Positions 1 through 64,000 of a DNA stretch of 64,000 bases are shown here, piece after piece (position 1 is the first letter of the stretch; each line of letters starts with the position of its first letter). The DNA is from an uncultured Gelidibacter sp. (lineage in GTDB: Bacteria; Bacteroidota; Bacteroidia; Flavobacteriales; Flavobacteriaceae), in contig NZ_CANMTE010000001.1 of NCBI RefSeq assembly GCF_947500795.1, positions 186,001 through 250,000 on the forward strand. The letters run 5' to 3'. The notes under the pieces are model-generated. The model was not told the origin of the DNA. It ran no database searches and saw nothing but the letters and a program-made list of their open reading frames with translations. Position numbers and translations under genes: made by a program.

Positions 1-1
1 T

Positions 2-442
2 CTGCTAAAATCTCAAATTTTTGAATTTAAGGGAGATATGCTTGCTAAGAATGAACAATTGGCCCTCTATCAAAATGCCGTTAAAAACACTGCTTACGGT
101 GCCATGTACAATCAATATAACGTGCAATTGTACACCCAGGAGAATCATAATTTGCTGGAGGCCATTGCCATTGCAAAAACAGAAATCGAAAATCGTCCAA
201 CGCCACATTCCTATGATTTATTGGCTTGGTCTTATTTTAAAAACGGACAATTGCAAGAAGCATTACAATTGACTAAGAACAATGTATTAGGACATACTTC
301 GGAACCTAAGGCGTTATACCATAGTGCTGAAATATTAAAGGCTTCCGGTAATTTAGAAAAAGTAAAGGAACTCAAGCCAGATCTCATGGCAAGCGCATAT
401 GAATTGGGACCGATAATGGCAGAAAAAGTAAGCCAACTATAA
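2..442 (+). CDS. TPR-repeat protein, C-terminal part (5' end outside window)
   Basis: The reading frame is open from base 2, and the internal ATG at 38 has no special claim to be the start, so this is the 3' end of a longer gene. The visible 146 residues are helical. Stretches around PTPHSYDLLAWSYFKNGQLQEA and EPKALYHSAEILKASGNLEK have the Gly/Ala/Tyr spacing of tetratricopeptide repeats, which usually hold partner proteins. The stop is 12 bases before the TonB-dependent receptor, so the two are probably co-transcribed and may serve the same uptake system. No catalytic domain is visible in this part, and the specific role is unknown. Confidence 0.75.
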   Translation: MLKSQIFEFKGDMLAKNEQLALYQNAVKNTAYGAMYNQYNVQLYTQENHNLLEAIAIAKTEIENRPTPHSYDLLAWSYFKNGQLQEALQLTKNNVLGHTSEPKALYHSAEILKASGNLEKVKELKPDLMASAYELGPIMAEKVSQL

Positions 443-454
443 AAGTGGACCCCT

Positions 455-2689
455 ATGAAACTTGTAAATTTAACAACATTGTTTGCGGTGTTGGGTGGTA
501 TCGCTCTGGCGCATTCCCAACAAATAAAAGGTAAGATTACTGATCAACAAAACCAACCCTTAGAAGCCGCTTACGTATATAATATTAACAGTAAAAGTCA
601 TGCCCACACGTCGGAAAACGGTGTGTTTATTATCGAAAACAATAGGGTAGGTGACAGTCTAAAAATAGGACTGTTAGGCTACGAAACTAGAATTATTGCT
701 ATGAACGATTCCAACTTTTCACAGTCAATCACCACAATTCTTCAAGAAAAGGCATTTCAGTTGGATGAGATGGTGCTTACAGAAGAGCTGAATCCGGTAA
801 GTACAATCAGTCGTTTAGATTTGAATACCAATCCCCTGAATTCCTCCCAGGAAGCCTTGCGGAAAATTCCAGGTTTGATTATCGGTCAGCATGCCGGTGG
901 CGGTAAGGCAGAGCAAATATTTTTGAGAGGTTTTGATATTGATCATGGTACGGATATTTCCATTTCAGTAGACGGGATGCCAGTAAATATGGTTTCTCAT
1001 GCCCACGGACAAGGGTATAGCGATTTGCATTTCCTAATCCCAGAAACCGTCAATAAGATTGATTTTGGAAAAGGCCCCTATTCTGCGAAGCATGGCGATT
1101 TTGCCACTGCGGGTTATGTCGATTTTTCAACGCGAGATGTTTTGAAAGAAAGTTCAGTATCCGTCACTGCAGGACAGTTTAGTAGTTTGCGGACCTTAGG
1201 TTTATTCAATCTATTGGAAACTACGACAAATCAAAATGCCTATATCGCAGCCGAATATTTAGCGAATGATGGACCTTACGAATCCCCTCAAAACTTTGAT
1301 CGGATCAACATTTTTGGGAAGTATGTGGTGTTTTCTCCCAATAATGATAAGCTATCCTTAACAGCGTCGCATTTTACAAGTGGGTGGGATGCTTCCGGGC
1401 AAATACCGCAGCGTGCTGTTGATAGTGGAATGATTTCAAGATTTGGAGCCATTGACGCTACTGAAGGTGGCGAAACGGAACGCACCAATTTAAATGTGCA
1501 ACTCAGCAAGCGCTTATCCAATAAAACAACGTTTAAAACCAACGCCTATTATTCGCATTACGCATTTTTACTGTATTCTAATTTCACCTTCTTTTTAGAA
1601 GATCCTATTAACGGTGATCAAATTAAACAAAAGGAAGATCGAAACATATTCGGCTTGAATACGTCACTAATGCACGATACCAATTTAGGAAACACGCCAT
1701 TGACGTTAACCTCAGGTTTAGGCTTCAGAAACGATAGGGTAGATGGTATTGAGTTATCGCACACCTTAAACAGAAGCACGATTTTAGAACACCTGCAATT
1801 GGGCGATTTAAATGAAACGAACGTGAATGCCTTTATAAATGCCGAATTTGAATTAGGGAAATTCAGAATTGCCCCAGCCTTACGTTTGGATTATTTTAAA
1901 TTTCTATACCAAGATCAATTGCAAACAGAATACCAAAATCTTTCAGAAACTAAGGCCATAGTGAGTCCGAAGTTGAATTTTTACTGGGATGTAAAAGATA
2001 ACTATCAAGTCTTTTTAAAGTCGGGCATTGGCTTTCATAGCAATGACACTCGGGTTGTTGTCGCCAATCAGGGTAAACAGATATTGCCACGAGCCTATGG
2101 TGTGGACTTAGGCGATATTTGGAAACCATTTCCAAACTTAGTTGTAAACACTACGCTATGGTATTTGTTTTTGGAACAAGAGTTCGTCTATGTGGGCGAT
2201 GCTGGAATTGTAGAGCCTAGTGGCAAAACAGAACGTTACGGCTTGGATTTTGGATTTCGTTATCAATTGAGTGATTATCTGTTTTTAGATACTGATATGA
2301 CACTGACCCACGCAAGAAGTACAGAAGATCCTAAAGGCCAAAATTACATTCCGCTGGCGCCAAACTTTACTATGGCAGGAGGCTTATCCCTTAACGAATG
2401 GAACGGTTTTTCTGGAGGTTTGCGTTACCGATTTATAGATGACCGACCTGCAAATGAAGATAATTCTATAGTGGCGAAAGGTTATTTTATTACGGATATG
2501 AATGCCAATTACAAGTTTGATAGTATCACGATAGGATTTGCTATTGAAAATCTATTTGATGTGGCCTGGAATGAAACCCAGTTTGCCACGGAATCAAAAC
2601 TTCAAAATGAAGCGCAAGCGATAGAAGAAATTCATTTTACACCTGGAACACCATTTTTTATTAAAGGCACTATTGCCTATACCTTTTAA
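455..2689 (+). CDS. TonB-dependent outer-membrane receptor
   Basis: This 744-residue outer-membrane receptor imports a ligand using TonB/ExbBD energy. A signal peptide (about residues 1-21, ending AHSQ) precedes a carboxypeptidase-like regulatory domain (about 22-105, beginning IKGKITDQQNQPLEAAYVY). A plug follows at about 130-230 with the motif IFLRGFDIDHGTDISISVDG, then a 22-strand barrel ending in an aromatic C-terminus (IKGTIAYTF). The length is normal for a small receptor; SusC homologues are nearer 1000. The plug segment VSHAHGQGYSDLH is rich in His, which could suggest a metal or metal-complex ligand, but this is weak. There is no SusD partner, so a polysaccharide substrate is less likely. 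It lies 12 bp downstream of the TPR gene. Confidence 0.93.
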   Translation: MKLVNLTTLFAVLGGIALAHSQQIKGKITDQQNQPLEAAYVYNINSKSHAHTSENGVFIIENNRVGDSLKIGLLGYETRIIAMNDSNFSQSITTILQEKAFQLDEMVLTEELNPVSTISRLDLNTNPLNSSQEALRKIPGLIIGQHAGGGKAEQIFLRGFDIDHGTDISISVDGMPVNMVSHAHGQGYSDLHFLIPETVNKIDFGKGPYSAKHGDFATAGYVDFSTRDVLKESSVSVTAGQFSSLRTLGLFNLLETTTNQNAYIAAEYLANDGPYESPQNFDRINIFGKYVVFSPNNDKLSLTASHFTSGWDASGQIPQRAVDSGMISRFGAIDATEGGETERTNLNVQLSKRLSNKTTFKTNAYYSHYAFLLYSNFTFFLEDPINGDQIKQKEDRNIFGLNTSLMHDTNLGNTPLTLTSGLGFRNDRVDGIELSHTLNRSTILEHLQLGDLNETNVNAFINAEFELGKFRIAPALRLDYFKFLYQDQLQTEYQNLSETKAIVSPKLNFYWDVKDNYQVFLKSGIGFHSNDTRVVVANQGKQILPRAYGVDLGDIWKPFPNLVVNTTLWYLFLEQEFVYVGDAGIVEPSGKTERYGLDFGFRYQLSDYLFLDTDMTLTHARSTEDPKGQNYIPLAPNFTMAGGLSLNEWNGFSGGLRYRFIDDRPANEDNSIVAKGYFITDMNANYKFDSITIGFAIENLFDVAWNETQFATESKLQNEAQAIEEIHFTPGTPFFIKGTIAYTF

Positions 2690-2764
2690 ATAATACGATT
2701 TTAAGTCTGATGTGGTTAAGACATTAAGACTTGCACAAATGAATAGAGTTCATTTTGTAAAGAG

Positions 2765-2790
2765 ACCACGTGAGTTGTGGTAGTTTTTTA
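2765..2790 (+). terminator. possible terminator after the TonB receptor
   Basis: A short 5-bp stem ACCAC/GTGGT with a 7-nt loop is followed by AGTTTTTT, 75 bp after the receptor stop. The stem is weak. A second hairpin (next entry) follows it. Confidence 0.4.
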
Positions 2791-2805
2791 GAGTTTTTTG
2801 TTAGT

Positions 2806-2845
2806 GGAAAGCACTTGGCCGTAGAGATAGGGTTAGGTGCTTTCC
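2806..2845 (+). other. 9-bp perfect inverted repeat (hairpin)
   Basis: GGAAAGCAC at 2806-2814 pairs perfectly with GTGCTTTCC at 2837-2845 across a 22-nt loop. It could be a back-up transcription stop or an mRNA 3'-end stabiliser. There is no strong T run. Confidence 0.35.
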
Positions 2846-3571
2846 TAATTTAAAGCTTTGGAGTATGTTGGGTGATTTATGGCCAACAGGTAGGTCATTT
2901 AAGAATTATTATAATTCAAATATTTGAAAGTGTATTTGTAAGATATTGGATGATGAAGATTTTCAATATTGAGGATAGGATTGAGTATTATTCTTTAGTT
3001 GGTGGTGGCAATTTTTTTATTGAAGAATTAAGAACCCTCCTTTCCCACGTAAGAAATCCAATTAAGATTGATAGGTGCAACTTAAATTTGGACATAATGG
3101 ACAAAAGGGAATTTTAAAAAAAAAGAAGAATTTCTGTTGAAATTTTTAAGAAGTGATTTAATAGTTTTGTTAATAACCAAAGATGTTTAATTGTAGTAGA
3201 TGATGGTTAAAACACAATAACACTGATTAGTAGTACATTTTTTGATGTTATAACTAAGTGCATTCTGTTTTATTGAGTTTGTTAATATACTAGTAATATT
3301 TTATTGGACATAGGTATTAAAATAGATAGATATGGCTTAAATTTGTGTAGTATTAAAAACTTATATAAAAAAACGCCAATGCTGTAACATTTACGTTTTA
3401 AATTGTAACCTTTTGGGTTTAGCTATAAGCTTATGAAACGAATACTATTTCCTTTCTCCTCTAAATTTGTTGCTAGAGACTTATAAAAGATTACATTTTG
3501 AGTTGAGTATGTTAAACTCGATTTTAATTATGGCTAATGGGACCATCTAAAACCCTCATTGAAAATGAAAT

Positions 3572-3600
3572 AAAAGCATCCAAATGGGTGCTTTTCTTAT
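3572..3600 (+). terminator. rho-independent terminator with no gene assigned
   Basis: AAAAGCATCC (3572-3581) pairs with GGGTGCTTTT (3586-3595) with one G-T wobble and a 4-nt loop, followed by CTTATTT. On the + strand no gene ends nearby, so it may end an unrecognised small transcript. Confidence 0.55.
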
Positions 3601-3943
3601 TTGGTAAAATTAGACTAAAGGGTCTGAAGGTGAAAGTCAATTTTATAAACATTGTAAACAAGTTCTTAACAAACGTCTCAATAGTGATTCAATATCGAAT
3701 TTCAATTTGATTTCAAAGTAAATTATATTTCGCTGAATAGTGGGGTTTAGGTTGATTTGATCCAAGTCGAATTGTGCGAAATATGAAGGAATAATTGCTT
3801 GTTTTGCAAACTTTTGATTAAGCGATCTCTGATTTTTAATACGTGAATTAAAAGTCATTTAAAATTTGCCTGACCAGATTATGTTTTATCAAAGAAGAGT
3901 GTCTATCGGAACACATATTATTTTTATATATAAAATCATAAAT

Positions 3944-5407
3944 TTATTTATATTTCAACGATTCATGAACTTTAATATATTCTTGTTGATCATCAGCCAG
4001 AACCATTAAAGTGTCGCCTGCTTTTATCTCAGTGGAGCCGCCTGGGCGGATAAACTGATTGTCGCGTTTAATCATGATGATGAACGCCGATCTTGGGAAA
4101 TTCAAATCTACAATACGCTTATTGACTGCGAAAAAATCGGGTGAAATCGAGAATTCCTGTAGTGACGATTTTGGTAATTCTAAAAGCAATTGGTCTACCT
4201 CATTAATGATTTTCGATTTTTCAGGCAATCCAACATTGAGCCATTTTGCTAAAATGGACAAAGTGGTGCCTTGAATCAAAATTGACGTCACAGAGATAAA
4301 AAAGACGATACTGAAAATAATATTTGCTTTTTCAATTCCTGCTAAGAGTGGATACGTCGCAAATACAATTGGTACGGCGCCTCGCAATCCTACCCAAGAA
4401 ATATAGAAACGGCGTCTTAATTTCATTTTGAAAAACACTAAACTGATAAAGACACCAACAGGGCGAGCAATGAAAATGAGAAATAATGAAATCAGCATGC
4501 CAATGCCAATATAAGGCACAATTTGTGAAGGAAACACTAACAATCCTAAGGTAAGGAAGAGTACAATTTGCATCAACCATGCTAATCCATCAAACATCTT
4601 TAAGATGGTTTTTTTATGGATGATGTCTTGATTTCCTAAATAAACGGCACAAATATAAATGGCAAGAAATCCGTTTCCACCCACAAAATCCGTAGCTGAA
4701 AAAGTCATGAACATAAGCGCAATGACCAAAACAGGGTAGAGCCCTTCAAAGTCAAGTTTAATTCTGTTGATTATAAATTTGCTCGCCACACCAAATCCGA
4801 ATCCTCCGGCAGTTCCCACAATCATTTGTTGTAGAAACATCGGGATTATCGATACAAGATCTTGGTCTTGATTAATGACTAAAGTTAAAAAGGCAATCGT
4901 CAGCACATACGCCATGGGATCATTACTACCACTTTCCAATTCTAATGTTGGCCTGAGGTTTGTTTTTAAGGCGAGATTTTTAGAACGTAAAATGGAGAAT
5001 ACCGCTGCTGCATCAGTAGAAGACACGATAGATCCTAATAGCAAGCTTTCATAAATCGTGAAGTCGGTAACATAAAATACAAAGGTTCCTAAGGAAACTG
5101 CGGTTAACAAAACCCCGAGAGTGGAGAGCATAATTCCTTCCCTTAGCACTGGTTTTATAGAGCTCCAGTTGGTGTCCAATCCACCAGAAAATAAGATGAA
5201 ATTTAGTGAAACGATGCCAATAAGTTGAGCGATTTTAGGATTGTCAAAACGAATGCCGCCAATACCATCTGAGCCTGCCAACATACCAATAGCCAAAAAC
5301 AAAATTAATGTTGGTACGCCAAATTTATAGGATGTTTTTCCGACAACAACGCTGATTAAAAGTAATAACGAACCAACTAATAAAATGTTTTCAATGGTTA
5401 ATTGCAT
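3944..5407 (-). CDS. K+/H+ antiporter, CPA1 family, NhaP2-like
   Basis: An inner-membrane antiporter that exchanges K+ (or Na+) for H+ in cation and pH balance. Residues 1 to about 390 are 12-13 hydrophobic helices with the conserved CPA1 segments SSTDAAAVFSILR and ELESGSNDPMAYVL; the Asp of SNDP is the expected ion-binding acid. The C-terminal ~80 residues form a TrkA-C/RCK-C-type soluble domain (beginning PRSAFIIMIKRDNQF and ending near TLMVLADDQQEYIKV), as in NhaP2 (CvrA). The 487-residue length fits a version with one C-terminal regulatory domain. It stands alone on the minus strand, downstream of the anti-sigma gene but separated from it by a terminator. Ion preference cannot be read from sequence. 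Confidence 0.9.
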   Translation of the reverse strand: MQLTIENILLVGSLLLLISVVVGKTSYKFGVPTLILFLAIGMLAGSDGIGGIRFDNPKIAQLIGIVSLNFILFSGGLDTNWSSIKPVLREGIMLSTLGVLLTAVSLGTFVFYVTDFTIYESLLLGSIVSSTDAAAVFSILRSKNLALKTNLRPTLELESGSNDPMAYVLTIAFLTLVINQDQDLVSIIPMFLQQMIVGTAGGFGFGVASKFIINRIKLDFEGLYPVLVIALMFMTFSATDFVGGNGFLAIYICAVYLGNQDIIHKKTILKMFDGLAWLMQIVLFLTLGLLVFPSQIVPYIGIGMLISLFLIFIARPVGVFISLVFFKMKLRRRFYISWVGLRGAVPIVFATYPLLAGIEKANIIFSIVFFISVTSILIQGTTLSILAKWLNVGLPEKSKIINEVDQLLLELPKSSLQEFSISPDFFAVNKRIVDLNFPRSAFIIMIKRDNQFIRPGGSTEIKAGDTLMVLADDQQEYIKVHESLKYK

Positions 5408-5511
5408 GCGCTTATCTTTTTTTTATGGATTCAAGCGAAGATACTTTTTTTTTTTCAAAAATTTGAGAGTGATTATAGGAATGGTTTATTATGATATTAA
5501 TAAGTTACGTA

Positions 5512-5541
5512 ATAAAAAAAGCACCAACAAATGTTAGTGCT
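5512..5541 (-). terminator. terminator of the sigma/anti-sigma operon
   Basis: Read on the minus strand, a 9-bp stem (5533-5541 with 5520-5528, one wobble) is followed by seven T. It is 25 bp after the anti-sigma stop. Confidence 0.75.
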
Positions 5542-5565
5542 TAAAGATATAAGTTTAAGGTCTTA

Positions 5566-6387
5566 TCATGGTGCCGCAGCTACCACAACTCCTAAGGTAT
5601 ATAACTGCTCCATGGTAGGTGCTTCACTACCGCCTTCAGGCTCTAAAGTGATCCCAAAGGCTTCACTTTCGTGAGCGTTGGCAATGGCAAATATTTTGTT
5701 GTCATCAGTATTGAAATCGTCAATAGTACCTAAACTCGTAGGTGTTAACGGATTCAATTTTAAAGACCATACTTGATACACTTTCCCAGCAGGCGCATCA
5801 GGCAAGCCTTGGGCATCTAGATAAATACTATTGTCATTTTTGTTCCAATACACTTTAGCATAAGTGTTTGCAAATTCACCCTGTCCACCCAACGGTATTG
5901 AGATAATATCTTTGTCACGTAAAAAGTTCAACAAATTTTTTGACGCAGCAAGATCTGTTTTCGCATTGGCAATTTGTTCTTCCAAATATGCCTTTTCTAT
6001 TTCGGCAGTGGTCAAATTGGACTCGAGATCGTTATTTTGATTTAATGTCCAAAGCAATCCTGCGCCAATAATAAAGGCAGCAGCCCAGCCTGTATAGGTT
6101 AACCAGTCGTATTTAGGTTTCACTATAGAAATCACTTTTGGTTCCGACTCTAGGTTTTTAGATTGGTTTTGAACCTTTGTTTTAATAGGTTCAAATAAAT
6201 CAGCAGTGGTATTCGGAGCTGCAGCAGCAGTTAGTTTTTTGATGGCAGCCTCAATCTGTTCTACTTCCTTCTGTATCTCCGGATGTTGTTGCATCAATCG
6301 GTACACCTCTTTGTTTTCTTGATCCGAAAGGGCGCCAGCAACGTACAATTCTAAAATTCCAGATGCTATGTAAGCGGTTATGTCCAT
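5566..6387 (-). CDS. anti-sigma factor, RskA-like, single membrane span
   Basis: Predicted inner-membrane anti-sigma factor that holds the neighbouring ECF sigma factor. The cytoplasmic N-terminus (MDITAYIASGILELYVAGAL) resembles the sigma-binding domain of RskA-type proteins. One hydrophobic helix (YTGWAAAFIIGAGLLWTL, near residue 120) is followed by a coiled coil and a periplasmic RskA-like C-domain containing APAGKVYQVWSLKLNP. I chose the ATG at 6387, which begins one base after the sigma-gene stop. An in-frame TTG at 6402 would make a 278-residue product overlapping the sigma gene by 14 bp, but it has no support. No Cys/His zinc motif is seen, so it is not a ZAS-type protein. The inducing signal is unknown. 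Confidence 0.85.
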   Translation of the reverse strand: MDITAYIASGILELYVAGALSDQENKEVYRLMQQHPEIQKEVEQIEAAIKKLTAAAAPNTTADLFEPIKTKVQNQSKNLESEPKVISIVKPKYDWLTYTGWAAAFIIGAGLLWTLNQNNDLESNLTTAEIEKAYLEEQIANAKTDLAASKNLLNFLRDKDIISIPLGGQGEFANTYAKVYWNKNDNSIYLDAQGLPDAPAGKVYQVWSLKLNPLTPTSLGTIDDFNTDDNKIFAIANAHESEAFGITLEPEGGSEAPTMEQLYTLGVVVAAAP

Positions 6388-6388
6388 A

Positions 6389-6922
6389 TTATTGAAGTAC
6401 AATAGTTCTTAATTCGTTTATGCAATTTCTGTTCCGTGTTTTAATTGTGCCAATAGGCATGTCAAGTGTTTCTGAAGCTTCTTTTTGGGTATAACCTTTA
6501 AAGTAAAGCAGTTCAATAACCTCTATGCACTTTTTAGCAAGTTGACTCACAAATTTTTTAATCCCAATGGCGTCAGTTTGATCATCCAAACTATCACCGT
6601 GGGCCAGAATATCTACGAAATATTCGGCATCTAGGTTTTTTTTAGAATTTTTAAAGGCTTTAGACCGTGTTTTGTCTATCGCCGCATTTCTGGAAATGTT
6701 CAGGATCCAAGTGAAGAATCGACCCTTTTCTGCCGAATAGCTAGCGGCATTGTTCCAGGCTTTTATAAACACATCCTGCATCAATTCTTCAGCAATATCA
6801 TGATCTCTCACAATGTTGTAGATAACGCCATGCATGCTTTTGCTATACATGTTGTAAAGTTCCTCAAAAGCTTTGACGTCTTTTTGTTGGAATTTTGAGA
6901 TCAATAATTCTAATTGCTGCAT
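6389..6922 (-). CDS. ECF-type RNA polymerase sigma factor (first)
   Basis: A 177-residue sigma-70 family protein of the extracytoplasmic-function group. Region 2 lies at about residues 10-80 (EELMQDVFIKAWNNAASY, then GRFFTWILNISRNAAIDKTR). Region 4 lies at about 120-175 and carries the helix-turn-helix KGYTQKEASETLDMPIGTIK. Regions 1 and 3 are absent, as usual for ECF factors. The stop codon abuts the ATG of the anti-sigma gene, so translation is probably coupled. With the RskA-like partner it resembles SigK/RskA-type systems. No clear self-like promoter motif was found in the short upstream gap. Confidence 0.93.
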   Translation of the reverse strand: MQQLELLISKFQQKDVKAFEELYNMYSKSMHGVIYNIVRDHDIAEELMQDVFIKAWNNAASYSAEKGRFFTWILNISRNAAIDKTRSKAFKNSKKNLDAEYFVDILAHGDSLDDQTDAIGIKKFVSQLAKKCIEVIELLYFKGYTQKEASETLDMPIGTIKTRNRNCINELRTIVLQ

Positions 6923-6958
6923 AAAGTATTGTTTTAGGAATGACTGCTGAAAACTAAA

Positions 6959-6982
6959 AAAGCCACTTTTTAAAGTGGCTTT
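6959..6982 (-). terminator. terminator of sodC
   Basis: Perfect 11-bp stem AAAGCCACTTT/AAAGTGGCTTT with a 2-nt loop, followed on the minus strand by a T run. It separates sodC from the sigma operon. Confidence 0.8.
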
Positions 6983-7010
6983 TAGTGTTATTTAGATATA
7001 ACGTATATAA

Positions 7011-7589
7011 TTACTTAATAATTCCTCCACAACTAACGCGTCCACCTGCATTACCTGTTGGTTGCGTTTTAAAGTCATCAACACCTTCGTGAATTATGAT
7101 AGCTTTACCTACAATATCTTTGTTGGCATCGCCACATCCAATACACCATTCATCTGTTGTAACCGTTATAGTACCGTTTCCATTGGCATCAGCTTTAAAG
7201 TTGCCAATATCGCCTTTATGGTAGCCATCTGGGCTTCCCCACTTACCATGTGGTTGATTTGTTGGGTTCCAGTGTCCGCCTGAAGATGTTCCATCATCTG
7301 CTGAACAATCTGCTTTTTCATGAAGGTGTATCGCATGTTCACCTTCTTTAAGTCCACCTACGACTGCAACCATAGTTACAGCGCCATCTTCTTCAGTAAA
7401 CACAGCGTTTCCTTTTACAGTACTTCCGCTTTTCGGCTCTAAGGCTACTTGCATTTTCTTAATGTCAACAGTCTTAGTTTCCTTTATTTCTTCTGTTACT
7501 TCTGTTTTGGTTTCTTTCTTGTCATTTTTACAAGATGTAGTCATGGTCAGTGCAAATACAGCAATGAAAATGAGTGATAATCGTTTCAT
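7011..7589 (-). CDS. sodC: Cu/Zn superoxide dismutase lipoprotein
   Basis: Converts superoxide to O2 and H2O2 outside the cytoplasm. The N-terminus is a lipoprotein signal (MKRLSLIFIAVFALTMTTSC, lipid-bearing Cys at residue 20), followed by a charged linker of about 25 residues and the SOD fold. Copper and zinc ligands are recognisable in HAIHLHEKADC, GGHWNPTNQPHGK and IHEGVDDF, and the disulfide Cys in GGRVSCGGI. The 192-residue length is usual for a bacterial SodC with a lipid anchor. The gene is monocistronic, flanked by its own terminator and by a 209-bp gap before hemN. TAACTTTA upstream is a weak -7 candidate. Confidence 0.94.
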   Translation of the reverse strand: MKRLSLIFIAVFALTMTTSCKNDKKETKTEVTEEIKETKTVDIKKMQVALEPKSGSTVKGNAVFTEEDGAVTMVAVVGGLKEGEHAIHLHEKADCSADDGTSSGGHWNPTNQPHGKWGSPDGYHKGDIGNFKADANGNGTITVTTDEWCIGCGDANKDIVGKAIIIHEGVDDFKTQPTGNAGGRVSCGGIIK

Positions 7590-7731
7590 ATATTTAAGTT
7601 ATTTAGTGTTTAATGATTAAAGTTACTATTTATTTAGGGCTTAAACAACCATCGGCCCTAATTTCAGTGGGCACTCAAGGGTTGTAATTTGATAATCAAT
7701 TCATAAAATTAAAGCAAAGGGAATCGGTTAG

Positions 7732-7775
7732 ATGACTTATATCATATTTTTTATAGCCGATTTAAAATAGTTTTG
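7732..7775 (+). promoter_or_regulatory. hemN promoter with Crp/Fnr-type operator
   Basis: The inverted repeat ATGA-CTTATA-TCAT (7732-7745) is centred exactly 29.5 bp before the first T of TAGTTTTG (7768-7775), a perfect TAnnTTTG -7 box. No -33 element is visible, which fits an activator-dependent (class II) promoter. The predicted transcript starts near 7780, about 19 nt before the ATG. Confidence 0.7.
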
Positions 7776-7798
7776 AATCAAATTTAAGAACATAGACA

Positions 7799-9163
7799 AT
7801 GACGCCCTCTTTAATTGATAAATATAATGTTGCTGGACCAAGATATACGAGTTATCCTACAGTTCCATATTGGGATACGAGTACATTCACGATGAAAACA
7901 TGGAAAGATTCATTAATCAACGCATTTAATGAAAGTAATGAAACCGAAGGCATCAGTTTGTATCTGCATTTACCTTTTTGCGAAAGTTTATGCACCTTTT
8001 GCGGATGTCATAAACGGATTACCAAGCAGCACAGTGTAGAAACGCCGTATATCAGTGCGTTAATAAAAGAGTGGGATTTATATTGTGATATATTACCTAC
8101 AAAACCCAAAATTAAAGAGTTGCATTTGGGCGGTGGCACCCCGACATTCTTTTCGCCTGAAAATTTGAACTTACTCATTAGGAGTTTGTTAAATCGCGCC
8201 ACATTGGCTGATGATTATGAGTTTAGCTTTGAGGGACATCCAAATAATACTACTGAAGAACATCTACAAACGTTTTATGACTTAGGGTTTAGACGCGTTA
8301 GTTATGGTGTTCAAGATTATAATGAAACCGTCCAAAAAGCCATCCACAGAATACAACCTTTTGAAAATGTAAAGCGCGTTACAGAACAAGCTAGAGCTAT
8401 CGGATACACTTCCGTTAGTCATGATATTATATTTGGATTGCCATTTCAAACAAAGGCGCATGTGAGCGAAACCATAGCTAAAACTAAATCTTTGAAGCCT
8501 GATAGAATTGCCTTTTACAGCTATGCCCATGTGCCTTGGATTAAAGGTAATGGCCAACGTGGTTTTGATGAAAGCAATTTGCCATCCGGAACAGCCAAAC
8601 GTCAGCAATATGAATTGGGTAAAACCTTATTAGCAGAAGCTGGCTATCACGAAATTGGCATGGATCACTTTGCATTGCCATCAGATTCTTTGTACCAATC
8701 CATGACCAACAAAACCTTACATCGGAATTTTATGGGGTATACAGCTTCAAAAACAAAAGCGATGATTGGTTTGGGCGTATCTTCAATTAGCGATAGTTGG
8801 TATGGGTTTGCACAAAATGTAAAAGGTATTGAAGAGTACTACAGTTTAATAAAAGAAGGCATCCTTCCTGTTGTGAAAGGTCATATTTTAAATACAGAAG
8901 ATTTAATCATTAGAAAGCATATTCTCAATTTGATGTGTCAATTTGACACCTCTTGGAGTGATGATGAACTGTATTTTGATGAATTACCAGAAGTACTATA
9001 CGGTTTGGAAGAGATGGAACAAGACGGATTATTGATCCGAAATGAGAATCAGTTGAGGGTGACCGAAAAAGGGAAACCTTTTGTGAGAAATATTTGTATG
9101 GCTTTTGATTTACTATTAAAACGGAAACAGCCGCAAACGCGAATTTTCTCCATGACCGTTTAG
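7799..9163 (+). CDS. hemN: oxygen-independent coproporphyrinogen III oxidase
   Basis: Radical-SAM enzyme that makes protoporphyrinogen IX from coproporphyrinogen III without O2, in the cytoplasm. The Fe-S/SAM motif is CESLCTFCGC (Cys 61, 65, 68 with the extra Cys 70, the CxxxCxxC-x-C pattern of true HemN). It is preceded by the typical HemN opening KYNVAGPRYTSYPTVPYW and followed by LHLGGGTPTFF. The 454-residue length and the C-terminal HemN domain match authentic HemN rather than the shorter HemW. The upstream Crp/Fnr-type site is shared with nirK and the cco genes, so expression under low oxygen is likely; haem supply for the cbb3 oxidase is the natural purpose. Confidence 0.95.
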   Translation: MTPSLIDKYNVAGPRYTSYPTVPYWDTSTFTMKTWKDSLINAFNESNETEGISLYLHLPFCESLCTFCGCHKRITKQHSVETPYISALIKEWDLYCDILPTKPKIKELHLGGGTPTFFSPENLNLLIRSLLNRATLADDYEFSFEGHPNNTTEEHLQTFYDLGFRRVSYGVQDYNETVQKAIHRIQPFENVKRVTEQARAIGYTSVSHDIIFGLPFQTKAHVSETIAKTKSLKPDRIAFYSYAHVPWIKGNGQRGFDESNLPSGTAKRQQYELGKTLLAEAGYHEIGMDHFALPSDSLYQSMTNKTLHRNFMGYTASKTKAMIGLGVSSISDSWYGFAQNVKGIEEYYSLIKEGILPVVKGHILNTEDLIIRKHILNLMCQFDTSWSDDELYFDELPEVLYGLEEMEQDGLLIRNENQLRVTEKGKPFVRNICMAFDLLLKRKQPQTRIFSMTV

Positions 9164-9262
9164 GTGAAATGTGCTGAATTTTAGCGAATTGATAAATACT
9201 TTCTTCGCAGCTTTATTTTTATATCACTACCTTTCTAAGTAAAGGCATAAATAATTAAAACC

Positions 9263-10093
9263 ATGGAAAAAATAATTGTACCAATAGACTTTTCAAAATA
9301 TTCAGAGCATGCCTTGGAAGCTGCTGCTATTTTAGCAAAAAAAAATAATGCGGAAATTTTAGCCTTACATATGCTAGAAATGTCTGACGGACTTTTTTCA
9401 AGTTCTGATGCAGGTCAAAAACCAAAAGTGTTATTTTTTCTGAAACTGGCCGAGCAAAAATTTGAAGAATTCTTAAACAAGGATTATTTAAAAGGCATAA
9501 AGATCACCCCAATTGTAAAACAATTTAAAGTGTTTAGTGAGGTGAGTGAGGTAGGAGAACAACATAATGCTGACCTTATCGTCATGGGATCTCACGGCGT
9601 AAGTGGCTTTACAGAAGTTTTTGTGGGCTCAAATACTGAAAAAGTAGTGCGCCATTCTAAAATTCCGGTATTGGTCATTAAACAAAAGCCGAACAATTTA
9701 AATTTTGAAACGGTGATTTTCGCCTCAAATTTCTCAGAGGAAGCGGTTGGCCCTTATATTAAAGCTCTAAAAATGTTACCTGAGACTTCCAAAATGCAGT
9801 TGTTGTACGTTAATGTTCCTGGTGAAAATTTTAAAAGCACATCAGAAATGGAGCAGCAGGTTGCAAGTTTCTTAAAAAAAGCAGATGGGAATTTAGACCA
9901 ACTGAATACTGTAAATTATGTCTCTGACTACTCCATTGAAAAAGGAATTGTAAATTTCTCCAACCTTGTTGGCGCTGATTTGATCATGATGCCAACGCAT
10001 GGCAGAAAGGGCCTAGCCCACTTTTTTGAAGGTAGTATTTCTGAAGATTTAGTAAACCACGCCAACTTACCTGTAATGACTTTTAAGATTTGA
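9263..10093 (+). CDS. tandem-domain universal stress protein
   Basis: Cytoplasmic UspA-superfamily protein of 276 residues with two USP domains. Domain 1 (about 1-145) starts MEKIIVPIDFSKYSEHALEAA and carries the ATP-binding-type motif GSHGVSGFTEVFVGSNTEKVV. Domain 2 (about 150-276) ends with MPTHGRKGLAHFFEGSISEDL. It sits between hemN and nirK on the same strand. Upstream, TACCTTTC (9228-9235) resembles a -7 box, and a degenerate half-conserved ATAA-N6-TCTT lies at the same 29.5-bp distance as the intact operators of its neighbours. Co-regulation by low oxygen is possible but unproven. The biochemical function is not known. Confidence 0.88.
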   Translation: MEKIIVPIDFSKYSEHALEAAAILAKKNNAEILALHMLEMSDGLFSSSDAGQKPKVLFFLKLAEQKFEEFLNKDYLKGIKITPIVKQFKVFSEVSEVGEQHNADLIVMGSHGVSGFTEVFVGSNTEKVVRHSKIPVLVIKQKPNNLNFETVIFASNFSEEAVGPYIKALKMLPETSKMQLLYVNVPGENFKSTSEMEQQVASFLKKADGNLDQLNTVNYVSDYSIEKGIVNFSNLVGADLIMMPTHGRKGLAHFFEGSISEDLVNHANLPVMTFKI

Positions 10094-10123
10094 AGACAGG
10101 TATAATTACGACTATAAACTATG

Positions 10124-10151
10124 AAAGCTGGACGAGAGTTCAGCTTCTTTC
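10124..10151 (+). terminator. possible weak terminator after the usp gene
   Basis: AGCTGGAC and GTTCAGCT form a near-perfect hairpin with a 4-nt loop 30 bp after the stop, followed by TCTTTC rather than a clean T run. Confidence 0.35.
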
Positions 10152-10164
10152 GCATCTAACTTTA

Positions 10165-10231
10165 TATAGGACTAATTTATCCTATATATGACAACCGTCA
10201 TATTTTTCCTATATTTAAAATTTTAATTTTG
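10165..10231 (+). promoter_or_regulatory. nirK promoter with two operators
   Basis: Two inverted repeats abut. At 10165-10186 is a 22-bp repeat with core AGGACTAATTTATCCT, matching sites near ric and the Rrf2 gene. At 10186-10203 is an 18-bp repeat with core ATGAC-AACC-GTCAT (the Crp/Fnr-type ATGA-N6-TCAT), centred 29.5 bp before the -7 box TAATTTTG (10224-10231). The predicted start is near 10236, putting the second operator at about -41.5 and the first near -60. Both oxygen and nitrogen-oxide signals probably meet here. Confidence 0.7.
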
Positions 10232-10251
10232 ATCACTAAATAATTTATCAC

Positions 10252-11700
10252 ATGAAATCACAAACTCTATTAAAATCAGTGTCGCTGCTGTCCTTACTTT
10301 TAATGTTCAGTTGCTTTAAAGAAAAGAAAACTGAATATGCTTCGGCCGAGGAGATTCCAGTAAGTCGAGAAATGATGGCTGAATTAACAGCACCACCCCA
10401 TGTACCTACGCCAGTAGGGAAACGTAAAGCGAAAAAACTAATCGTTAAAATGGAAATTCTTGAAGAGGAAGGAGAAATTACAGATGGTGTACGTTATGTA
10501 TATTGGACTTTTGGAGGTTCAGTGCCTGGCAGTTTTATCAGAGCTCGTGTAGGAGATGAAATTGAATTCCATTTACAAAATCACCCAGATAATAAATTAC
10601 CACATAATATTGACTTGCATGCCGTAAACGGACCAGGTGGTGGTGCAGAATCTTCTTTTGTTGCTCCAGGCCACGAAAAAGTGTTTTCCTTTAAAGTGTT
10701 AAATCCTGGTTTATACGTGTACCATTGTGCTACAGCTCCTGTAGGGATGCATATTGCTAACGGAATGTATGGCCTAATTTTAATTGAGCCAGAAGGTGGC
10801 TTAGCTCCTGTAGATAAAGAATATTACGTAATGCAAGGTGACTTTTACACAAAAGGTGCCAACGGCGAACGTGGATTGCAACCATTTGACATGCAGAAAG
10901 CAGTAGATGAAAATGCAGATTATGTTGTATTTAATGGCAAAGTTGGGGCTTTAACTGGAGACGGTGCCTTAACTGCTAAAGTTGGAGAAACGGTACGCTT
11001 ATTCGTCGGTAATGGTGGACCTGGGTTGGTATCGTCCTTTCATGTCATCGGGGAGATTTTCGACAAAGTTTATGTTGAAGGTGGCGATTTGGTGAATACC
11101 AATGTCCAAACGACCTTGATTCCTGCTGGAGGCGCTGCCATTGTTGAATTTAGGGTTGAAGTGCCAGGAACATTTATTCTAGTGGATCACTCTATTTTTA
11201 GAGCCTTTAATAAAGGTGCTTTAGGAATGTTGAAAGTGGAAGGAGAAGAAGATAAGAAAATATTTTCTGGAGAGTTGATGGATAATATCTATATCCCTGA
11301 AGGTCCTGGAATCCAAACGATGCCGACTACAGATGAAATTAAAGAATCTGATATTCCAGCAAAATCGTTTGCTGAGCAAATGGAATTTGGAAAACAAATC
11401 TATGGACAAACTTGTATTGCTTGTCACCAATCAGAAGGACAAGGTATCCCAGGTGCATTTCCTCCATTGGCAAAATCAGATTATCTTAATGCTGATGTAG
11501 ACAGAGCGATTAGTGCTGTGCTTCATGGATTAAGTGGCGAAATTACCGTAAATGGTGAAAAATACAACAGTATCATGACCAAGCAAATGATTTCCCAAGA
11601 GGAAGTTGCTAATGTGATGACCTATGTGTATAACAGTTGGGGCAATAACAAAACAGTTGTAACGCCAGCAATGGTTAAAAAAGTAAGTGCTAAAAAATAA
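10252..11700 (+). CDS. nirK: copper nitrite reductase with C-terminal cytochrome c domain
   Basis: Reduces nitrite to NO outside the inner membrane. A lipoprotein-like signal ends at Cys 21. Two cupredoxin domains follow (about 60-340). Type 1 copper ligands are His 118, Cys 159, His 167 and Met 172 ([15 protein letters not shown]); type 2 ligands are His 123, His 158 and His 313. Asp 121 ([11 protein letters not shown]) and His 264 are the catalytic acid/base residues. A cytochrome c domain (about 375-470) with CIACH at 388-392 is fused to the end and probably delivers electrons. The short type 1 loop (Cys to His 8 residues) is that of the non-proteobacterial NirK class. It heads nirK-nirV-sco-porin. 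No NO or N2O reductase gene of standard type is in the window. Confidence 0.95.
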
Positions 11701-11749
11701 TTAGTTCTCTACGATCAATTCTATAATAAAACTCTTTAAAACTGTAATC

Positions 11750-12529
11750 ATGCGTACCAAAATCTTCAGATTGTCTTTTGTTCTAATGTTTGTGCAACTG
11801 TTTAGTTACGGACAATCTGAAGGTATGGCGCGTATTGAAGGCGCACGTTATATCCCTTTATATGGAAGGGATTCGACGGTAGTTGCTGTTAATGATTTCG
11901 ATTTGGATGTGTACCCTGTAACCAATAAGGAATATCTCGATTTTGTAAAGAATTTTCCTAAATGGCAAAAATCGAAAGCCAAAAAAATATTTGCAGATGG
12001 CTCGTATCTCAGAAATTGGAAAAATGACTTAGAACTAAATGACGGTGCCTTGCCTAATAGTCCCGTAACTTACGTTAGCTGGTTTGCGGCAAAAGCATAT
12101 TGTGCTAGTCAAGGCAAACGTTTGCCAACGATGGATGAATGGGAATACGCCGCAATGGCTGATGAAAAGCTGAAGGATGCCAGAATCAAAAAATCCTACA
12201 ATGAACAAATCTTATCGTGGTACGAAGCTCCGCGTTCTAATGAAAATGTCATCGGACAACATCCAAAAAACTATTGGGGAGTTCACGATTTACACGGACT
12301 GGTTTGGGAATGGACCTCAGATTTTAACTCCGTTTTACTATCTGGAGAATCGCGAAAAGATAATGAGAAAGATAACAATCTCTTCTGTGGAAGCGCCTCG
12401 TTGGGTGCAACAGATTTGATGAATTACGCGGCTTTTATGCGCTATGCTTTTAGAGGAAGCGTTAAGGCAAATTATGCTATTAAAAATCTGGGATTCAGAT
12501 GTGCAAAAGACGTTGAAAACATAAAATAA
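11750..12529 (+). CDS. nirV: NirV-like formylglycine-generating-enzyme (SUMF1) family protein
   Basis: A 259-residue exported protein (signal peptide about 1-21, ending SYGQS) with the SUMF1/FGE-sulfatase fold. Recognisable blocks are DLDVYPVTNKEYLDFVK, YVSWFAAKAYCASQGKRLP, MDEWEYAA, GVHDLHGLVWEWTSD and the closing GFRCAK. In other nitrite reducers a SUMF1-family gene called nirV directly follows nirK, and the same order is seen here. The role is not established; maturation of NirK or its copper centre is a common suggestion. The true FGE active-site Cys pair is not evident, so sulfatase activation is unlikely. It ends 2 bp before the sco ATG. Confidence 0.85.
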   Translation: MRTKIFRLSFVLMFVQLFSYGQSEGMARIEGARYIPLYGRDSTVVAVNDFDLDVYPVTNKEYLDFVKNFPKWQKSKAKKIFADGSYLRNWKNDLELNDGALPNSPVTYVSWFAAKAYCASQGKRLPTMDEWEYAAMADEKLKDARIKKSYNEQILSWYEAPRSNENVIGQHPKNYWGVHDLHGLVWEWTSDFNSVLLSGESRKDNEKDNNLFCGSASLGATDLMNYAAFMRYAFRGSVKANYAIKNLGFRCAKDVENIK

Positions 12530-12531
12530 AC

Positions 12532-13239
12532 ATGAAAAATACGTTACTAATATTATGTAGCATTCTTTTTATCGGATTGACCTCTTGTAAAAACGAATCG
12601 GCTAAAACTTCAGATGCTATTGCTTATTACTGTCCAATGGAATGTGAAGGAGACAAAACCTATGATGAACCTGGCAGTTGTCCAGTTTGTAATATGGATT
12701 TGGTACGCGTTGAAGCGGATACAGAGACTTCCTCCGATGAGATTTCAGAAACTTCAATCTTCAATCTCACCTCCACATGGACCAACCAAAATGGCGAAGA
12801 CCTTCAATTGGAAGATTTAAAAGGCGATGTTTTGGTAATGGTCATGGTGTATACCTCGTGTAAGGCAGCTTGCCCAAGATTGGTGGCGGATATGCGTAAC
12901 ATTGAAGGACGATTACCTAAAGATGCCAAAAACAATTTAAAGATGGTTTTTGTAAGTATTGATCCAAACACGGATACGCCAGAACGTTTAAAGGCGTTTG
13001 CAGAAGAAAATGTAATGGATAAAGAACCGTGGTTATTCTTAAGATCTTCCGTAGATAATACACGAGAGTTTGCGGCTGTATTGGCTGTAAATTATATGAA
13101 AATTTCGCCTATCGATTTTTCGCATTCTAATATCATCAGTGTATTTAATAAACAAGGTGAATTGGTGTATCAGCAAGAAGGACTCGGTGTTAATTCTGAT
13201 GCAACCGTGCAGCATATTAAAGACGCTATGGCAAACTAA
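12532..13239 (+). CDS. Sco/SenC copper chaperone with heavy-metal-binding domain
   Basis: Lipoprotein (signal ending LTSC, residue 19) of 235 residues with two parts. Residues about 28-60 form a heavy-metal-binding domain of the YYCPMECEGDKTYDEPG type with a following CPVCNMDL. Residues about 75-235 are a thioredoxin-like Sco domain with the copper motif CKAAC and the distal His in DFSHSN. Sco proteins carry copper to oxidases and, in denitrifiers, are thought to supply nitrite or N2O reductase. Its place 2 bp after nirV makes copper delivery to NirK the likely job. A role in Cu-A assembly is less likely, because the cbb3 oxidase here has no Cu-A. Confidence 0.88.
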   Translation: MKNTLLILCSILFIGLTSCKNESAKTSDAIAYYCPMECEGDKTYDEPGSCPVCNMDLVRVEADTETSSDEISETSIFNLTSTWTNQNGEDLQLEDLKGDVLVMVMVYTSCKAACPRLVADMRNIEGRLPKDAKNNLKMVFVSIDPNTDTPERLKAFAEENVMDKEPWLFLRSSVDNTREFAAVLAVNYMKISPIDFSHSNIISVFNKQGELVYQQEGLGVNSDATVQHIKDAMAN

Positions 13240-13276
13240 TACGTTTGCTCAACCTTGGTAATCTAATTCCAGAATC

Positions 13277-14530
13277 ATGAAAAAACTAGTCATTTTAGCA
13301 TGCCTCGGCATGTTGAGCCTCACTACCTATGCCCAAGAATTTGGGATCGATTTACAGTTAAGGCCGCGTGTTGAGTATCGTCATGGCTACAAAACCTTGA
13401 TTCCTGATGCTATTGATGCTGCGACATTTGTGTCCCAACGATCTCGGCTTAATCTGAAGTATGGCAGTACAAAACTCAATGCTTACATATCCTTGCAAAA
13501 TGTAAGAGTTTGGGGCGATGTAAGCACTTTATCTGCGACAGATGCTAACGGTACAGCCATTCATGAAGCATGGGCGTCACTTAAATTAGATTCGGTTTTG
13601 AGCTTTAAAATGGGGCGTCAGGAAATAATTTATGACGATTCTAGAATTTTCGGCAATGTCGATTGGGCGCAAACGGGCAGAAGCCACGACGCTTTTATTG
13701 CTACTTACCAGCCCAACACAAAAAATCGATTAGATCTTGGAATCGCTCTGAATGAAGAAGATGAAACGCTTTTTAAAACGGATTATAATGTCAATAATTA
13801 CAAGGCTTTTCAATATGTGTGGTATCATACAAACTTTGATAATTTGAATTTAAGTTTGTTGGCACTAAATACAGGGTTTACATTTGATAACGATGGCAAC
13901 CAGGAAGTCGATTACAACCAAACTTTTGGTGCGTATGTCACTTTCAGGAAAAACGTGTTCAAAGCAGATGCTTCAGCCTATTATCAAACGGGGAAAATTG
14001 CGAATCGTGACTTAAGTGCTTTTAATTTATCTGGGAATTTACACGTTCAAGCAACTTCAAATTTAAATATTGGTATTGGTGCTGAATATGTATCGGGTAC
14101 GGATATGAACAGTACAGATTCCGATATAAAATCGTTCAACCCGCTATTTGGGACCAATCATAAATTTAACGGTTGGATGGATTATTTTTATGTAGGCAAC
14201 CATATCAATTCTGTGGGTTTGGTGGATATCAATCTACCCGTAAAATATCAACAGGATAAATGGACACTTCAATTGATCCCACACCTTTTTTCATCTGCGG
14301 CAACGGTTGTAGATCTTATGGGCAATGAACAGGATGCTTATTTAGGCACCGAAATTGATTTCTCATTGGGCTATAAAATCGCTGATGCTATCGATTTTCA
14401 ATTAGGATATTCACATATGTTCGCTTCCGACACGATGCAATTGCTGAAAGGCGGTAATAACGACAACACGAATAATTGGGCTTGGGCCATGTTTGTTTTC
14501 AAACCAAATTTATTTACGCATTCCAAATAA
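13277..14530 (+). CDS. outer-membrane porin, alginate-export-like family
   Basis: A 417-residue exported beta-barrel (signal peptide about 1-19, ending TYAQE). The segments LQLRPRVEYRHGY, FVSQRSRLNLKYG, LDSVLSFKMGRQEIIYDDSR and RSHDAFIATY match the alginate-export (AlgE-like) family, and the last residues alternate polar and aromatic like a final strand. It closes the nirK cluster (38 bp after sco), so passage of nitrite or another small anion is an inference from context. Substrate is unknown; alginate itself is unlikely given the neighbours. The stop lies only 12 bp from the stop of the convergent hemerythrin gene, with no clear terminator between. Confidence 0.82.
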   Translation: MKKLVILACLGMLSLTTYAQEFGIDLQLRPRVEYRHGYKTLIPDAIDAATFVSQRSRLNLKYGSTKLNAYISLQNVRVWGDVSTLSATDANGTAIHEAWASLKLDSVLSFKMGRQEIIYDDSRIFGNVDWAQTGRSHDAFIATYQPNTKNRLDLGIALNEEDETLFKTDYNVNNYKAFQYVWYHTNFDNLNLSLLALNTGFTFDNDGNQEVDYNQTFGAYVTFRKNVFKADASAYYQTGKIANRDLSAFNLSGNLHVQATSNLNIGIGAEYVSGTDMNSTDSDIKSFNPLFGTNHKFNGWMDYFYVGNHINSVGLVDINLPVKYQQDKWTLQLIPHLFSSAATVVDLMGNEQDAYLGTEIDFSLGYKIADAIDFQLGYSHMFASDTMQLLKGGNNDNTNNWAWAMFVFKPNLFTHSK

Positions 14531-14542
14531 CAGTTCGGTTAG

Positions 14543-15004
14543 CTAGCGCCAAAACTCGTCTTCCACATTATCCACAAAGGCTTCTTCGTAATGAATTTCC
14601 GCTATGAGGGCCAACTGATCTTCAGTTGCTGTTTTTTGAATTTCCGGAAACAAAATGCGTTCTTCAAAACGGATATGCTGTTCTAATTCTTCCTCAATTT
14701 TATGAAGGTTTTTAACGGCATCATCGTCATTGGTAAATAAACGTTTTAAACGTCTATGTTCAGCTAAAGCGCGCTTGACCAATTCGTGGTCTTTGTTTAA
14801 GATGGTGAAGATATGCGTCTCTTCCAATTCGAAGTGGGGAATCAAATGGTTTTCAAAAAACCAATCAGCATACTTTTTAATGCGATCAGTTTCAATATGT
14901 TTACTGAAACCGTTTCTAATTTTCCAAGATAATAATAATCCATGGTGATGCTCTCTGCTTAAAGGTTGCAATGCTTTATGTCGTTTTAATGGTTTTGGTG
15001 TCAT
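14543..15004 (-). CDS. hemerythrin-like (HHE) domain protein
   Basis: A 153-residue cytoplasmic four-helix protein expected to bind a di-iron centre. Candidate ligands lie in EHHHGLLLSWKIR (His), ENHLIPHFELEETHIF (His, Glu, Glu), AEHRRLKRLF (His) and QHIRFEERILFPEIQ (His, Glu, Glu), which is the HHE pattern. Small proteins of this family bind O2 or NO. It is translated from within the last 29 bp of the upstream membrane-protein gene, so the two are one unit. With ric nearby, a role in NO or oxygen sensing or scavenging is reasonable but inferred. Confidence 0.85.
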   Translation of the reverse strand: MTPKPLKRHKALQPLSREHHHGLLLSWKIRNGFSKHIETDRIKKYADWFFENHLIPHFELEETHIFTILNKDHELVKRALAEHRRLKRLFTNDDDAVKNLHKIEEELEQHIRFEERILFPEIQKTATEDQLALIAEIHYEEAFVDNVEDEFWR

Positions 15005-16181
15005 AATTTCTGAGATTTAAGATGAACATTAAGATGCCTACAGGCAATAAGATGCTGCATAACAGCAGAATTAGGTAATAATGTGGCAACATTCCCAAGT
15101 CTAAAAAATAATAGATTCCTTGAAGCATGAGTAATACTTCTGTGGAAACGAAGCCTAATATAAAGGTGTAAATTCCAAAGTTAAGGCTTATGCTAGTATC
15201 GCTTTTTGGAAATTTCTGTACTAAAACCGCAAACAAAAATCCGCTAATAACGCCCAACATCATTAAATGAATAAACCCGATGACGAAGTTACGGTATTGG
15301 TACGCCATTTCAGCAACTTGTGGGATAAGGGATGCTGTTTGCAGTATAATTTTCAGGATAAAAGAGAGTAGCGCCAAACCATAGAGCGCTTTCGTCGGTT
15401 TGGAAATGCGCGTCCAAAATTCAGTCCAATGTGGTTTTAAAAATAGCAGGAAATAATATCCTGAAAGTAGTTGTAACATAACACCTAATCCGTTTATGAT
15501 CAGCCAAATTGGGTGGTAGGCAAACCAACTTATTGGCAAGGCGAAGGTTAAGATGGTGGCAGTTATAAGGGTGTTAAAAAATCGTTTAAAGAGTCTTGTG
15601 TCACCTAAGTTGAATTGATTCACAAACACCGCCAATACGGCCAACATAAACCAGCCATTAAACTGAAAATGTAAGAAGAATTGAATGGCGATTTGATAAA
15701 ATGCGGAGGCTTGACCCAAGGTTACAACTGCGGGACCCAGGCACCAAACGCCTATGGTACTCAAAACCATGAACATCAAAGACGATTTCAGTAAGTAGCG
15801 CACAGGCATCGAGGTCACTTTATGGTGTTTCCAGGCTAACCTCACAAAATAGTAGCTACAGAAAATATGCAAACATGAGAACGTTATGGAAATTGCAGCA
15901 TAACCGGTGAATGGAAAGCAGACCATCATTCCGATTACCGCAATTTGGGTTGCCCAAAACAAGCGTTTGTAAATGGGTTTTTTGTCCGGAATAAAATAGT
16001 GAACAATGAGAAGGTAGAGCATTAAATACACCCAACCAAGCATCGCCACGTGCGAATGTGCATGTGTGAGATACCTGAAATTAATCGGTAATGGTTGCAC
16101 AAATTGGTAGCGCAATAGCAAACCCATGAGAGCGGCAATCAAAAAATTGATTAAGCATACAGCAATAAGTTTTTTCTGCAT
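14976..16181 (-). CDS. heme-copper-oxidase-like (cbb3/NorB-like) membrane protein, function unproven
   Basis: A 401-residue inner-membrane protein with about 12 hydrophobic helices. Three places match CcoN helices from the same window. Helix II is HAHSHVAMLGWVYL (cf. LHTNAVIFAFVG). A helix VI-like segment FLHFQFNGWFML corresponds to WYGHNAVAFFL, the first Cu-B His. A helix X-like segment FIHLMMLGVISGF corresponds to AHVHVGALAWNGF. The Cu-B His pair GPHHLL is replaced by a single His (FAYHPIW). The haem/copper set is therefore incomplete. It overlaps the hemerythrin gene and lies next to ric, suggesting work with NO or oxygen. NnrS-like proteins are an alternative family. Confidence 0.6.
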   Translation of the reverse strand: MQKKLIAVCLINFLIAALMGLLLRYQFVQPLPINFRYLTHAHSHVAMLGWVYLMLYLLIVHYFIPDKKPIYKRLFWATQIAVIGMMVCFPFTGYAAISITFSCLHIFCSYYFVRLAWKHHKVTSMPVRYLLKSSLMFMVLSTIGVWCLGPAVVTLGQASAFYQIAIQFFLHFQFNGWFMLAVLAVFVNQFNLGDTRLFKRFFNTLITATILTFALPISWFAYHPIWLIINGLGVMLQLLSGYYFLLFLKPHWTEFWTRISKPTKALYGLALLSFILKIILQTASLIPQVAEMAYQYRNFVIGFIHLMMLGVISGFLFAVLVQKFPKSDTSISLNFGIYTFILGFVSTEVLLMLQGIYYFLDLGMLPHYYLILLLCSILLPVGILMFILNLRNYDTKTIKTT

Positions 16182-16231
16182 TTAAAAGAGATACGGTTGT
16201 TGAAAGTTACGACTATTAGAAAGATAAAAAA

Positions 16232-16320
16232 CACTTCTTTTCGTCATTCATAGTGCTGATATTCAATTCCCCTCAAAGAAATAAACAAAATCACAGTAAA
16301 TTGAAATTAGAAAAGAAGTG
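16232..16320. repeat. 11-bp inverted repeat with 67-nt spacer before the oxidase-like gene
   Basis: CACTTCTTTTC (16232-16242) is the exact reverse complement of GAAAAGAAGTG (16310-16320). It spans the gap between ric and the oxidase-like gene. It could be a split operator or an RNA stem. No Rrf2-type or Crp/Fnr-type site was found in this gap. Confidence 0.5.
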
Positions 16321-16348
16321 CTACCTCAACAATTAAAATCAAACATAT

Positions 16349-17080
16349 TTATTTTAAGGATGCCTCCAGTTTTATAGCCTCTGGAAACAAGATGTTATTT
16401 TCTAGATGGATATGTAAATGCAAATCCTTTTCAAATTCTTCTAACATCGCAAAGGTTACTTTATAAGTGTTGCATGCATCAGCCGGTGGTGTGTAATTAT
16501 CAGTCAATTCTGCAATTTTTCTGAAACGTTCACCTTCAGCTTCATGCTCATCTTTCATCATGGCAATGGGGCTTTCAACCGTATTAAATTGTGGCGATTC
16601 AACATTGAGGCCTTCCATTTTTGCTTTAACCATACGTTTGATAAAAGGGAAGAGGATCAACTCTTCTTTTTTCATATGTGAAGCCAATTCTTTTGTTGAG
16701 CCAATAAATAATGCGGTTATTTCAAGAAGTTCAGGATGGTTGTGTCCATGGACTTTACAGAGTTTGTCTAAAAACTGACGCACTATTGGCGATTTTTCCT
16801 CAACATAACGGTGGTGTTTTTTCTCAATATAATCTGCCAATAAATCTAAAGGCCATGATTTGTAATCAATTGATTGCTGGTTGTTTGAAGATTGCGCAGC
16901 TTCTAATTTTGATAACAATTCATCTACCTCGATCTTGTTTTTTGTGCAAACTTCTTCAATGGTGCGATCTCCCTTACAGCAAAAATCGATGCCATAGTTA
17001 GAAAATACAGCGGCAGTTCTAAAATCTTCAGCCACAAATTGGCCGATTTGTTTTTGTGAATCTTTATGTAGTGTTTCCAT
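16349..17080 (-). CDS. ric: iron-sulfur cluster repair di-iron protein (Ric/ScdA/YtfE)
   Basis: Cytoplasmic protein that helps restore Fe-S clusters damaged by NO or oxidants. Residues about 1-55 are the ScdA N-terminal domain with the paired Cys in NYGIDFCCKGDRTIEEVC. The remaining ~185 residues are a hemerythrin-like di-iron bundle with ligands in KKHHRYVEEKSP, HMKKEELILFPF, KDEHEAEGERF and HIHLENNILFPEA. The 243-residue length is standard. A GGATAA-AA-TTATCC operator lies about 66-79 bp upstream of the ATG, the same motif as before the adjacent Rrf2 gene, so repression by that regulator with release by NO is likely. This parallels NsrR control of ytfE in E. coli. Confidence 0.94.
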   Translation of the reverse strand: METLHKDSQKQIGQFVAEDFRTAAVFSNYGIDFCCKGDRTIEEVCTKNKIEVDELLSKLEAAQSSNNQQSIDYKSWPLDLLADYIEKKHHRYVEEKSPIVRQFLDKLCKVHGHNHPELLEITALFIGSTKELASHMKKEELILFPFIKRMVKAKMEGLNVESPQFNTVESPIAMMKDEHEAEGERFRKIAELTDNYTPPADACNTYKVTFAMLEEFEKDLHLHIHLENNILFPEAIKLEASLK

Positions 17081-17145
17081 AAATTTAGCCCAATCCTGAA
17101 AATCAAGGATTTTTTCTGGGTGTTTTAAATTAGACTTGTTAATTC

Positions 17146-17159
17146 GGATAAAATTATCC
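17146..17159 (-). promoter_or_regulatory. Rrf2-type operator before ric
   Basis: GGATAA-AA-TTATCC is a perfect inverted repeat with 6-bp arms, lying between the ric start and the Rrf2 gene stop. It matches GGACAAATTTATCC (17661-17674) and GGACTAATTTATCC in the nirK promoter. Confidence 0.65.
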
Positions 17160-17179
17160 TATTTATATTCAAATTTTTT

Positions 17180-17614
17180 TTACAGTTTTAGAAAACTTAC
17201 GCCAGATTTTATGTCCAATGCCAACTGTTCAAGATTGGTGTTTTCCAACATGTTTTTCAACTGCGTTCTAACGGCTTTAAACTGATCATGTACAGGGCAG
17301 GGGTGCTCTTCATCGCAAACATGCAATCCTAATCCACACCCTCTATAAATGTTATCTCCGTCAATGGCATTTACAATTTGCGAGAGCTTGATGGTAGAAA
17401 TCTCGTTTTTCGGAATTTCAAATCCGCCGTAAGCTCCTTTAACCGATTTTATAATGTTATGTCTGACTAAATCTTGTAATATTTTGGCGGTAAACGCTTC
17501 TGGAGAATCAATTTCCTTTGCGATTTCCTTTAAGCTGACACGTTTACCATCATAAGAAATGGTGGCTATATAAATTGATGCTTTAAGACCGTATTGACAA
17601 GCTTTAGAAAACAT
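17180..17614 (-). CDS. Rrf2-family transcription regulator, NsrR/IscR-like
   Basis: A 144-residue DNA-binding protein. The winged helix is at about 1-80 (SLKEIAKEIDSPEAFTAKIL, then KSVKGAYGGFEI). Three cysteines in CGLGLHVCDEEHPC (spacing C-x6-C-x5-C) are placed as in NsrR and IscR, so it should carry an NO- or redox-sensitive Fe-S cluster. NsrR is favoured because the gene sits directly upstream of ric and its putative operator also precedes nirK; the cysteine spacing alone does not decide it. A site with the same motif overlaps the predicted -33 box of its own promoter (17636-17675), which predicts autorepression. It is separated from ric by 99 bp. Confidence 0.88.
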   Translation of the reverse strand: MFSKACQYGLKASIYIATISYDGKRVSLKEIAKEIDSPEAFTAKILQDLVRHNIIKSVKGAYGGFEIPKNEISTIKLSQIVNAIDGDNIYRGCGLGLHVCDEEHPCPVHDQFKAVRTQLKNMLENTNLEQLALDIKSGVSFLKL

Positions 17615-17635
17615 GGATTACTTATTTTGGTAGTT

Positions 17636-17675
17636 TAAAGATACGCTATTATTTTAAATAGGACAAATTTATCCT
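17636..17675 (-). promoter_or_regulatory. promoter and operator of the Rrf2 gene
   Basis: On the minus strand a TTTG (-33 type) is followed after 20 nt by TATCTTTA (17643-17636), close to TAnnTTTG. The inverted repeat AGGACAAATTTATCCT (17660-17675) covers the -33 element, the position expected for a repressor. Confidence 0.6.
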
Positions 17676-17706
17676 CATTAAGATTCATGTAAAATTAAAA
17701 TTAGTT

Positions 17707-18408
17707 TTAATGGCATTCTATGTCGCTTTGAACCATTTCCGTGACCGGAGCGGGAGAGATGTAAGGGATACCAAGTCCCAAACCGCGTACTATGAATAAT
17801 AGGCCAATAACCACAACAAATACTGGGATAGCTTTTTGGATGCGCTGTTTTACGGTCGCATTTAAAAACTTTCCAAGATAAATGGCGGACGTCATTAAAG
17901 GAATAGTGCCCAAACCGAACAACGCCATATACAAACTACCATGAAGTGCGCTGTTCATGGTCAACGATGCAAATACCGCCATATAAACCAATCCACAAGG
18001 TAAAAATCCGTTAAGAAACCCAATTGTTAAGAACGTGTCTGCTGTCTTTTTCTTGAGCGCTTTTCCTAAAGACGATTTTACTTTTGATATGAGCTTATAA
18101 ATCGGTTTGGAAAAATTATACTTATTGAAGGTTTTTGTCGGAATTACAACAACTACAATCATCAAAACACCTATAATGATAGAGAGCTGTTGTTGCATCC
18201 CAAATATGTAAAGGCTTTTGCCAATCAATCCGAAAAAAAGACCAATAAGACTATACGCTAGAATTCGTCCAAAATGGTAGGTGAAAATCTGAACTACTTT
18301 TTTGGTGGAATTGGTCCGATCCACAGGAAGCATAAAGGCAATAGGGCCACACATGCCAACGCAGTGAAAACTTCCCAATAATCCGAATATGAGTGCAGAC
18401 CACAACAT
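17707..18408 (-). CDS. TauE/SafE-like (DsbD_2/UreH-type) membrane protein of the cco cluster
   Basis: A 233-residue inner-membrane protein with about six helices. The first helix carries GLLGSFHCVGMCGPIAFML, whose HCVGMC motif is typical of the DsbD-like transmembrane family often annotated as sulfite exporter TauE/SafE. Members of this family are usual last genes of flavobacterial and epsilonproteobacterial cco clusters and have been linked to cbb3 oxidase assembly, probably through copper or thiol chemistry. Here it begins directly after the ccoH stop, so it belongs to the operon. Sulfite export is not supported by context. Confidence 0.82.
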   Translation of the reverse strand: MLWSALIFGLLGSFHCVGMCGPIAFMLPVDRTNSTKKVVQIFTYHFGRILAYSLIGLFFGLIGKSLYIFGMQQQLSIIIGVLMIVVVVIPTKTFNKYNFSKPIYKLISKVKSSLGKALKKKTADTFLTIGFLNGFLPCGLVYMAVFASLTMNSALHGSLYMALFGLGTIPLMTSAIYLGKFLNATVKQRIQKAIPVFVVVIGLLFIVRGLGLGIPYISPAPVTEMVQSDIECH

Positions 18409-18855
18409 TTAGTAGACAATATCTTTTTTATAGATGTACGAATCTCCTTGGTATTCCCAATCTACTTTAATGTTCCAGCGACCACCTAATAAACGTTTGT
18501 CAGGTATGAGCAAATTATGGTCAGACAATGAAATTGTACTTTCAAAGTCTAATTGTTTATTAGATGGTCTATATAGGAACACTTTACCTTTAATTTCTGA
18601 TGGCGTCATGCTTTCAGGAAACGTAATCACCAATCCGTCTACAGTATGCGTCCAGGAAAGATCTTCTTCTAAGGTTTGCGCATGGCGCTGCTTGTGTAGA
18701 TCGTTTTCGAATTCCAACTCTTGGACGTAATAATTTTCTGTAACTAAGTCGTGTTCATACTTTTTGTTGACCGTCATGGTTATCACAAAATATAATATAA
18801 AGCTTATAAAGCCTATAAACGCTAATACAATTCCAGTACCCCAGTTGATTTTCAT
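18409..18855 (-). CDS. ccoH: cbb3 oxidase assembly protein CcoH (FixH)
   Basis: A 148-residue protein with one N-terminal membrane helix (GIVLAFIGFISFILYFVITM) and a periplasmic beta-rich domain, the FixH/CcoH layout. The pattern MKINWGTG, then KYEHDLVTENYYVQELEFEND, is typical of Bacteroidota CcoH. CcoH is needed for stable assembly of the cbb3 complex. It lies between ccoG and the TauE-like gene. A 115-bp gap containing a palindromic repeat separates it from ccoG, longer than other gaps in the operon. Confidence 0.88.
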   Translation of the reverse strand: MKINWGTGIVLAFIGFISFILYFVITMTVNKKYEHDLVTENYYVQELEFENDLHKQRHAQTLEEDLSWTHTVDGLVITFPESMTPSEIKGKVFLYRPSNKQLDFESTISLSDHNLLIPDKRLLGGRWNIKVDWEYQGDSYIYKKDIVY

Positions 18856-18865
18856 AATCTCAATA

Positions 18866-18883
18866 TTCCTGCGAAGGCAGGAA
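18866..18883. repeat. REP-like palindrome between ccoG and ccoH
   Basis: TTCCTGC-GAAG-GCAGGAA is a perfect 7-bp-stem hairpin of the kind scattered between genes in Bacteroidota genomes. It is followed by CCCTTTTTTAG. In the cco mRNA it may stabilise the upstream part or attenuate ccoH. Confidence 0.6.
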
Positions 18884-18970
18884 CCCTTTTTTAGTTAATA
18901 GTCTATTTCTTTAGTTCATATCAAAACGACTAGAGTATTGATATGCAGTTTCCACTGATGATAGTGCCAC

Positions 18971-20395
18971 CTACTTAAAACTTCTTGGTCCTAAGAAATT
19001 AACAATCGTGGTTTCAATCAAATCATCATCACTATACACCTCAATCATCAATTTATTTTTATCCGATCCCAATTCGCTTTGCGAAATTTCAATAAACATA
19101 GTGCCTTCAGCCATACCTTGCTTAGGAACCGTAAATCGATCTTCGGCTGAAACAACTTTAATTGTGCCTTTATAGCTTCTCAATTTGAAGTTTATTTCAG
19201 GGATATCTCGTGTTGTTTTATTAATCAATTTATAGGTGAACACATTACTGATAATGTTGTTTTCCTTATGTTCAAACAGCTGACCTGGAAGTCTTAATAC
19301 GCGTGCTTCCACATCATTTCTTAACATCAACATGCCGATAAGAAGTCCAGTTAAAATAACCAATACAGCAGTATACCCTTTAAGGCGTGGCGTAAACTCA
19401 AATTTCTTTTTATTTTCGATGTTTTCTTCACTCGCATATCGGATGAGACCCTTTGGAAGGTTGATACTTTCCATAATATGGTCGCACTCATCAATGCATG
19501 CGGTACAGTTCACACACTCCAACTGCGTCCCGTTTCTAATATCGATGCCGGTAGGGCAGACGTTTACACATTGGAAACAATCAATACAATCGCCATGACC
19601 GAGTGCTTCTCTGTCTTCGTTTTTACGGAATTTTTTTCTGCCATTTTCACCCTCACCACGTTTATGGTCGTAAGCTACCACAATCGATTTATTGTCCAAC
19701 AACACACCTTGAAGTCTTCCGTAAGGACATGCGATGATACATACTTGTTCTCTAAACCAAGCAAACACAAAATAGAATACCGCAGTAAAAATGGCTAACG
19801 ATAAAAAGGTGCTGGCATGCGCCACGGGGCCATCACTGACATAGGTGATTAATTTATCGCTCCCAATCAAATACGCTAGAAACACATTAGCAATAATGAA
19901 TGAAATCACTAAAAAGAGGGACCATTTTAGCGCGCGTTTCCTAATTTTTTCAGCGTTCCAATCTTGTCTGTCCAATCGCATTTGGGCACCTCTATCGCCT
20001 TCAATCCAATATTCAATGCGTCTGAAAACCATTTCCATAAATATGGTTTGTGGGCAAATCCATCCGCAGAAAATTCGTCCGAAAGCTACCGTAAACAGTG
20101 CAATAAAAATCACCCCAATCAGCATAGAAATCACAAACAAATGAAAATCTTGAGGCCAAAAAGGAAATCCGAAAATATTAAATCGGCGTTCTAAAATGTT
20201 AAACATCAAGAACTGGTTACCATTTATTTTGATAAAAGGCGCCAATAAAAAGAAGGCCAAAAGTCCATAACTGACCCATTTACGATAGTCGTAAATTTTT
20301 CCACTTGGTTTTTTTGGATAAACCCATTTGCGCTTCCCATCTTCAGTAAGGGTGCCAATAGTATCTCTAAAGCTTTCGTTTTGGGGAGTTTCCAC
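18971..20395 (-). CDS. ccoG: cbb3 oxidase accessory ferredoxin-like protein CcoG (FixG/RdxA)
   Basis: A 474-residue membrane protein with several helices and polyferredoxin motifs: CGWICPQTIFMEMVFRR, CIIACPYGRLQ, and a bacterial ferredoxin pair CIDCFQCVNVCP and CVNCTACIDECD. The C-terminal ~110 residues form an Ig-like domain (IG_FixG type). CcoG acts in reducing copper for assembly of the cbb3 oxidase; it is not a catalytic subunit. It follows ccoP by 51 bp and is part of the same transcription unit. Confidence 0.93.
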   Translation of the reverse strand: METPQNESFRDTIGTLTEDGKRKWVYPKKPSGKIYDYRKWVSYGLLAFFLLAPFIKINGNQFLMFNILERRFNIFGFPFWPQDFHLFVISMLIGVIFIALFTVAFGRIFCGWICPQTIFMEMVFRRIEYWIEGDRGAQMRLDRQDWNAEKIRKRALKWSLFLVISFIIANVFLAYLIGSDKLITYVSDGPVAHASTFLSLAIFTAVFYFVFAWFREQVCIIACPYGRLQGVLLDNKSIVVAYDHKRGEGENGRKKFRKNEDREALGHGDCIDCFQCVNVCPTGIDIRNGTQLECVNCTACIDECDHIMESINLPKGLIRYASEENIENKKKFEFTPRLKGYTAVLVILTGLLIGMLMLRNDVEARVLRLPGQLFEHKENNIISNVFTYKLINKTTRDIPEINFKLRSYKGTIKVVSAEDRFTVPKQGMAEGTMFIEISQSELGSDKNKLMIEVYSDDDLIETTIVNFLGPRSFK

Positions 20396-20446
20396 TTGTG
20401 TTATATTTTTAATTCAATTGAATGCTATCGGTTGTTTACCAATATT

Positions 20447-21337
20447 TTATTCCTCTGCACTATCATCTACCCAAATGTCACCTTCAGGCTCTTTCGGTTT
20501 CGCCGGCGTTGTACCTTGAAATGTCAGAATATAGCTTGCTACCTGAGCCATTTCATTAGGTTTTAAGGTCGATTTCCATGAAATCATTCCTTTGCCGCTA
20601 CGGCCACCTTCACTAATAGTGTTGAAAATATTTTTGATGCCGCCACCTAAAATCCAGTGTTCATCTGCAAGGTTAGGACCAATTCCACCGCCACCATCTG
20701 CCATATGACAAGCCACACAGTTGGATTCATAAATTGTCCGTCCACTTGCCAAATCGGATGGATCAGTCAATACGGTTACGGAATTGATATCTACCAAATC
20801 TTTGGCTGTTTTTTTATACTCTTCTAACTCTGCTTTGGCAATTTCTAAAGTGTTTTGCAGTTCTTCATATTGATTTTCACCATCAAATACATGGTAACGG
20901 ATTAAGTATACGGCAGCAAAAATGATAGACGCATAAAAGCCATATAACCACCATGGTGGAAGATCATTATCTAATTCTTTGATGCCATCATAATCATGAT
21001 CAAGAATAATTTCACCTTCTTTTTCGATAGGCTTCGTACCTAACATTTTTTTGTAGGTCTTCTTGATCCATTCACCAATTTTTGATGGTGATGATTTAGC
21101 AGCTAAAAAACGTGCTTTTGCCGCTGCATCTAAACTTTGATACATCACATTTTCTAATGCTGCTACAATGGCTTCTGTTGCAACTATAATAGCCAGTACC
21201 AACAATAGGAAAAGTCCAATCATCGGGTTTTTTATAAATGCCGGTTGATCTCCGGAGTCCACAAAAAATTCAATTAGACCCCAGATGGTAAAGAATACCA
21301 ATGGCACCCTAACGTAAGATGGAATTAAATGTCTCAT
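20447..21337 (-). CDS. ccoP: cbb3 oxidase subunit III, mono-haem CcoP
   Basis: Inner-membrane cytochrome c subunit that passes electrons to CcoO/CcoN. Three hydrophobic segments (about residues 8-26, 40-61 and 131-149) precede a coiled-coil stretch and a single cytochrome c domain with CVACH at 207-211. Proteobacterial CcoP has one N-terminal helix and two haem c domains; this 296-residue form has only one haem motif and a longer N-terminal membrane region. Its start overlaps the ccoQ stop by 4 bp, so translation is coupled. Confidence 0.92.
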   Translation of the reverse strand: MRHLIPSYVRVPLVFFTIWGLIEFFVDSGDQPAFIKNPMIGLFLLLVLAIIVATEAIVAALENVMYQSLDAAAKARFLAAKSSPSKIGEWIKKTYKKMLGTKPIEKEGEIILDHDYDGIKELDNDLPPWWLYGFYASIIFAAVYLIRYHVFDGENQYEELQNTLEIAKAELEEYKKTAKDLVDINSVTVLTDPSDLASGRTIYESNCVACHMADGGGGIGPNLADEHWILGGGIKNIFNTISEGGRSGKGMISWKSTLKPNEMAQVASYILTFQGTTPAKPKEPEGDIWVDDSAEE

Positions 21338-21519
21338 AGTGTAGTTTCGTTTTGGTTGTCTAAAGGAATATTGCTCATTTGTTTGATGTACTCTTTTTTA
21401 GCGGTAAATACCCACCAGAAAAGCAATACGAAGAATGTGAAAAATATTAGTAAGGAAATCACCGGGTATATTTCAATGCCCGCAATGCTATCCATATGGT
21501 TTTTTACAAATTTTAGCAT
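21334..21519 (-). CDS. ccoQ: cbb3 oxidase small subunit CcoQ
   Basis: A 61-residue protein with one central helix (IYPVISLLIFFTFFVLLFWWVF) followed by a charged tail, the usual CcoQ/FixQ shape. It lies 5 bp after ccoNO and overlaps ccoP by 4 bp. CcoQ is thought to stabilise the oxidase. Sequence similarity is weak in this short family; the identification rests on size, topology and position. Confidence 0.85.
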   Translation of the reverse strand: MLKFVKNHMDSIAGIEIYPVISLLIFFTFFVLLFWWVFTAKKEYIKQMSNIPLDNQNETTL

Positions 21520-21524
21520 GGTTG

Positions 21525-23708
21525 TTAGTTTTGTGTTGTTTCTAAATCTTGTATTTTAATGTCAGTTCCTAAGCGCTGTAAGTAAGCAATGATGGCTACA
21601 ATTTCACGATTACGCATTTCCACGAAGTCATCGCCACTACTGTTCTTATCTGCTTCATAAGATTCTACAAAGTCAGGATCAGCATAAAGGTTCTTTTCAA
21701 TTTGAGTCCCTTGTTCAGCCATGTGTTGTTGGGCGTTTGCAATCTCTTCGTCAGTATAAGGCACGCCCATACGCACCATAGCTCTCATTTTCGTTTCTGT
21801 GTTGGACTTATCCAATTCATTTGTAATCATCCATTTATAAGCAGGCATGATAGAACCTGATGAGGTGCTTTGTGGGTCATACATATGATTGAAGTGCCAG
21901 TTGTCAGAATATTTGCCACCAATTCTATGTAAGTCTGGCCCTGTACGTTTACTTCCCCATAAGAATGGATGGTCATAAACATATTCACCAGCTTTAGAGA
22001 ATTCGCCGTAGCGTTCTACTTCATCCCTAAACGGTCTAATCATTTGAGAGTGACAGCCCACACAGCCTTCACGGATGTAAAGATCTCTACCTTCAAGTTC
22101 TAATGGCGTATAAGGTTTAACACTAGTAATGGTAGGGATGTTTGATTTCACCATAATGGTTGGCACAATTTGAATAATTCCACCAATAAGGATCGCAATA
22201 GTGGCTCCAATTGTTAACTGAATTGGTTTACGCTCCAACCAGCTGTGCCAGTGTTCACCAGCTACACGGCTTTTTGAAACACGCTGTAATGCTGCTGCTT
22301 CAGCAAGCTCGTCAGTTACTTCACTTCCTTTTCTGATGGTTTGAATCACGTTATAGCACATGATTAACATTCCTGTGATAAATAAGGTACCACCAATAGC
22401 GCGCATCCAGTACATTGGCATAATTTCCGTAACAGTTTCTAAGAAGTTACCGTATACCAGCGTGCCATCAGGATTGAATTGTTTCCACATACTCGCTTGG
22501 GTAAACCCAGCAACATATAGAGGCAGCGCATACATAATGATTCCCAAGGTGCCAATCCAGAAATGAAAGTTGGCTAAACCGATAGAATGCAATTTACTTT
22601 TGGTCATACGCGGAATTAACCAGTAGATCATTCCGAAGGTTAAGAATCCGTTCCAAGCTAAGGCGCCAACGTGTACGTGCGCAATAATCCAGTCTGTGTA
22701 ATGCGCAATGGCATTGACGTTTTTCAAGGATAACATTGGTCCTTCAAAGGTTGCCATACCATAACCGGTGAGGGCAACGACCATGAATTTTAAAACAGGG
22801 TCAGTTCTTACTTTATCCCAAGCACCACGAAGTGTCAGAAGTCCGTTGATCATCCCACCCCAAGAAGGCATTAATAACATAACAGAGAATGCCACACCTA
22901 AATTCTGTGCCCATTCTGGTAATGCGGTATATAATAAGTGATGTGGTCCGGCCCAGATATAAATAAAAATCAATGACCAGAAGTGAATAATGGAAAGTCG
23001 GTAAGAATACACCGGTCTGTTGGCCGCTTTTGGTACAAAATAGTACATCAATCCTAAGAATGGTGTGGTTAAGAAAAACGCCACCGCATTATGTCCGTAC
23101 CACCATTGTACTAACGCATCTTGAACCCCTGCGTATACCGAGTAGCTTTTAAATGCACTTACAGGTAAGGCTAAACTATTAAAGATGTGGAGTACGGCAA
23201 CGGTTACGAAGGTTGCAATGTAAAACCAAATGGCCACATACAAATGACGTTGCCGTCTTCTTAAAATGGTTCCGATAAGGTTCCAACCGAATGCCACCCA
23301 TACCACCGCAATGGCAATATCAAAAGGCCATTCTAATTCGGCATATTCTTTAGATGATGAAAAGCCCAATGGAAGCGTTATAGCAGCACCAACGATAATT
23401 AATTGCCATCCCCAAAAGTTGAAGTTACTTAAGGCATCGCTAAACATGCGGGCTTTTAATAAACGTTGCGACGAATAGTAAATCCCGGCAAAAATAGCGT
23501 TCCCTACGAAGGCGAAGATGACTGCATTGGTGTGCAATGGTCTTAATCTACCAAAGCTCAACCATGAAATGCCGTCCGTAAGATTTGGGAAAAGAAATAA
23601 GAAAGCCAGTAATAGGCCCACCAACATTCCTATAACGCCCCAGAACATAGTGGCATAAAGGAATTTTTTGACGATTTTATTATCGTAATAAAATTGTTGC
23701 ATTTCCAT
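21525..23708 (-). CDS. ccoNO: fused cbb3 cytochrome oxidase subunits I and II (CcoN-CcoO)
   Basis: The catalytic core of the high-affinity terminal oxidase, 727 residues. Residues 1 to about 490 are CcoN with about 12 helices and the metal ligands in RPLHTNAVIFAF (low-spin haem), WYGHNAVAFF and GPHHLLYTALPEW (Cu-B), and AHVHVGALAWNGF (haem b3 and b). Residues about 515-727 are CcoO, with one membrane helix and haem c motif CVGCHSQMIRPF. The two are separate genes in Proteobacteria; fusion is usual in Bacteroidota. It reduces O2 to water and pumps protons. The neighbouring ATG three codons in (23702) is an alternative start. Confidence 0.96.
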   Translation of the reverse strand: MEMQQFYYDNKIVKKFLYATMFWGVIGMLVGLLLAFLFLFPNLTDGISWLSFGRLRPLHTNAVIFAFVGNAIFAGIYYSSQRLLKARMFSDALSNFNFWGWQLIIVGAAITLPLGFSSSKEYAELEWPFDIAIAVVWVAFGWNLIGTILRRRQRHLYVAIWFYIATFVTVAVLHIFNSLALPVSAFKSYSVYAGVQDALVQWWYGHNAVAFFLTTPFLGLMYYFVPKAANRPVYSYRLSIIHFWSLIFIYIWAGPHHLLYTALPEWAQNLGVAFSVMLLMPSWGGMINGLLTLRGAWDKVRTDPVLKFMVVALTGYGMATFEGPMLSLKNVNAIAHYTDWIIAHVHVGALAWNGFLTFGMIYWLIPRMTKSKLHSIGLANFHFWIGTLGIIMYALPLYVAGFTQASMWKQFNPDGTLVYGNFLETVTEIMPMYWMRAIGGTLFITGMLIMCYNVIQTIRKGSEVTDELAEAAALQRVSKSRVAGEHWHSWLERKPIQLTIGATIAILIGGIIQIVPTIMVKSNIPTITSVKPYTPLELEGRDLYIREGCVGCHSQMIRPFRDEVERYGEFSKAGEYVYDHPFLWGSKRTGPDLHRIGGKYSDNWHFNHMYDPQSTSSGSIMPAYKWMITNELDKSNTETKMRAMVRMGVPYTDEEIANAQQHMAEQGTQIEKNLYADPDFVESYEADKNSSGDDFVEMRNREIVAIIAYLQRLGTDIKIQDLETTQN

Positions 23709-23718
23709 AGTAAAATAA

Positions 23719-23904
23719 TTAGTCTTGATTAGTTAGTTTTGATGTTTTTGGTTTTTCTTTTATGAGTTCGTCTTCAAAAAGCATACGAACGGAAGGGGTG
23801 TAACTGTCGTCATATTGTCCGCTCCTGACGGCCACTATAAAGGCAATAAAAAAGATGACAGCAACGATGATGCTGATAGTCAATAAAATATAGATAACGC
23901 TCAT
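23719..23904 (-). CDS. ccoS: cbb3 oxidase maturation protein CcoS
   Basis: A 61-residue protein with one N-terminal helix (MSVIYILLTISIIVAVIFFIAF) followed by AVRSGQYDDSYTPSVRMLFED, the signature CcoS tail with the short segment between membrane and acidic motif. CcoS is needed for cofactor insertion into CcoN. It is the first gene of the ccoS-ccoNO-ccoQ-ccoP-ccoG-ccoH unit, 10 bp before ccoNO, and directly follows the Crp/Fnr-type promoter. Confidence 0.93.
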   Translation of the reverse strand: MSVIYILLTISIIVAVIFFIAFIVAVRSGQYDDSYTPSVRMLFEDELIKEKPKTSKLTNQD

Positions 23905-23925
23905 ACCTAATTAGAAGTTATGGGC

Positions 23926-23969
23926 CAAAATTACATTTGACACCAAAGTTATTTTATGATATAAATCAT
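23926..23969 (-). promoter_or_regulatory. promoter of the ccoS-ccoNO operon with Crp/Fnr-type operator
   Basis: ATGA-TATAAA-TCAT (23956-23969) is centred 29.5 bp upstream of the first base of the minus-strand -7 box TAATTTTG (23933-23926). Spacing is identical to hemN, nirK and ccoI. The predicted transcript starts near 23921, about 17 nt before ccoS. Confidence 0.7.
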
Positions 23970-24072
23970 ATTTGGTCATTTTTCTACCGATTTATACCTC
24001 ACATTTTCAAATTAATTTCTCTCTATTTCTTTCAAGACAATACAATGTTTTCATTGTCCCAATGCACTTCAT

Positions 24073-26460
24073 TTATTTCAATTTTCGAGACACCCAATTG
24101 GTAGCTATGGTTGTAAATACCACGACACTTATTGAACTTAAAGGCATCAAGATGGCGGCAATAACGGGGGCTAATTGACCGGTGACCGCAAAATACACCC
24201 CGATCACATTGTAGAATAAGGACAACATAAAGCTCCAATTCACAATTTTTATGGCGGATTTCGATAAACTGAGGAAATCTCCCAGGCGGTTAAAATTTTC
24301 CGCATCTAAAATGGCGTCACAAGCAGGGGAAAACACATTGACATTTTCAGATAGTGCAATCCCTACATTACTTTGTGCCAAAGCACCAGCATCATTCAAT
24401 CCGTCGCCAAGCATCATCACTTTAGCGCCTTCACTTTGATGGTATTTTATATATTCGAGTTTGTCGTCTGGTTTTTGGTTGAAGAGCATCTTGGTTCTTA
24501 CCGGCAACAATTTTTTCAGATTCTCCAATTCACCTTCGTTATCGCCCGATAAAATGGCCAAATCGTAGTGTTTTTTAAGCCTGTTGAACAATTGTGCCAA
24601 TCCTTTTCGGTAACTGTTATAAAACGTGTACTTGCCTTTGTAGGTGTCATTGCTGCTAATATGAACGGCAGTATTGAGTAAGGCCGTTTCGTTGGTTTTC
24701 CCAACAAACTTGGCCGATCCTATTTTAATTCGATCGTCTTGGTGTACGCCTTCAATCCCTTGGCCTAAATGCTCTTCAAATTGATCGAGGGTAATGATGT
24801 CATGTTCTTCCAAAAGTGCATAAAGCGTTCTGCTAAGTGGGTGATTTGAGCCTCTCAAAGTGTTTTTTAGAAGTTTCTCTTCGGAAGCCGATAAAGTAGC
24901 CCCTTCATACGTTGCAGTACTTTGTTTATTGGAAGTTATCGTCCCTGTTTTATCGAAGATAATGGTGTTGATGGCCGCCATTTGCTCAATAACCGTGGCA
25001 TTTTTCAGATAGAATTTATGTTTTCCGAAAATCCGAAGCATATTCCCAAGGGTGAAGGGCGCGGCCAAAGCAATAGCACACGGACAAGCAATAATTAAAA
25101 CCGAAGTGAATACGTTTAGGGCTTTACTGGAATCGGCAAACAACCAAAATGTTGTAGAGATAAATGCAATACTTAAGACCACAATGGTAAAGCGTTTACT
25201 GATGACGTTGGTTAGCGTAGTAAAGCCATCTTCCTTAGATTTGTTAAACACATCATTTCCCCACAATTGGGTCAAATAACTCTGCTCCACACTTTTTAAG
25301 GCTTCCATCTCAATACTTCCCGAGGTTTGCTTGCCACCAGCAAAAAGTTTATCGCCTGATACTTTTCGGACCGCTTCAGATTCGCCAGTTACAAAGCTGT
25401 AATCTATTTTTGCATTACCTTTTATGAGCACCCCATCTACAGGAATGAGTTCCTCATTTCTGATCAACAATCGGTCACCTTCCTTAATATCATAAACTTG
25501 AACGGGTTGTTCTTTGCCATCCTTGGTTATTTTGGTAATGGCGATAGGGAAATAGGACTTATAATCCCGTTCAAACGATAAAAAAGAATAGGTTTTTTGT
25601 TGGAAGAATTTCCCTAACAATAGAAAGAATAAGAGGCCGGTTAAACTATCAAAGAAACCAGAACCGAAATCGAACATGATGTCTATCGTACTTCTTAAAA
25701 AGAGCACAATAATGCCTAACGCAATAGGCACATCAATATTTAGGGCTTTTGCACGTAACCCTTTATAGGCGGATATAAAATAATCTGACGACGCATAAAA
25801 CACTACTGGTAATGAGAATGCAAACATTAACCACCTAAAGAATGGTTTATACTGTTCCAACCAAAATTCATTCACTTCAAAATATTCTGGAAACGATAAA
25901 AACATCACATTCCCAAAAGCGAAACCGGCAATACCGAGTTTGTAGATTAGGGAGCGGTTAACGTGGCTCTTTCCAGTAGAAAAATCTTCCAAACTGATAT
26001 AGGGTTCGTAGCCTATGGAACTCAATAAAATGACGACTTCCTTTAAACTGTAATGTTCTGAGTTGTATTGAAGTCGCACCGTTTTCTTACCGAAGTCGAC
26101 TTGAGGCGATGAAATATTCGGGTTGAGTTTGTTGAGGTTTTCAAGGATCCAAATACAAGAACTGCAATGGATTTGCGGAATATAAAGTGTTACAATTTGC
26201 GATTTGCCATCATCAAACTCTACTAATTTGTCAATAATATTCTGTTGGCTAAGAAAATCATAATTCCCCTGAATATCATTTGGCGTGGTGCCAGGGTTAG
26301 ATTGTAAATCGTAATAACAAGTCAGGTCGTTTTCTGAGAAAATTTCATAGACCGTTTTACAGCCCTGACAACAAAAAGATTTGTCATCGTAGTGCATAGT
26401 GGATGTGTCACATGGATCGCCACAGTGGAAACAACTTAATTGCGCCATATTAATGCTCAT
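24073..26460 (-). CDS. ccoI: copper P1B-type ATPase CcoI (FixI), for cbb3 oxidase maturation
   Basis: Inner-membrane ATPase of 795 residues that exports copper for oxidase assembly. A Cys-rich N-terminal stretch (LSCFHCGDPCD, then FCCQGCKTVYEIF) precedes an HMA domain with the metal site HCSSCIW, about eight helices with the transport motif CPCAIALAAPF, the phosphorylation site DKTGTIT and the hinge GDGLNDAGAL. The Cys-rich extension is typical of the FixI/CopA2 branch rather than detoxifying CopA. It lies upstream of ccoS and has its own Crp/Fnr-type promoter; a second promoter follows for ccoS. No CopZ or CueR is nearby. Confidence 0.93.
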   Translation of the reverse strand: MSINMAQLSCFHCGDPCDTSTMHYDDKSFCCQGCKTVYEIFSENDLTCYYDLQSNPGTTPNDIQGNYDFLSQQNIIDKLVEFDDGKSQIVTLYIPQIHCSSCIWILENLNKLNPNISSPQVDFGKKTVRLQYNSEHYSLKEVVILLSSIGYEPYISLEDFSTGKSHVNRSLIYKLGIAGFAFGNVMFLSFPEYFEVNEFWLEQYKPFFRWLMFAFSLPVVFYASSDYFISAYKGLRAKALNIDVPIALGIIVLFLRSTIDIMFDFGSGFFDSLTGLLFFLLLGKFFQQKTYSFLSFERDYKSYFPIAITKITKDGKEQPVQVYDIKEGDRLLIRNEELIPVDGVLIKGNAKIDYSFVTGESEAVRKVSGDKLFAGGKQTSGSIEMEALKSVEQSYLTQLWGNDVFNKSKEDGFTTLTNVISKRFTIVVLSIAFISTTFWLFADSSKALNVFTSVLIIACPCAIALAAPFTLGNMLRIFGKHKFYLKNATVIEQMAAINTIIFDKTGTITSNKQSTATYEGATLSASEEKLLKNTLRGSNHPLSRTLYALLEEHDIITLDQFEEHLGQGIEGVHQDDRIKIGSAKFVGKTNETALLNTAVHISSNDTYKGKYTFYNSYRKGLAQLFNRLKKHYDLAILSGDNEGELENLKKLLPVRTKMLFNQKPDDKLEYIKYHQSEGAKVMMLGDGLNDAGALAQSNVGIALSENVNVFSPACDAILDAENFNRLGDFLSLSKSAIKIVNWSFMLSLFYNVIGVYFAVTGQLAPVIAAILMPLSSISVVVFTTIATNWVSRKLK

Positions 26461-26472
26461 TTATACCTGGCG

Positions 26473-26516
26473 CAAATGTTCTATTTATATTCTCTTTAAA
26501 AAATGATATATGTCAT
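26473..26516 (-). promoter_or_regulatory. ccoI promoter with Crp/Fnr-type operator
   Basis: ATGA-TATATG-TCAT (26503-26516) is centred 29.5 bp upstream of the first base of AACATTTG (26480-26473, one mismatch to TAnnTTTG). The predicted start is near 26468, leaving a leader of only about 8 nt before the ATG. Confidence 0.65.
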
Positions 26517-26612
26517 AGTTTGAATCCACATCTAATGATTCACGATTAAGTTTTTTTTGAAATTTACTTGGTGTTTCTTAGACGGTTGATATATAGAGTT
26601 TTGTGAAAATAA

Positions 26613-26639
26613 AAACCCAAAGCTGTAAGCTTTGGGTTT
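26613..26639 (-). terminator. terminator of the S9 peptidase gene
   Basis: Perfect 12-bp stem AAACCCAAAGCT/AGCTTTGGGTTT with a 3-nt loop, followed by T-rich sequence on the minus strand, 33 bp after the stop. Confidence 0.8.
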
Positions 26640-26671
26640 CTAGAATTGTAAAATTTATTTTTGAATTTAGA

Positions 26672-28618
26672 TTAATCTTCAGCTTTAATTTCTGTTGATC
26701 TCAATTCACCATCTACAGGTTGTTTGTCCGCTTTTAAATATTTGTCCAGAAATTGCACTACTCGGCTATACGCTTCAATCTGATTCTCTTTTTTGACAAA
26801 TCCGTGGCCTTCATCTTCAAAAAGTACATATTCTACAGGAACACCATTTTTACGTACGCCTGCAACAATTTCATCTGATTCCACTTGTAGGACTCGAGGA
26901 TCTTGAGAACCTTGTAAAACGATGAGTGGTTTAGTGACTTTATCTGTGTGGAATAATGGCGAAATACGTTTCAATCGGACAGAATCAGCCGTATAGGGAT
27001 CGCCCAATTCTAAATACAATGATTTTCGCATCGATTCCCAATATGGCGGAATACTTTTAAGCGTTCTAATCCAGTTGGTTACACCAAATAAATTCACACC
27101 AACATCAAATTCCTCCGGAGCATAGGTAAGGGCTGCCATAGTCATATAACCGCCATATGAACCGCCAATAATTCCGATTTTGCTACCGTCAATTTCCGGT
27201 TGGGTGGCAAGCCAGTTTTTACCTTCCACACAATCTTGCAAATCCTTTTCACCGTGATTTAAATCGTCCATTTGATAAAACGTCTTCCCGTAGCCACTAC
27301 TTCCGCGGTTATTGACCGCTAAAACAGCGTAACCATGATTCACCATATATTGAATCATCGAACTGAAATTCTGACGTGTTTGCCCACCAGGACCACCGTG
27401 AACCCAAACCATAGCAGGTACTTTATTGTTTTCAGAGGCTTGGTGAGGGAGGTAATAAATGGCCGGAATTTCTACACCATCAAAAGATTTGTAGCGCACC
27501 ACCTTGGCCGAAACCAAATCTTCAGGGTGAATCTCGTCATTTAATACATTGGTGAGTTGGTGTTGTTCTTTCGTTTCAAAATTGTAAGTGTATAAATTGG
27601 ATGGCATATTAGAGCCTCCAACATATAATCGCATCCATTTTTCATCATTGCTAAATCCAACGCTAGTAATGCTTTGGTCGCCAAAATTTGGTAACTCAAT
27701 AGGTTTATTGGTTTTGGTGTCTATCACTTCAATAGCATTTTTGCCATCTTCATTCACATAAACCACCATATAAGAGCCTTTTTCAGTAAAGCCAGCACCC
27801 ATAATGTCCCACGGTTTCTGTAACACGTTAGAAGTTTCTTTAGTGTTTAAATCGTATTTCATTAAATAGCTAAATTCTACGCCATCATCTGTAGTATAAT
27901 ATAATGCACTACTGTCATTTGAAAAATCTTGTGCGGAATTGCCGCTTTGGTTGGCGTTAATTTTAGTTTTCTGTCTTGTTTTTACATTGTAAACATACAA
28001 ATCGCTGTCATTGGTATTTAAGGATTGTACCAAGGCAATATGATTTTTGTCCTTAGAAATGGCGCTGAAATTGAGGCCGTCATTATTTTGATAAATCATT
28101 TTAGCATTGAAATTGGTGACATCCATTTCATAAACATCAAAGAATTTCGGATTCATTTTGTTAGATCCAAAGTAGAATGATTTTCCATCATCGGCCCATC
28201 CATAAAATTCAGCTTTGGCCCCTTTTTCAGGAGTTAAATCTTTGATGGTTCCTGTAGTGTCCCGCAAATAGATGTGATTTATTTCATCCCCATTGCCATC
28301 AGCAGACAACAGCATACGGTCGTCATTTGGGAAAAATGATTCTGCAAAATAAGACGTACTGTCTGATGCTGTAATAGGTGTGTAGTTGCCGCCTGATGTT
28401 GGCACAGTGTACACATTAAAAATTCCCGAGCGGTTGCTTGAGATTAAAAGTTTGGAGTTGTCATAAGAAAAACTACCACCACTGACGGCTTCGTTATCCA
28501 TAAATTGTTCAATGGTATACTGCTGAACGGTCACGGCAGTATCTTCCTTTTCTGCTTTTTTGTTGTCCTTGCAACTTGTGCCTAAAAGAATTAAGAAGAT
28601 GAAAATAAAATGTTTCAT
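26672..28618 (-). CDS. S9-family (prolyl-oligopeptidase-like) peptidase lipoprotein
   Basis: A 648-residue exported serine peptidase. The lipoprotein signal ends LLGTSC (Cys 16). Residues about 40-390 form a beta-propeller with TolB/DPP-IV-like repeats (SYDNSKLLISSNRSG, FFPNDDRMLLSADG, GWADDGKSFYFGSN). The C-terminal alpha/beta-hydrolase domain carries the nucleophile GGSYGGYM, the acid in VLQGSQDPRV and the His in DEGHGF, with oxyanion-region HGGPGGQ. It probably trims peptides at the cell surface or in the periplasm. The gene is alone, divergent from the VWA gene. Confidence 0.93.
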   Translation of the reverse strand: MKHFIFIFLILLGTSCKDNKKAEKEDTAVTVQQYTIEQFMDNEAVSGGSFSYDNSKLLISSNRSGIFNVYTVPTSGGNYTPITASDSTSYFAESFFPNDDRMLLSADGNGDEINHIYLRDTTGTIKDLTPEKGAKAEFYGWADDGKSFYFGSNKMNPKFFDVYEMDVTNFNAKMIYQNNDGLNFSAISKDKNHIALVQSLNTNDSDLYVYNVKTRQKTKINANQSGNSAQDFSNDSSALYYTTDDGVEFSYLMKYDLNTKETSNVLQKPWDIMGAGFTEKGSYMVVYVNEDGKNAIEVIDTKTNKPIELPNFGDQSITSVGFSNDEKWMRLYVGGSNMPSNLYTYNFETKEQHQLTNVLNDEIHPEDLVSAKVVRYKSFDGVEIPAIYYLPHQASENNKVPAMVWVHGGPGGQTRQNFSSMIQYMVNHGYAVLAVNNRGSSGYGKTFYQMDDLNHGEKDLQDCVEGKNWLATQPEIDGSKIGIIGGSYGGYMTMAALTYAPEEFDVGVNLFGVTNWIRTLKSIPPYWESMRKSLYLELGDPYTADSVRLKRISPLFHTDKVTKPLIVLQGSQDPRVLQVESDEIVAGVRKNGVPVEYVLFEDEGHGFVKKENQIEAYSRVVQFLDKYLKADKQPVDGELRSTEIKAED

Positions 28619-28680
28619 GAGGTTGGTTTTTGTGATGATTAGTTACAATTATTAGTATTAGGTTTTTTGAAAATAGCGCC

Positions 28681-28707
28681 AACTGACAATCTGTATGTCA
28701 ATCAGTT
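28681..28707. promoter_or_regulatory. nested inverted repeat between divergent genes
   Basis: AACTGA (28681-28686) and TCAGTT (28702-28707) enclose TGACA/TGTCA. It lies in the gap shared by the S9 peptidase and VWA promoters and may be an operator. No regulator can be assigned. A TATTTTTA box at 28785-28792 sits very close to the VWA start. Confidence 0.3.
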
Positions 28708-28799
28708 CCTATAAAGATAACAAAAACGCATTACCTGATTTGTAAAATCGATGTTAATAGCGAGAGTGATCAGGCAAAAAGTCGTATTTTTATAAGGCT

Positions 28800-29927
28800 A
28801 TGACAAATAACAAAAACAAACGAAAAGGCTTTATTTTTAAAACTTACGAAGCGCCGTTTCAATCTCCCTTTGATAAACTATTTGAAATTTTTAAGGAGTT
28901 GATAACGCACACTTCTGGCGATTTTGATGAGGCGATAGATTGGTTGCGGGAGTTGGACAAAGAATACAAATTGACCACAGCAGAATATAACATAGATGAT
29001 TTTATTGAAGACCTTAAGAAGAAAGGTTATATCAGGGAAGAAATTGATCCTGATGGCAATGGCGGCATGGCCATTACCGCGAAAACGGAACGCGCCATTA
29101 GGCAACAAGCATTAGACCATATTTTTGGGAATATCAAACGCAGTGGACAGGGTAATCATAAAAGCAAAAGTCCAGGAATAGGCGATGAGCACACGGGCGA
29201 TTACAGAGATTATCAGTTTGGGGACGCTTTGGATAAAGTCTCCATGACCGAGAGTTTAAAGAATGCTCAAATCAACCATGGTATAGGCGATTTTAGATTA
29301 TCAGAAGATGATTTGGTGGTTGAGGAAACGCTTCATAAATCGCAGATGAGCACCGTTTTGATGATTGACATCAGTCACAGTATGATTTTATACGGCGAAG
29401 ACCGCATCACTCCAGCGAAAAAAGTGGCGATGGCATTGGCAGAATTGATAACTACGCGCTATCCGAAAGATACTTTGGATATCATTGTGTTTGGAAATGA
29501 CGCCTGGCAGATTGAAATCAAGGATTTACCGTATTTAAAAGTTGGCCCATATCACACCAATACCGTTGCTGGTTTGCAATTGGCGATGGATTTACTCCGA
29601 AGAAAACGTAATACCAATAAACAGATTTTTATGATTACGGATGGAAAACCAAGTTGTTTGCGACTTCCGGACGGCCAGTATTATAAAGATAGTGCAGGTC
29701 TGAATCCGTACATCACCAACAAGTGCTATGATATGGCGCAACAAGCCAGAAAACTTCATATTCCGATTACTACGTTTATGATTGCGCAAGACCCATATTT
29801 AATGCAGTTTGTGAGAGAATTTACATATGCTAATCAAGGGAAAGCTTTCTACACCGGATTAAAAGGTTTGGGTGAAATGATTTTTGAGGATTATGAAACG
29901 AATCGGAAGAAGCGAATTCGGGGGTGA
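28800..29927 (+). CDS. VWA-domain protein, partner of a MoxR-type AAA ATPase
   Basis: A 375-residue soluble protein. The N-terminal ~130 residues are charged and helical. The von Willebrand A domain (about 185-350) has the metal-site motif DISHS (DxSxS), a Thr in GPYHTNT and an Asp in ITDGKPS, so it should bind Mg2+. Proteins of this kind act with MoxR-like ATPases as chaperones that insert metals or remodel protein complexes; the fold also resembles magnesium-chelatase subunit D. It is the first gene of a pair with the AAA ATPase 119 bp downstream. The client is unknown; chlorophyll synthesis is not implied. Confidence 0.88.
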   Translation: MTNNKNKRKGFIFKTYEAPFQSPFDKLFEIFKELITHTSGDFDEAIDWLRELDKEYKLTTAEYNIDDFIEDLKKKGYIREEIDPDGNGGMAITAKTERAIRQQALDHIFGNIKRSGQGNHKSKSPGIGDEHTGDYRDYQFGDALDKVSMTESLKNAQINHGIGDFRLSEDDLVVEETLHKSQMSTVLMIDISHSMILYGEDRITPAKKVAMALAELITTRYPKDTLDIIVFGNDAWQIEIKDLPYLKVGPYHTNTVAGLQLAMDLLRRKRNTNKQIFMITDGKPSCLRLPDGQYYKDSAGLNPYITNKCYDMAQQARKLHIPITTFMIAQDPYLMQFVREFTYANQGKAFYTGLKGLGEMIFEDYETNRKKRIRG

Positions 29928-29937
29928 TTTTTTAGAA

Positions 29938-29972
29938 AAAGAGAATAGAATAGAGAATAGAGAATAGAGAAT
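29938..29972 (+). repeat. short tandem repeat AGAGAATAG
   Basis: About four imperfect copies of AGAGAATAG lie between the VWA and AAA ATPase genes. Similar simple repeats border other gene junctions in this window (38.4 and 40.0 kb). Confidence 0.6.
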
Positions 29973-30046
29973 GCTGATAGTACATGATGCTTACACCAAT
30001 AATTATCTGTTGGCGTTCTCAGTACACAAAATATTGAAATAAGAAT

Positions 30047-31513
30047 ATGAACATAGAAAAAATTACGACCCTAGGCGAGTTAAAAAAGGCTGGGTACCAA
30101 AGCAAGTCCATAAAAGATGAATTACGAGATAATCTGATTCGGAAAATTAAGAATAAAGAAACCACTTTTGAAGGTGTTCATGGCTACGAGAATACCGTAG
30201 TTCCAGAATTGGAACGTGCCATTTTATCAAGACATAACATTAATTTATTAGGGTTGCGCGGACAAGCGAAGACTAGATTAGCGCGTTTGATGCTAAATCT
30301 TTTGGATGAATATATTCCAGTAGTGGAAGGTTCAGAAATTAATGATGATCCATTACATCCAATTTCAAGATTTGCTAAAGAATTGATTAAAGAGAAAGGC
30401 GATGATACGCCGATTTTTTGGTTGCACAGAAGTGAGCGTTTTGCTGAGAAATTGGCAACGCCAGATGTTACCGTAGCCGATTTAATTGGTGATGTAGATC
30501 CGATTAAAGCAGCCAACTTAAAATTGAGTTATGCAGATGATCGTGTGATTCATTACGGCATGATTCCACGTGCCAACCGCTCTATTTTTGTGATTAATGA
30601 GCTACCAGATTTGCAGGCACGAATTCAGGTGGCCTTATTTAATATTTTACAGGAAGGTGATATTCAAATTAGAGGATTCAAATTGAGACTGCCGTTGGAT
30701 ATTCAGTTTTTATTTACGGCAAACCCTGAAGATTATACGAATAGAGGGAGTATCGTAACCCCATTGAAAGATAGAATTGGGTCTCAAATTCTGACTCATT
30801 ATCCTTCAGATATTGAAACAGCACGCTTAATTACAGAGCAAGAAGCACGCTTAGTAGAAGGTCAGAAGGACATGGTTGAGGTTCCAGATTTGGCTCGGGA
30901 TTTATTGGAGCAGATTGTTTTTGAAGCCCGTGATAGCGACTTTATTGATGCTAAAAGTGGTGTAAGTGCACGTATGAGTATTACAGCTCTTGAGAATTTA
31001 TTGAGTACTGCAGAACGTCGCGCTTTAAAAGCAGGTGACGATAAAACGATGGTCCGCTTGAGCGATTTTGTAGGTATTATTCCTTCCATTACTGGGAAAG
31101 TGGAGTTGGTTTATGAAGGAGAGCAGGAAGGAGCGGCCGTTGTGGCTTATAATTTAATTGGCGAAGCAGTTAAAAGTCTGTTTGAAGAGTTTTTCCCGAA
31201 GATTGAAAAATTGAAGAAGGAAGATGCTGAAACGGATTATGATGATATTATCTCATGGTTCTTTAACCAAAAAGATGGGTTCGAATTGTTAGATGATTTA
31301 ACTGATAAGGAGTATAAAGCAGTGTTAGATTCTATTTCGCCTTTAGATGAGTTGTTGACAAAACATCAACCGAACCTATCTAAGGCCGAAAGTTATTTCG
31401 TGAAAGAATTCGTGCTTTGGGCGTTGGTTGAGTTTAAACAATTAAATAAGTTCCGATTTTCAGAAGGCACACACTTTAAAGATCCTTACGGAAGTTTTAT
31501 AAGCGGTATTTAG
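30047..31513 (+). CDS. MoxR/magnesium-chelatase-like AAA+ ATPase
   Basis: A 488-residue cytoplasmic ATPase. The AAA+ core shows Walker A in LLGLRGQAKTRLARL, a sensor/insert segment HYGMIPRANRSIFVINELPD including a Walker-B-like stretch, and a helical lid with ARMSITALENLL. It resembles BchI/ChlI and MoxR proteins (VADLIGDVDPIKAA, GDIQIRGFKLRLPLDIQFLFTANPEDY). Together with the upstream VWA protein it forms a two-component chaperone pair of the MoxR-VWA kind. The substrate cannot be deduced from context. After the stop comes an array of dispersed repeats. Confidence 0.9.
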   Translation: MNIEKITTLGELKKAGYQSKSIKDELRDNLIRKIKNKETTFEGVHGYENTVVPELERAILSRHNINLLGLRGQAKTRLARLMLNLLDEYIPVVEGSEINDDPLHPISRFAKELIKEKGDDTPIFWLHRSERFAEKLATPDVTVADLIGDVDPIKAANLKLSYADDRVIHYGMIPRANRSIFVINELPDLQARIQVALFNILQEGDIQIRGFKLRLPLDIQFLFTANPEDYTNRGSIVTPLKDRIGSQILTHYPSDIETARLITEQEARLVEGQKDMVEVPDLARDLLEQIVFEARDSDFIDAKSGVSARMSITALENLLSTAERRALKAGDDKTMVRLSDFVGIIPSITGKVELVYEGEQEGAAVVAYNLIGEAVKSLFEEFFPKIEKLKKEDAETDYDDIISWFFNQKDGFELLDDLTDKEYKAVLDSISPLDELLTKHQPNLSKAESYFVKEFVLWALVEFKQLNKFRFSEGTHFKDPYGSFISGI

Positions 31514-31567
31514 GGAATACGTATGGATTCAACTCATTCCATTTAGTATTTGTCATTCCTCTTAGTA

Positions 31568-31657
31568 TTTGTCATTCCGACGTAAGGAGGAATCCCATAA
31601 CAGTAATACGGGGGAGACTTCTATAATGTGATGTCTCACTGCGTTCGACATGACAAA
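31568..31657. repeat. 90-bp dispersed repeat, copy 1
   Basis: It begins TTTGTCATTCCGA and ends TCGACATGACAAA, which are inverted copies of each other at 11 of 13 positions, so the unit resembles a small non-autonomous element (REP/MITE-like). The preceding 31542-31561 contains a further partial start. It is non-coding. Confidence 0.85.
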
Positions 31658-31676
31658 CTGTGTCGCGATCATAGTA

Positions 31677-31800
31677 TTTGTCATTCCGACGTAAGGAGGA
31701 ATCCCATAAGAGTAATGCGGGGTAGACCACTGTTATGTGATGTCTCACTGCGTTCGACATGACAAACGGTATGTTGTCTCATTGCATTCGACATGACAAA
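31677..31800. repeat. dispersed repeat, copy 2 with 34-bp extension
   Basis: The 90-bp unit (31677-31766) is followed by a 34-bp tail ending in a second copy of the right terminus (TTCGACATGACAAA). The same 90+34 composite recurs in copy 3. Confidence 0.85.
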
Positions 31801-31832
31801 TTATGTCTCACTTCTTCCGATTCCTCTTGGGG

Positions 31833-31956
31833 TTTGTCATTCCGACGTAAGGAGGAATCCCATAACAGTAATACGGGGTAGACCATTGTTATGTGATGTC
31901 TCACTGCGTTCGACATGACAAACAGGATGTTGCCTCTTTGCATTCGACATGACAAA
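31833..31956. repeat. dispersed repeat, copy 3 with 34-bp extension
   Basis: Again a 90-bp unit (31833-31922) plus 34-bp tail (31923-31956). The three copies fill almost the whole 528-bp gap between the AAA ATPase and M1 peptidase genes; no gene is present in it. Confidence 0.85.
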
Positions 31957-31989
31957 ATAATATGTTCCCTTTTAATTCAAGAACAAAAA

Positions 31990-32018
31990 ACTCAGTAGCA
32001 TCACTACTGAGTTTTTTT
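31990..32018. terminator. bidirectional terminator
   Basis: Perfect 9-bp stem ACTCAGTAG/CTACTGAGT with a 5-nt loop, flanked by A and T runs, so it can stop transcription from both sides. It lies 24 bp after the M1 peptidase stop. Confidence 0.78.
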
Positions 32019-32041
32019 GTTTTTGAATTAAGAGCCGGAGT

Positions 32042-33661
32042 CTATAGCTGCTTTGAGTCTACGTAATAATCAGGTTCAACAGTTATAGTTTTTCCTTTTA
32101 CTTTTAATGTGGACCAACTTGCTTTTGGACCTATTTTCTGATTTTTCCCATCGATAGTTATTTCAATAGGCATTTCAAAATTAGCCACTGTATTGGTCCA
32201 ACGGTATTTTAAGTGTTCATCTTTAAGTTCGTATTCTAATGTAGGGATTTTAGAATCTCTTAAATATTGATTAAAGAACGCGTTTAAATCAATACCTGAC
32301 ATTTCAGAAATATAGTTTTCAATTTGGGCTGTAGTCACGGTTTTGTGGTAGAATGTTTCGTTTAATCCTCTTAATATTTGTCGCCACTTGTCATCATCAT
32401 TAACCCACTGTCTTAAGGTGTGTAACATATTGGAGCCTTTGTAATACATGTCGCCTGAACCCGATTGGTTCACGTCATACTGCCCAATAATTGGGCTGTC
32501 GTTTTGAATAGCGCGACGTGTTCCAATAACATATTCCGCGCCTGCATTTTTTCCGTAGAAATACTCTAAAAACAAACTCTCCGAATAAGCGGTAAAACTC
32601 TCATGAATCCACATGTCTGCAATGTCTTTGTAGGTAATGTTATTTGCGAACCACTCGTGGCCAGATTCATGAATAATGATAAAATCAAACTTTAAACCCC
32701 AACCAGTGCCTGATAAATCGCGTCCTAAATAGCCTTTTTTGTAATCATTTCCATAAGTGACTGAACTTTGGTGCTCCATTCCTAAATAAGGCACTTCCAC
32801 CAATTTAAAACCATCTTCATAAAATGGATAAGGCCCAAACCAATATTCAAAAGCTTCCATCATTCGTGGGGCATCCTTGAAATGTGTCTTTGCCTTTTCG
32901 AGATTGTCCCGTAATACATAATAATCCATTTTTAACGGTCCTTTTTCGCCGTTATAAACTTCTGAAAAATGGACATAATCCCCGATGTTGACATTCACAC
33001 CATAATTATTGATAGGATTATTGACGAACCAATTGTAAGTCTTTTTTCCATTGTTATGTTCTTCAATACTGCGTAATTGCCCGTTAGAAACATTCATCAA
33101 CTCCTTCGGAACAGTCACGCTTATAAGCATACTGTCAACTTCATCATACATATGATCTTTGTTAGGCCACCAAACGCTAGCGCCAAGTCCTTGGCAAGAA
33201 GTCGCTACAAAATCATTACCGTTGTCATCTTTTTTCCAAGAGAATCCACCATCCCAAGGAGCTCTTATAGCTTCTTTAGGCTGACCTTCATAATACACAT
33301 CTAAACTTTGAATGCTTCCTAATTCCTGAGCATTTTTCAAGGTGATAAAATGCGCATTGCCGTCATGAGAAACCTCTAAAGGAATATCGTCTTGAGTGAC
33401 TTTGGTAATGGTTAAAGGGGATTGTAAATCAATTTGAAGCACGTTATGTGGCTCCAAAACCTTATACTGAACAGTGTTTTTCCCTTTAATAGATTTTGTT
33501 GAAGGGTCAACTTCAACATCCAAATGATAATAGGTCAAATTCCACCAAGCGCGTTCTGGCGTTATAGAGCCTCTCAACGTGTCCTGTTTTGTAAAGGATT
33601 TCTCTTGAGCTGTTACCGTTTGAAATGTTAATGCAATAACTATTAAAATATACTTGTTCAT
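32042..33661 (-). CDS. M1-family zinc metallopeptidase
   Basis: An exported aminopeptidase-like enzyme of 539 residues with signal peptide (about 1-18, ending VTAQEK). The N-terminal beta domain (YYHLDVEVDPSTKSIKG) precedes the catalytic domain with zinc motif HESGHEW and the third ligand Glu in WIHESFTAYSE, together the HExxH-18-E pattern. The GxMEN exopeptidase motif appears as YLGMEHQS, with His for Asn, which may alter specificity. It lies 3 bp downstream of an M28 peptidase, so both are likely used together to digest external peptides. Confidence 0.92.
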   Translation of the reverse strand: MNKYILIVIALTFQTVTAQEKSFTKQDTLRGSITPERAWWNLTYYHLDVEVDPSTKSIKGKNTVQYKVLEPHNVLQIDLQSPLTITKVTQDDIPLEVSHDGNAHFITLKNAQELGSIQSLDVYYEGQPKEAIRAPWDGGFSWKKDDNGNDFVATSCQGLGASVWWPNKDHMYDEVDSMLISVTVPKELMNVSNGQLRSIEEHNNGKKTYNWFVNNPINNYGVNVNIGDYVHFSEVYNGEKGPLKMDYYVLRDNLEKAKTHFKDAPRMMEAFEYWFGPYPFYEDGFKLVEVPYLGMEHQSSVTYGNDYKKGYLGRDLSGTGWGLKFDFIIIHESGHEWFANNITYKDIADMWIHESFTAYSESLFLEYFYGKNAGAEYVIGTRRAIQNDSPIIGQYDVNQSGSGDMYYKGSNMLHTLRQWVNDDDKWRQILRGLNETFYHKTVTTAQIENYISEMSGIDLNAFFNQYLRDSKIPTLEYELKDEHLKYRWTNTVANFEMPIEITIDGKNQKIGPKASWSTLKVKGKTITVEPDYYVDSKQL

Positions 33662-33664
33662 TGG

Positions 33665-35002
33665 TTAATTTCTTAAAATTGAATTTGGGAATACTACCAC
33701 GCTTTCATGACCATTTGCGCCCACAGAAGCGACGCCAAAATAGTAATTATCTATGACAATGCCATCGAGCGTGAATTCTTCACTATTGCTAACATATCTG
33801 GAATGGTCCCAAGTTGGTGAGGTTGTGTCTCTCCAATAAATTTTATAACCTATAGCCCCGTCTACTTTATCCCATTTTAATTTAGCCGATGGTTCCACAA
33901 TGCCGCCAATAGCAACAGTTTTAGGTGGAGGAGGAGCGGATGCTAAACTAGCCATGCTAATAGCGTTGACTGCGGTTAATTTAGCCGCATAAGGAAAATT
34001 AACGTGTTCAAAAGTATCACCATAAGTAATGCCGTTTTCGGTACGAATGTCTTGATGTTGTTGGGTGTAATTCTCATGAGCTTCCATAATTCGGATGCCA
34101 GGAAACCCTAAATCGTTAAAGGGACGGTGGTGCCCGCCACGACCAAATCGATCTAATCTGTACACCAGCATCGGATTCATTTCTGGCATATACGTTTGTG
34201 TAGTTTTGTGCACATAACGTGCCAATTGACGTGAAATTCCATCGACTTCACCACCGTAAAATCGGCGCATTTGACGCTCCTTTTCAGTTTCAGTAGGAGG
34301 GACGGGTTCAGAAAAAATTCGGAAGCTGCGGTTATCGATTACGCCATCTACACCTTCAATATTGCCAATCATATCATTATTCAAAACGCCAATAATGTCC
34401 CAACCTTTTTCTTTAGCATAAGCAGCCAACCCAGTGCCACCAAATAGGCCTTGTTCTTCTCCCGATAAGCCAACATAAATAATGCTATTTTCGAATTTAT
34501 ATTTTGATAAGACACGAGCTGCCTCAATGGTTCCTGCCATTCCCGAAGCGTTATCATTAGCGCCGGGAGCATCTGTTGTAAAATCCATGGTATCACTCCC
34601 GCGCGAATCAATATCGCCACTCATGATGATATAGCGGTTGGGATATTTAGTGCCTTTCTGAATGGCTACTACATTAACAATCCAAGCGTCATGCGGTACA
34701 CGGCTATTTCCTTCCTTGGTTACAAAATCCTTTTGGTAAGAAACCGCCAAACAGTTATTGCATGCTTTGGAGATGTTTTCAAATTCTTTTTTAATCCAAC
34801 GTCGTGCAGCGCCGATTCCCCGAGTTTCTGAAACCGTATCGCTAAAGGTATTTCGGGTTCCAAAATTAACGAGTGTTTGGACATCTTTTTCAATGCGCTG
34901 TGCAGAAACAGCATCAATGATATCGTAGATTTTTTGATCTGTTTGGGCGTTGAGGCTCACACAAAAACAAAGTGTAAGACCATATTTTAAAAGATAATTC
35001 AT
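33665..35002 (-). CDS. M28-family peptidase with C-terminal FnIII-like domain
   Basis: An exported zinc peptidase of 445 residues (signal peptide about 1-19). The M28 fold carries metal ligands in SGDIDSRGSD, APGANDNASGMAGTIE (Asp), LSGEEQGLFGG (catalytic Glu pair) and LNNDMIGNIEG (Asp), with a final His in HENYTQQHQD. The last ~90 residues (PKTVAIGGIVEPSAKLKWD, then GYKIYWRDTTS) look like a fibronectin type III module, probably for binding or spacing. It is 32 bp downstream of the propeller/DUF6265 gene and 3 bp before the M1 peptidase gene. Confidence 0.92.
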   Translation of the reverse strand: MNYLLKYGLTLCFCVSLNAQTDQKIYDIIDAVSAQRIEKDVQTLVNFGTRNTFSDTVSETRGIGAARRWIKKEFENISKACNNCLAVSYQKDFVTKEGNSRVPHDAWIVNVVAIQKGTKYPNRYIIMSGDIDSRGSDTMDFTTDAPGANDNASGMAGTIEAARVLSKYKFENSIIYVGLSGEEQGLFGGTGLAAYAKEKGWDIIGVLNNDMIGNIEGVDGVIDNRSFRIFSEPVPPTETEKERQMRRFYGGEVDGISRQLARYVHKTTQTYMPEMNPMLVYRLDRFGRGGHHRPFNDLGFPGIRIMEAHENYTQQHQDIRTENGITYGDTFEHVNFPYAAKLTAVNAISMASLASAPPPPKTVAIGGIVEPSAKLKWDKVDGAIGYKIYWRDTTSPTWDHSRYVSNSEEFTLDGIVIDNYYFGVASVGANGHESVVVFPNSILRN

Positions 35003-35034
35003 AGTAGCTTAATTTGATAGATGATGTGGCAATT

Positions 35035-36327
35035 TTATTTTTTATAATTGAATCTCACGTTCTCGATACTGCCATCTTTTTGTTTTATATCGACGTACAC
35101 GTTCATTTCATTAGCGCTTATTCTTTCAAAGGTCATGCCTTCAAATACCACTTTATTTGAGGTGATTTCCTTTAATGGAAAATCGATGGTTTCATCTTTT
35201 TCCTCCCATCCTTTAAGGTCGTTGCTAAAATGTTTTAGCTGCAGCATCAAGGTGTTGTCCACTTCACGAATAATTTCAATCTCATAAAAGACCACAGTGC
35301 CCTTTTCAATCAATTTAAATGTCGCCATCATCGATCCGCCTGTAGGTTCGCTCCAATTTTCTTCCGTTTGTCCGCCAAACGCTTCACCTTTCCAATTGCC
35401 AGCAATCCATTTGATGTTTTCAAGAGTTGGCGCTAAAGGAGTGTCCGGAGCAACTTCATTTTTTGCTGTTAGTTCACCAACAATCGCTAACTTTTTGCCG
35501 TTAGGGCTAATCGCTAAACGTGAAAGGTTTGATATGCCAAACTCCTTCAAGGTAGCTACTTCATTCCATTCTGTAGGATTCCTCGTGTTGAGTTTGTAAA
35601 TGGCATCGCCTTTGGTCATTAATATCTGTCCAATTTCCAGCCAATACATGTCCTCAACGCCCGGGAGTGCTGTAGCAATAGTTTTAATAGTTCCGTTTGC
35701 GGGATTTAATGATTTTATTTCCGAAGGCCCAGTGGTATTCTTAGAAATAAAACTGATCAAATTTGAGTTCGGAATTTGATGTAACGATCGGCCAATATGT
35801 GTCGCTACTCTTTTGTTTTCCTTCGTTTTTAAATTAGAAACATACAGGGATAGATAGTCGTTTTCCAAAACCGCCGAAACGATCTGATTTTCGTTTGACC
35901 AAACATGGTAACCAACTACCAAGGTGTCAAGTATAACTTCGTTTGTGCTGTTATTTAGATTATAGCGATAAAGGCGTTGCTTTCCGTCAGGATCCAATCT
36001 AATTGCGGCAACGGCATCTTGATTTGGGATTTTTAAGGGCGAATATTCACCGCCTTCCGTAAAGCAAATCCATGTTTTTAAGCCATAATTAAGGTCATAT
36101 TTGATGATGTCCGTTTGTCCATTTCTCGATCCTGCAAAGAGAATCGATTCATTGTCTATAAACGAGGGTTGGTTGTCATAGCCTTCATTGTTGGAAATAT
36201 TTTTAATATTAGACAGTTGTAAAGTTTCTTTTTTGGGATTCAAATCAAATAGAAATACTTCGGTATTCGGTTGAGAGAAACTGTAGCAAAAGCTAAATAC
36301 AAACAAGATTAAAAAGCGTGATCTCAT
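35035..36327 (-). CDS. exported TolB-like propeller fused to DUF6265-like domain
   Basis: A 430-residue exported protein (signal peptide about 1-18). Residues about 30-290 contain WD40/TolB-like blades (NEGYDNQPSFIDNESILFAG, SNLSRLAISPNGKKLAIVGE). The C-terminal ~140 residues match the lipocalin-like DUF6265 pattern (WIAGNWKGEAFGGQTEENW, then GGSMMATFKLIEKGTVVFYE). It is the first gene of a three-gene unit with the M28 and M1 peptidases, so a role in handling peptides or their products is plausible. No catalytic residues are recognised. Confidence 0.75.
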   Translation of the reverse strand: MRSRFLILFVFSFCYSFSQPNTEVFLFDLNPKKETLQLSNIKNISNNEGYDNQPSFIDNESILFAGSRNGQTDIIKYDLNYGLKTWICFTEGGEYSPLKIPNQDAVAAIRLDPDGKQRLYRYNLNNSTNEVILDTLVVGYHVWSNENQIVSAVLENDYLSLYVSNLKTKENKRVATHIGRSLHQIPNSNLISFISKNTTGPSEIKSLNPANGTIKTIATALPGVEDMYWLEIGQILMTKGDAIYKLNTRNPTEWNEVATLKEFGISNLSRLAISPNGKKLAIVGELTAKNEVAPDTPLAPTLENIKWIAGNWKGEAFGGQTEENWSEPTGGSMMATFKLIEKGTVVFYEIEIIREVDNTLMLQLKHFSNDLKGWEEKDETIDFPLKEITSNKVVFEGMTFERISANEMNVYVDIKQKDGSIENVRFNYKK

Positions 36328-36429
36328 GGAAGTTAATTTTCATAAAGATATAATTTTTGACGCTACGGGAGCATAAATTGAGCATAGCAGTTGGTACATT
36401 TCAATAAAATCCAATTGTATTTAAAAGCA

Positions 36430-36461
36430 AAAAGCCAATTCAAATTAATGAATTGGCTTTT
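36430..36461 (-). terminator. terminator of the fad operon
   Basis: Perfect 13-bp stem AAAAGCCAATTCA/TGAATTGGCTTTT, about 33 bp after the acyl-CoA dehydrogenase stop. Confidence 0.8.
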
Positions 36462-36493
36462 CTTAGTTAATAAAATTTATGTTAGTCAGAATT

Positions 36494-38299
36494 TTAGAAA
36501 CTATATTTATTGTCAGCTTTTACTTTTTCAGCAATTGCTTTACGTAAATCCACAATATCTGGATAGTTGGTATATTTCACATAACGCTTCAGACCCATAA
36601 GCATCATACGTTGTTCATCTCCTTCAGCGAATGAAATAATACTTTCCTTACCATTCTTTTCTACTTTAGAAACGGCATTGTATAAGTATAATTTAGCCAT
36701 TGCAATCTGAATTTCTTGAGACGCTTCACCAAAACGTTTTGCGTTTTTCTCAGTTCTCAAGATAGTGGATTCTGCCATGTAAATTTCAATCAGAATATCA
36801 GAAGCAGCCAATAACAATTGTTGTTGACCATCTAATTCTGGACCGAATTTTTGAACAGCAGCACCTGCAACCATTAAGAAAACTTTCTTCAGTTTAGCAA
36901 TCATTTCCTTTTCTTCTGCAAATAGTTCAGAGTAATCAGGCGTATCAAAAGAAGGGATTCCCATTAATTCATCAGCCACCGCTTGAGCAGGACCTAATAA
37001 ATCGACATGGCCTTTCATTGCTTTTTTAACCAACATTCCTACAGATAACATTCTGTTGATTTCATTGGTGCCTTCGTAAATTCTTGCAATACGTGCATCT
37101 CTCCAAGCAGCTTCCATAGGCGTATCTTTAGAGAAGCCCATTCCACCAAAAATTTGGATGCCTTCATCAGCACAATGTTGTACATCTTCAGAAACGGCAA
37201 CTTTTAGGATAGAACATTCGATAGCGTATTCTTCAACACCTTTTAATTCAGCTTCTTGATGTGAATTACCTGCAGCTTCACGAAGCGCAATACGGTCTTC
37301 AATATTTTTAGCAGCTCTGTATGATGCAGATTCACCAGCATAACAGTTAGTTGCCATTTCAGCCAACTTTAACTTGATCGCACCAAAGTCTGAGATTGGC
37401 GTGTTAAATTGCTTGCGCTCATTAGCATATTGCACGGCATTGGTGGTAATTCTTCTTTGAGAATCTAAACACGCCGCAGCAAGTTTAATACGACCAATAT
37501 TTAAGGCGTTCATAGCAATTTTAAATCCTTCGCCACGACCAGCCAACATATTTTCAACAGGAACCACTGTATCACTAAAGAATACTTGACGTGTTGAAGA
37601 CGCATGAATACCTAATTTATGCTCTTCTTCACCTAAAGAAATGCCGTTGTTAAGATCTTTCTCAACGATAAATCCGGTGATGTTTTTATCATTTTCTATA
37701 CGCGCAAATACAATAAACAAGTCGCAGAATCCAGCATTGGAGATCCACATTTTTTGTCCGTTGATTTTATATGATTTGCCATCTTCCGAAAGCGTAGCGG
37801 TAGTTTTACCAGAATTGGCATCAGATCCAGCGCCTGGTTCTGTTAATGCATAGGCACCAAACCATTCGCCTGTAGCTAGTTTTGGAACATATTTTTGTTT
37901 CTGCTCTTCAGTTCCATAAAGTGTAATTGGCATTGTTCCAATTCCTGTATGTGCTCCAAAGGCTGTACTAAAAGATCCTGTTCCACTAGAAATGTACTCA
38001 CATACAATCATGGTAGAAACAAACCCCATTCCCAATCCGCCATAAGCTTCAGGAACAGACACACCTAAGAATCCCATTTCTCCTGCCTTACGCATGACTT
38101 CTTCAGTAAGTGCATAATCTTTAGCCTCAAAACGATCTCTGTTTGGTATAATCTCACGGTCATTAAATTCAATAACCGAGTCGCGCATCATCTTTTGCTC
38201 TTCGTTAAAATCTTCAGGTGTAAATACGTCTTCGCATTTTGTTTCCTTTACGAGGAACTGTCCACCTCGTAATATTTCTTTTTCTTGTTGTGCTTCCAT
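36494..38299 (-). CDS. acyl-CoA dehydrogenase
   Basis: FAD enzyme for the first step of fatty-acid beta-oxidation, 601 residues. Family motifs are clear: YALTEPGAGSDANSGKTTA and WISNAGFCDLFIVFA in the middle beta domain, and RDARIARIYEGTNEINRML near the end of the core, whose Glu (YEGT) is the expected catalytic base. About 200 further residues follow this core, giving the long form usual in Bacteroidota. It is last in marR-fadB-fadA-acd. An inverted-repeat hairpin and a four-helix-bundle gene separate it from fadA. Confidence 0.94.
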   Translation of the reverse strand: MEAQQEKEILRGGQFLVKETKCEDVFTPEDFNEEQKMMRDSVIEFNDREIIPNRDRFEAKDYALTEEVMRKAGEMGFLGVSVPEAYGGLGMGFVSTMIVCEYISSGTGSFSTAFGAHTGIGTMPITLYGTEEQKQKYVPKLATGEWFGAYALTEPGAGSDANSGKTTATLSEDGKSYKINGQKMWISNAGFCDLFIVFARIENDKNITGFIVEKDLNNGISLGEEEHKLGIHASSTRQVFFSDTVVPVENMLAGRGEGFKIAMNALNIGRIKLAAACLDSQRRITTNAVQYANERKQFNTPISDFGAIKLKLAEMATNCYAGESASYRAAKNIEDRIALREAAGNSHQEAELKGVEEYAIECSILKVAVSEDVQHCADEGIQIFGGMGFSKDTPMEAAWRDARIARIYEGTNEINRMLSVGMLVKKAMKGHVDLLGPAQAVADELMGIPSFDTPDYSELFAEEKEMIAKLKKVFLMVAGAAVQKFGPELDGQQQLLLAASDILIEIYMAESTILRTEKNAKRFGEASQEIQIAMAKLYLYNAVSKVEKNGKESIISFAEGDEQRMMLMGLKRYVKYTNYPDIVDLRKAIAEKVKADNKYSF

Positions 38300-38324
38300 G
38301 TTGTTAGTAGTATTAAGTATTTGG

Positions 38325-38377
38325 TATTAAGTATTAAGATTAAAAAAGTTGAATTTTATTCATCTTGATACTTAATA
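38325..38377. repeat. inverted-repeat pair with no gene inside
   Basis: TATTAAGTATTAAGAT (38325-38340) and ATCTTGATACTTAATA (38362-38377) pair at 15 of 16 positions across 21 nt. The same TATTAAG unit recurs at 38311-38317 and around the second four-helix gene. It may be an empty version of the cassettes described nearby. Confidence 0.65.
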
Positions 38378-38407
38378 CTAACGTCTTTGTTCTGTTATTT
38401 AAATCAA

Positions 38408-38437
38408 TCAAGAGCCAAGAGTCAAGAGCCAAGACTA
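38408..38437. repeat. tandem 14-bp repeat, left border of four-helix cassette 1
   Basis: TCAAGAGCCAAGAG and TCAAGAGCCAAGAC are adjacent (38408-38435). The second copy runs into the stop codon of the four-helix gene. The 18 bp at 38420-38437 are an inverted copy (16 of 18) of 38789-38806 on the other side of the gene. Confidence 0.75.
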
Positions 38438-38788
38438 AAAAATTAGTCCAGATTGAAATCTTGAAATCATTTTTTGAATGTGTATTATTTTTTGTTCTAG
38501 TTCTTTAAATTTTTCTTGTGACAAGTAGTTTTCGTTAAATGCCACTATCAATTGTGTTTCCCATTCGAATGCTGAACCTAAACTGTCTTCAAGATATTTA
38601 TTAAAATGTTTGTCAGTGCTTTTGCTCGATCCTTCTGATATGTTCGAAGGAATTGATACTGCACATCTGTTCATTTGTGTCACTAAAGCAAATTTTTCAA
38701 AATCTGGAAAAGTTCGCGTCAGCCTATAACTATGTTGAACTAGACTGATTGACTCTTCCCAAATTTTTAATTTTTTAAAATTATGCAT
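38435..38788 (-). CDS. four-helix-bundle protein, 23S rRNA intervening-sequence (IVP) family, copy 1
   Basis: A 117-residue helical protein opening MHNFKKLKIWEESISLVQHSY with the family signature RCAVSIPSNISEGSSK. Relatives are encoded inside 23S rRNA intervening sequences of Leptospira and Coxiella, and the Avd accessory protein of diversity-generating retroelements has the same fold. Function is unknown; nucleic-acid binding has been suggested. It lies between fadA and the acyl-CoA dehydrogenase gene and has no link to fatty acids. Inverted repeats flank it almost exactly from one base before the ATG to the stop codon, as if gene and repeats were one inserted unit. Confidence 0.88.
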   Translation of the reverse strand: MHNFKKLKIWEESISLVQHSYRLTRTFPDFEKFALVTQMNRCAVSIPSNISEGSSKSTDKHFNKYLEDSLGSAFEWETQLIVAFNENYLSQEKFKELEQKIIHIQKMISRFQSGLIF

Positions 38789-38806
38789 TAGTCTTGGTTC
38801 TTGATT
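38789..38806. repeat. right border inverted repeat of four-helix cassette 1
   Basis: TAGTCTTGGTTCTTGATT begins right beside the start codon and pairs with 38420-38437 (16 of 18). A further short direct repeat, GATTCTAG twice, follows up to the fadA stop. Confidence 0.7.
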
Positions 38807-38821
38807 CTAGTAGTCCTGATT

Positions 38822-40012
38822 CTAGTTGAGGAACTCAAATATCCCACAAGCGCCTTGACCTGTACCTACGCACATCGTCACGGCTCCGTATTTTCCTTGC
38901 ATGTTACGCTGACGCATTTCATCAAATAACTGTACGGATAATTTTGAACCTGTACATCCTAGTGGGTGACCTAAGGCAATGGCGCCTCCATTAACGTTAA
39001 TGATGTCTGGATTTAAATCCAATTCTCTGATAACGGCAATAGATTGTGAAGCAAACGCTTCGTTTAACTCAATTAATTCTAAATCTTTTTGCTGTAAACC
39101 TGCTTGCTTTAATGCTTTTGGAATCGCTTTTACTGGACCAATACCCATAATGCGCGGTTCAACACCTGCGGCAGCATAATTCACTAATCGTGCAATAGGT
39201 TCAAGATTTAATTCTTTAACCATATCTTCACTCATGATCATTACAAACGCAGCACCGTCACTCATTTGTGATGAGTTTCCTGCGGTTACACTTCCGTTGG
39301 CAGCAAATACTGGACGCAATTTCGCAAGGGCTTCTAAACTTGTTCCTGCTCTTGGGCCTTCATCTTTAGTAACTGTGTAAGATTTCGTAGCTTTTTTACC
39401 GTTGGCATCAATATACGTTTGATCAACAGTAATCGGTACAATTTGTTTTTGAAAACGATCTTCTGCTTGTGCTTTTAAAGCTTTCATATGCGAATGATAG
39501 GCAAACTCATCCTGATCTTCTCGAGACACTTTGAATTGGTTGGCAACTGCTTCCGCAGTATTTCCCATTCCCCAATAATAATCTGGGTGACCCGCTTTTA
39601 CGGTATCGTAATTTAATTCCGGTTTAAATCCGGTCATCGGTACAGCACTCATACTTTCAGCACCACCTGCAATGATGCAATCGGCCATGCCTGCTTGAAT
39701 TTTAGCGGTGGCAATTCCAATAGTTTCGATACCTGAGGCACAAAAACGATTGATAGTTACACCAGGAACATCCACAGTGTCCAATCCGATCAACGAAATG
39801 AATCGTGCCATGTTAAGGCCTTGTGCACCTTCTGGCATTGCGTTACCCACAATAACGTCGTCAATACGTTTCTTGTCGAGGTTAGGCAATTCTTTCATCA
39901 TGTACTGGATGGTCTCAGCAGCGAGCTCGTCCGTTCTTTTAAATCGGAAAACACCTTTGGGCGCTTTACCAACAGCAGTTCTGTATGCTTTTACTATATA
40001 TGCTTGTTTCAT
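38822..40012 (-). CDS. fadA: acetyl-CoA C-acyltransferase (thiolase)
   Basis: Thiolase of 396 residues for the last step of beta-oxidation (3-ketoacyl-CoA plus CoA to acyl-CoA plus acetyl-CoA). Catalytic residues are in INRFCASGIETIG (nucleophile Cys), NGGAIALGHPLGCTG (His) and CVGTGQGACGIFE (second Cys). The GGAESMSAVPMTG segment is also typical. A biosynthetic acetoacetyl-CoA thiolase would look similar, but its position after fadB in one operon supports beta-oxidation. Confidence 0.94.
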   Translation of the reverse strand: MKQAYIVKAYRTAVGKAPKGVFRFKRTDELAAETIQYMMKELPNLDKKRIDDVIVGNAMPEGAQGLNMARFISLIGLDTVDVPGVTINRFCASGIETIGIATAKIQAGMADCIIAGGAESMSAVPMTGFKPELNYDTVKAGHPDYYWGMGNTAEAVANQFKVSREDQDEFAYHSHMKALKAQAEDRFQKQIVPITVDQTYIDANGKKATKSYTVTKDEGPRAGTSLEALAKLRPVFAANGSVTAGNSSQMSDGAAFVMIMSEDMVKELNLEPIARLVNYAAAGVEPRIMGIGPVKAIPKALKQAGLQQKDLELIELNEAFASQSIAVIRELDLNPDIINVNGGAIALGHPLGCTGSKLSVQLFDEMRQRNMQGKYGAVTMCVGTGQGACGIFEFLN

Positions 40013-40017
40013 TGAAA

Positions 40018-40053
40018 TAGTATTAAGATTTTAGTATTTAGTATTAAGATTTT
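40018..40053. repeat. direct repeats at the left border of four-helix cassette 2
   Basis: TAGTATTAAGATTTT occurs at 40018-40032 and 40039-40053 with a partial copy between. The second copy covers the stop codon of the four-helix gene. On the other side (40420-40460) inverted, degenerate forms of the same unit occur (TACTTAATACTTAATT). Confidence 0.7.
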
Positions 40054-40400
40054 GTGAGCGTGTTTTGTAATGAAAAATTCATTTTACATACTTCTACAAT
40101 GTCATTAATAATCGGTTTAATTGTTTCTTTTGTGACTAATTTTAAGCGTTCTGAAAGATATAACTGGGTTAATAATTCGTAGGAAGACCCATTGGCAATA
40201 CCTAAAAACTGTTTAAATTCTCCATTAGAATTTCTTCCAGCACCTTCTGCAATGTTTGATGGAATAGAGACGGCACTTCTTCTAATCTGAGAAATTAAAT
40301 TAAATTTTTCTTCAGATGGGAATTTTGCGGTAACGCGATAACAATGCTCTGTCACATCCATTGCTTTCAGCCAAATCTTTAAATCCTCAAACCTATGCAT
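40044..40400 (-). CDS. four-helix-bundle protein, IVP family, copy 2
   Basis: A 118-residue helical protein opening MHRFEDLKIWLKAMDVTEHCY with signature RSAVSIPSNIAEGAGRN. I start it at the ATG at 40400, which aligns with the other copy; an in-frame ATG two codons earlier (40406) is possible. It is clearly related to copy 1 (same opening and central motif) but too different to be a recent duplicate. It sits between fadB and fadA with degenerate repeats on both sides. Function unknown. Confidence 0.87.
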   Translation of the reverse strand: MHRFEDLKIWLKAMDVTEHCYRVTAKFPSEEKFNLISQIRRSAVSIPSNIAEGAGRNSNGEFKQFLGIANGSSYELLTQLYLSERLKLVTKETIKPIINDIVEVCKMNFSLQNTLTKS

Positions 40401-40454
40401 AATCATAAATTTAGTCTACATGTATCTTTGTACTTAATTCTGAGTACTTAATAC

Positions 40455-42848
40455 TTAATTACGTAACGGTTTCCCTGTTTTCAACATGTGCTGAATTCTT
40501 TCCAAAGTTTTTCTTTCGGTACACAATGATAAGAAGGCTTCACGCTCCAAATCCAATAAATATTGTTCCGATACTAAGGTAGGTTCTGATAAATCGCCTC
40601 CAGCCATTACATAAGCTAGTTTGTTGGCAATTTTCTGATCATGTTCACTAATGTAGTTGCTGTCTTCCATAGAGTCTGTTCCTACTAAGAACATTCCTAA
40701 GGCTTGTTTTCCGAGTACTTTAATATCTGTACGTCTTATAGGTTGGGTGTAACCAGCATCTGCCATTAATTTAGCATGTGCTTTAGCTGTCGCTAACTGT
40801 CTATCTTTATTGACCACCACAACGTCTTTTCCTTTTTGTAAGAGGCCTAAATCAAAAGCTTCATAAGCAGAAGTAGAGACTTTAGCCATTCCAATAGTTA
40901 GGAAATATTCTTGAAGCGTATTCAATTCCACATCACCCTTTCTAAACGTATCTTGAGCGCGAAGTGCCATTTCTTTAGAACCGCCACCACCAGGAATCAC
41001 ACCAACACCAAACTCTACTAGTCCCATGTAAGTTTCAGCTGCAGCAACTACCATATCAGCATGTAAGGAAATTTCGCAACCGCCACCAAGTGCCATACCA
41101 TGTGGTGCAGCAATCGTTGGGATAGCAGAATAACGCATACGCATCATCGTATCTTGGAAATATTTAATCGCTGCGTTCAACTCATCATATTCCTGTTCAG
41201 CAGCCATCATAAAGATCATTCCGATGTTTGCTCCAACTGAGAAGTTTGCTGCTTGGTTACCAACAACCAATCCTGCGAAATCTTTTTCAGCGATGTCTAA
41301 AGCTCTATTTAAGCCTGAAAGCACATCACCTCCAATAGTGTTCATTTTAGATTGGAATTCAACATTTAAAATGCCATCTCCTAAATCTTCAACAACAACA
41401 CCTGAGTTTTTAAAGACTTCTTTCGACTTGCGGATGTTATCTAATATGATAAAGGCATCCTGTCCTGGAACTTTCTCTTGTTGTTTTGATGGAATATTAT
41501 AGAAAAACGTGTTGCCTTCCTTAACAGTATAAAATGATGTGCTACCCGATGCAATCATCTCTGTAACCCAAGCTGCAGGCTCTAAACCTTCCGCTTTCAT
41601 CAATTCGATACCTTTTTCAACACCGACAGCATCCCAAATTTGGAAAGGTCCGTGTTCCCATCCAAATCCAGCTTTCATAGCGTCGTCTATTTTGTATAGC
41701 TCATCGGTTATTTCTGGAATTCTATTAGAAACATAAGCAAACATGGCTGCAAAGTTCTTTCTATAAAATTCGCCTGCTTTATCTTTTCCTGAGATTAAAA
41801 TCGGGAAACGGTCTACAACTTTATCCACAGTTTTTGTGAGTTCTAAGGTTGCAAATCGTGCAGATTTTTTATCTCTATATTCTAAGGTATTTAGATCTAA
41901 TGTTCTAATATCCTTGCCTTCTTTTTTGTAGAAACCTTGTCCAGTTTTACTTCCCAACCATTTATTTTCCATCATGGTGTTGATGAAATCTGGTAATTTG
42001 AAAAGTTCGTGAGCTTCATCTTCTGGACAGTTGTCATAGATGCCATTTGCCACGTGGACTAATGTGTCTAATCCAACCACATCAACAGTTCTAAAAGTTG
42101 CCGATTTTGGACGGCCAATAACAGGTCCAGTTAATTTATCGACTTCTTCAACCGTTAAGTCCATTTCCTTAACTTGATGGAATAAACTTTGGATTCCGAA
42201 GATTCCGATACGGTTTCCGATAAATGCCGGCGTATCCTTAGCAATAACTGATGTTTTTCCTAAGAATTTTTCACCATAACCATTTAAGAAATCCAACACC
42301 TCTGGAGATGTTTTTGGTCCAGGAATGATTTCAAATAATTTTAAGTAACGTGCAGGGTTAAAAAAGTGAGTTCCACAGAAATGCTTTTGGAAATCTTCAC
42401 TTCGGCCTTCACTCATAAAATGGATAGGAATACCAGAAGTGTTAGACGTAATTAACGTACCAGGTGTTCTGTGTTTCTCAAGTTTTTCAAAAACTTGTTG
42501 CTTAATATCCAAGCGTTCCACAACAACTTCCATAATCCAATCCACATCCTTTACTTTGGCAATGTCATCTTCAAGATTACCTGTAGTAATTCTACTTGCA
42601 AAAGATTGGTGGTAAATAGGAGAGGGTTTCGATTTTAGAGAGGCAGTCAGAGAATCATTTACAATTCTGTTTCTAACGGCTTTGTCCTCTAAAGTTAATC
42701 CTTTAGCTTTTTCAGCATCTGTCAATTCTCTTGGAACAATGTCAAGAAGCAACACATCCACACCAATATTGGCAAAATGACATGCAATACCGCTTCCCAT
42801 AATTCCGGAGCCAACAATGGCTACTCTTTTTATTCTACGTTTGCTCAT
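40455..42848 (-). CDS. fadB: bifunctional 3-hydroxyacyl-CoA dehydrogenase / enoyl-CoA hydratase
   Basis: Catalyses the two middle steps of beta-oxidation, 797 residues. The NAD-binding dehydrogenase comes first (VAIVGSGIMGSGIACHFANI, then FCGTHFFNPARYLKLFEIIP). The crotonase-type hydratase is in the C-terminal half (FSVGANIGMIFMMAAEQEYD, HGMALGGGCEISLHADMVV). This order is the reverse of E. coli FadB and is usual in Bacteroidota. It is 4 bp after marR and is the first enzyme gene of the operon. Confidence 0.94.
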   Translation of the reverse strand: MSKRRIKRVAIVGSGIMGSGIACHFANIGVDVLLLDIVPRELTDAEKAKGLTLEDKAVRNRIVNDSLTASLKSKPSPIYHQSFASRITTGNLEDDIAKVKDVDWIMEVVVERLDIKQQVFEKLEKHRTPGTLITSNTSGIPIHFMSEGRSEDFQKHFCGTHFFNPARYLKLFEIIPGPKTSPEVLDFLNGYGEKFLGKTSVIAKDTPAFIGNRIGIFGIQSLFHQVKEMDLTVEEVDKLTGPVIGRPKSATFRTVDVVGLDTLVHVANGIYDNCPEDEAHELFKLPDFINTMMENKWLGSKTGQGFYKKEGKDIRTLDLNTLEYRDKKSARFATLELTKTVDKVVDRFPILISGKDKAGEFYRKNFAAMFAYVSNRIPEITDELYKIDDAMKAGFGWEHGPFQIWDAVGVEKGIELMKAEGLEPAAWVTEMIASGSTSFYTVKEGNTFFYNIPSKQQEKVPGQDAFIILDNIRKSKEVFKNSGVVVEDLGDGILNVEFQSKMNTIGGDVLSGLNRALDIAEKDFAGLVVGNQAANFSVGANIGMIFMMAAEQEYDELNAAIKYFQDTMMRMRYSAIPTIAAPHGMALGGGCEISLHADMVVAAAETYMGLVEFGVGVIPGGGGSKEMALRAQDTFRKGDVELNTLQEYFLTIGMAKVSTSAYEAFDLGLLQKGKDVVVVNKDRQLATAKAHAKLMADAGYTQPIRRTDIKVLGKQALGMFLVGTDSMEDSNYISEHDQKIANKLAYVMAGGDLSEPTLVSEQYLLDLEREAFLSLCTERKTLERIQHMLKTGKPLRN

Positions 42849-42852
42849 ATTA

Positions 42853-43305
42853 TTATAAACTATTTTCTTTTTGATTGTAAATATTTTTATTTGAAATCAT
42901 GTTGTTGATTTTTTCGGCAACTTCATAAAAGTGGGTCAACTGTTCTTCAGTCACATTCTTGCGAATGGCTTCATTGAAAATCAGAACTTTTTCTCTCGAG
43001 TAGGCACGTTTTTCTTTTCCAAAATCGGTTAGAAAGATCAAAACGCCACGTCCATCTTCCGGATTGGGTCGACGTTCAATTAATCCACGTGCTTCCATAG
43101 CTTTTAAAGTTCTGGACAAGCTCGTGGCTTCCATGCCCATTTTCGGTCCCATAGCGGTAGAAGGGGTTCCTTTTTCGGGATCAATACTTAATAGTGCGAA
43201 GCCTGTTGCCATTGTGGTGTCAAACTTAGATGCTTCTTCATTATACATTTTTGTAACTGCTAACCAAGTGGTTTTTAGTACATAATCAATGGTTTTATCT
43301 TTCAT
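42853..43305 (-). CDS. MarR-family repressor of the fad operon
   Basis: A 150-residue winged-helix regulator, with the DNA-recognition part near MGMEATSLSRTLKAMEARG followed by LIERRPNPEDGRGVLIFLTDFG (wing). It is the first gene of its own operon, 4 bp before fadB, so it most likely represses beta-oxidation until an acyl-CoA binds. A near-perfect 26-bp palindrome lies 31 bp upstream of the ATG, overlapping its promoter. Ligand is inferred, not seen. Confidence 0.9.
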   Translation of the reverse strand: MKDKTIDYVLKTTWLAVTKMYNEEASKFDTTMATGFALLSIDPEKGTPSTAMGPKMGMEATSLSRTLKAMEARGLIERRPNPEDGRGVLIFLTDFGKEKRAYSREKVLIFNEAIRKNVTEEQLTHFYEVAEKINNMISNKNIYNQKENSL

Positions 43306-43323
43306 TGTAAATCATAAGGAATC

Positions 43324-43361
43324 CAAATATACAAAAATTTATTATGCATGCATAGTAAATT
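43324..43361 (-). promoter_or_regulatory. marR-fad promoter and palindromic operator
   Basis: The palindrome at 43336-43361 pairs at 12 of 13 positions, with core TTATGCATGCATAG. It lies directly upstream of the minus-strand -7 box TATATTTG (43331-43324), covering the -33 region, as expected for an autorepressor site. Confidence 0.72.
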
Positions 43362-43451
43362 GGGATAAATTATTTAGAAATTTTTGGAGTAATGAATTGA
43401 TATTTTGGAGACTATTAAATAACAATTTTATAATACTGCGCGCGTTATTTG

Positions 43452-43459
43452 TACTTTTG
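43452..43459 (+). promoter_or_regulatory. -7 box of the LTA-synthase-like gene
   Basis: TACTTTTG matches TAnnTTTG, 37 bp before the ATG. No clear -33 element is seen. Confidence 0.5.
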
Positions 43460-43488
43460 CCGCCAATATTCACCAGGAAATTATTGAT

Positions 43489-45417
43489 ATGACGTTATTT
43501 TTTCGAAAACAGGAATACAAAATCTTACTCTACCGTCTGTTTTTGGTCTATGTGTTTTATTTTGTTGCCAGAGTTTTATTCTTCCTATACAACTATGATG
43601 TTTTGGAAGTTCATACCGTAGGGGAGTTTTTTAAACTGTCTTATTATGGATTGGCTTTTGACACAGCGGCCATTTTATATGTGAACCTCCTTTTCATCGT
43701 GCTTTCTATTATACCGCTACGTGCCACCACCGCACCTTGGTACCGAAAGTTGTTATTCTATGTGTATTTTGCAACCAACCTGGTGGCGTATACGCTTAAT
43801 TTTGTTGATTTTATCTATTACAAATTCAATTTTGCTAGAACAACGCTATCAGTTTTGGATGTGGTTAAGAATGAAGGCAATAAAACAGAAATGTTCTTCA
43901 GATTCCTGATCAGTTATTGGCACGTTTATGTGCTATTTATATTGGTGAGTGTCCTTTGGATTTATCTCTATAAACACGTCAAACTTCCTCAGACAGAACA
44001 GCGTCTCTCTACGAAGACTTATTATTTGTCGTCCATAATCGGATTTGTCATTATCGGAACTTTAATTGTTGGTGGAATTAGGGGAGGCGATTTCAAAAAA
44101 AGTACGCGTCCAATTAACTTGGTGGATGCCAGTAAGCACGTCAAAAAAATGGAACAGGCCGATTTGGTTCTCAATACGACCTTTGCCTTTATTAGGACCT
44201 TTGGAAATAATAGCTTTAAGAAAGTGGATTACGAAATTAGTGATGAGGAAGTGAAATTCTACATCAAGCCGATTAAGCAATACACTACGAATGCACCAAC
44301 AAAGCCGAATATTATTGTCATTATTACTGAAAGTATGGGCAGGGAATATATTGGAGCGTTTAATAAGGATTCTGGGATTCCCAATTACGAAAGTTATACG
44401 CCATTTCTAGATTCTCTAGCACAGCACAGTCTCATATTCCCCAATGCTTTTGCTAATGGTGCAAAGTCAATTCATGGGATGTCGTCTGTATTATCCGGGA
44501 TTCCGTCGTTTGTTGATGCCTTTACGTCTTCTAGTTATTCCAATCAGAAGATTCAAAGTTTGGTTTCTATAATGAATGATTTGGATTATGATACCTCATT
44601 TTTTCACGGCGCTCCCAATGGTTCTATGGGTTTCTTAGGGTTTAGCAATATTTTGGGGTTTGATCATTATTATGGTATGGAAGAATATGGTAATGATGAT
44701 GATTTTGATGGGAGTTGGGGTATTTGGGATGAACCATTTATGCAATTCATGAAAACGACACTCGACAAGAAAACCGAGCCTTTTTTCAGTTCTATATTTA
44801 CCGTGTCGTCTCATGAGCCATTTAATATTCCGGAAAAATATGATGGAAAGTTTCCAAAAGGACATGTAGCTATGCATGAGCCTGTTGGGTACACTGATTA
44901 TGCATTTAAAAAGTTTTTTGAAGCAGCTAAAAAAGAACCTTGGTTTGACAATACTATTTTTGTGATTACGGCCGACCATTGCAACCAAGTGTATTTTGAT
45001 GAATATAATAAGGTTGTGAACCGTCGTGCAGTACCAATTATGTTTTACAAATCTGATGGCAGTTTAGTTGGCACACAGAATGAATTGGCTCAGCAAATTG
45101 ATATTTATCCTACTATAATGGATCTGATTGGGTACAACAAACCATTTAGGAGTTGGGGCAGGAGCCTGGTTTCTGATGACGGTGTGGAACCTTTTGCGAT
45201 AAATCATAATGCCTCTCAATACCATTTACAACGCGGCAATTACATTTGTACATTTGATGGAAAGCGCGCCACAGGGTTTTATGATATTAACGATAAAAGC
45301 TTAGAGCATAATCTGATTGCGAACAAAACGCCAGAAATGGAAGAGGTAGAATTGGCCTGCAAGGCATTTTTAAAAGATTACTTTGAACGCATTGTAGATA
45401 AAAAGCTGAACCAATAA
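43489..45417 (+). CDS. LTA-synthase-family membrane phosphoglycerol transferase/sulfatase-like protein
   Basis: A 642-residue inner-membrane protein. About five helices occupy residues 1-240, followed by a periplasmic alkaline-phosphatase-superfamily domain with metal ligands in NIIVIITESMGREYIG and FVITADHCNQVYF. The probable nucleophile is in FANGAKSIHGMSSVLSGIP, with Ser where LtaS has Thr. LtaS relatives move phosphoglycerol onto glycans or lipids. As Bacteroidota lack teichoic acids, the acceptor may be a membrane-derived glycan or lipid; sulfatase activity is less likely. It is divergent from the fad operon and monocistronic. Confidence 0.88.
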   Translation: MTLFFRKQEYKILLYRLFLVYVFYFVARVLFFLYNYDVLEVHTVGEFFKLSYYGLAFDTAAILYVNLLFIVLSIIPLRATTAPWYRKLLFYVYFATNLVAYTLNFVDFIYYKFNFARTTLSVLDVVKNEGNKTEMFFRFLISYWHVYVLFILVSVLWIYLYKHVKLPQTEQRLSTKTYYLSSIIGFVIIGTLIVGGIRGGDFKKSTRPINLVDASKHVKKMEQADLVLNTTFAFIRTFGNNSFKKVDYEISDEEVKFYIKPIKQYTTNAPTKPNIIVIITESMGREYIGAFNKDSGIPNYESYTPFLDSLAQHSLIFPNAFANGAKSIHGMSSVLSGIPSFVDAFTSSSYSNQKIQSLVSIMNDLDYDTSFFHGAPNGSMGFLGFSNILGFDHYYGMEEYGNDDDFDGSWGIWDEPFMQFMKTTLDKKTEPFFSSIFTVSSHEPFNIPEKYDGKFPKGHVAMHEPVGYTDYAFKKFFEAAKKEPWFDNTIFVITADHCNQVYFDEYNKVVNRRAVPIMFYKSDGSLVGTQNELAQQIDIYPTIMDLIGYNKPFRSWGRSLVSDDGVEPFAINHNASQYHLQRGNYICTFDGKRATGFYDINDKSLEHNLIANKTPEMEEVELACKAFLKDYFERIVDKKLNQ

Positions 45418-45423
45418 CTAAAA

Positions 45424-45452
45424 AAAAGAGCTTCAATTTATGAAGCTCTTTT
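45424..45452. terminator. bidirectional terminator
   Basis: Perfect 12-bp stem AAAAGAGCTTCA/TGAAGCTCTTTT with a 5-nt loop between two convergent genes; A and T runs flank it on both sides. Confidence 0.82.
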
Positions 45453-45455
45453 TTA

Positions 45456-47228
45456 TTATGGTCTGTAAATCTTTTCGATAAGATCTTTATACATTTCTTT
45501 GATAATCTTTCGTTTCATTTTCAAGGTTGGTGTCAAATGTCCACCTTCAATGGTCCATATATCTGGAGTGATTTCAAATCTTTTAACTTGTTCCCATTTT
45601 GCAAAATGTTCATTGGCGTCATCAATTTCTCTCTGAATGCGAGCAATTACGACGTCAGATTTCATGATAGATTCATTGTCCAATGGAATGTTTTTATTTT
45701 TCTTTTTGATCCATTCCTTAATAAATTCAAAATTAGGTTGAATTAAGGCAGCAGGCATTTTTTCGCCTTCGCCAATCACCATAATTTGTTCTATAAATCG
45801 AGATTGCTTTAATTGATTTTCGATTAGGGCAGGAGCCACATATTTACCACCAGAAGTCTTAAACATTTCTTTCTTACGATCCGTAATCTTTAAAAAGCCG
45901 TCAGCATCAATTTCACCAATGTCGCCAGTGTGAAAATAATCGCCAGACATAACTTCCTTAGTCTTTTCAGGTTCTTTAAAATAGCCTAACATAACGTTTG
46001 GTCCCTTTACAAGAATCTCTCCGTCAGCAGCAATTTGAACATCTACCTTATCAATAATTTTTCCAACAGTGCCAACTCTAAAGCCACCATTACGCATATC
46101 ATTTACTGCAATAACTGGAGAGGTTTCGGTTAAGCCGTAACCTTCCATAATAGGCATACCTGCCGCAGCAAAAGTTTTCGTTAATCGAGGTTGTAACGCG
46201 GCGCTTCCAGAAACCATTAAGTCCAATTCGCCACCAAGGCCTTCTTTCCACTTGCTAAATATGAGTTTTCTGGCTAATTTAAGTTGTGTTTCATACCACC
46301 ATCCATTAGCGCCGTATGGTTCATATTTAAGGCCTAATTCAATCGCCCAAAAGAATAATTTTTTCTTGATTCCTGTTAAATCACTTCCTTTAGCAACAAT
46401 CTTATCGTAAACTTTCTCATAAAGTCTTGGGACTGCAGTCATCACATTTGGCTTGACTTCCTGCAGATTCTCACTCATTTTATCAATAGATTCTGCAAAA
46501 TAGATTTCTACACCGCAGACTTGATAAAGATAGATTACCATGCGCTCAAAAACGTGACACACGGGTAAAAAGCTTAAGGATTTAGACTTCCCATTTTCGA
46601 ACGGAACGCGTTTTTGACTTGCTAAAACATTTGAGACTAAATTATCATGGGAAAGCATGACGCCTTTTGGTCGGCCAGTAGTTCCAGAAGTATAAATTAA
46701 GGTTGCCAAATCTCCTGGTTTTACAGCAGCCATTCGTGTTTCTACCTCATTTTGGTTACTCTCGTCCTTGCCTAATTCTAAAACCTCATTCCAACTTTTT
46801 TCTCCTTTTACATCATCAAACGTGTAAACTGCTCTTAGTTTTGTGTTGTCTTTAATGGCATTCACTTTAGCCATCACTTCTGCATCAGAAACAAAACAGA
46901 TAACAGATTCAGAGTGATTTAGAATATACTCATAATCTTGTTCGGAAATAGTAGGGTAAATTGGTGTGTTTTGCGCACCAATTTGAAGGATTCCAATATC
47001 CAAAACATGCCATTCTGTTCTATTATTCGTAGAAATGACGGCAATTTTATCATTCGGTTGGATTCCTAAGCGTAGTAAACCTCTACTTATAGCATTGGCT
47101 TTCTCAACATATTCCTTTGAAGAAATTGATTTCCATTCGCCATTATATTTAGTAATTAGCGCTTTATCAAGATTATAATTCTCTAATTGATATTTAGGAA
47201 TATCAAAAATTCTGGTAATACCTGTCAT
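45456..47228 (-). CDS. long-chain fatty acid-CoA ligase (AMP-binding)
   Basis: A 590-residue adenylate-forming enzyme that activates fatty acids to acyl-CoA. The signature YTSGTTGRPKGVMLSH, the A5-type GYGLTETSPVIAV, the ATP-ribose-binding HTGDIGEIDADGFLKITDRK and a C-terminal Lys region (GHLTPTLKMKRK) are all present. The form resembles bacterial AMP-dependent synthetases similar to eukaryotic ACSL (TRMAAVKPGDLATLIY). It lies near the fad operon and probably feeds it, but has its own unit. No copy of the marR palindrome was found in its upstream gap. Confidence 0.93.
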   Translation of the reverse strand: MTGITRIFDIPKYQLENYNLDKALITKYNGEWKSISSKEYVEKANAISRGLLRLGIQPNDKIAVISTNNRTEWHVLDIGILQIGAQNTPIYPTISEQDYEYILNHSESVICFVSDAEVMAKVNAIKDNTKLRAVYTFDDVKGEKSWNEVLELGKDESNQNEVETRMAAVKPGDLATLIYTSGTTGRPKGVMLSHDNLVSNVLASQKRVPFENGKSKSLSFLPVCHVFERMVIYLYQVCGVEIYFAESIDKMSENLQEVKPNVMTAVPRLYEKVYDKIVAKGSDLTGIKKKLFFWAIELGLKYEPYGANGWWYETQLKLARKLIFSKWKEGLGGELDLMVSGSAALQPRLTKTFAAAGMPIMEGYGLTETSPVIAVNDMRNGGFRVGTVGKIIDKVDVQIAADGEILVKGPNVMLGYFKEPEKTKEVMSGDYFHTGDIGEIDADGFLKITDRKKEMFKTSGGKYVAPALIENQLKQSRFIEQIMVIGEGEKMPAALIQPNFEFIKEWIKKKNKNIPLDNESIMKSDVVIARIQREIDDANEHFAKWEQVKRFEITPDIWTIEGGHLTPTLKMKRKIIKEMYKDLIEKIYRP

Positions 47229-47296
47229 TAGTTATGTGAAGTTTAGTCTCTGCAAAGTATGAAATTAAATAGGATTTTCAAATGTAGACCAAAAAA

Positions 47297-47324
47297 AAGG
47301 GGTTTTTGTTAATAAAAACCCCTT
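47297..47324 (-). terminator. purL terminator
   Basis: Perfect 11-bp stem AAGGGGTTTTT/AAAAACCCCTT with a 6-nt loop, followed by T run on the minus strand, 27 bp after the stop. Confidence 0.78.
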
Positions 47325-47350
47325 GGCAATCTTAATATGATAACTGAATA

Positions 47351-50300
47351 TTATCTGTTTTCAATCCATTTGCGAGCATTCACAAAGGCCTCTAACCAAG
47401 GTGAAACTTCATCTTTTCTAGCGTCTGGGTAATGTGCCCAGTTCCACTGAAAAATAGAACGTTCAATATGTGGCATGGTTACCAAATGACGTCCTGTTGT
47501 ATCGCACATCATGGCCGTGTTGAAGTCAGATCCATTTGGATTTGCAGGATAACCTTCGTAGCCATATTTTGCTACAATCTGATAGTTGTCTTCTGAAAGT
47601 GGTAATTTGAATTTTCCTTCGCCATGAGAAATCCAAACCCCCAGTTTGCTACCTTCTAAAGTTGAAAGCATTACCGAGTTGTTTTTCTGAATTTCTACAG
47701 ATATAAATCCACTTTCGTGTTTTTTCGAATTGTTATACGTCAACTTTCCATGAGTTTCATGTTCCGGATTTACCAACTCCAATTCCATCCAAAGTTGTGC
47801 ACCATTACAAATACCTACTGAAAGTGTATCTTCTCTTTTAAAGAAATCCTTGATTACTTTATTAGCTTTCTCGTTGTATTTTATAGCACCTGCCCAACCT
47901 TTAGCAGAACCTAATACGTCAGAATTTGAGAAGCCACCTACAGCACCTAAAAATTGAATGTCTTCTAAGGTTTCACGGCCTGATATTAAATCGGTCATGT
48001 GGACGTCTTTTACATCAAATCCGGCAAGGTACATGGCGTTTGCCATCTCTCTTTCAGAGTTTGAACCTTTCTCACGTAAAATAGCCGCTTTTGGACGGTT
48101 TTCTGAACCTCTGGCGTTCTCTAATACTCCCGTAAAATGCTCAGGGAATTTAAATTGTAAGGGTTGATTTTTATAATTATCAAAACGGTCTTGCGCTAAT
48201 CCGTTGGCTGTTTGCTTCTGATCGAGTAGGAAAGAGGTTTTGAACCACGTATCTCTCAGTTTTGAAACCGTTAGATTATAAACATCTGTACCGTATAATA
48301 TGTTCAAGTTGTCGCCTTCAACAACAGTTCCTATTTTGAAAAACTCAATATTTGCGTTAGTCAGGAGGTCTTCTGCGGAAGTGTCAATGGTTTGAAAAAC
48401 AAGACCTGCATTTTCAGAAAATAACAGTTTAAAGGAATCTTCTTCACCGATAGTCGTCAGATCCAATTTCGCACCCAAATTGTTATCTGCAAAACAAAGT
48501 TCCAATAAGGTGGTTATCAATCCGCCTGAAGCCACATCATGGCCGGCAACAATTTGATTGTCCTTAATTAAATTTTGAATTGTGTTGAAAACCGTTTTCA
48601 CATACGCAGCTTGTTGAACTTTAGGTGTTTCATCACCAATTTTATTCACAATTTGCGCGAAAGAACTGCCACCTAATTTAAAATCGTCTTGTGATAGATT
48701 AATATAGTAAACAGGTCCCGCATCCTTTTTGAAAACAGGCTCTACTACTTTGGTGATGTCGTTACAGTTTGCTGCTGCAGAAATGATCACCGTTCCTGGA
48801 GAAATAACCTCTTCATTAGGGTATTTCTGCTTCATAGAAAGCGAATCTTTTCCTGTCGGAACATTGATTCCTAAGTCAATTGAAAACTCAGAAACTGCTT
48901 TTACAGCTTCGTAAAGGCGTGCATCTTCACCTTCGTTTTTACAAGGCCACATCCAGTTAGCTGAAAGTGACACACTTTGCAAGCCGTCTTTTAATGGCGC
49001 CCAAATAATGTTGGTAAGCGCTTCAGTAATTCCATTTCTACTTCCTGCTGCAGGGTCAATTAAACCTGAAATTGGCGAGTGCCCAATGGATGTTGCTACA
49101 CCTTCTTTTCCTTTATAATCTAAAGCCATTACCGCCACGTTGTTCAGTGGTAATTGCAATGGGCCAGCACATTGCTGTTTTGCAACTTTACCGCCAACAC
49201 AACGGTCAACTTTATTGGTAAGCCAATCTTTACTTGCTACAGCTTCTAACTGTAATAATTGGTCTAAGTAATCATTAAATTTATCTTTAGCATAGGTAAC
49301 CGCTTCATAATTACGAGTAACCGTTGTGTCTGTCATGATTGTTTTTGGAGAACTTCCAAACATGTCATTCATTTCTAAATCCATTGGTTTTGCACCAGTA
49401 GTTTTAGATTCAAACGTAAATCGGTTATTTCCTGTAACATCTCCAACAGTATACATTGGGGAACGCTCACGATCAGCTATTTTTTGTAAAGTTTCTACGT
49501 GTTTTTCAGCAATGACCAAGCCCATACGTTCTTGCGATTCATTACCGATAATTTCTTTTGCAGAAAGGGTAGGGTCGCCAACAGGTAATTTATCTAAATC
49601 GATAAGTCCACCAGTTTCTTCTACCAATTCGCTCAAACAGTTTAAATGTCCGCCAGCACCATGATCATGAATGGAAACGATAAAGTTTTCGTCACTTTCA
49701 ACCATTCCACGAACCGCGTTGGCAGCACGTTTTTGCATTTCAGGATTGGAACGTTGTACGGCATTTAAAGTGATTCCTGTAGAAAACTCTCCAGTATCAG
49801 CAGAAGATACTGCAGCACCACCCATACCAATACGGTAGTTTTCGCCACCTAATATAACAACTTTATCACCAGTTTTAGGGCTGTCTTTTAAAGCTTGATC
49901 CGCTTTTCCATACCCAATTCCTCCTGCTTGCATGATGACTTTATCATAGCCTAACTTTCGTGCGGACCCTTCGGCTGCGCTCAGAGTGCTATCCGAGTTT
50001 TCGTCATGCTCAAACGTCAAAATTGAACCGCAAATTAATGGTTGACCAAATTTGTTTCCAAAATCGGAAGCACCATTACTTGCTTTTATTAAGATATCCA
50101 TTGGTGTTTGGTACAACCAAGGACGTGCATCCATTTTTTGTTCCCAAGGACGGTTTTCTTCCAATCTTGAATAAGAGGTCATATACACAGCAGTTCCTGC
50201 CAATGGCAAAGAACCTTTTCCACCTGCGAGTCTGTCTCTAATTTCTCCACCTGAACCAGTTGCAGCACCATTAAAAGGCTCTACAGTAGTTGGGAAGTTA

Positions 50301-51046
50301 TGCGTTTCAGCTTTTAATGAAATAACTGATTCGAATGGTTTTGTTTGATAAAAATCGGGCTTGTCAGCTGTTTTTGGTGCAAATTGCTCCACAGTTGGCC
50401 CTTGTATAAACGCTACGTTGTCTTTGTATGCCGAAACAATAGAGTTCGGATTTTTGTTTGAAGTCTCGCGAATCATCTTAAATAACGATGTTTCTTTTTC
50501 CTCTCCATCAATCACAAATGTGCCATTGAATATTTTATGACGGCAATGCTCACTATTGACTTGTGAGAATCCGAAGACTTCAGAATCCGTTAATTTTCTT
50601 CCAATTTTTTTAGATACACCTTCTAAATACTCAATCTCTTCATCGTTCAGCGCTAAGCCTTCTTTTTGGTTATAGGCAGCGATATCTTCAATTTCTAAAA
50701 TTGCTTCTGGTTGAATGTGAATGGTGAAGGAATCTTGGTTGAGCCCTTGATACTTTTCAGAGATCATAGGGTCATAATCTTTGAAATCTTCAGCTACAGC
50801 TTGAAATTCCTCAATACGAATGATGTCAGAAATCCCCATGTTTTGAGTAATTTCAACAGCATTGGTACTCCAAGGAGTAATCATTGCAGCTCGAGGACCA
50901 ACAAAAAAAGCATCGAGAGATGCTTGTTCTATTTTCGGTTGATTGCCAAATAACCACACTAATTTAGCGATGGTTTCAGCGTCTAATTCTTTTGTTGTTT
51001 GAACAGCGAATAGCTTGCTGCTTGCGTTTCCAAAGAAATGAATCAT
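47351..51046 (-). CDS. purL: phosphoribosylformylglycinamidine synthase
   Basis: Single-chain large PurL of 1231 residues, step 4 of purine synthesis (FGAR plus glutamine to FGAM). The N-terminal domain and linker (about 1-200) are followed by two AIRS-like ATP domains (SLKAETHNFPTTVEPFNGAATG; later LPLNNVAVMALDYKGKEGV) and a class I glutamine amidotransferase domain with nucleophile in SVGICNGAQLWMELEL. The length is slightly below the E. coli enzyme. One oddity: around residue 350-365 the stretch NSDSTLSAAEGSARK is not typical of the family and its DNA looks like a dispersed repeat. It stands alone with its own promoter box (51107-51100). Confidence 0.95.
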   Translation of the reverse strand: MIHFFGNASSKLFAVQTTKELDAETIAKLVWLFGNQPKIEQASLDAFFVGPRAAMITPWSTNAVEITQNMGISDIIRIEEFQAVAEDFKDYDPMISEKYQGLNQDSFTIHIQPEAILEIEDIAAYNQKEGLALNDEEIEYLEGVSKKIGRKLTDSEVFGFSQVNSEHCRHKIFNGTFVIDGEEKETSLFKMIRETSNKNPNSIVSAYKDNVAFIQGPTVEQFAPKTADKPDFYQTKPFESVISLKAETHNFPTTVEPFNGAATGSGGEIRDRLAGGKGSLPLAGTAVYMTSYSRLEENRPWEQKMDARPWLYQTPMDILIKASNGASDFGNKFGQPLICGSILTFEHDENSDSTLSAAEGSARKLGYDKVIMQAGGIGYGKADQALKDSPKTGDKVVILGGENYRIGMGGAAVSSADTGEFSTGITLNAVQRSNPEMQKRAANAVRGMVESDENFIVSIHDHGAGGHLNCLSELVEETGGLIDLDKLPVGDPTLSAKEIIGNESQERMGLVIAEKHVETLQKIADRERSPMYTVGDVTGNNRFTFESKTTGAKPMDLEMNDMFGSSPKTIMTDTTVTRNYEAVTYAKDKFNDYLDQLLQLEAVASKDWLTNKVDRCVGGKVAKQQCAGPLQLPLNNVAVMALDYKGKEGVATSIGHSPISGLIDPAAGSRNGITEALTNIIWAPLKDGLQSVSLSANWMWPCKNEGEDARLYEAVKAVSEFSIDLGINVPTGKDSLSMKQKYPNEEVISPGTVIISAAANCNDITKVVEPVFKKDAGPVYYINLSQDDFKLGGSSFAQIVNKIGDETPKVQQAAYVKTVFNTIQNLIKDNQIVAGHDVASGGLITTLLELCFADNNLGAKLDLTTIGEEDSFKLLFSENAGLVFQTIDTSAEDLLTNANIEFFKIGTVVEGDNLNILYGTDVYNLTVSKLRDTWFKTSFLLDQKQTANGLAQDRFDNYKNQPLQFKFPEHFTGVLENARGSENRPKAAILREKGSNSEREMANAMYLAGFDVKDVHMTDLISGRETLEDIQFLGAVGGFSNSDVLGSAKGWAGAIKYNEKANKVIKDFFKREDTLSVGICNGAQLWMELELVNPEHETHGKLTYNNSKKHESGFISVEIQKNNSVMLSTLEGSKLGVWISHGEGKFKLPLSEDNYQIVAKYGYEGYPANPNGSDFNTAMMCDTTGRHLVTMPHIERSIFQWNWAHYPDARKDEVSPWLEAFVNARKWIENR
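49966..49990 (-). repeat. REP-like sequence inside purL
   Basis: The minus-strand sequence CTGAGCGCAGCCGAAGGGT is close to the dispersed intergenic element with core CTGAGCGnAGTCGAAGGGT known in Bacteroidota. It is in frame and encodes LSAAEG. Membership of the repeat family is recognised from memory, not computed. Confidence 0.5.
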
Positions 51047-51099
51047 TATGTCTTAGTTTGTGGCCGCCTTTGAAGCAGTCATGTTGTGTTTTGAAAGTG

Positions 51100-51107
51100 C
51101 AAAATTA
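51100..51107 (-). promoter_or_regulatory. -7 box of purL
   Basis: The minus strand reads TAATTTTG, 54 bp before the purL ATG. No clear -33 element is seen. Confidence 0.45.
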
Positions 51108-51145
51108 ATCTTTTTTAAGCATATTTTTTTAAAATGTATCATAAA

Positions 51146-51174
51146 AAAAAGCGACTTGTTGAAGGTCGCTTTTT
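51146..51174 (-). terminator. terminator of the RsmB-type methyltransferase gene
   Basis: Stem AAAAAGCGAC/GTCGCTTTTT (10 bp) with a 9-nt loop, followed on the minus strand by a T run, 80 bp after the stop. Confidence 0.75.
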
Positions 51175-51253
51175 GTACTAATTTATGGGTTCATTTTTAC
51201 GATATCTATAGTTCCTGAAACTTAATTTTTTAGGGTAGATAAAGTGTTATGCC

Positions 51254-52465
51254 TTAATTTTTCTGGATCAATGCCATATAGAATCCGTCAAATCCTGATT
51301 TATGAGACATGATTTTTTCGTCTTTAACAAAAGTAAAGTCTTTTCCGATTTCAGATTTTAGAAATTCATTTACCTGATCTTGGTTTTCTGATGGCAATAT
51401 CGAGCATGTTGCGTACACCAATTGACCTCCAGATTTCACGATTCTTGCGTATTGTTGCAAAATTTCCTGTTGGGTTTTTTTGATGTTCTCAATAAATTCT
51501 GGTTGCAATTTCCATTTAGCATCCGGATTTCTTCTCAGTACGCCCAAACCTGAACAAGGTGCATCAATCAATACACGATCAGCTTTATCATATAGTTTTT
51601 TGATGACTTTGGTGCTTTCAATCGCACGTGTTTCAACATTAAAAACGCCGTTACGTTTCGCTCTACGCTTCAATTCATTCAGCTTATTGCCATAAATATC
51701 AAGAGCAATCACCTGACCTTTATTTTGCATTAAGGTAGCAATATGTAAAGCTTTCCCACCTGCACCCGCACACGTGTCTACAACGCGCATTCCTGGTTGC
51801 ACATTTAAAAATTCAGCCACCAATTGAGAGGACGCATCCTGCACTTCAAAATGGCCATTTTTAAAAGCTTCAGTTTGAAAAACGTTAGCACGTTCTTTTA
51901 ATTTTAAAGCATCTGGGTAATCTGCTAAGAATTCTGTTTCAATATCCAAGTCGAATAATTCCGCTTGAAGTTTTTCCTTAGTTGTTTGAAGCGTGTTGAC
52001 CCTTAAAATAACATCGGCTTGCTGATTTAAAGCACTGATTTCTTTGGTCCAAAGTTCAGCACCCAATTCTTTCTCTCCCATTTCATCCATCCAATCAGGA
52101 ATAGACTCTCTGTATTTTCTAATTTTAGAAAGTTCATCAAATTTTCCTTTGATTTTGCGGGTAGGGGTATTTTCAAAATAAGACCAATCCGGAAGTTTAA
52201 TGCCTTTTAAGGTTGCCCAAACAGCAAACATTCTCCAAATATTATCTCTATCAAAAGGTTCTTTTACTTCAGCAATTTCAGCATAGAGGCGTTTCCATCT
52301 TACAATGTCATAAGTAGTTTCTGCCACAAAAGCGCGATCGCGGGCTCCCCAACGTTTGTCGCGTTTTAATAGTTGTTGTATGACTTTGTCAGCGTATTGA
52401 CCTTCATTAAAAACGAGCATCAATCCATCAATAACTGCAAAACATAGATTTCTGTGTAACCTCAT
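51254..52465 (-). CDS. RsmB/NOP-family RNA (cytosine-5) methyltransferase
   Basis: A 403-residue cytoplasmic SAM-dependent enzyme that methylates cytosine in rRNA or tRNA. The N-terminal ~140 residues resemble the NusB-like RNA-binding part. The Rossmann core has SAM motif I VVDTCAGAGGKALHIA. The two catalytic Cys are in IDAPCSGLGVLRRNP (motif IV) and LVYATCSILPSENQ (motif VI), both intact. It is near to RsmB (16S m5C967) but the exact target base cannot be named. A -7 box TAACTTTG lies 68 bp upstream. Confidence 0.92.
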   Translation of the reverse strand: MRLHRNLCFAVIDGLMLVFNEGQYADKVIQQLLKRDKRWGARDRAFVAETTYDIVRWKRLYAEIAEVKEPFDRDNIWRMFAVWATLKGIKLPDWSYFENTPTRKIKGKFDELSKIRKYRESIPDWMDEMGEKELGAELWTKEISALNQQADVILRVNTLQTTKEKLQAELFDLDIETEFLADYPDALKLKERANVFQTEAFKNGHFEVQDASSQLVAEFLNVQPGMRVVDTCAGAGGKALHIATLMQNKGQVIALDIYGNKLNELKRRAKRNGVFNVETRAIESTKVIKKLYDKADRVLIDAPCSGLGVLRRNPDAKWKLQPEFIENIKKTQQEILQQYARIVKSGGQLVYATCSILPSENQDQVNEFLKSEIGKDFTFVKDEKIMSHKSGFDGFYMALIQKN

Positions 52466-52532
52466 TTGTTAAGTTGTATATTGTAAGTCGTATAATTGAA
52501 CGACTGTAGTTTAATATAAAAAATTGCGATTG

Positions 52533-52540
52533 CAAAGTTA
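52533..52540 (-). promoter_or_regulatory. -7 box of the RsmB-type gene
   Basis: The minus strand reads TAACTTTG, matching TAnnTTTG, 68 bp before the start codon. Confidence 0.45.
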
Positions 52541-52615
52541 CGCTAAAATGCTGCGAATGTATCCTTATTTTAATATTTTTAATGCGAAAACAATTACCTT
52601 TCCATAAAAAATATA

Positions 52616-53665
52616 ATGATGAGAATTTTACTCTGTGTTTTGCTGGTTTCAACGCTATTTTCTTGTAAAAACGACGATCAAAAAGTCAACAAAAATAGAG
52701 ACTCAGTTCAGATAGAAACCATTTTGAATGATTCGCTTTTAAGTATAAGAGCCATTGATGTGGCTTCTGATAGGAGCATGGCTTTTGCTGCCAATAACGG
52801 CGTTTTTGGATTGTACAATCCGCTCACTGATCAATGGGGAACGGCAAAACAGAGTTATGATACGTTAGATTTACAGTTTAGAGCTGTAGCCAGAACGGTT
52901 AATGATTTCTTTATGTTAAGCGTTGGAAATCCAGCATTGCTATATAAAACAGGCGAAACAGGAGCAATGGAAATTGTTTATAAGGAAGAACATGAAAAGG
53001 TGTTTTATGATGCTTTGGCGTTTTGGAATTCGAAGGAAGGCCTCGCTATTGGTGATCCAACAGATGATTGTATGAGCATCATTTTTACGCGTGATGGAGG
53101 GGAAACGTGGAACAAAATTGCGTGCGATCAATTACCAAAAGTAAAAGAAGGGGAAGCGGCATTTGCAGCCAGCAACAGTAATATTGCCATTGTAGGCGAC
53201 AATACATGGATTGCGACCGGTGGAAAAACCAGCCGTATTTTATTTTCTCCAAATAAGGGGGAGTCTTGGGAGGTTTTTGAAACCCCAATGGTTAACGGAG
53301 AAGAGACAACGGGTATTTATTCCATTGATTTTTATGATGCCAAAAACGGATTTGCAATTGGCGGCGATTATACAAAACCTGAGCAAACCAAAGCTAATAA
53401 AATGAAAACTACAGATGGAGGTAGAACTTGGAAAATAGTTGGCGATGGTGAAGAACCGGGCTATAGAAGTTGTGTGCAGTATGTTCCTAATAAAGGAGGG
53501 AAGGAGTTGGTTGCTGTAGGATTTAAAGGCATTGATTATTCATACGATTCTGGTAACACATGGAAACATTTAAGTGATGAAGGCTTTTATACCTTACGCT
53601 TTTTAAACGATAGTGTAGCGTATGCTGCCGGGAAAGGAAGAATCTCGCGATTGAATTTTAACTAA
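52616..53665 (+). CDS. exported BNR/YCF48-like beta-propeller lipoprotein
   Basis: A 349-residue lipoprotein (signal ending STLFSC, Cys 17) built of repeating beta-propeller blades with the Asp-box pattern, for example FTRDGGETWNKIA, FSPNKGESWEVFE, KTTDGGRTWKIVG and YDSGNTWKHL. These match the sialidase BNR/YCF48 group, often annotated oxidoreductase or photosystem stability-like. No active site is evident. The first two codons are both ATG; either may start translation. It is monocistronic and divergent from the RsmB-type gene. Function unknown. Confidence 0.83.
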   Translation: MMRILLCVLLVSTLFSCKNDDQKVNKNRDSVQIETILNDSLLSIRAIDVASDRSMAFAANNGVFGLYNPLTDQWGTAKQSYDTLDLQFRAVARTVNDFFMLSVGNPALLYKTGETGAMEIVYKEEHEKVFYDALAFWNSKEGLAIGDPTDDCMSIIFTRDGGETWNKIACDQLPKVKEGEAAFAASNSNIAIVGDNTWIATGGKTSRILFSPNKGESWEVFETPMVNGEETTGIYSIDFYDAKNGFAIGGDYTKPEQTKANKMKTTDGGRTWKIVGDGEEPGYRSCVQYVPNKGGKELVAVGFKGIDYSYDSGNTWKHLSDEGFYTLRFLNDSVAYAAGKGRISRLNFN

Positions 53666-53685
53666 CCAATTAGTGTATTTATAAA

Positions 53686-53723
53686 AAAATCCCAAATTCC
53701 TTTTCGTTGGGATTTGGGATTTT
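53686..53723. terminator. bidirectional terminator
   Basis: Perfect 12-bp stem AAAATCCCAAAT/ATTTGGGATTTT between convergent genes, with A and T runs on both sides. Confidence 0.78.
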
Positions 53724-53751
53724 AATTTTTAAAGTGGTCCGTCTTGAAGGT

Positions 53752-54183
53752 TTAATCCTTGCTATGACGCTTTTTATATTCTTGAAGCATTTTTCGGTTG
53801 AATTCTTCTTCTGCCAGTTTTAATTGAATGATTTTTTTAGCAGGCATGACTTTCAACAGACTTTCCACAAAATTGGAGCGTAAGTCTTCACGTTCTTTTT
53901 CGAATGCTACAAAGTCTTTAAGCATGGCTTTGGCTTGCGCTTCAGTCATGTCTTCCGAAATTTGTTTACGCTTTTCATAACCCATTCTACGTTGCTCATC
54001 TTTCTTATTTTCATAAGTGTTATAAATAGGCCAGAATTTTTGAGCTTCAGTTTCAGTTAATGCCAAACGTTCTGTAATAAAAGCGACTTTAAGTGCCTTT
54101 ATTTTTTCTCTTCGGTCAGAATTTTGGGAAAATGTAGACCATGAGGTTAAGACTACACATAATGTGATAATAATTTTTTTCAT
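53752..54183 (-). CDS. exported helical protein, Spy/CpxP-like stress sensor
   Basis: A 143-residue exported protein (signal peptide about 1-19, ending STFSQN) that is almost wholly charged helix. It carries LALTETEAQKFWPIYNTYENKK and later LRSNFVESLLKVMPAKKIIQLKLAEEE, resembling the Spy/CpxP LTxxQ arrangement. In Flavobacteriaceae such a gene commonly closes an ECF sigma triad and is annotated sensor of ECF-type sigma factor. Its ATG overlaps the stop of the preceding gene (ATGA), so it belongs to that operon. A chaperone or signal role is inferred. Confidence 0.75.
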   Translation of the reverse strand: MKKIIITLCVVLTSWSTFSQNSDRREKIKALKVAFITERLALTETEAQKFWPIYNTYENKKDEQRRMGYEKRKQISEDMTEAQAKAMLKDFVAFEKEREDLRSNFVESLLKVMPAKKIIQLKLAEEEFNRKMLQEYKKRHSKD

Positions 54184-54692
54184 TTGTCGTTTATTAAATC
54201 TTCAATAGAAGCATTATTAATTAAGTAGTTTTCTAAAGATTCATCAGTAAAAGTGTTTGCTACAAAATCATCCACCACAATATCCTCAGCATTCAATAAT
54301 GAGGTAATGTCATAAATATTTAAGTTTTCATTATTAAGATAACTTTCAATAGAGGCTGTTTCCACCTGATTTATTGTTAAGATATTATCAGATTTCAGGA
54401 AAACTGTAAACATCAAAACGAGAACCGCGGCAGCACCCGAAATATAGGCGGCCTTTCGCCATGACACCAACGATCTCACTTTAGGTTGTTGAACATCTTT
54501 AAGTCGATTTTCTAATTTAGCATCAAAACTCTCAAAGTAATGTTCCGGTACTTTATAACCAGGACCATCCATCTCTGACATTTCCTTTTGAACCGCCATT
54601 TTTTTGAATAGACGTTCATCAAAATTGTCAAAATAAGAGTCAGGTGTTTTAAAACCTGGTTCCTTAATTGTATGTAACTTACTTTTTTTCAT
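54180..54692 (-). CDS. probable anti-sigma membrane protein of the second ECF triad
   Basis: A 170-residue protein with a cytoplasmic N-terminus holding two similar motifs (EPGFKTPDSYFDNFDERLF and GPGYKVPEHYFESFDAKLE), one membrane helix (AAYISGAAAVLVLMFTVFL, near residue 90) and an acidic C-terminal tail. It does not match a named anti-sigma family that I recognise, but its position between the sigma gene and the Spy-like gene and the single-span topology fit that role. The repeated PxxYF-x-F segment may be the sigma-binding element. Confidence 0.7.
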   Translation of the reverse strand: MKKSKLHTIKEPGFKTPDSYFDNFDERLFKKMAVQKEMSEMDGPGYKVPEHYFESFDAKLENRLKDVQQPKVRSLVSWRKAAYISGAAAVLVLMFTVFLKSDNILTINQVETASIESYLNNENLNIYDITSLLNAEDIVVDDFVANTFTDESLENYLINNASIEDLINDK

Positions 54693-54725
54693 GCTATTAG
54701 TATGACGTATTATTTAACGAAAGGT

Positions 54726-55268
54726 TTAATCGCTTGTTAAATAAGCTTCAATTTTCTTCACTGCTATATGATAAGATGCCTTTAATGCGCCTTCACTTGT
54801 TTCCAAAATCTCAGACATTTCTGAATATTTCAAATCATCAAAATAGCGCATATTAAAAACTAACTGCTGTTTTTGAGGCAACGTGGCCATGGCTTGCTGT
54901 AATTTTAATTGAATGTCGTTGCCTTCAAAATACACATCAGCTTCAAGATTCGCCATGGTCTGCTCTTGTAATTCTTCGCTGTTGATGTTTTTTAATTTGG
55001 CATTGAGCTTTAAATGGGTGATGGCTTCATTAGTGGCAATACGATACATCCAAGAAAACAGTTTGCTTTCCCCTTTAAAGTTATGGATATTTTTGTAGAC
55101 TTTAATGAAGGTGTTTTGTAGCACATCATCAGCATCATCATGAGATCTTACAATCTTACGGATATGCCAATATAAACGTTCTTTATAGAGCGCTAGTAAC
55201 TCCTTAAAAGCCGAGTCTTTGGTCTTTTCGGAAGTCAATCTTAAGATGAGAGCGGCGTCATTATCCAC
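54726..55268 (-). CDS. ECF-type RNA polymerase sigma factor (second)
   Basis: A 180-residue sigma-70 family protein. Region 2 includes DVLQNTFIKVYKNIHNF and KLFSWMYRIATNEAITHL; region 4 includes FDDLKYSEMSEILETSEGALK with a helix-turn-helix. The N-terminus opens MDNDAALILRLTSEKTKDSAF. It starts the triad sigma - membrane protein - Spy-like protein, a set widespread in Flavobacteriaceae whose signal is not known. It is unrelated in detail to the other ECF factor in this window. Confidence 0.92.
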   Translation of the reverse strand: MDNDAALILRLTSEKTKDSAFKELLALYKERLYWHIRKIVRSHDDADDVLQNTFIKVYKNIHNFKGESKLFSWMYRIATNEAITHLKLNAKLKNINSEELQEQTMANLEADVYFEGNDIQLKLQQAMATLPQKQQLVFNMRYFDDLKYSEMSEILETSEGALKASYHIAVKKIEAYLTSD

Positions 55269-55418
55269 AAAAACGTTTTTTTATAAGACTGCTCAAGGTA
55301 TAAAAAGTTTAATATTTAATTCAAAAATTATAGGTAATTGTAACGTATTGTAAATCAATGATTAAAGGTTTGTTGTATCGATTAAACGCAAATAAATACG
55401 ATAAAATGCGATTTTTTC

Positions 55419-55449
55419 TTGTTTTATATTATGAAATGGAATATATTTG
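55419..55449 (+). promoter_or_regulatory. promoter of a putative small RNA
   Basis: TTG (55419-55421), 20 nt spacer, then TATATTTG (55442-55449): one of the better fits to the Bacteroidota promoter consensus in this window. No protein-coding gene lies downstream on this strand before the terminator. Confidence 0.6.
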
Positions 55450-55453
55450 TATC

Positions 55454-55538
55454 ACTAACCTACTTAAGATTAATGCCTCCCCAAGCATTGATTGTTATAA
55501 AAAAAAGGATGCTTCACGATAGTGGCATCCTTTTTTTA
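55454..55538 (+). ncRNA. candidate small RNA of about 85 nt
   Basis: From the promoter above, a transcript starting near 55454 would contain a 9-bp hairpin (55468-55493, core AATGC-CTCCCCAA-GCATT, two wobbles) with a C-rich 8-nt loop. It would end at a strong terminator hairpin (AAAAAGGATGC/GCATCCTTTTT) with a T run. The only reading frame is 9 codons long. A C-rich loop on a small terminator-ended RNA is a common antisense-type design. The RNA overlaps no gene; it ends about 20 bp before the 3' end of the convergent ABC gene. Confidence 0.5.
55502..55538. terminator. terminator shared by the small RNA and the ABC exporter operon
   Basis: An 11-bp stem, AAAAAGGATGC with GCATCCTTTTT, with an inner CAC/GTG pairing. 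A and T runs on both sides allow termination in both directions. Confidence 0.78.
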
Positions 55539-55556
55539 ATTTAAAGTGGGTTGGGT

Positions 55557-57383
55557 TTATTCAAAACTTTGCATATCCACAAGCATTTTGTAAACGCCAT
55601 TTTTTTGAATGAGTTCATTGTGCGTTCCTTGCTCTACAATTTCACCTTTTTGCATCACTACAATTTCGTCCGCATTTTGAATGGTAGACAAGCGATGGGC
55701 GATAACAATTGACGTTCTGTTGCGCATCATATTTTCGAGAGCAGATTGTACTAAGCGTTCACTTTCAGTATCTAAAGCAGATGTTGCCTCATCAAGAATC
55801 ATGATTGGTGGATTTTTAAGCACCGCTCTGGCAATACTCAATCGTTGCTTCTGACCGCCAGATAATTTATTTCCTGAGTCACCAATATTAGAATCTATGC
55901 CATTTGGAAGGTCTTTAACAAACTCCCAAGCGTTGGCAATTTTTAAGGCTTCAATGACTTCTTCATCAGTAGCGTTTTGCTTACCAATTTTTAGATTGTT
56001 TTTAATGGTGTCATTAAATAAGATAGAATCTTGAGATACCACACCTAACATCGCGCGAAGTGAGGTTTGGGACAAATCTTTAATATTTACACCATCAATA
56101 GAAATAGTACCTTCATTTACATCATAAAACCTGGTAAGAAGGTTCGCGATGGTGCTTTTTCCACTTCCAGACTGTCCAACGAGTGCTACTGTTTTTCCTT
56201 TCGGAACATTGAGATTAAAGTTTTTAAGGACTAAATCATCTTGATATTTAAAGGAAATGTTATCTACTTTAACGTTCGACTCGAATTGTTCCTTAACAAC
56301 AGGATTTTCAATTTCCTGAATGGTATTTTCAGATTCTAAAAACTCCAAGATCCTGTTTGCCGCACCGTTTCCTTTTTTAACGCCATAACTTGCTTTTGCA
56401 ATTGCCTTTGCTGGCGTTAAAATGTTATAGGCAAGAGTGATATAGCCAATAAAGAAACTGGCATCCATAGAATTGTCCACAAACACCAAATATCCACCAT
56501 AGACCAACAAAATCCCGATAACAATGATGCCTAAAAACTCACTAATTGGCGACGCTAAATTTTGACGATTTAGCAGTGTGTTGGAATATGTATAGTAACG
56601 CTGGTTGGAATCTTCAAACTTTTTGGCAAACACATGTTCTACATCAAAAGCTTTGATAATGCGCAAACCTGACATGGTTTCTTCCAATATTGAAAGAAAG
56701 ATTCCTTGTTCCTGCTGTACTTTTAAAGATCCTTTTTTAAGTGATTTACCAACTTTTGAGATGATAAAGCCTGAAATCGGAATGAATATAAAAACAAATA
56801 AGGTCAGTTTAGCGCTCAAAATAAGCATCGCTATCAAAGAGAACAAAATGGTTAAAGGTTCTCTGACAATCATTTCTAAAATAGCTAAAAATGAGTTTTT
56901 TACTTCGTCAACATCACTGCTGACGCGGGAAATGGTATCTCCTTTAGTTTTTTCAGAATAGAAGGCGAGTGGTAAGGTGACTATTTTATCAAACAGTACA
57001 TTTCTGATGTCTTTTAATACCCCATTTCTTAAAAATGTGATGTAAAACATCGCAAGGTAATTGAAGAGATTTTTCAGTAAAAAGATACTGATAATCACGC
57101 CTACCATGAGCATTAGCACTTTGAAGTCGCCATAAACCTCAATTTTATCACTGATAAAGTAATTGAGATAATCTTCAACATAGCTCTTAATGCTGCCTAT
57201 ACCTTCAAAAGTAGGTTCAGTCACCACTTCGCGTTGATCATTAAAAATAACCTTAAAGATCGGAATTAACGCAACAAACGATAGGGTGCTGAATAGTGCA
57301 TATAGGATGTTGAAAAAAATGTTGAGGTAAGCATATTTTTTATACGGAATAATAAACCGATAAAACTTTTTTAAATATTCCAT
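55557..57383 (-). CDS. MsbA-like ABC exporter (fused membrane and ATPase domains)
   Basis: A 608-residue half-transporter that works as a dimer in the inner membrane. Six helices (about 1-330) precede the ATPase with Walker A GQSGSGKST, signature LSGGQKQR, Walker B PPIMILDEATSAL and H-loop IVIAHRLS. It belongs to the MsbA/lipid-exporter group; lipid A-core or a drug are possible substrates but not decided by sequence. It starts directly after the phosphoglucomutase stop, so the two genes form one operon. Confidence 0.92.
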   Translation of the reverse strand: MEYLKKFYRFIIPYKKYAYLNIFFNILYALFSTLSFVALIPIFKVIFNDQREVVTEPTFEGIGSIKSYVEDYLNYFISDKIEVYGDFKVLMLMVGVIISIFLLKNLFNYLAMFYITFLRNGVLKDIRNVLFDKIVTLPLAFYSEKTKGDTISRVSSDVDEVKNSFLAILEMIVREPLTILFSLIAMLILSAKLTLFVFIFIPISGFIISKVGKSLKKGSLKVQQEQGIFLSILEETMSGLRIIKAFDVEHVFAKKFEDSNQRYYTYSNTLLNRQNLASPISEFLGIIVIGILLVYGGYLVFVDNSMDASFFIGYITLAYNILTPAKAIAKASYGVKKGNGAANRILEFLESENTIQEIENPVVKEQFESNVKVDNISFKYQDDLVLKNFNLNVPKGKTVALVGQSGSGKSTIANLLTRFYDVNEGTISIDGVNIKDLSQTSLRAMLGVVSQDSILFNDTIKNNLKIGKQNATDEEVIEALKIANAWEFVKDLPNGIDSNIGDSGNKLSGGQKQRLSIARAVLKNPPIMILDEATSALDTESERLVQSALENMMRNRTSIVIAHRLSTIQNADEIVVMQKGEIVEQGTHNELIQKNGVYKMLVDMQSFE

Positions 57384-59111
57384 TTAATTCAGGTGCATGT
57401 CTTTAAGTATCGCATCAATTTTTTGCTGTAGTTGTGCATCTACTTTTGAAAATTCTTCAACAGATGACAATGGTGTATTGACGCTCAAATAAAACTTTAT
57501 TTTTGGCTCTGTTCCACTAGGTCTCAAAGCTATTTTACTGCCATCTTCAGTGTAATAAATAATAACGTTCGATTTTGGGATGGCTATTTCTTCTTCTTGA
57601 TTCGTTATAAAATTCTTTGCTTTTGAAAGCTGATAATCTTCAATGCGCGTCACTTTGGAACCATTAATTTCTTTTAATGGGTTTTCTCTGGCGTCAATCA
57701 TCATCTGATTGATTTCTTGTGCGCCTTCCATGCCTTTTTTGGTAATAGACACTAAATGTTCCTTATAAAGACCATGTGTCACATATAATTGTAATAATCT
57801 TTCGTAAAATGAGCTGCCTTCAGCTTTTGCCTGTGCAGCAATTTCACAAGCCAATAGGGTGGAAGTGACCGCATCTTTATCGCGCACAAAATCGCCCACC
57901 ATAAATCCGAAACTTTCTTCGCCACCACCAATAAAGTCGAGCTCAGGAAAATCCTTGATCATTTTGGCAATCCATTTAAATCCGGTTAAGCCTTCTTTGT
58001 AATCAACACCGTAGGATTTTGTTAAAACTTCCACCATTGGCGTAGACACAATTGTTGAACCTACAAATTCATTACCATCAAGTTTGCCTTCTTTTCTCCA
58101 TTGTTGCAGTAGGAAATCGGTCATTACCAACATGGCCTGATTACCATTAAGAAGCACTAATTTATTATCCAAATCTCTAACGGCAACGCCAAGTCGGTCG
58201 CAATCAGGATCTGTACCAATTACGATATCGGCATTTAATGTTTCTGCGAGTTCTGTGGCCATTTTTAAAGCTTCAGGTTCTTCAGGGTTAGGCGATTTAA
58301 CCGTTGGGAAATCACCATTTGGAACCTCTTGCTCCTTCACAAGATGCACATTTTTGTAGCCTGCACGTTTTAATGTTTCAGGAACTGTCGTAATAGATGT
58401 CCCGTGAAGCGATGTGAACACCATGGTTAGGTCTTCTTTAGCTTCCTTGTTGGTGAAATTTCCGTTTTTAACTGAAGCATTGATAAATGCATCATCCACT
58501 TCTTTTCCAATATAATTGATGAGATTTTCGTTTGCCTCAAATTTGATTTCAGAATAATCCAGACTGTTGATTTCTTTAATAATTTCTGCATCTTGAGGTG
58601 GCACTAATTGTCCGCCATCTTGCCAATACACTTTGTAACCATTATATTCTGGAGGATTATGAGAGGCCGTAAGTACGATGCCGCAATGACAATCCAAATG
58701 TTTTACTGAAAATGATAATTCTGGCGTGGTGCGTAAATCTTCAAATAAATAAACTTCAATGTTATTTGCTGAAAATACATCAGCGACAACTTTAGCTAAG
58801 GATTTACTATTATGTCTACAGTCATAAGCAATGACCACCTTGAGTTTTTCATTAGGAAACTGCTCATGCAAATAATTGCTCAAGCCTTGTGTATTTCTTC
58901 CTAAGGTATATTTATTAATACGGTTGGTGCCCACACCCATAACGCCGCGCATGCCACCGGTACCAAATTCGAGATCCTTATAAAAAGCATCCTGGATTTC
59001 TTTAGGTTGGAAAGCAATACTGTCTTTAATCTTGTCTTGCGTTTCCTGATCAAAAGTTGGTGTTAGCCACGTATTGATACGTTCTAAAATTTTTGGTTCG
59101 ATGTAGATCAT
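57384..59111 (-). CDS. phosphoglucomutase / phosphomannomutase
   Basis: A 575-residue alpha-D-phosphohexomutase that interconverts sugar 1- and 6-phosphates. The active-site Ser loop is [16 protein letters not shown], the Mg2+ loop is [11 protein letters not shown], the sugar loop has [19 protein letters not shown], and the phosphate loop is [14 protein letters not shown]. The length and the [12 protein letters not shown] segment match the PGM/PMM long type. It provides sugar nucleotide precursors for surface glycans, consistent with the glycosyltransferase just upstream. Operon with the ABC exporter. Confidence 0.93.
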
Positions 59112-59136
59112 GCTGCTGTGATTATGATTTATAATG

Positions 59137-59144
59137 CAAAAATA
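59137..59144 (-). promoter_or_regulatory. -7 box of the phosphoglucomutase operon
   Basis: The minus strand reads TATTTTTG, matching TAnnTTTG, 26 bp before the ATG. Confidence 0.42.
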
Positions 59145-59191
59145 AGGAATTCAATAAATGTGGACTTGAAATCGATTTTAAATGTGAAGAA

Positions 59192-60139
59192 CTAAAAGTT
59201 CAATTCGTCATTGATAAGATAACGTTTCTTGTCTTCTTTGGTTCTTAAAACGATCTCCCCTAAAAATCCGGCTATAAAAAATTGTGTCCCGATAACCATT
59301 GTGGATAAGGCGATATAGAATTGTGGACGATCAGTAATTAAGCGTCCTCCAGGATTTATAAAGACTTTATCAATGCCTAAATAAAGCGTGAAACCAAGTC
59401 CGATAAACAACATGATAACTCCTAAAGCGCCAAAAAGATGCATTGGCCGTCTTGCAAATCGAGATAGAAACCAAATAGTTAGCAAGTCTAAAAAACCGTG
59501 AATAAAACGGTTCATTCCAAATTTAGTAGTGCCATATTTTCGAGCTTGGTGGAGTACAACTTTCTCTCCAATTTTAGAAAAACCTGCATTTTTAGCCAAA
59601 ACCGGAATGTAACGGTGCATTTCGCCATTAACATCAATGTTTTTCACGACTTCAAGGTTGTAAGCTTTCAATCCGCAGTTAAAATCGTTCAATTTTACTC
59701 CTGAAGTTTGGCGCGCCGCCCAATTAAATAATTTGGAAGGCAGATTTTTGGAAATTACAGAATCATATCGCTTCTTTTTCCAACCAGATACCAAATCATA
59801 ATGTTGATTGGTAATCATTGCATAAAGTTCTGGGATTTCTTCTGGATTGTCCTGCAAATCGGCATCCATGGTAATAACCACGTCGCCCTGAGCTTTTTCA
59901 AAACCGGCATGCAGTGCTTGAGATTTTCCAAAATTCCGCAAAAAACGAATCCCTTTTACGTTATGATCTTTTTCTGATAATTGTTCTATCACCTTCCACG
60001 AATCATCGGTGCTGCCATCATCAATAAAAATGATTTCATAAGAAAATTGATTGGATAGCATCACTCTTGCAATCCAATCATGTAATTCAGTTAACGATTC
60101 TTGTTCGTTGAGTAGTGGTATAACTACTGATATGTTCAT
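59192..60139 (-). CDS. family 2 glycosyltransferase, DPM1/ArnC-like
   Basis: A 315-residue enzyme. The GT-A domain at about 1-225 opens MNISVVIPLLNEQESLTELH and has the DXD-type metal site in VITMDADLQDNPEEI, plus EIIFIDDGSTDDSW. Two C-terminal helices (LFGALGVIMLFIGLGFTLYL and FYIALSTMVIGTQFFIAGFL) anchor it in the inner membrane. Such enzymes move a sugar to a polyprenyl phosphate. The 14 residues MHRYIPVLAKNAGF near the end of the domain are typical of the subfamily. Sugar unknown. It follows the DUF4199 gene by 57 bp. Confidence 0.9.
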   Translation of the reverse strand: MNISVVIPLLNEQESLTELHDWIARVMLSNQFSYEIIFIDDGSTDDSWKVIEQLSEKDHNVKGIRFLRNFGKSQALHAGFEKAQGDVVITMDADLQDNPEEIPELYAMITNQHYDLVSGWKKKRYDSVISKNLPSKLFNWAARQTSGVKLNDFNCGLKAYNLEVVKNIDVNGEMHRYIPVLAKNAGFSKIGEKVVLHQARKYGTTKFGMNRFIHGFLDLLTIWFLSRFARRPMHLFGALGVIMLFIGLGFTLYLGIDKVFINPGGRLITDRPQFYIALSTMVIGTQFFIAGFLGEIVLRTKEDKKRYLINDELNF

Positions 60140-60196
60140 TGATGTGTTTTCAAATGGTGATGATATAAAAGTAACGAAATTAGAGATAACCTTACT

Positions 60197-60706
60197 TTAA
60201 TCTTTCTTCATGATTAATCCGGCAATTACAGAAACCACAAGTCCAAACAATAAAGACCCGATAACAGTTGTTAAACTGAAGAACATAGGCGTCATAAAGA
60301 TGTTGCTTATTTCCATGGTTTTAGAAATCTGTTCTTCGCTCATATTTGGATTCTGTGTAGATATTTCAAGGTAGGCTTGATCTCTTGCGATATCAATAAA
60401 TTCCGGATAGATGTATGCGTAATGTAAATATGCATAAATACCCGCAAGAATCCCTCCAATAACGGCAATAGCTAATCCAACTTTCATGGCATCGCTTATG
60501 GTTAAGAAGCCAGCATTTTGATGTTTGTAGGTTTTAATTCCATAAACAAAAACAACAATGGAGGCAAGGGAGCTCGCGATGGAGAGCATCCAACTTTTTT
60601 CTAAATTAGCAACATACATGATTACTAAAACGATGACGCTAACAAGTGCAAGGTATAATCCGTAAGTATATGCAATTGGTTTAATGGCTGGTTTTTGTGT
60701 TTCCAT
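60197..60706 (-). CDS. DUF4199 membrane protein
   Basis: A 169-residue inner-membrane protein with four hydrophobic segments (about 17-32, 40-56, 75-93 and 137-163) and a cytoplasmic Lys-rich end. KPAIKPIAYTYGLYLALVSV and GFLTISDAMKVGLAIAVIGGIL match the DUF4199 pattern. Function is not known. Genes of this family often lie beside the DPM1-like glycosyltransferase in Bacteroidota, as here. Confidence 0.85.
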   Translation of the reverse strand: METQKPAIKPIAYTYGLYLALVSVIVLVIMYVANLEKSWMLSIASSLASIVVFVYGIKTYKHQNAGFLTISDAMKVGLAIAVIGGILAGIYAYLHYAYIYPEFIDIARDQAYLEISTQNPNMSEEQISKTMEISNIFMTPMFFSLTTVIGSLLFGLVVSVIAGLIMKKD

Positions 60707-60744
60707 AATTATATAGTAAGTTGGTTCATTTGTTAGTTAGTAAG

Positions 60745-60752
60745 CAAATATA
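60745..60752 (-). promoter_or_regulatory. -7 box of the DUF4199 gene
   Basis: The minus strand reads TATATTTG, matching TAnnTTTG, 38 bp before the ATG. Confidence 0.45.
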
Positions 60753-60901
60753 TGCAAACGTTACAATTTATACCCACGAAAGTGTGAATCTCGCTCTAAT
60801 AAATTCCATATATTCGCGATATCGAAGGTGAATTTTAAGTGACGTATTTGTTGGTTTTTATTTGACATACAATAAAATGACAAAAAATAAAAGCAAATCT
60901 A

Positions 60902-60931
60902 TTGCACAGACGGAAAAAATACTTAAATTTG
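60902..60931 (+). promoter_or_regulatory. rpmE2 promoter
   Basis: TTG (60902-60904), 19-nt spacer, TAAATTTG (60924-60931): near-ideal Bacteroidota promoter. The predicted start is near 60936, about 33 nt before the ATG. Confidence 0.65.
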
Positions 60932-60968
60932 CACTTCCAAAAATTGAACGATATTAAAGTATTTAGAG

Positions 60969-61220
60969 ATGAAAAAAGGTATACATCCAGAAAATTATAG
61001 ACTAGTAGCATTTAAAGATATGTCAAATGAAGACGTGTTTTTGACTAAATCTACAGCAGATACAAATGAAACTATTGAGGTTGACGGCGTTGAGTATCCA
61101 CTTGTGAAGATGGAGATTTCAAGATCATCTCACCCTTTCTACACTGGTAAATCTAAGTTGGTAGATACGGCAGGTCGTATTGATAAATTTAAAAATAAAT
61201 ACGCTAAATTCAAGAAATAA
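60969..61220 (+). CDS. rpmE2: ribosomal protein bL31, type B
   Basis: An 83-residue large-subunit ribosomal protein. The sequence [40 protein letters not shown] and [18 protein letters not shown] is diagnostic. It lacks the four zinc-binding Cys of the A type, so it is the zinc-free (C-minus) form. In other bacteria such paralogues replace the zinc form under zinc shortage; whether a zinc form exists elsewhere here is unknown. It is monocistronic with a strong promoter and terminator. Confidence 0.97.
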
Positions 61221-61238
61221 TTTAGTGTTCAAGATATT

Positions 61239-61274
61239 AAAAGCCTTCAGATATTGTCTGAAGGCTTTTTTTGT
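61239..61274 (+). terminator. rpmE2 terminator
   Basis: Perfect 13-bp stem (61239-61251 with 61257-61269) and 5-nt loop, then a run of T, 19 bp after the stop. Confidence 0.85.
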
Positions 61275-61289
61275 TTTCTATAAATAACT

Positions 61290-61297
61290 TATTTTTG
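61290..61297 (+). promoter_or_regulatory. -7 box upstream of the GlmU-like gene
   Basis: TATTTTTG follows TTG (61271-61273) by 16 nt, slightly short of the usual spacing. If used, it gives a leader of about 140 nt before the ATG at 61443. Confidence 0.4.
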
Positions 61298-61442
61298 CGC
61301 CCTGAAACAGTTGCAATTACAAAGACTACAATAGTTAAACTTAGGTTTTACTTAGGTTGGATGTGATTTCTCTCTTTTTCTTATGTTATCAATTTTTATT
61401 AAGAATTTATTTTTTGTACTCAATTAACTTCTAATATAATCC

Positions 61443-62618
61443 ATGAACTACATCCTTTTCGACGGTCCATCTAGAAATAATCTTTTGCCCTTTACCTACA
61501 CGCGACCAGTTGCAGAAATTAGAATTGGAATATTGACCATAAGAGAAAAATGGGAAATGTTTTTGGGTACCACAACTACAACGATTACGGAAGAGTATTT
61601 ATCTGAGAAGTATCCGATGGTGGAGCTGGAGAATAACGTGTTGATTAATGCGTCATATCTTCCTACAGATGAATTGGTCGATATGATTAAAAATCTTGAG
61701 GAAAATCAGGCGATTTTTAAGGATGAAGATGTCATTGCTTTTTATACCAAAGATGCTCAAGAAGATATCGATTTTGATTCTTATGAAGCAATTGAATACG
61801 ATGGAGATGCTATTAAAGTAGAACACACTTGGGATATTTTCAGCAAAAACGGAGAAGCTATTCAGCAAGATTTCGATTTAATTACAGAAGGAAGGACTTC
61901 ACAGCCTTTATCTTCAACCAATAATGTATTAGGAGCCCATAATGTGTTTTTAGAAGAAGGTGCTGTTGTAGAGTTTGCGACGCTTAATGCGAGTAAAGGA
62001 CCTATTTATATTGGTAAAGATGCAGAAATTATGGAAGGTGCCCTTATTAGAGGTCCTTTGGCAATGTGTGAGCACTCTATAGTTAAGATGGGTAGTAAGA
62101 TTTATGGGCCAACTACCGTTGGGCCGTATTGTAAGTTAGGAGGAGAGGTTCATAGTTCAGTATTATTTGGTTATAGTAATAAGGGGCATGAAGGATTCCT
62201 TGGGAATTCTGTTCTTGGCGAATGGTGCAATTTGGGTGCAGATACCAATACCTCCAATCTTAAAAATAATTATGCTGAAGTGCGAATTTGGGACTATGAC
62301 AGCGAAAGTTTTGCCCGAACAGGATTGCAATTTTGCGGCCTAATGATGGGTGACCATAGTAAATGTGGAATCAATACCATGTTTAATACGGGTACGGTTG
62401 TAGGTGTAAGCGCCAACATCTTTGGTAGTGGCTATCCACGTAACTTTATACCAAGTTTTAGCTGGGGTGGCGCAGCAGGATTTACAACGTATTTGACTAA
62501 AAAAGCATTTGAAGTCACTGAAATTGTTATGACCAGACGTGAATTGGAATTTACTGATGCCGACAAAGCAATCTTAGAGCATGTATTTGAAATCAGCAAG
62601 AAATTTAGGAGAGATTAA
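61443..62618 (+). CDS. GlmU-like sugar nucleotidyltransferase/acetyltransferase
   Basis: A 391-residue cytoplasmic protein. The N-terminal nucleotidyltransferase-like domain starts MNYILFDGPSRNNLLPFTYT with the PVAEIRIGILTIREKW motif. The C-terminal half (about 185-391) is a left-handed beta-helix with hexapeptide repeats such as GPIYIGKDAEIMEGALIRGP. This matches the alternative bacterial GlmU form (UDP-GlcNAc diphosphorylase/glucosamine-1-phosphate acetyltransferase-like) found in Bacteroidota. It probably supplies UDP-GlcNAc for peptidoglycan and lipid A; this has not been shown for this clade. A canonical GlmU is not in the window. Confidence 0.87.
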   Translation: MNYILFDGPSRNNLLPFTYTRPVAEIRIGILTIREKWEMFLGTTTTTITEEYLSEKYPMVELENNVLINASYLPTDELVDMIKNLEENQAIFKDEDVIAFYTKDAQEDIDFDSYEAIEYDGDAIKVEHTWDIFSKNGEAIQQDFDLITEGRTSQPLSSTNNVLGAHNVFLEEGAVVEFATLNASKGPIYIGKDAEIMEGALIRGPLAMCEHSIVKMGSKIYGPTTVGPYCKLGGEVHSSVLFGYSNKGHEGFLGNSVLGEWCNLGADTNTSNLKNNYAEVRIWDYDSESFARTGLQFCGLMMGDHSKCGINTMFNTGTVVGVSANIFGSGYPRNFIPSFSWGGAAGFTTYLTKKAFEVTEIVMTRRELEFTDADKAILEHVFEISKKFRRD

Positions 62619-62804
62619 ATCTGCTGTTGCTGAACTTTTCAAGTAACAATCATTCTTTCTGTTTTCTGTGATCAATGCTATAATGAACGTTTTCTGTGTC
62701 ATTGTAAATGCTCATTTATGCTGGAAATTTCGTTTGATTAGAATTTTATTCCCCATAATAGCTTCACTAGTGTTTGATATTAGTATTACTTTCAAACAAT
62801 TGCG

Positions 62805-62812
62805 TAACTTTG
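62805..62812 (+). promoter_or_regulatory. -7 box upstream of mtaB
   Basis: TAACTTTG matches TAnnTTTG, giving a leader of about 100 nt before the ATG at 62916. No correctly spaced -33 element is seen. Confidence 0.42.
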
Positions 62813-62915
62813 CATTTCCAAATCCAAAAACAAGGTAAAATCTTATTTTACTTTTTAAAACAGATGCTAATGTTCTATTGATTAGTGTCTTAGTTTAAGA
62901 ATTGAAGACTATACT

Positions 62916-64000
62916 ATGAATAAAAAAGTAGCATTTTATACCTTAGGTTGCAAGCTGAACTTTTCAGAAACCTCTACTATTGCTAGAAGTTTTACTAATG
63001 AAGGTTTTGATCGTGTAGAGTTTAATGAGGTTGCAGATATTTATGTTATTAACACTTGCTCTGTAACTGAAAATGCCGACAAGCGCTTTAAATCTATTGT
63101 AAAACAGGCCCAGAAAGTTAACCCTGATGCTTTTGTGGCAGCAGTTGGTTGCTATGCGCAATTAAAACCACAAGAATTGGCTGATGTTAATGGTGTGGAT
63201 TTGGTGCTTGGTGCTACTGAAAAATTCAATTTGACAAGTTATATAAATGAGTTGATCAATAATCCGGAACGCAATAGAGGTGCGGGAGAAGTACATTCGT
63301 GCGAAATCGAAAATGCCGATTTTTATGTAGGCAGTTATTCCATTGGCGATAGAACTCGAGCGTTTTTAAAAGTTCAGGATGGCTGTGACTATAAATGTAC
63401 CTATTGTACAATTCCGTTGGCAAGAGGTATTTCACGAAGTGATACCATGGAAAGTGTCATTAAAAATGCCAAGGAAATTGCAGCACAGGATATAAAGGAA
63501 ATCGTTTTAACTGGTGTCAATATTGGTGATTATGGAAAAGGGGAATTCGGCAATAAAAAGCATGAACATACTTTCTTAGATTTGGTTAAAGAATTGGATC
63601 AGGTAGAAGGCATTGAGCGTTTGCGTATTTCGTCCATCGAGCCGAACCTTCTTAAAAATGAAACGATTGATTTGGTCTCAAAATCGAGAGCATTTGTCCC
63701 TCATTTCCATATCCCATTACAAAGTGGAAATAACGACATTCTTAAAAAAATGAAACGTCGCTACATGAGAGAACTTTATGTAGACCGTGTTTCTAAAATT
63801 AAAGAAGTTATGCCACATGCCTGTATTGGTGTTGATGTTATTGTTGGTTTTCCAGGTGAAACTGATGAGCATTTTCTAGATACTTATAACTTCTTGAATG
63901 AATTAGATATATCTTATTTGCATGTCTTTACGTATTCGGAACGCGATAATACGGAAGCGGCAGTTATGGATGGTGTAGTTCCTAAAAAAGTTAGGGCAAA
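62916..64000 (+). CDS. mtaB: tRNA methylthiotransferase MtaB, 5' part (runs off the window)
   Basis: Radical-SAM enzyme that adds a methylthio group to t6A37 of tRNA. The N-terminal UPF0004 domain (MNKKVAFYTLGCKLNFSETS, INTCSVTENADKR, AVGCYAQ) holds the first Fe-S cluster Cys. The radical-SAM domain has CDYKCTYCTIP (CxxxCxxC). The LGCKLN, not LGCPKN, opening and the rest of the pattern favour MtaB over MiaB or RimO. About 361 of some 440 residues are visible; the C-terminal part with TRAM is outside. No frame break is seen. Confidence 0.95.
   Translation, partial: MNKKVAFYTLGCKLNFSETSTIARSFTNEGFDRVEFNEVADIYVINTCSVTENADKRFKSIVKQAQKVNPDAFVAAVGCYAQLKPQELADVNGVDLVLGATEKFNLTSYINELINNPERNRGAGEVHSCEIENADFYVGSYSIGDRTRAFLKVQDGCDYKCTYCTIPLARGISRSDTMESVIKNAKEIAAQDIKEIVLTGVNIGDYGKGEFGNKKHEHTFLDLVKELDQVEGIERLRISSIEPNLLKNETIDLVSKSRAFVPHFHIPLQSGNNDILKKMKRRYMRELYVDRVSKIKEVMPHACIGVDVIVGFPGETDEHFLDTYNFLNELDISYLHVFTYSERDNTEAAVMDGVVPKKVRA

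What the first reader, a model, noticed from the sequence alone, without database searches (positions are those of the whole stretch)
7732..26516. Four low-oxygen promoters share one operator at an identical distance
Seen: ATGA-N6-TCAT occurs before hemN (7732-7745), nirK (10188-10201), ccoS-ccoNO (23956-23969) and ccoI (26503-26516). In every case the centre is exactly 29.5 bp upstream of the first base of the -7 box (TAGTTTTG, TAATTTTG, TAATTTTG, AACATTTG), and no -33 box is seen. Known: TGA-N6-TCA is the core of Crp/Fnr-family sites and class II activators bind near -41.5. Inference: one Crp/Fnr-type regulator encoded elsewhere drives all four; the ATGA/TCAT outer bases would differ from FNR (TTGA/TCAA) and HcpR (GTGA/TCAC).
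Basis: partly seen in the sequence, partly recalled or inferred. Interest (0 to 1): 0.72.

Follow-up and report, generated by a model that had tools for sequence, protein, structure and literature searches.

The report
Shared low-oxygen switch, swapped oxygen sensor
Four genes for living with little oxygen share one DNA switch at exactly the same distance from their start signals, and comparison with relatives suggests that this bacterium lost the usual iron-sulfur-type oxygen sensor for that switch and now drives it with a different, probably heme-based, two-protein relay.

Summary
The window has exactly four ATGA-N6-TCAT palindromes, each 22 bp before a TAnnTTTG-like -7 box, in front of hemN, nirK, ccoS-ccoNO and ccoI. 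Their number is unremarkable (4 against 2.28 expected); the spacing is not. In the genome 5 of 7 exact hits with gaps 20-30 have gap 22. In 100 family genomes gap 22 takes 81 of the 150 listed hits (mean 4.3 for other gaps). In 149 genomes of the class there are 161 matches against 3 for the reversed pattern.

With -7 boxes at -12 to -5, the centre is -41.5: a class II Crp/Fnr activator site, refined to [A/C]TGAY-N4-RTCAT.

Relatives often encode a four-cysteine, FNR-like regulator beside ccoI. This genome lacks it; its congener keeps it. Genomes without it nearly always have a receiver-Crp fusion (20 of 21, against 21 of 55 with it). That protein is encoded after a kinase with a FixL-like PAS domain and before the same operator. 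Both regulators, and a third Crp here, share an E-x-x-I-R recognition helix.

Best reading: the low-oxygen regulon is intact and in this genome is driven mainly by a FixL-like kinase and a fused response-regulator/Crp activator. The regulon is well supported; which protein binds is inferred.

The parts
7732..7745 (+). operator ATGACTTATATCAT before hemN, centre -41.5
   Evidence: same palindrome in congener G013 (L346)
7768..7775 (+). -7 box TAGTTTTG of hemN, gap 22
7799..9163 (+). hemN, oxygen-independent coproporphyrinogen III oxidase
   Evidence: TIGR00538 over cut-off
10188..10201 (+). operator ATGACAACCGTCAT before nirK
10224..10231 (+). -7 box TAATTTTG of nirK, gap 22
10252..11700 (+). 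nirK, copper nitrite reductase with C-terminal cytochrome c domain
23956..23969 (-). operator (read on - strand ATGATTTATATCAT) before ccoS-ccoNO
   Evidence: position conserved in 73 of 76 genomes, 48 exact
23926..23933 (-). -7 box TAATTTTG of ccoS-ccoNO, gap 22
23719..23904 (-). 61-aa first ORF after the operator, ccoS-like (name recalled, no family test)
21525..23708 (-). ccoNO fusion, cbb3 oxidase subunits I+II
   Evidence: COX1 and FixO domains
26503..26516 (-). operator (read on - strand ATGACATATATCAT) before ccoI
26473..26480 (-). -7 box AACATTTG of ccoI, gap 22
24073..26460 (-). ccoI, heavy-metal P-type ATPase
26461..26671 (.). place between ccoI and the Peptidase_S9 gene where the congener G013 has the four-cysteine FNR-like gene plus two further genes; absent here

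Best explanation
The palindromes are one class II Crp/Fnr-type activator operator, [A/C]TGAY-N4-RTCAT centred at -41.5 from TAnnTTTG promoters, which turns on a low-oxygen regulon (cbb3 oxidase and its copper ATPase, oxygen-independent heme synthesis, nitrite reductase, azurin, universal stress proteins, a CBS protein). In just over half of the family genomes examined a four-cysteine FNR-like protein, mostly encoded beside ccoI, is the likely activator. In this genome that gene is missing, and the operator is most likely served by a two-component relay: a kinase with a FixL-like PAS domain senses falling oxygen through heme and phosphorylates a response regulator whose output part is itself a Crp/Fnr-type DNA-binding protein, so that FixJ- and FixK-like steps lie in one polypeptide. 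Shown by computation: operator, spacing, conservation, missing FNR gene, kinase/regulator architecture, shared recognition helix, co-distribution. Inferred: heme and oxygen binding, phosphotransfer, DNA binding, direction of regulation.
For: Spacing. Promoter conservation. -7 box at -12 to -5, and induction of cbb3 and heme-synthesis genes by oxygen limitation, in F. psychrophilum: PMC9723704, passages. Further own-genome targets at gap 22: azurin (TIGR02695, 114.4 bits, cut-off 105.1) and one Usp gene exact; a second Usp, CBS, YceI and a pyridine-nucleotide oxidoreductase with one mismatch; a third Usp with two. FNR-like gene: four Cys invariant in 48 of 48, three of them aligning with Cys of solved FNR that I recall as cluster ligands; absent here. 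Receiver-Crp protein. In 80 named loci the operator follows its stop codon at gap 22 in 65 exactly, 12 relaxed, 3 not, before a Usp-like gene in most (by sequence start only). Helix E, I and R and phospho-Asp invariant in 81 of 81 rows. Kinase PAS: best PDB matches are FixL, E 1.3e-16; FixL heme-His equivalent in 78 of 79 rows, Arg220 equivalent in 71 of 79. Co-distribution: fusion in 20 of 21 FNR-less against 21 of 55 FNR-bearing ccoNO genomes, Fisher p 4.5e-6 without correction for kinship. In 8 FNR-less genomes that also lack the small Crp and, as far as one search shows, the second FNR type, 7 keep the ccoNO operator.
Against: No expression, binding or spectroscopic data. The fusion-only state is clustered on the tree and the pair test that allows for kinship is not significant (median p 0.22; direction 4.5 pairs for, 0.5 against, of 10). 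The small Crp (C1:382358-382945) has the same E-x-x-I-R helix, a similar palindrome in its own promoter region, and is itself commoner in FNR-less genomes (11 of 22 against 8 of 54, p 0.003), so it could serve some or all sites. FixL Arg206 is not conserved in the kinases. Two of the FNR-less genomes (G036, G075) have another Cys-rich FNR-like protein. Three FNR-less genomes are only 82-88% complete (G022, G048, G089). nirK promoters carry the site in only 10 of 26. The own genome is a draft of 19 contigs, 99.97% complete. A published study assigned a Flavobacteriales Crp/Fnr homologue to MalR-like carbon sensing (PMC8510549, passages); I did not test which protein that is.
Confidence: 0.6

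Rival explanations
1. The small stand-alone Crp (195 aa, C1:382358-382945) is the activator of all four promoters, and the receiver-Crp protein only controls the adjacent universal stress genes.
For: Same recognition-helix residues (RVETVIR), palindrome ATGATTTGAGTCAT just upstream of its gene with a box at gap 22 towards the divergent operon; present in this genome; commoner in FNR-less genomes.
Against: Found in only 23 of 100 family genomes and in 11 of 20 FNR-less fusion-bearing ccoNO genomes; 7 of 8 FNR-less genomes without it keep the ccoNO operator; its own sites have a different inner sequence (ATGATTTG-type).
Confidence: 0.17
2. Both Crp-type proteins act on the same operators, one for oxygen and one for another signal such as nitric oxide, as FnrN and FixK share one box in rhizobia.
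For: Shared E-x-x-I-R helix. FixK and FnrN are reported to share TTGAT-N4-ATCAA (PMC7888657, abstract and passages).
Against: No direct evidence; inner bases of the sites differ.
Confidence: 0.18
3. A four-cysteine FNR is present but missed (assembly gap), so nothing has been replaced here.
For: Draft genome of 19 contigs.
Against: 99.97% complete; the cco region lies inside a 1.17 Mb contig, where relatives have the gene; the own-genome profile search finds only the fusion protein at E <= 1e-30.
Confidence: 0.04
4. The palindromes are chance or some unrelated repeat.
For: Four palindromes in 64 kb is within chance by count.
Against: Exact gap in window, genome, family and class and conservation before orthologues.
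Confidence: 0.01

Closest known systems
FNR/ANR/FixK boxes (TTGAT-N4-ATCAA) of Proteobacteria
   Same: Crp/Fnr-type palindrome with the same TGAY-N4-RTCA core and similar targets; Anr boxes before hemN and azu are named in the abstract of PMC6588701 (search listing), the rest of that comparison is recalled
   Different: outer bases A or C, and T, instead of T and A; helix has Ile where FNR has Ser212 (residue number recalled); sits before TAnnTTTG promoters
FixL-FixJ-FixK of rhizobia, and hFixL-FxkR-FixK with FnrN (PMC7888657)
   Same: FixL-like PAS kinase, response regulator, Crp/Fnr-type activator, cbb3 oxidase target, and an FNR branch converging on the same box
   Different: FixJ- and FixK-like roles lie in one protein (receiver + cNMP-type + Crp HTH); different operator; only one PAS region found in the kinase (membrane segments not tested)
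E. coli-type FNR ([4Fe-4S])
   Same: the relatives' cco-linked protein aligns almost from end to end; CxxC and the later Cys in VCxIP align
   Different: Cys29 equivalent missing, an invariant Cys53 instead; absent from this genome
HcpR / DNR
   Same: Crp/Fnr family regulators of nitrogen-oxide genes
   Different: published sites TGTGA-N6-TCACA, TTGAC-N4-GTCAA, GTAAC-N4-GTTAC and TTGAT-N4-ATCAA (PMC1274295, passages), none being this one

Membership tests
class II Crp/Fnr-dependent promoter | TGA-N6-TCA palindrome | tested here: met
class II Crp/Fnr-dependent promoter | centre at -41.5 | tested here: met
   gap fixed at 22; the -12 to -5 place of the -7 box is taken from F. psychrophilum; start sites not mapped here
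class II Crp/Fnr-dependent promoter | activation on binding | not testable with these tools
   needs expression and binding data
FNR ([4Fe-4S] oxygen sensor) as regulator in this genome | cysteine cluster | tested here: not met
   no four-cysteine FNR found: profile search, cNMP-domain proteins; present in 56 of 100 family genomes at E < 1e-90
FixL | heme-PAS with proximal His and distal Arg | tested here: met
   His in 78 of 79 rows, Arg220 equivalent in 71 of 79, both in this genome; PDB matches; heme itself not tested
FixL | scores as FixL equivalog | tested here: not met
   NF041777 103.5 bits against cut-off 850, best stretch the PAS part
FixJ | receiver plus LuxR/NarL-type HTH (definition recalled) | tested here: not met
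   receiver + cNMP_binding + HTH_Crp_2
FixK | stand-alone Crp/Fnr protein without Cys cluster | tested here: not met
   fused to a receiver; NF050806 64.6 bits against cut-off 300
HcpR/DNR regulon | published binding motif | tested here: not met
   operator consensus against motifs

The most novel reading that the evidence does not exclude
A regulon whose operator stayed fixed while its oxygen sensor was exchanged repeatedly: a four-cysteine iron-sulfur-type FNR was lost many times within the family (the fusion-only state needs 8 to 12 changes on the CcoNO tree, some of which could be gains), nearly always where a heme-PAS kinase with a response regulator fused to a Crp/Fnr DNA-binding domain (FixJ and FixK in one protein) was present to take over.
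Probability: 0.45. Interest if true: 0.78.

Novelty: new variant of a known kind. Interest (0 to 1): 0.62.

Why it matters
It gives this family, and by spacing statistics part of the class (61 of 149 genomes), an explicit and testable low-oxygen box, with a residue-level guess (E-x-x-I-R reads [A/C]TGAY). It also proposes a natural experiment in network evolution: target promoters stay while the sensor chemistry (iron-sulfur or heme-phosphorelay) changes. The receiver-Crp fusion would be a shortened FixL-FixJ-FixK cascade that could be tested in harmless laboratory flavobacteria. My ten library searches returned no paper that, from the titles, starts of abstracts and the passages read of four papers, describes this operator or this fusion as an oxygen regulator; most subscription papers and preprints are not in that library.

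Tried and rejected
Count of the palindrome alone as evidence: rejected, 4 against 2.28 expected. Operator as a site of the genome's other Crp proteins: four of them have different helices (QETLSR, AQALSR, VVISR, AVFNR), one (646-aa frame) was not examined for an HTH. HcpR/DNR: published sites differ. Shift of the first base A to C or T in FNR-less genomes (14 of 20 not A, against 11 of 53 with FNR): looks like co-evolution but is confounded by clade (independent pairs not significant), so not claimed. Pair test of FNR loss against fusion presence: not significant; the estimate 0.382^8 = 4.5e-4 assumes independent losses and is only a guide. Structure prediction was not used. The haemoglobin-like gene beside the small Crp gave no Pfam or NCBIfam hit, so that name is recalled only.

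Classification notes: searches counted G020 as FNR-less; one search shows a divergent four-cysteine FNR there, so the final table moves it; the tree counts were not redone. G048, the only genome left with neither regulator, is 82% complete. The lists of 56 (FNR, E < 1e-90), 42 (fusion, near full length) and 23 (small Crp, E < 1e-37) genomes were read off the listings and typed into; the listings were cut off after weaker matches. Cys counts cover the 48 linked copies between 200 and 260 aa. nirK promoters: 26 of 26 matches; hemN: the best 30 of 67 matches. Upstream stretches: 75 relatives plus this genome; three were too short for the ccoI count. The names Usp, ccoS, NorB and haemoglobin, where no family call is cited, are recalled.
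Full report
Observation. By number this is ordinary (2.28 expected, 18 of 100 shuffles reach four). What is not ordinary is the arrangement: each is followed, after exactly 22 bases, by a -7-type box and a low-oxygen gene. A relaxed scan of both strands at that gap finds only these four in 64 kb. In the whole genome (3.46 Mb) there are 140 palindromes per strand against 64 for the reversed control; 7 have TAnnTTTG at gaps 20 to 30, and 5 of the 7 have gap 22. With one mismatch at the same gap there are 16 more places; 9 of them lie outside ORFs of over 120 aa and have an ATG 9 to 62 bases after the site, among them ccoI, a CBS protein, another Usp, a YceI-like protein, a pyridine-nucleotide oxidoreductase and the operon divergent from a Crp gene. 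Five of the 16 lie inside longer ORFs and are probably chance. With up to two mismatches the genome has 118 matches against 53 for the reversed control, so many weak hits are noise.

Conservation. In 100 family genomes the search listed 150 hits before the listing was cut; 81 have gap 22, while the other 16 gaps have 4.3 on average and 8 at most. In 149 genomes of the class, the refined pattern at gap 22 occurs 161 times in 61 genomes, the reversed control 3 times. Upstream of ccoNO, 73 of 76 genomes have the palindrome core at gap 22 before TTTG/A, 48 of them exactly ATGA-N6-TCAT; position 5 is C or T in 73 of 73 and position 10 A or G in 72 of 73, giving [A/C]TGAY-N4-RTCAT. The ccoI region has it in 33 (exact) plus 24 (relaxed) of 73; elsewhere in the same loci the exact form occurs 6 times in about 325 kb, and the relaxed background was not measured. 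hemN has it in 21 of 30 and nirK in 10 of 26, with no palindrome in the coding stretches used as background. In F. psychrophilum the TAnnTTTG box lies at -12 to -5, and oxygen limitation strongly induces cbb3 oxidase and also heme-synthesis genes (PMC9723704, passages read); the operator centre is then at -41.5.

Which regulator. The genome has 7 cNMP-domain matches. Two have recognition helices ending E-T-x-I-R: a small Crp (C1:382358-382945, RVETVIR) and a response regulator with receiver, cNMP-type and Crp HTH domains (C4:71335-72378, ATETLIR). Four others have different helices; the seventh was not examined for one. PMC1274295 (passages) ties Arg180 to the G of GTGA sites and Glu181 to the A of TGA; both proteins have the Glu and not the Arg, which fits. 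In relatives a third such protein is encoded upstream of ccoNO in the opposite direction, next to ccoI where I looked: 48 copies of 200-260 aa were recovered, all with four invariant cysteines (C4, C7, C53, C106) and an E-x-x-I-R helix. Against solved FNR, C4, C7 and C106 align with cysteines that I recall as cluster ligands, while the FNR Cys29 place is not Cys; whether Cys53 replaces it is inference. This genome has no such gene, although its congener G013, with 97% identical CcoNO, has it; between the Peptidase_S9 gene and ccoI three G013 genes including FNR have no counterpart here. Loss of FNR here rather than gain there is inferred from its spread in the family (56 of 100).

The receiver-Crp protein. 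Its gene follows a histidine kinase gene. The kinase PAS domain has FixL as best solved match (E 1.3e-16). In 79 aligned kinases (78 from the 80 named loci plus this one) the residue matching the FixL heme histidine is His in 78 and that matching Arg220 is Arg in 71, while that matching Arg206 varies. The identity of these positions as FixL His200, Arg206 and Arg220 is recalled; two FixL chains differ at the latter two places, which fits the known mutants as I recall them. Phospho-acceptor Asp and the helix E, I and R are invariant in 81 of 81.

Who replaces whom. Among 76 ccoNO-bearing genomes, 55 have a four-cysteine FNR (counting G020) and 21 do not. The fusion is present in 20 of the 21 and in 21 of the 55 (Fisher p 4.5e-6); the exception, G048, is 82% complete. 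On a CcoNO tree FNR presence changes 14 times and the fusion-only state 12 times, at least 8 on well supported branches (G020 still counted as FNR-less). The fusion-only state is clustered, and a pair test that allows for kinship is not significant (median p 0.22), so the association is strong by count but not phylogenetically proven. The small Crp occurs in 23 of 100 genomes, in 11 of the 20 FNR-less fusion-bearing genomes, and is itself commoner without FNR (11 of 22 against 8 of 54). Eight FNR-less genomes lack it and, as far as one search shows, the second Cys-rich FNR type; seven of these keep the ccoNO operator. That makes the fusion the best single candidate, in this genome too, but here the small Crp cannot be excluded: its own promoter region carries a similar palindrome (13 of 23 orthologues have an exact one 14 to 24 bases before the gene), with a different inner sequence.

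Comparison with the known. In Rhizobium leguminosarum hFixL-FxkR-FixK and FnrN converge on one TTGAT-N4-ATCAA box and on fixNOQP (PMC7888657, abstract and passages). The logic proposed here is the same; the operator, the promoter type and the fusion of receiver with Crp domain differ. By membership the kinase is not a FixL equivalog (103.5 bits against 850), the regulator is neither FixJ nor FixK by domain make-up, and the operator is none of the published HcpR/DNR motifs read. A study of an anammox reactor assigned a Flavobacteriales Crp/Fnr homologue to MalR-like carbon sensing (PMC8510549, passages); I did not test which protein that is. Nothing here is shown by experiment; binding, heme and oxygen sensing remain inference.

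Noticed in passing
G017:C2:256994-257067; also G058:C108:7493-7573 with unequal gaps: One palindrome can serve two back-to-back promoters; in G017 both boxes are at gap 22.
   Followed up: no
L448, L449, L453 (G036, G075, G084): A second Cys-rich FNR-like type (CxxCx4C plus later Cys, helix TTEEQVIR) in some relatives, also with E-x-x-I-R.
   Followed up: partly
L031:6359-7717 (C1:382358-383716): Small Crp divergent from a 96-aa hydrophobic protein and a haemoglobin-like protein without family hit (name recalled), with an ATGATTTG-type palindrome between them.
   Followed up: partly
window 16349-17614 (-): ScdA_N-hemerythrin gene next to an Rrf2-type regulator, between nirK and the cco cluster, without the operator.
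   Followed up: no
ccoNO promoters of FNR-less genomes: First operator base is A in 6 of 20, against 42 of 53 in FNR-bearing genomes; clade-confounded.
   Followed up: partly
L032:7748-8317 (-): A short Crp-type gene (GTG start) next to a NorB-like gene (name recalled), helix AQALSR; perhaps a separate NO-linked regulator.
   Followed up: no
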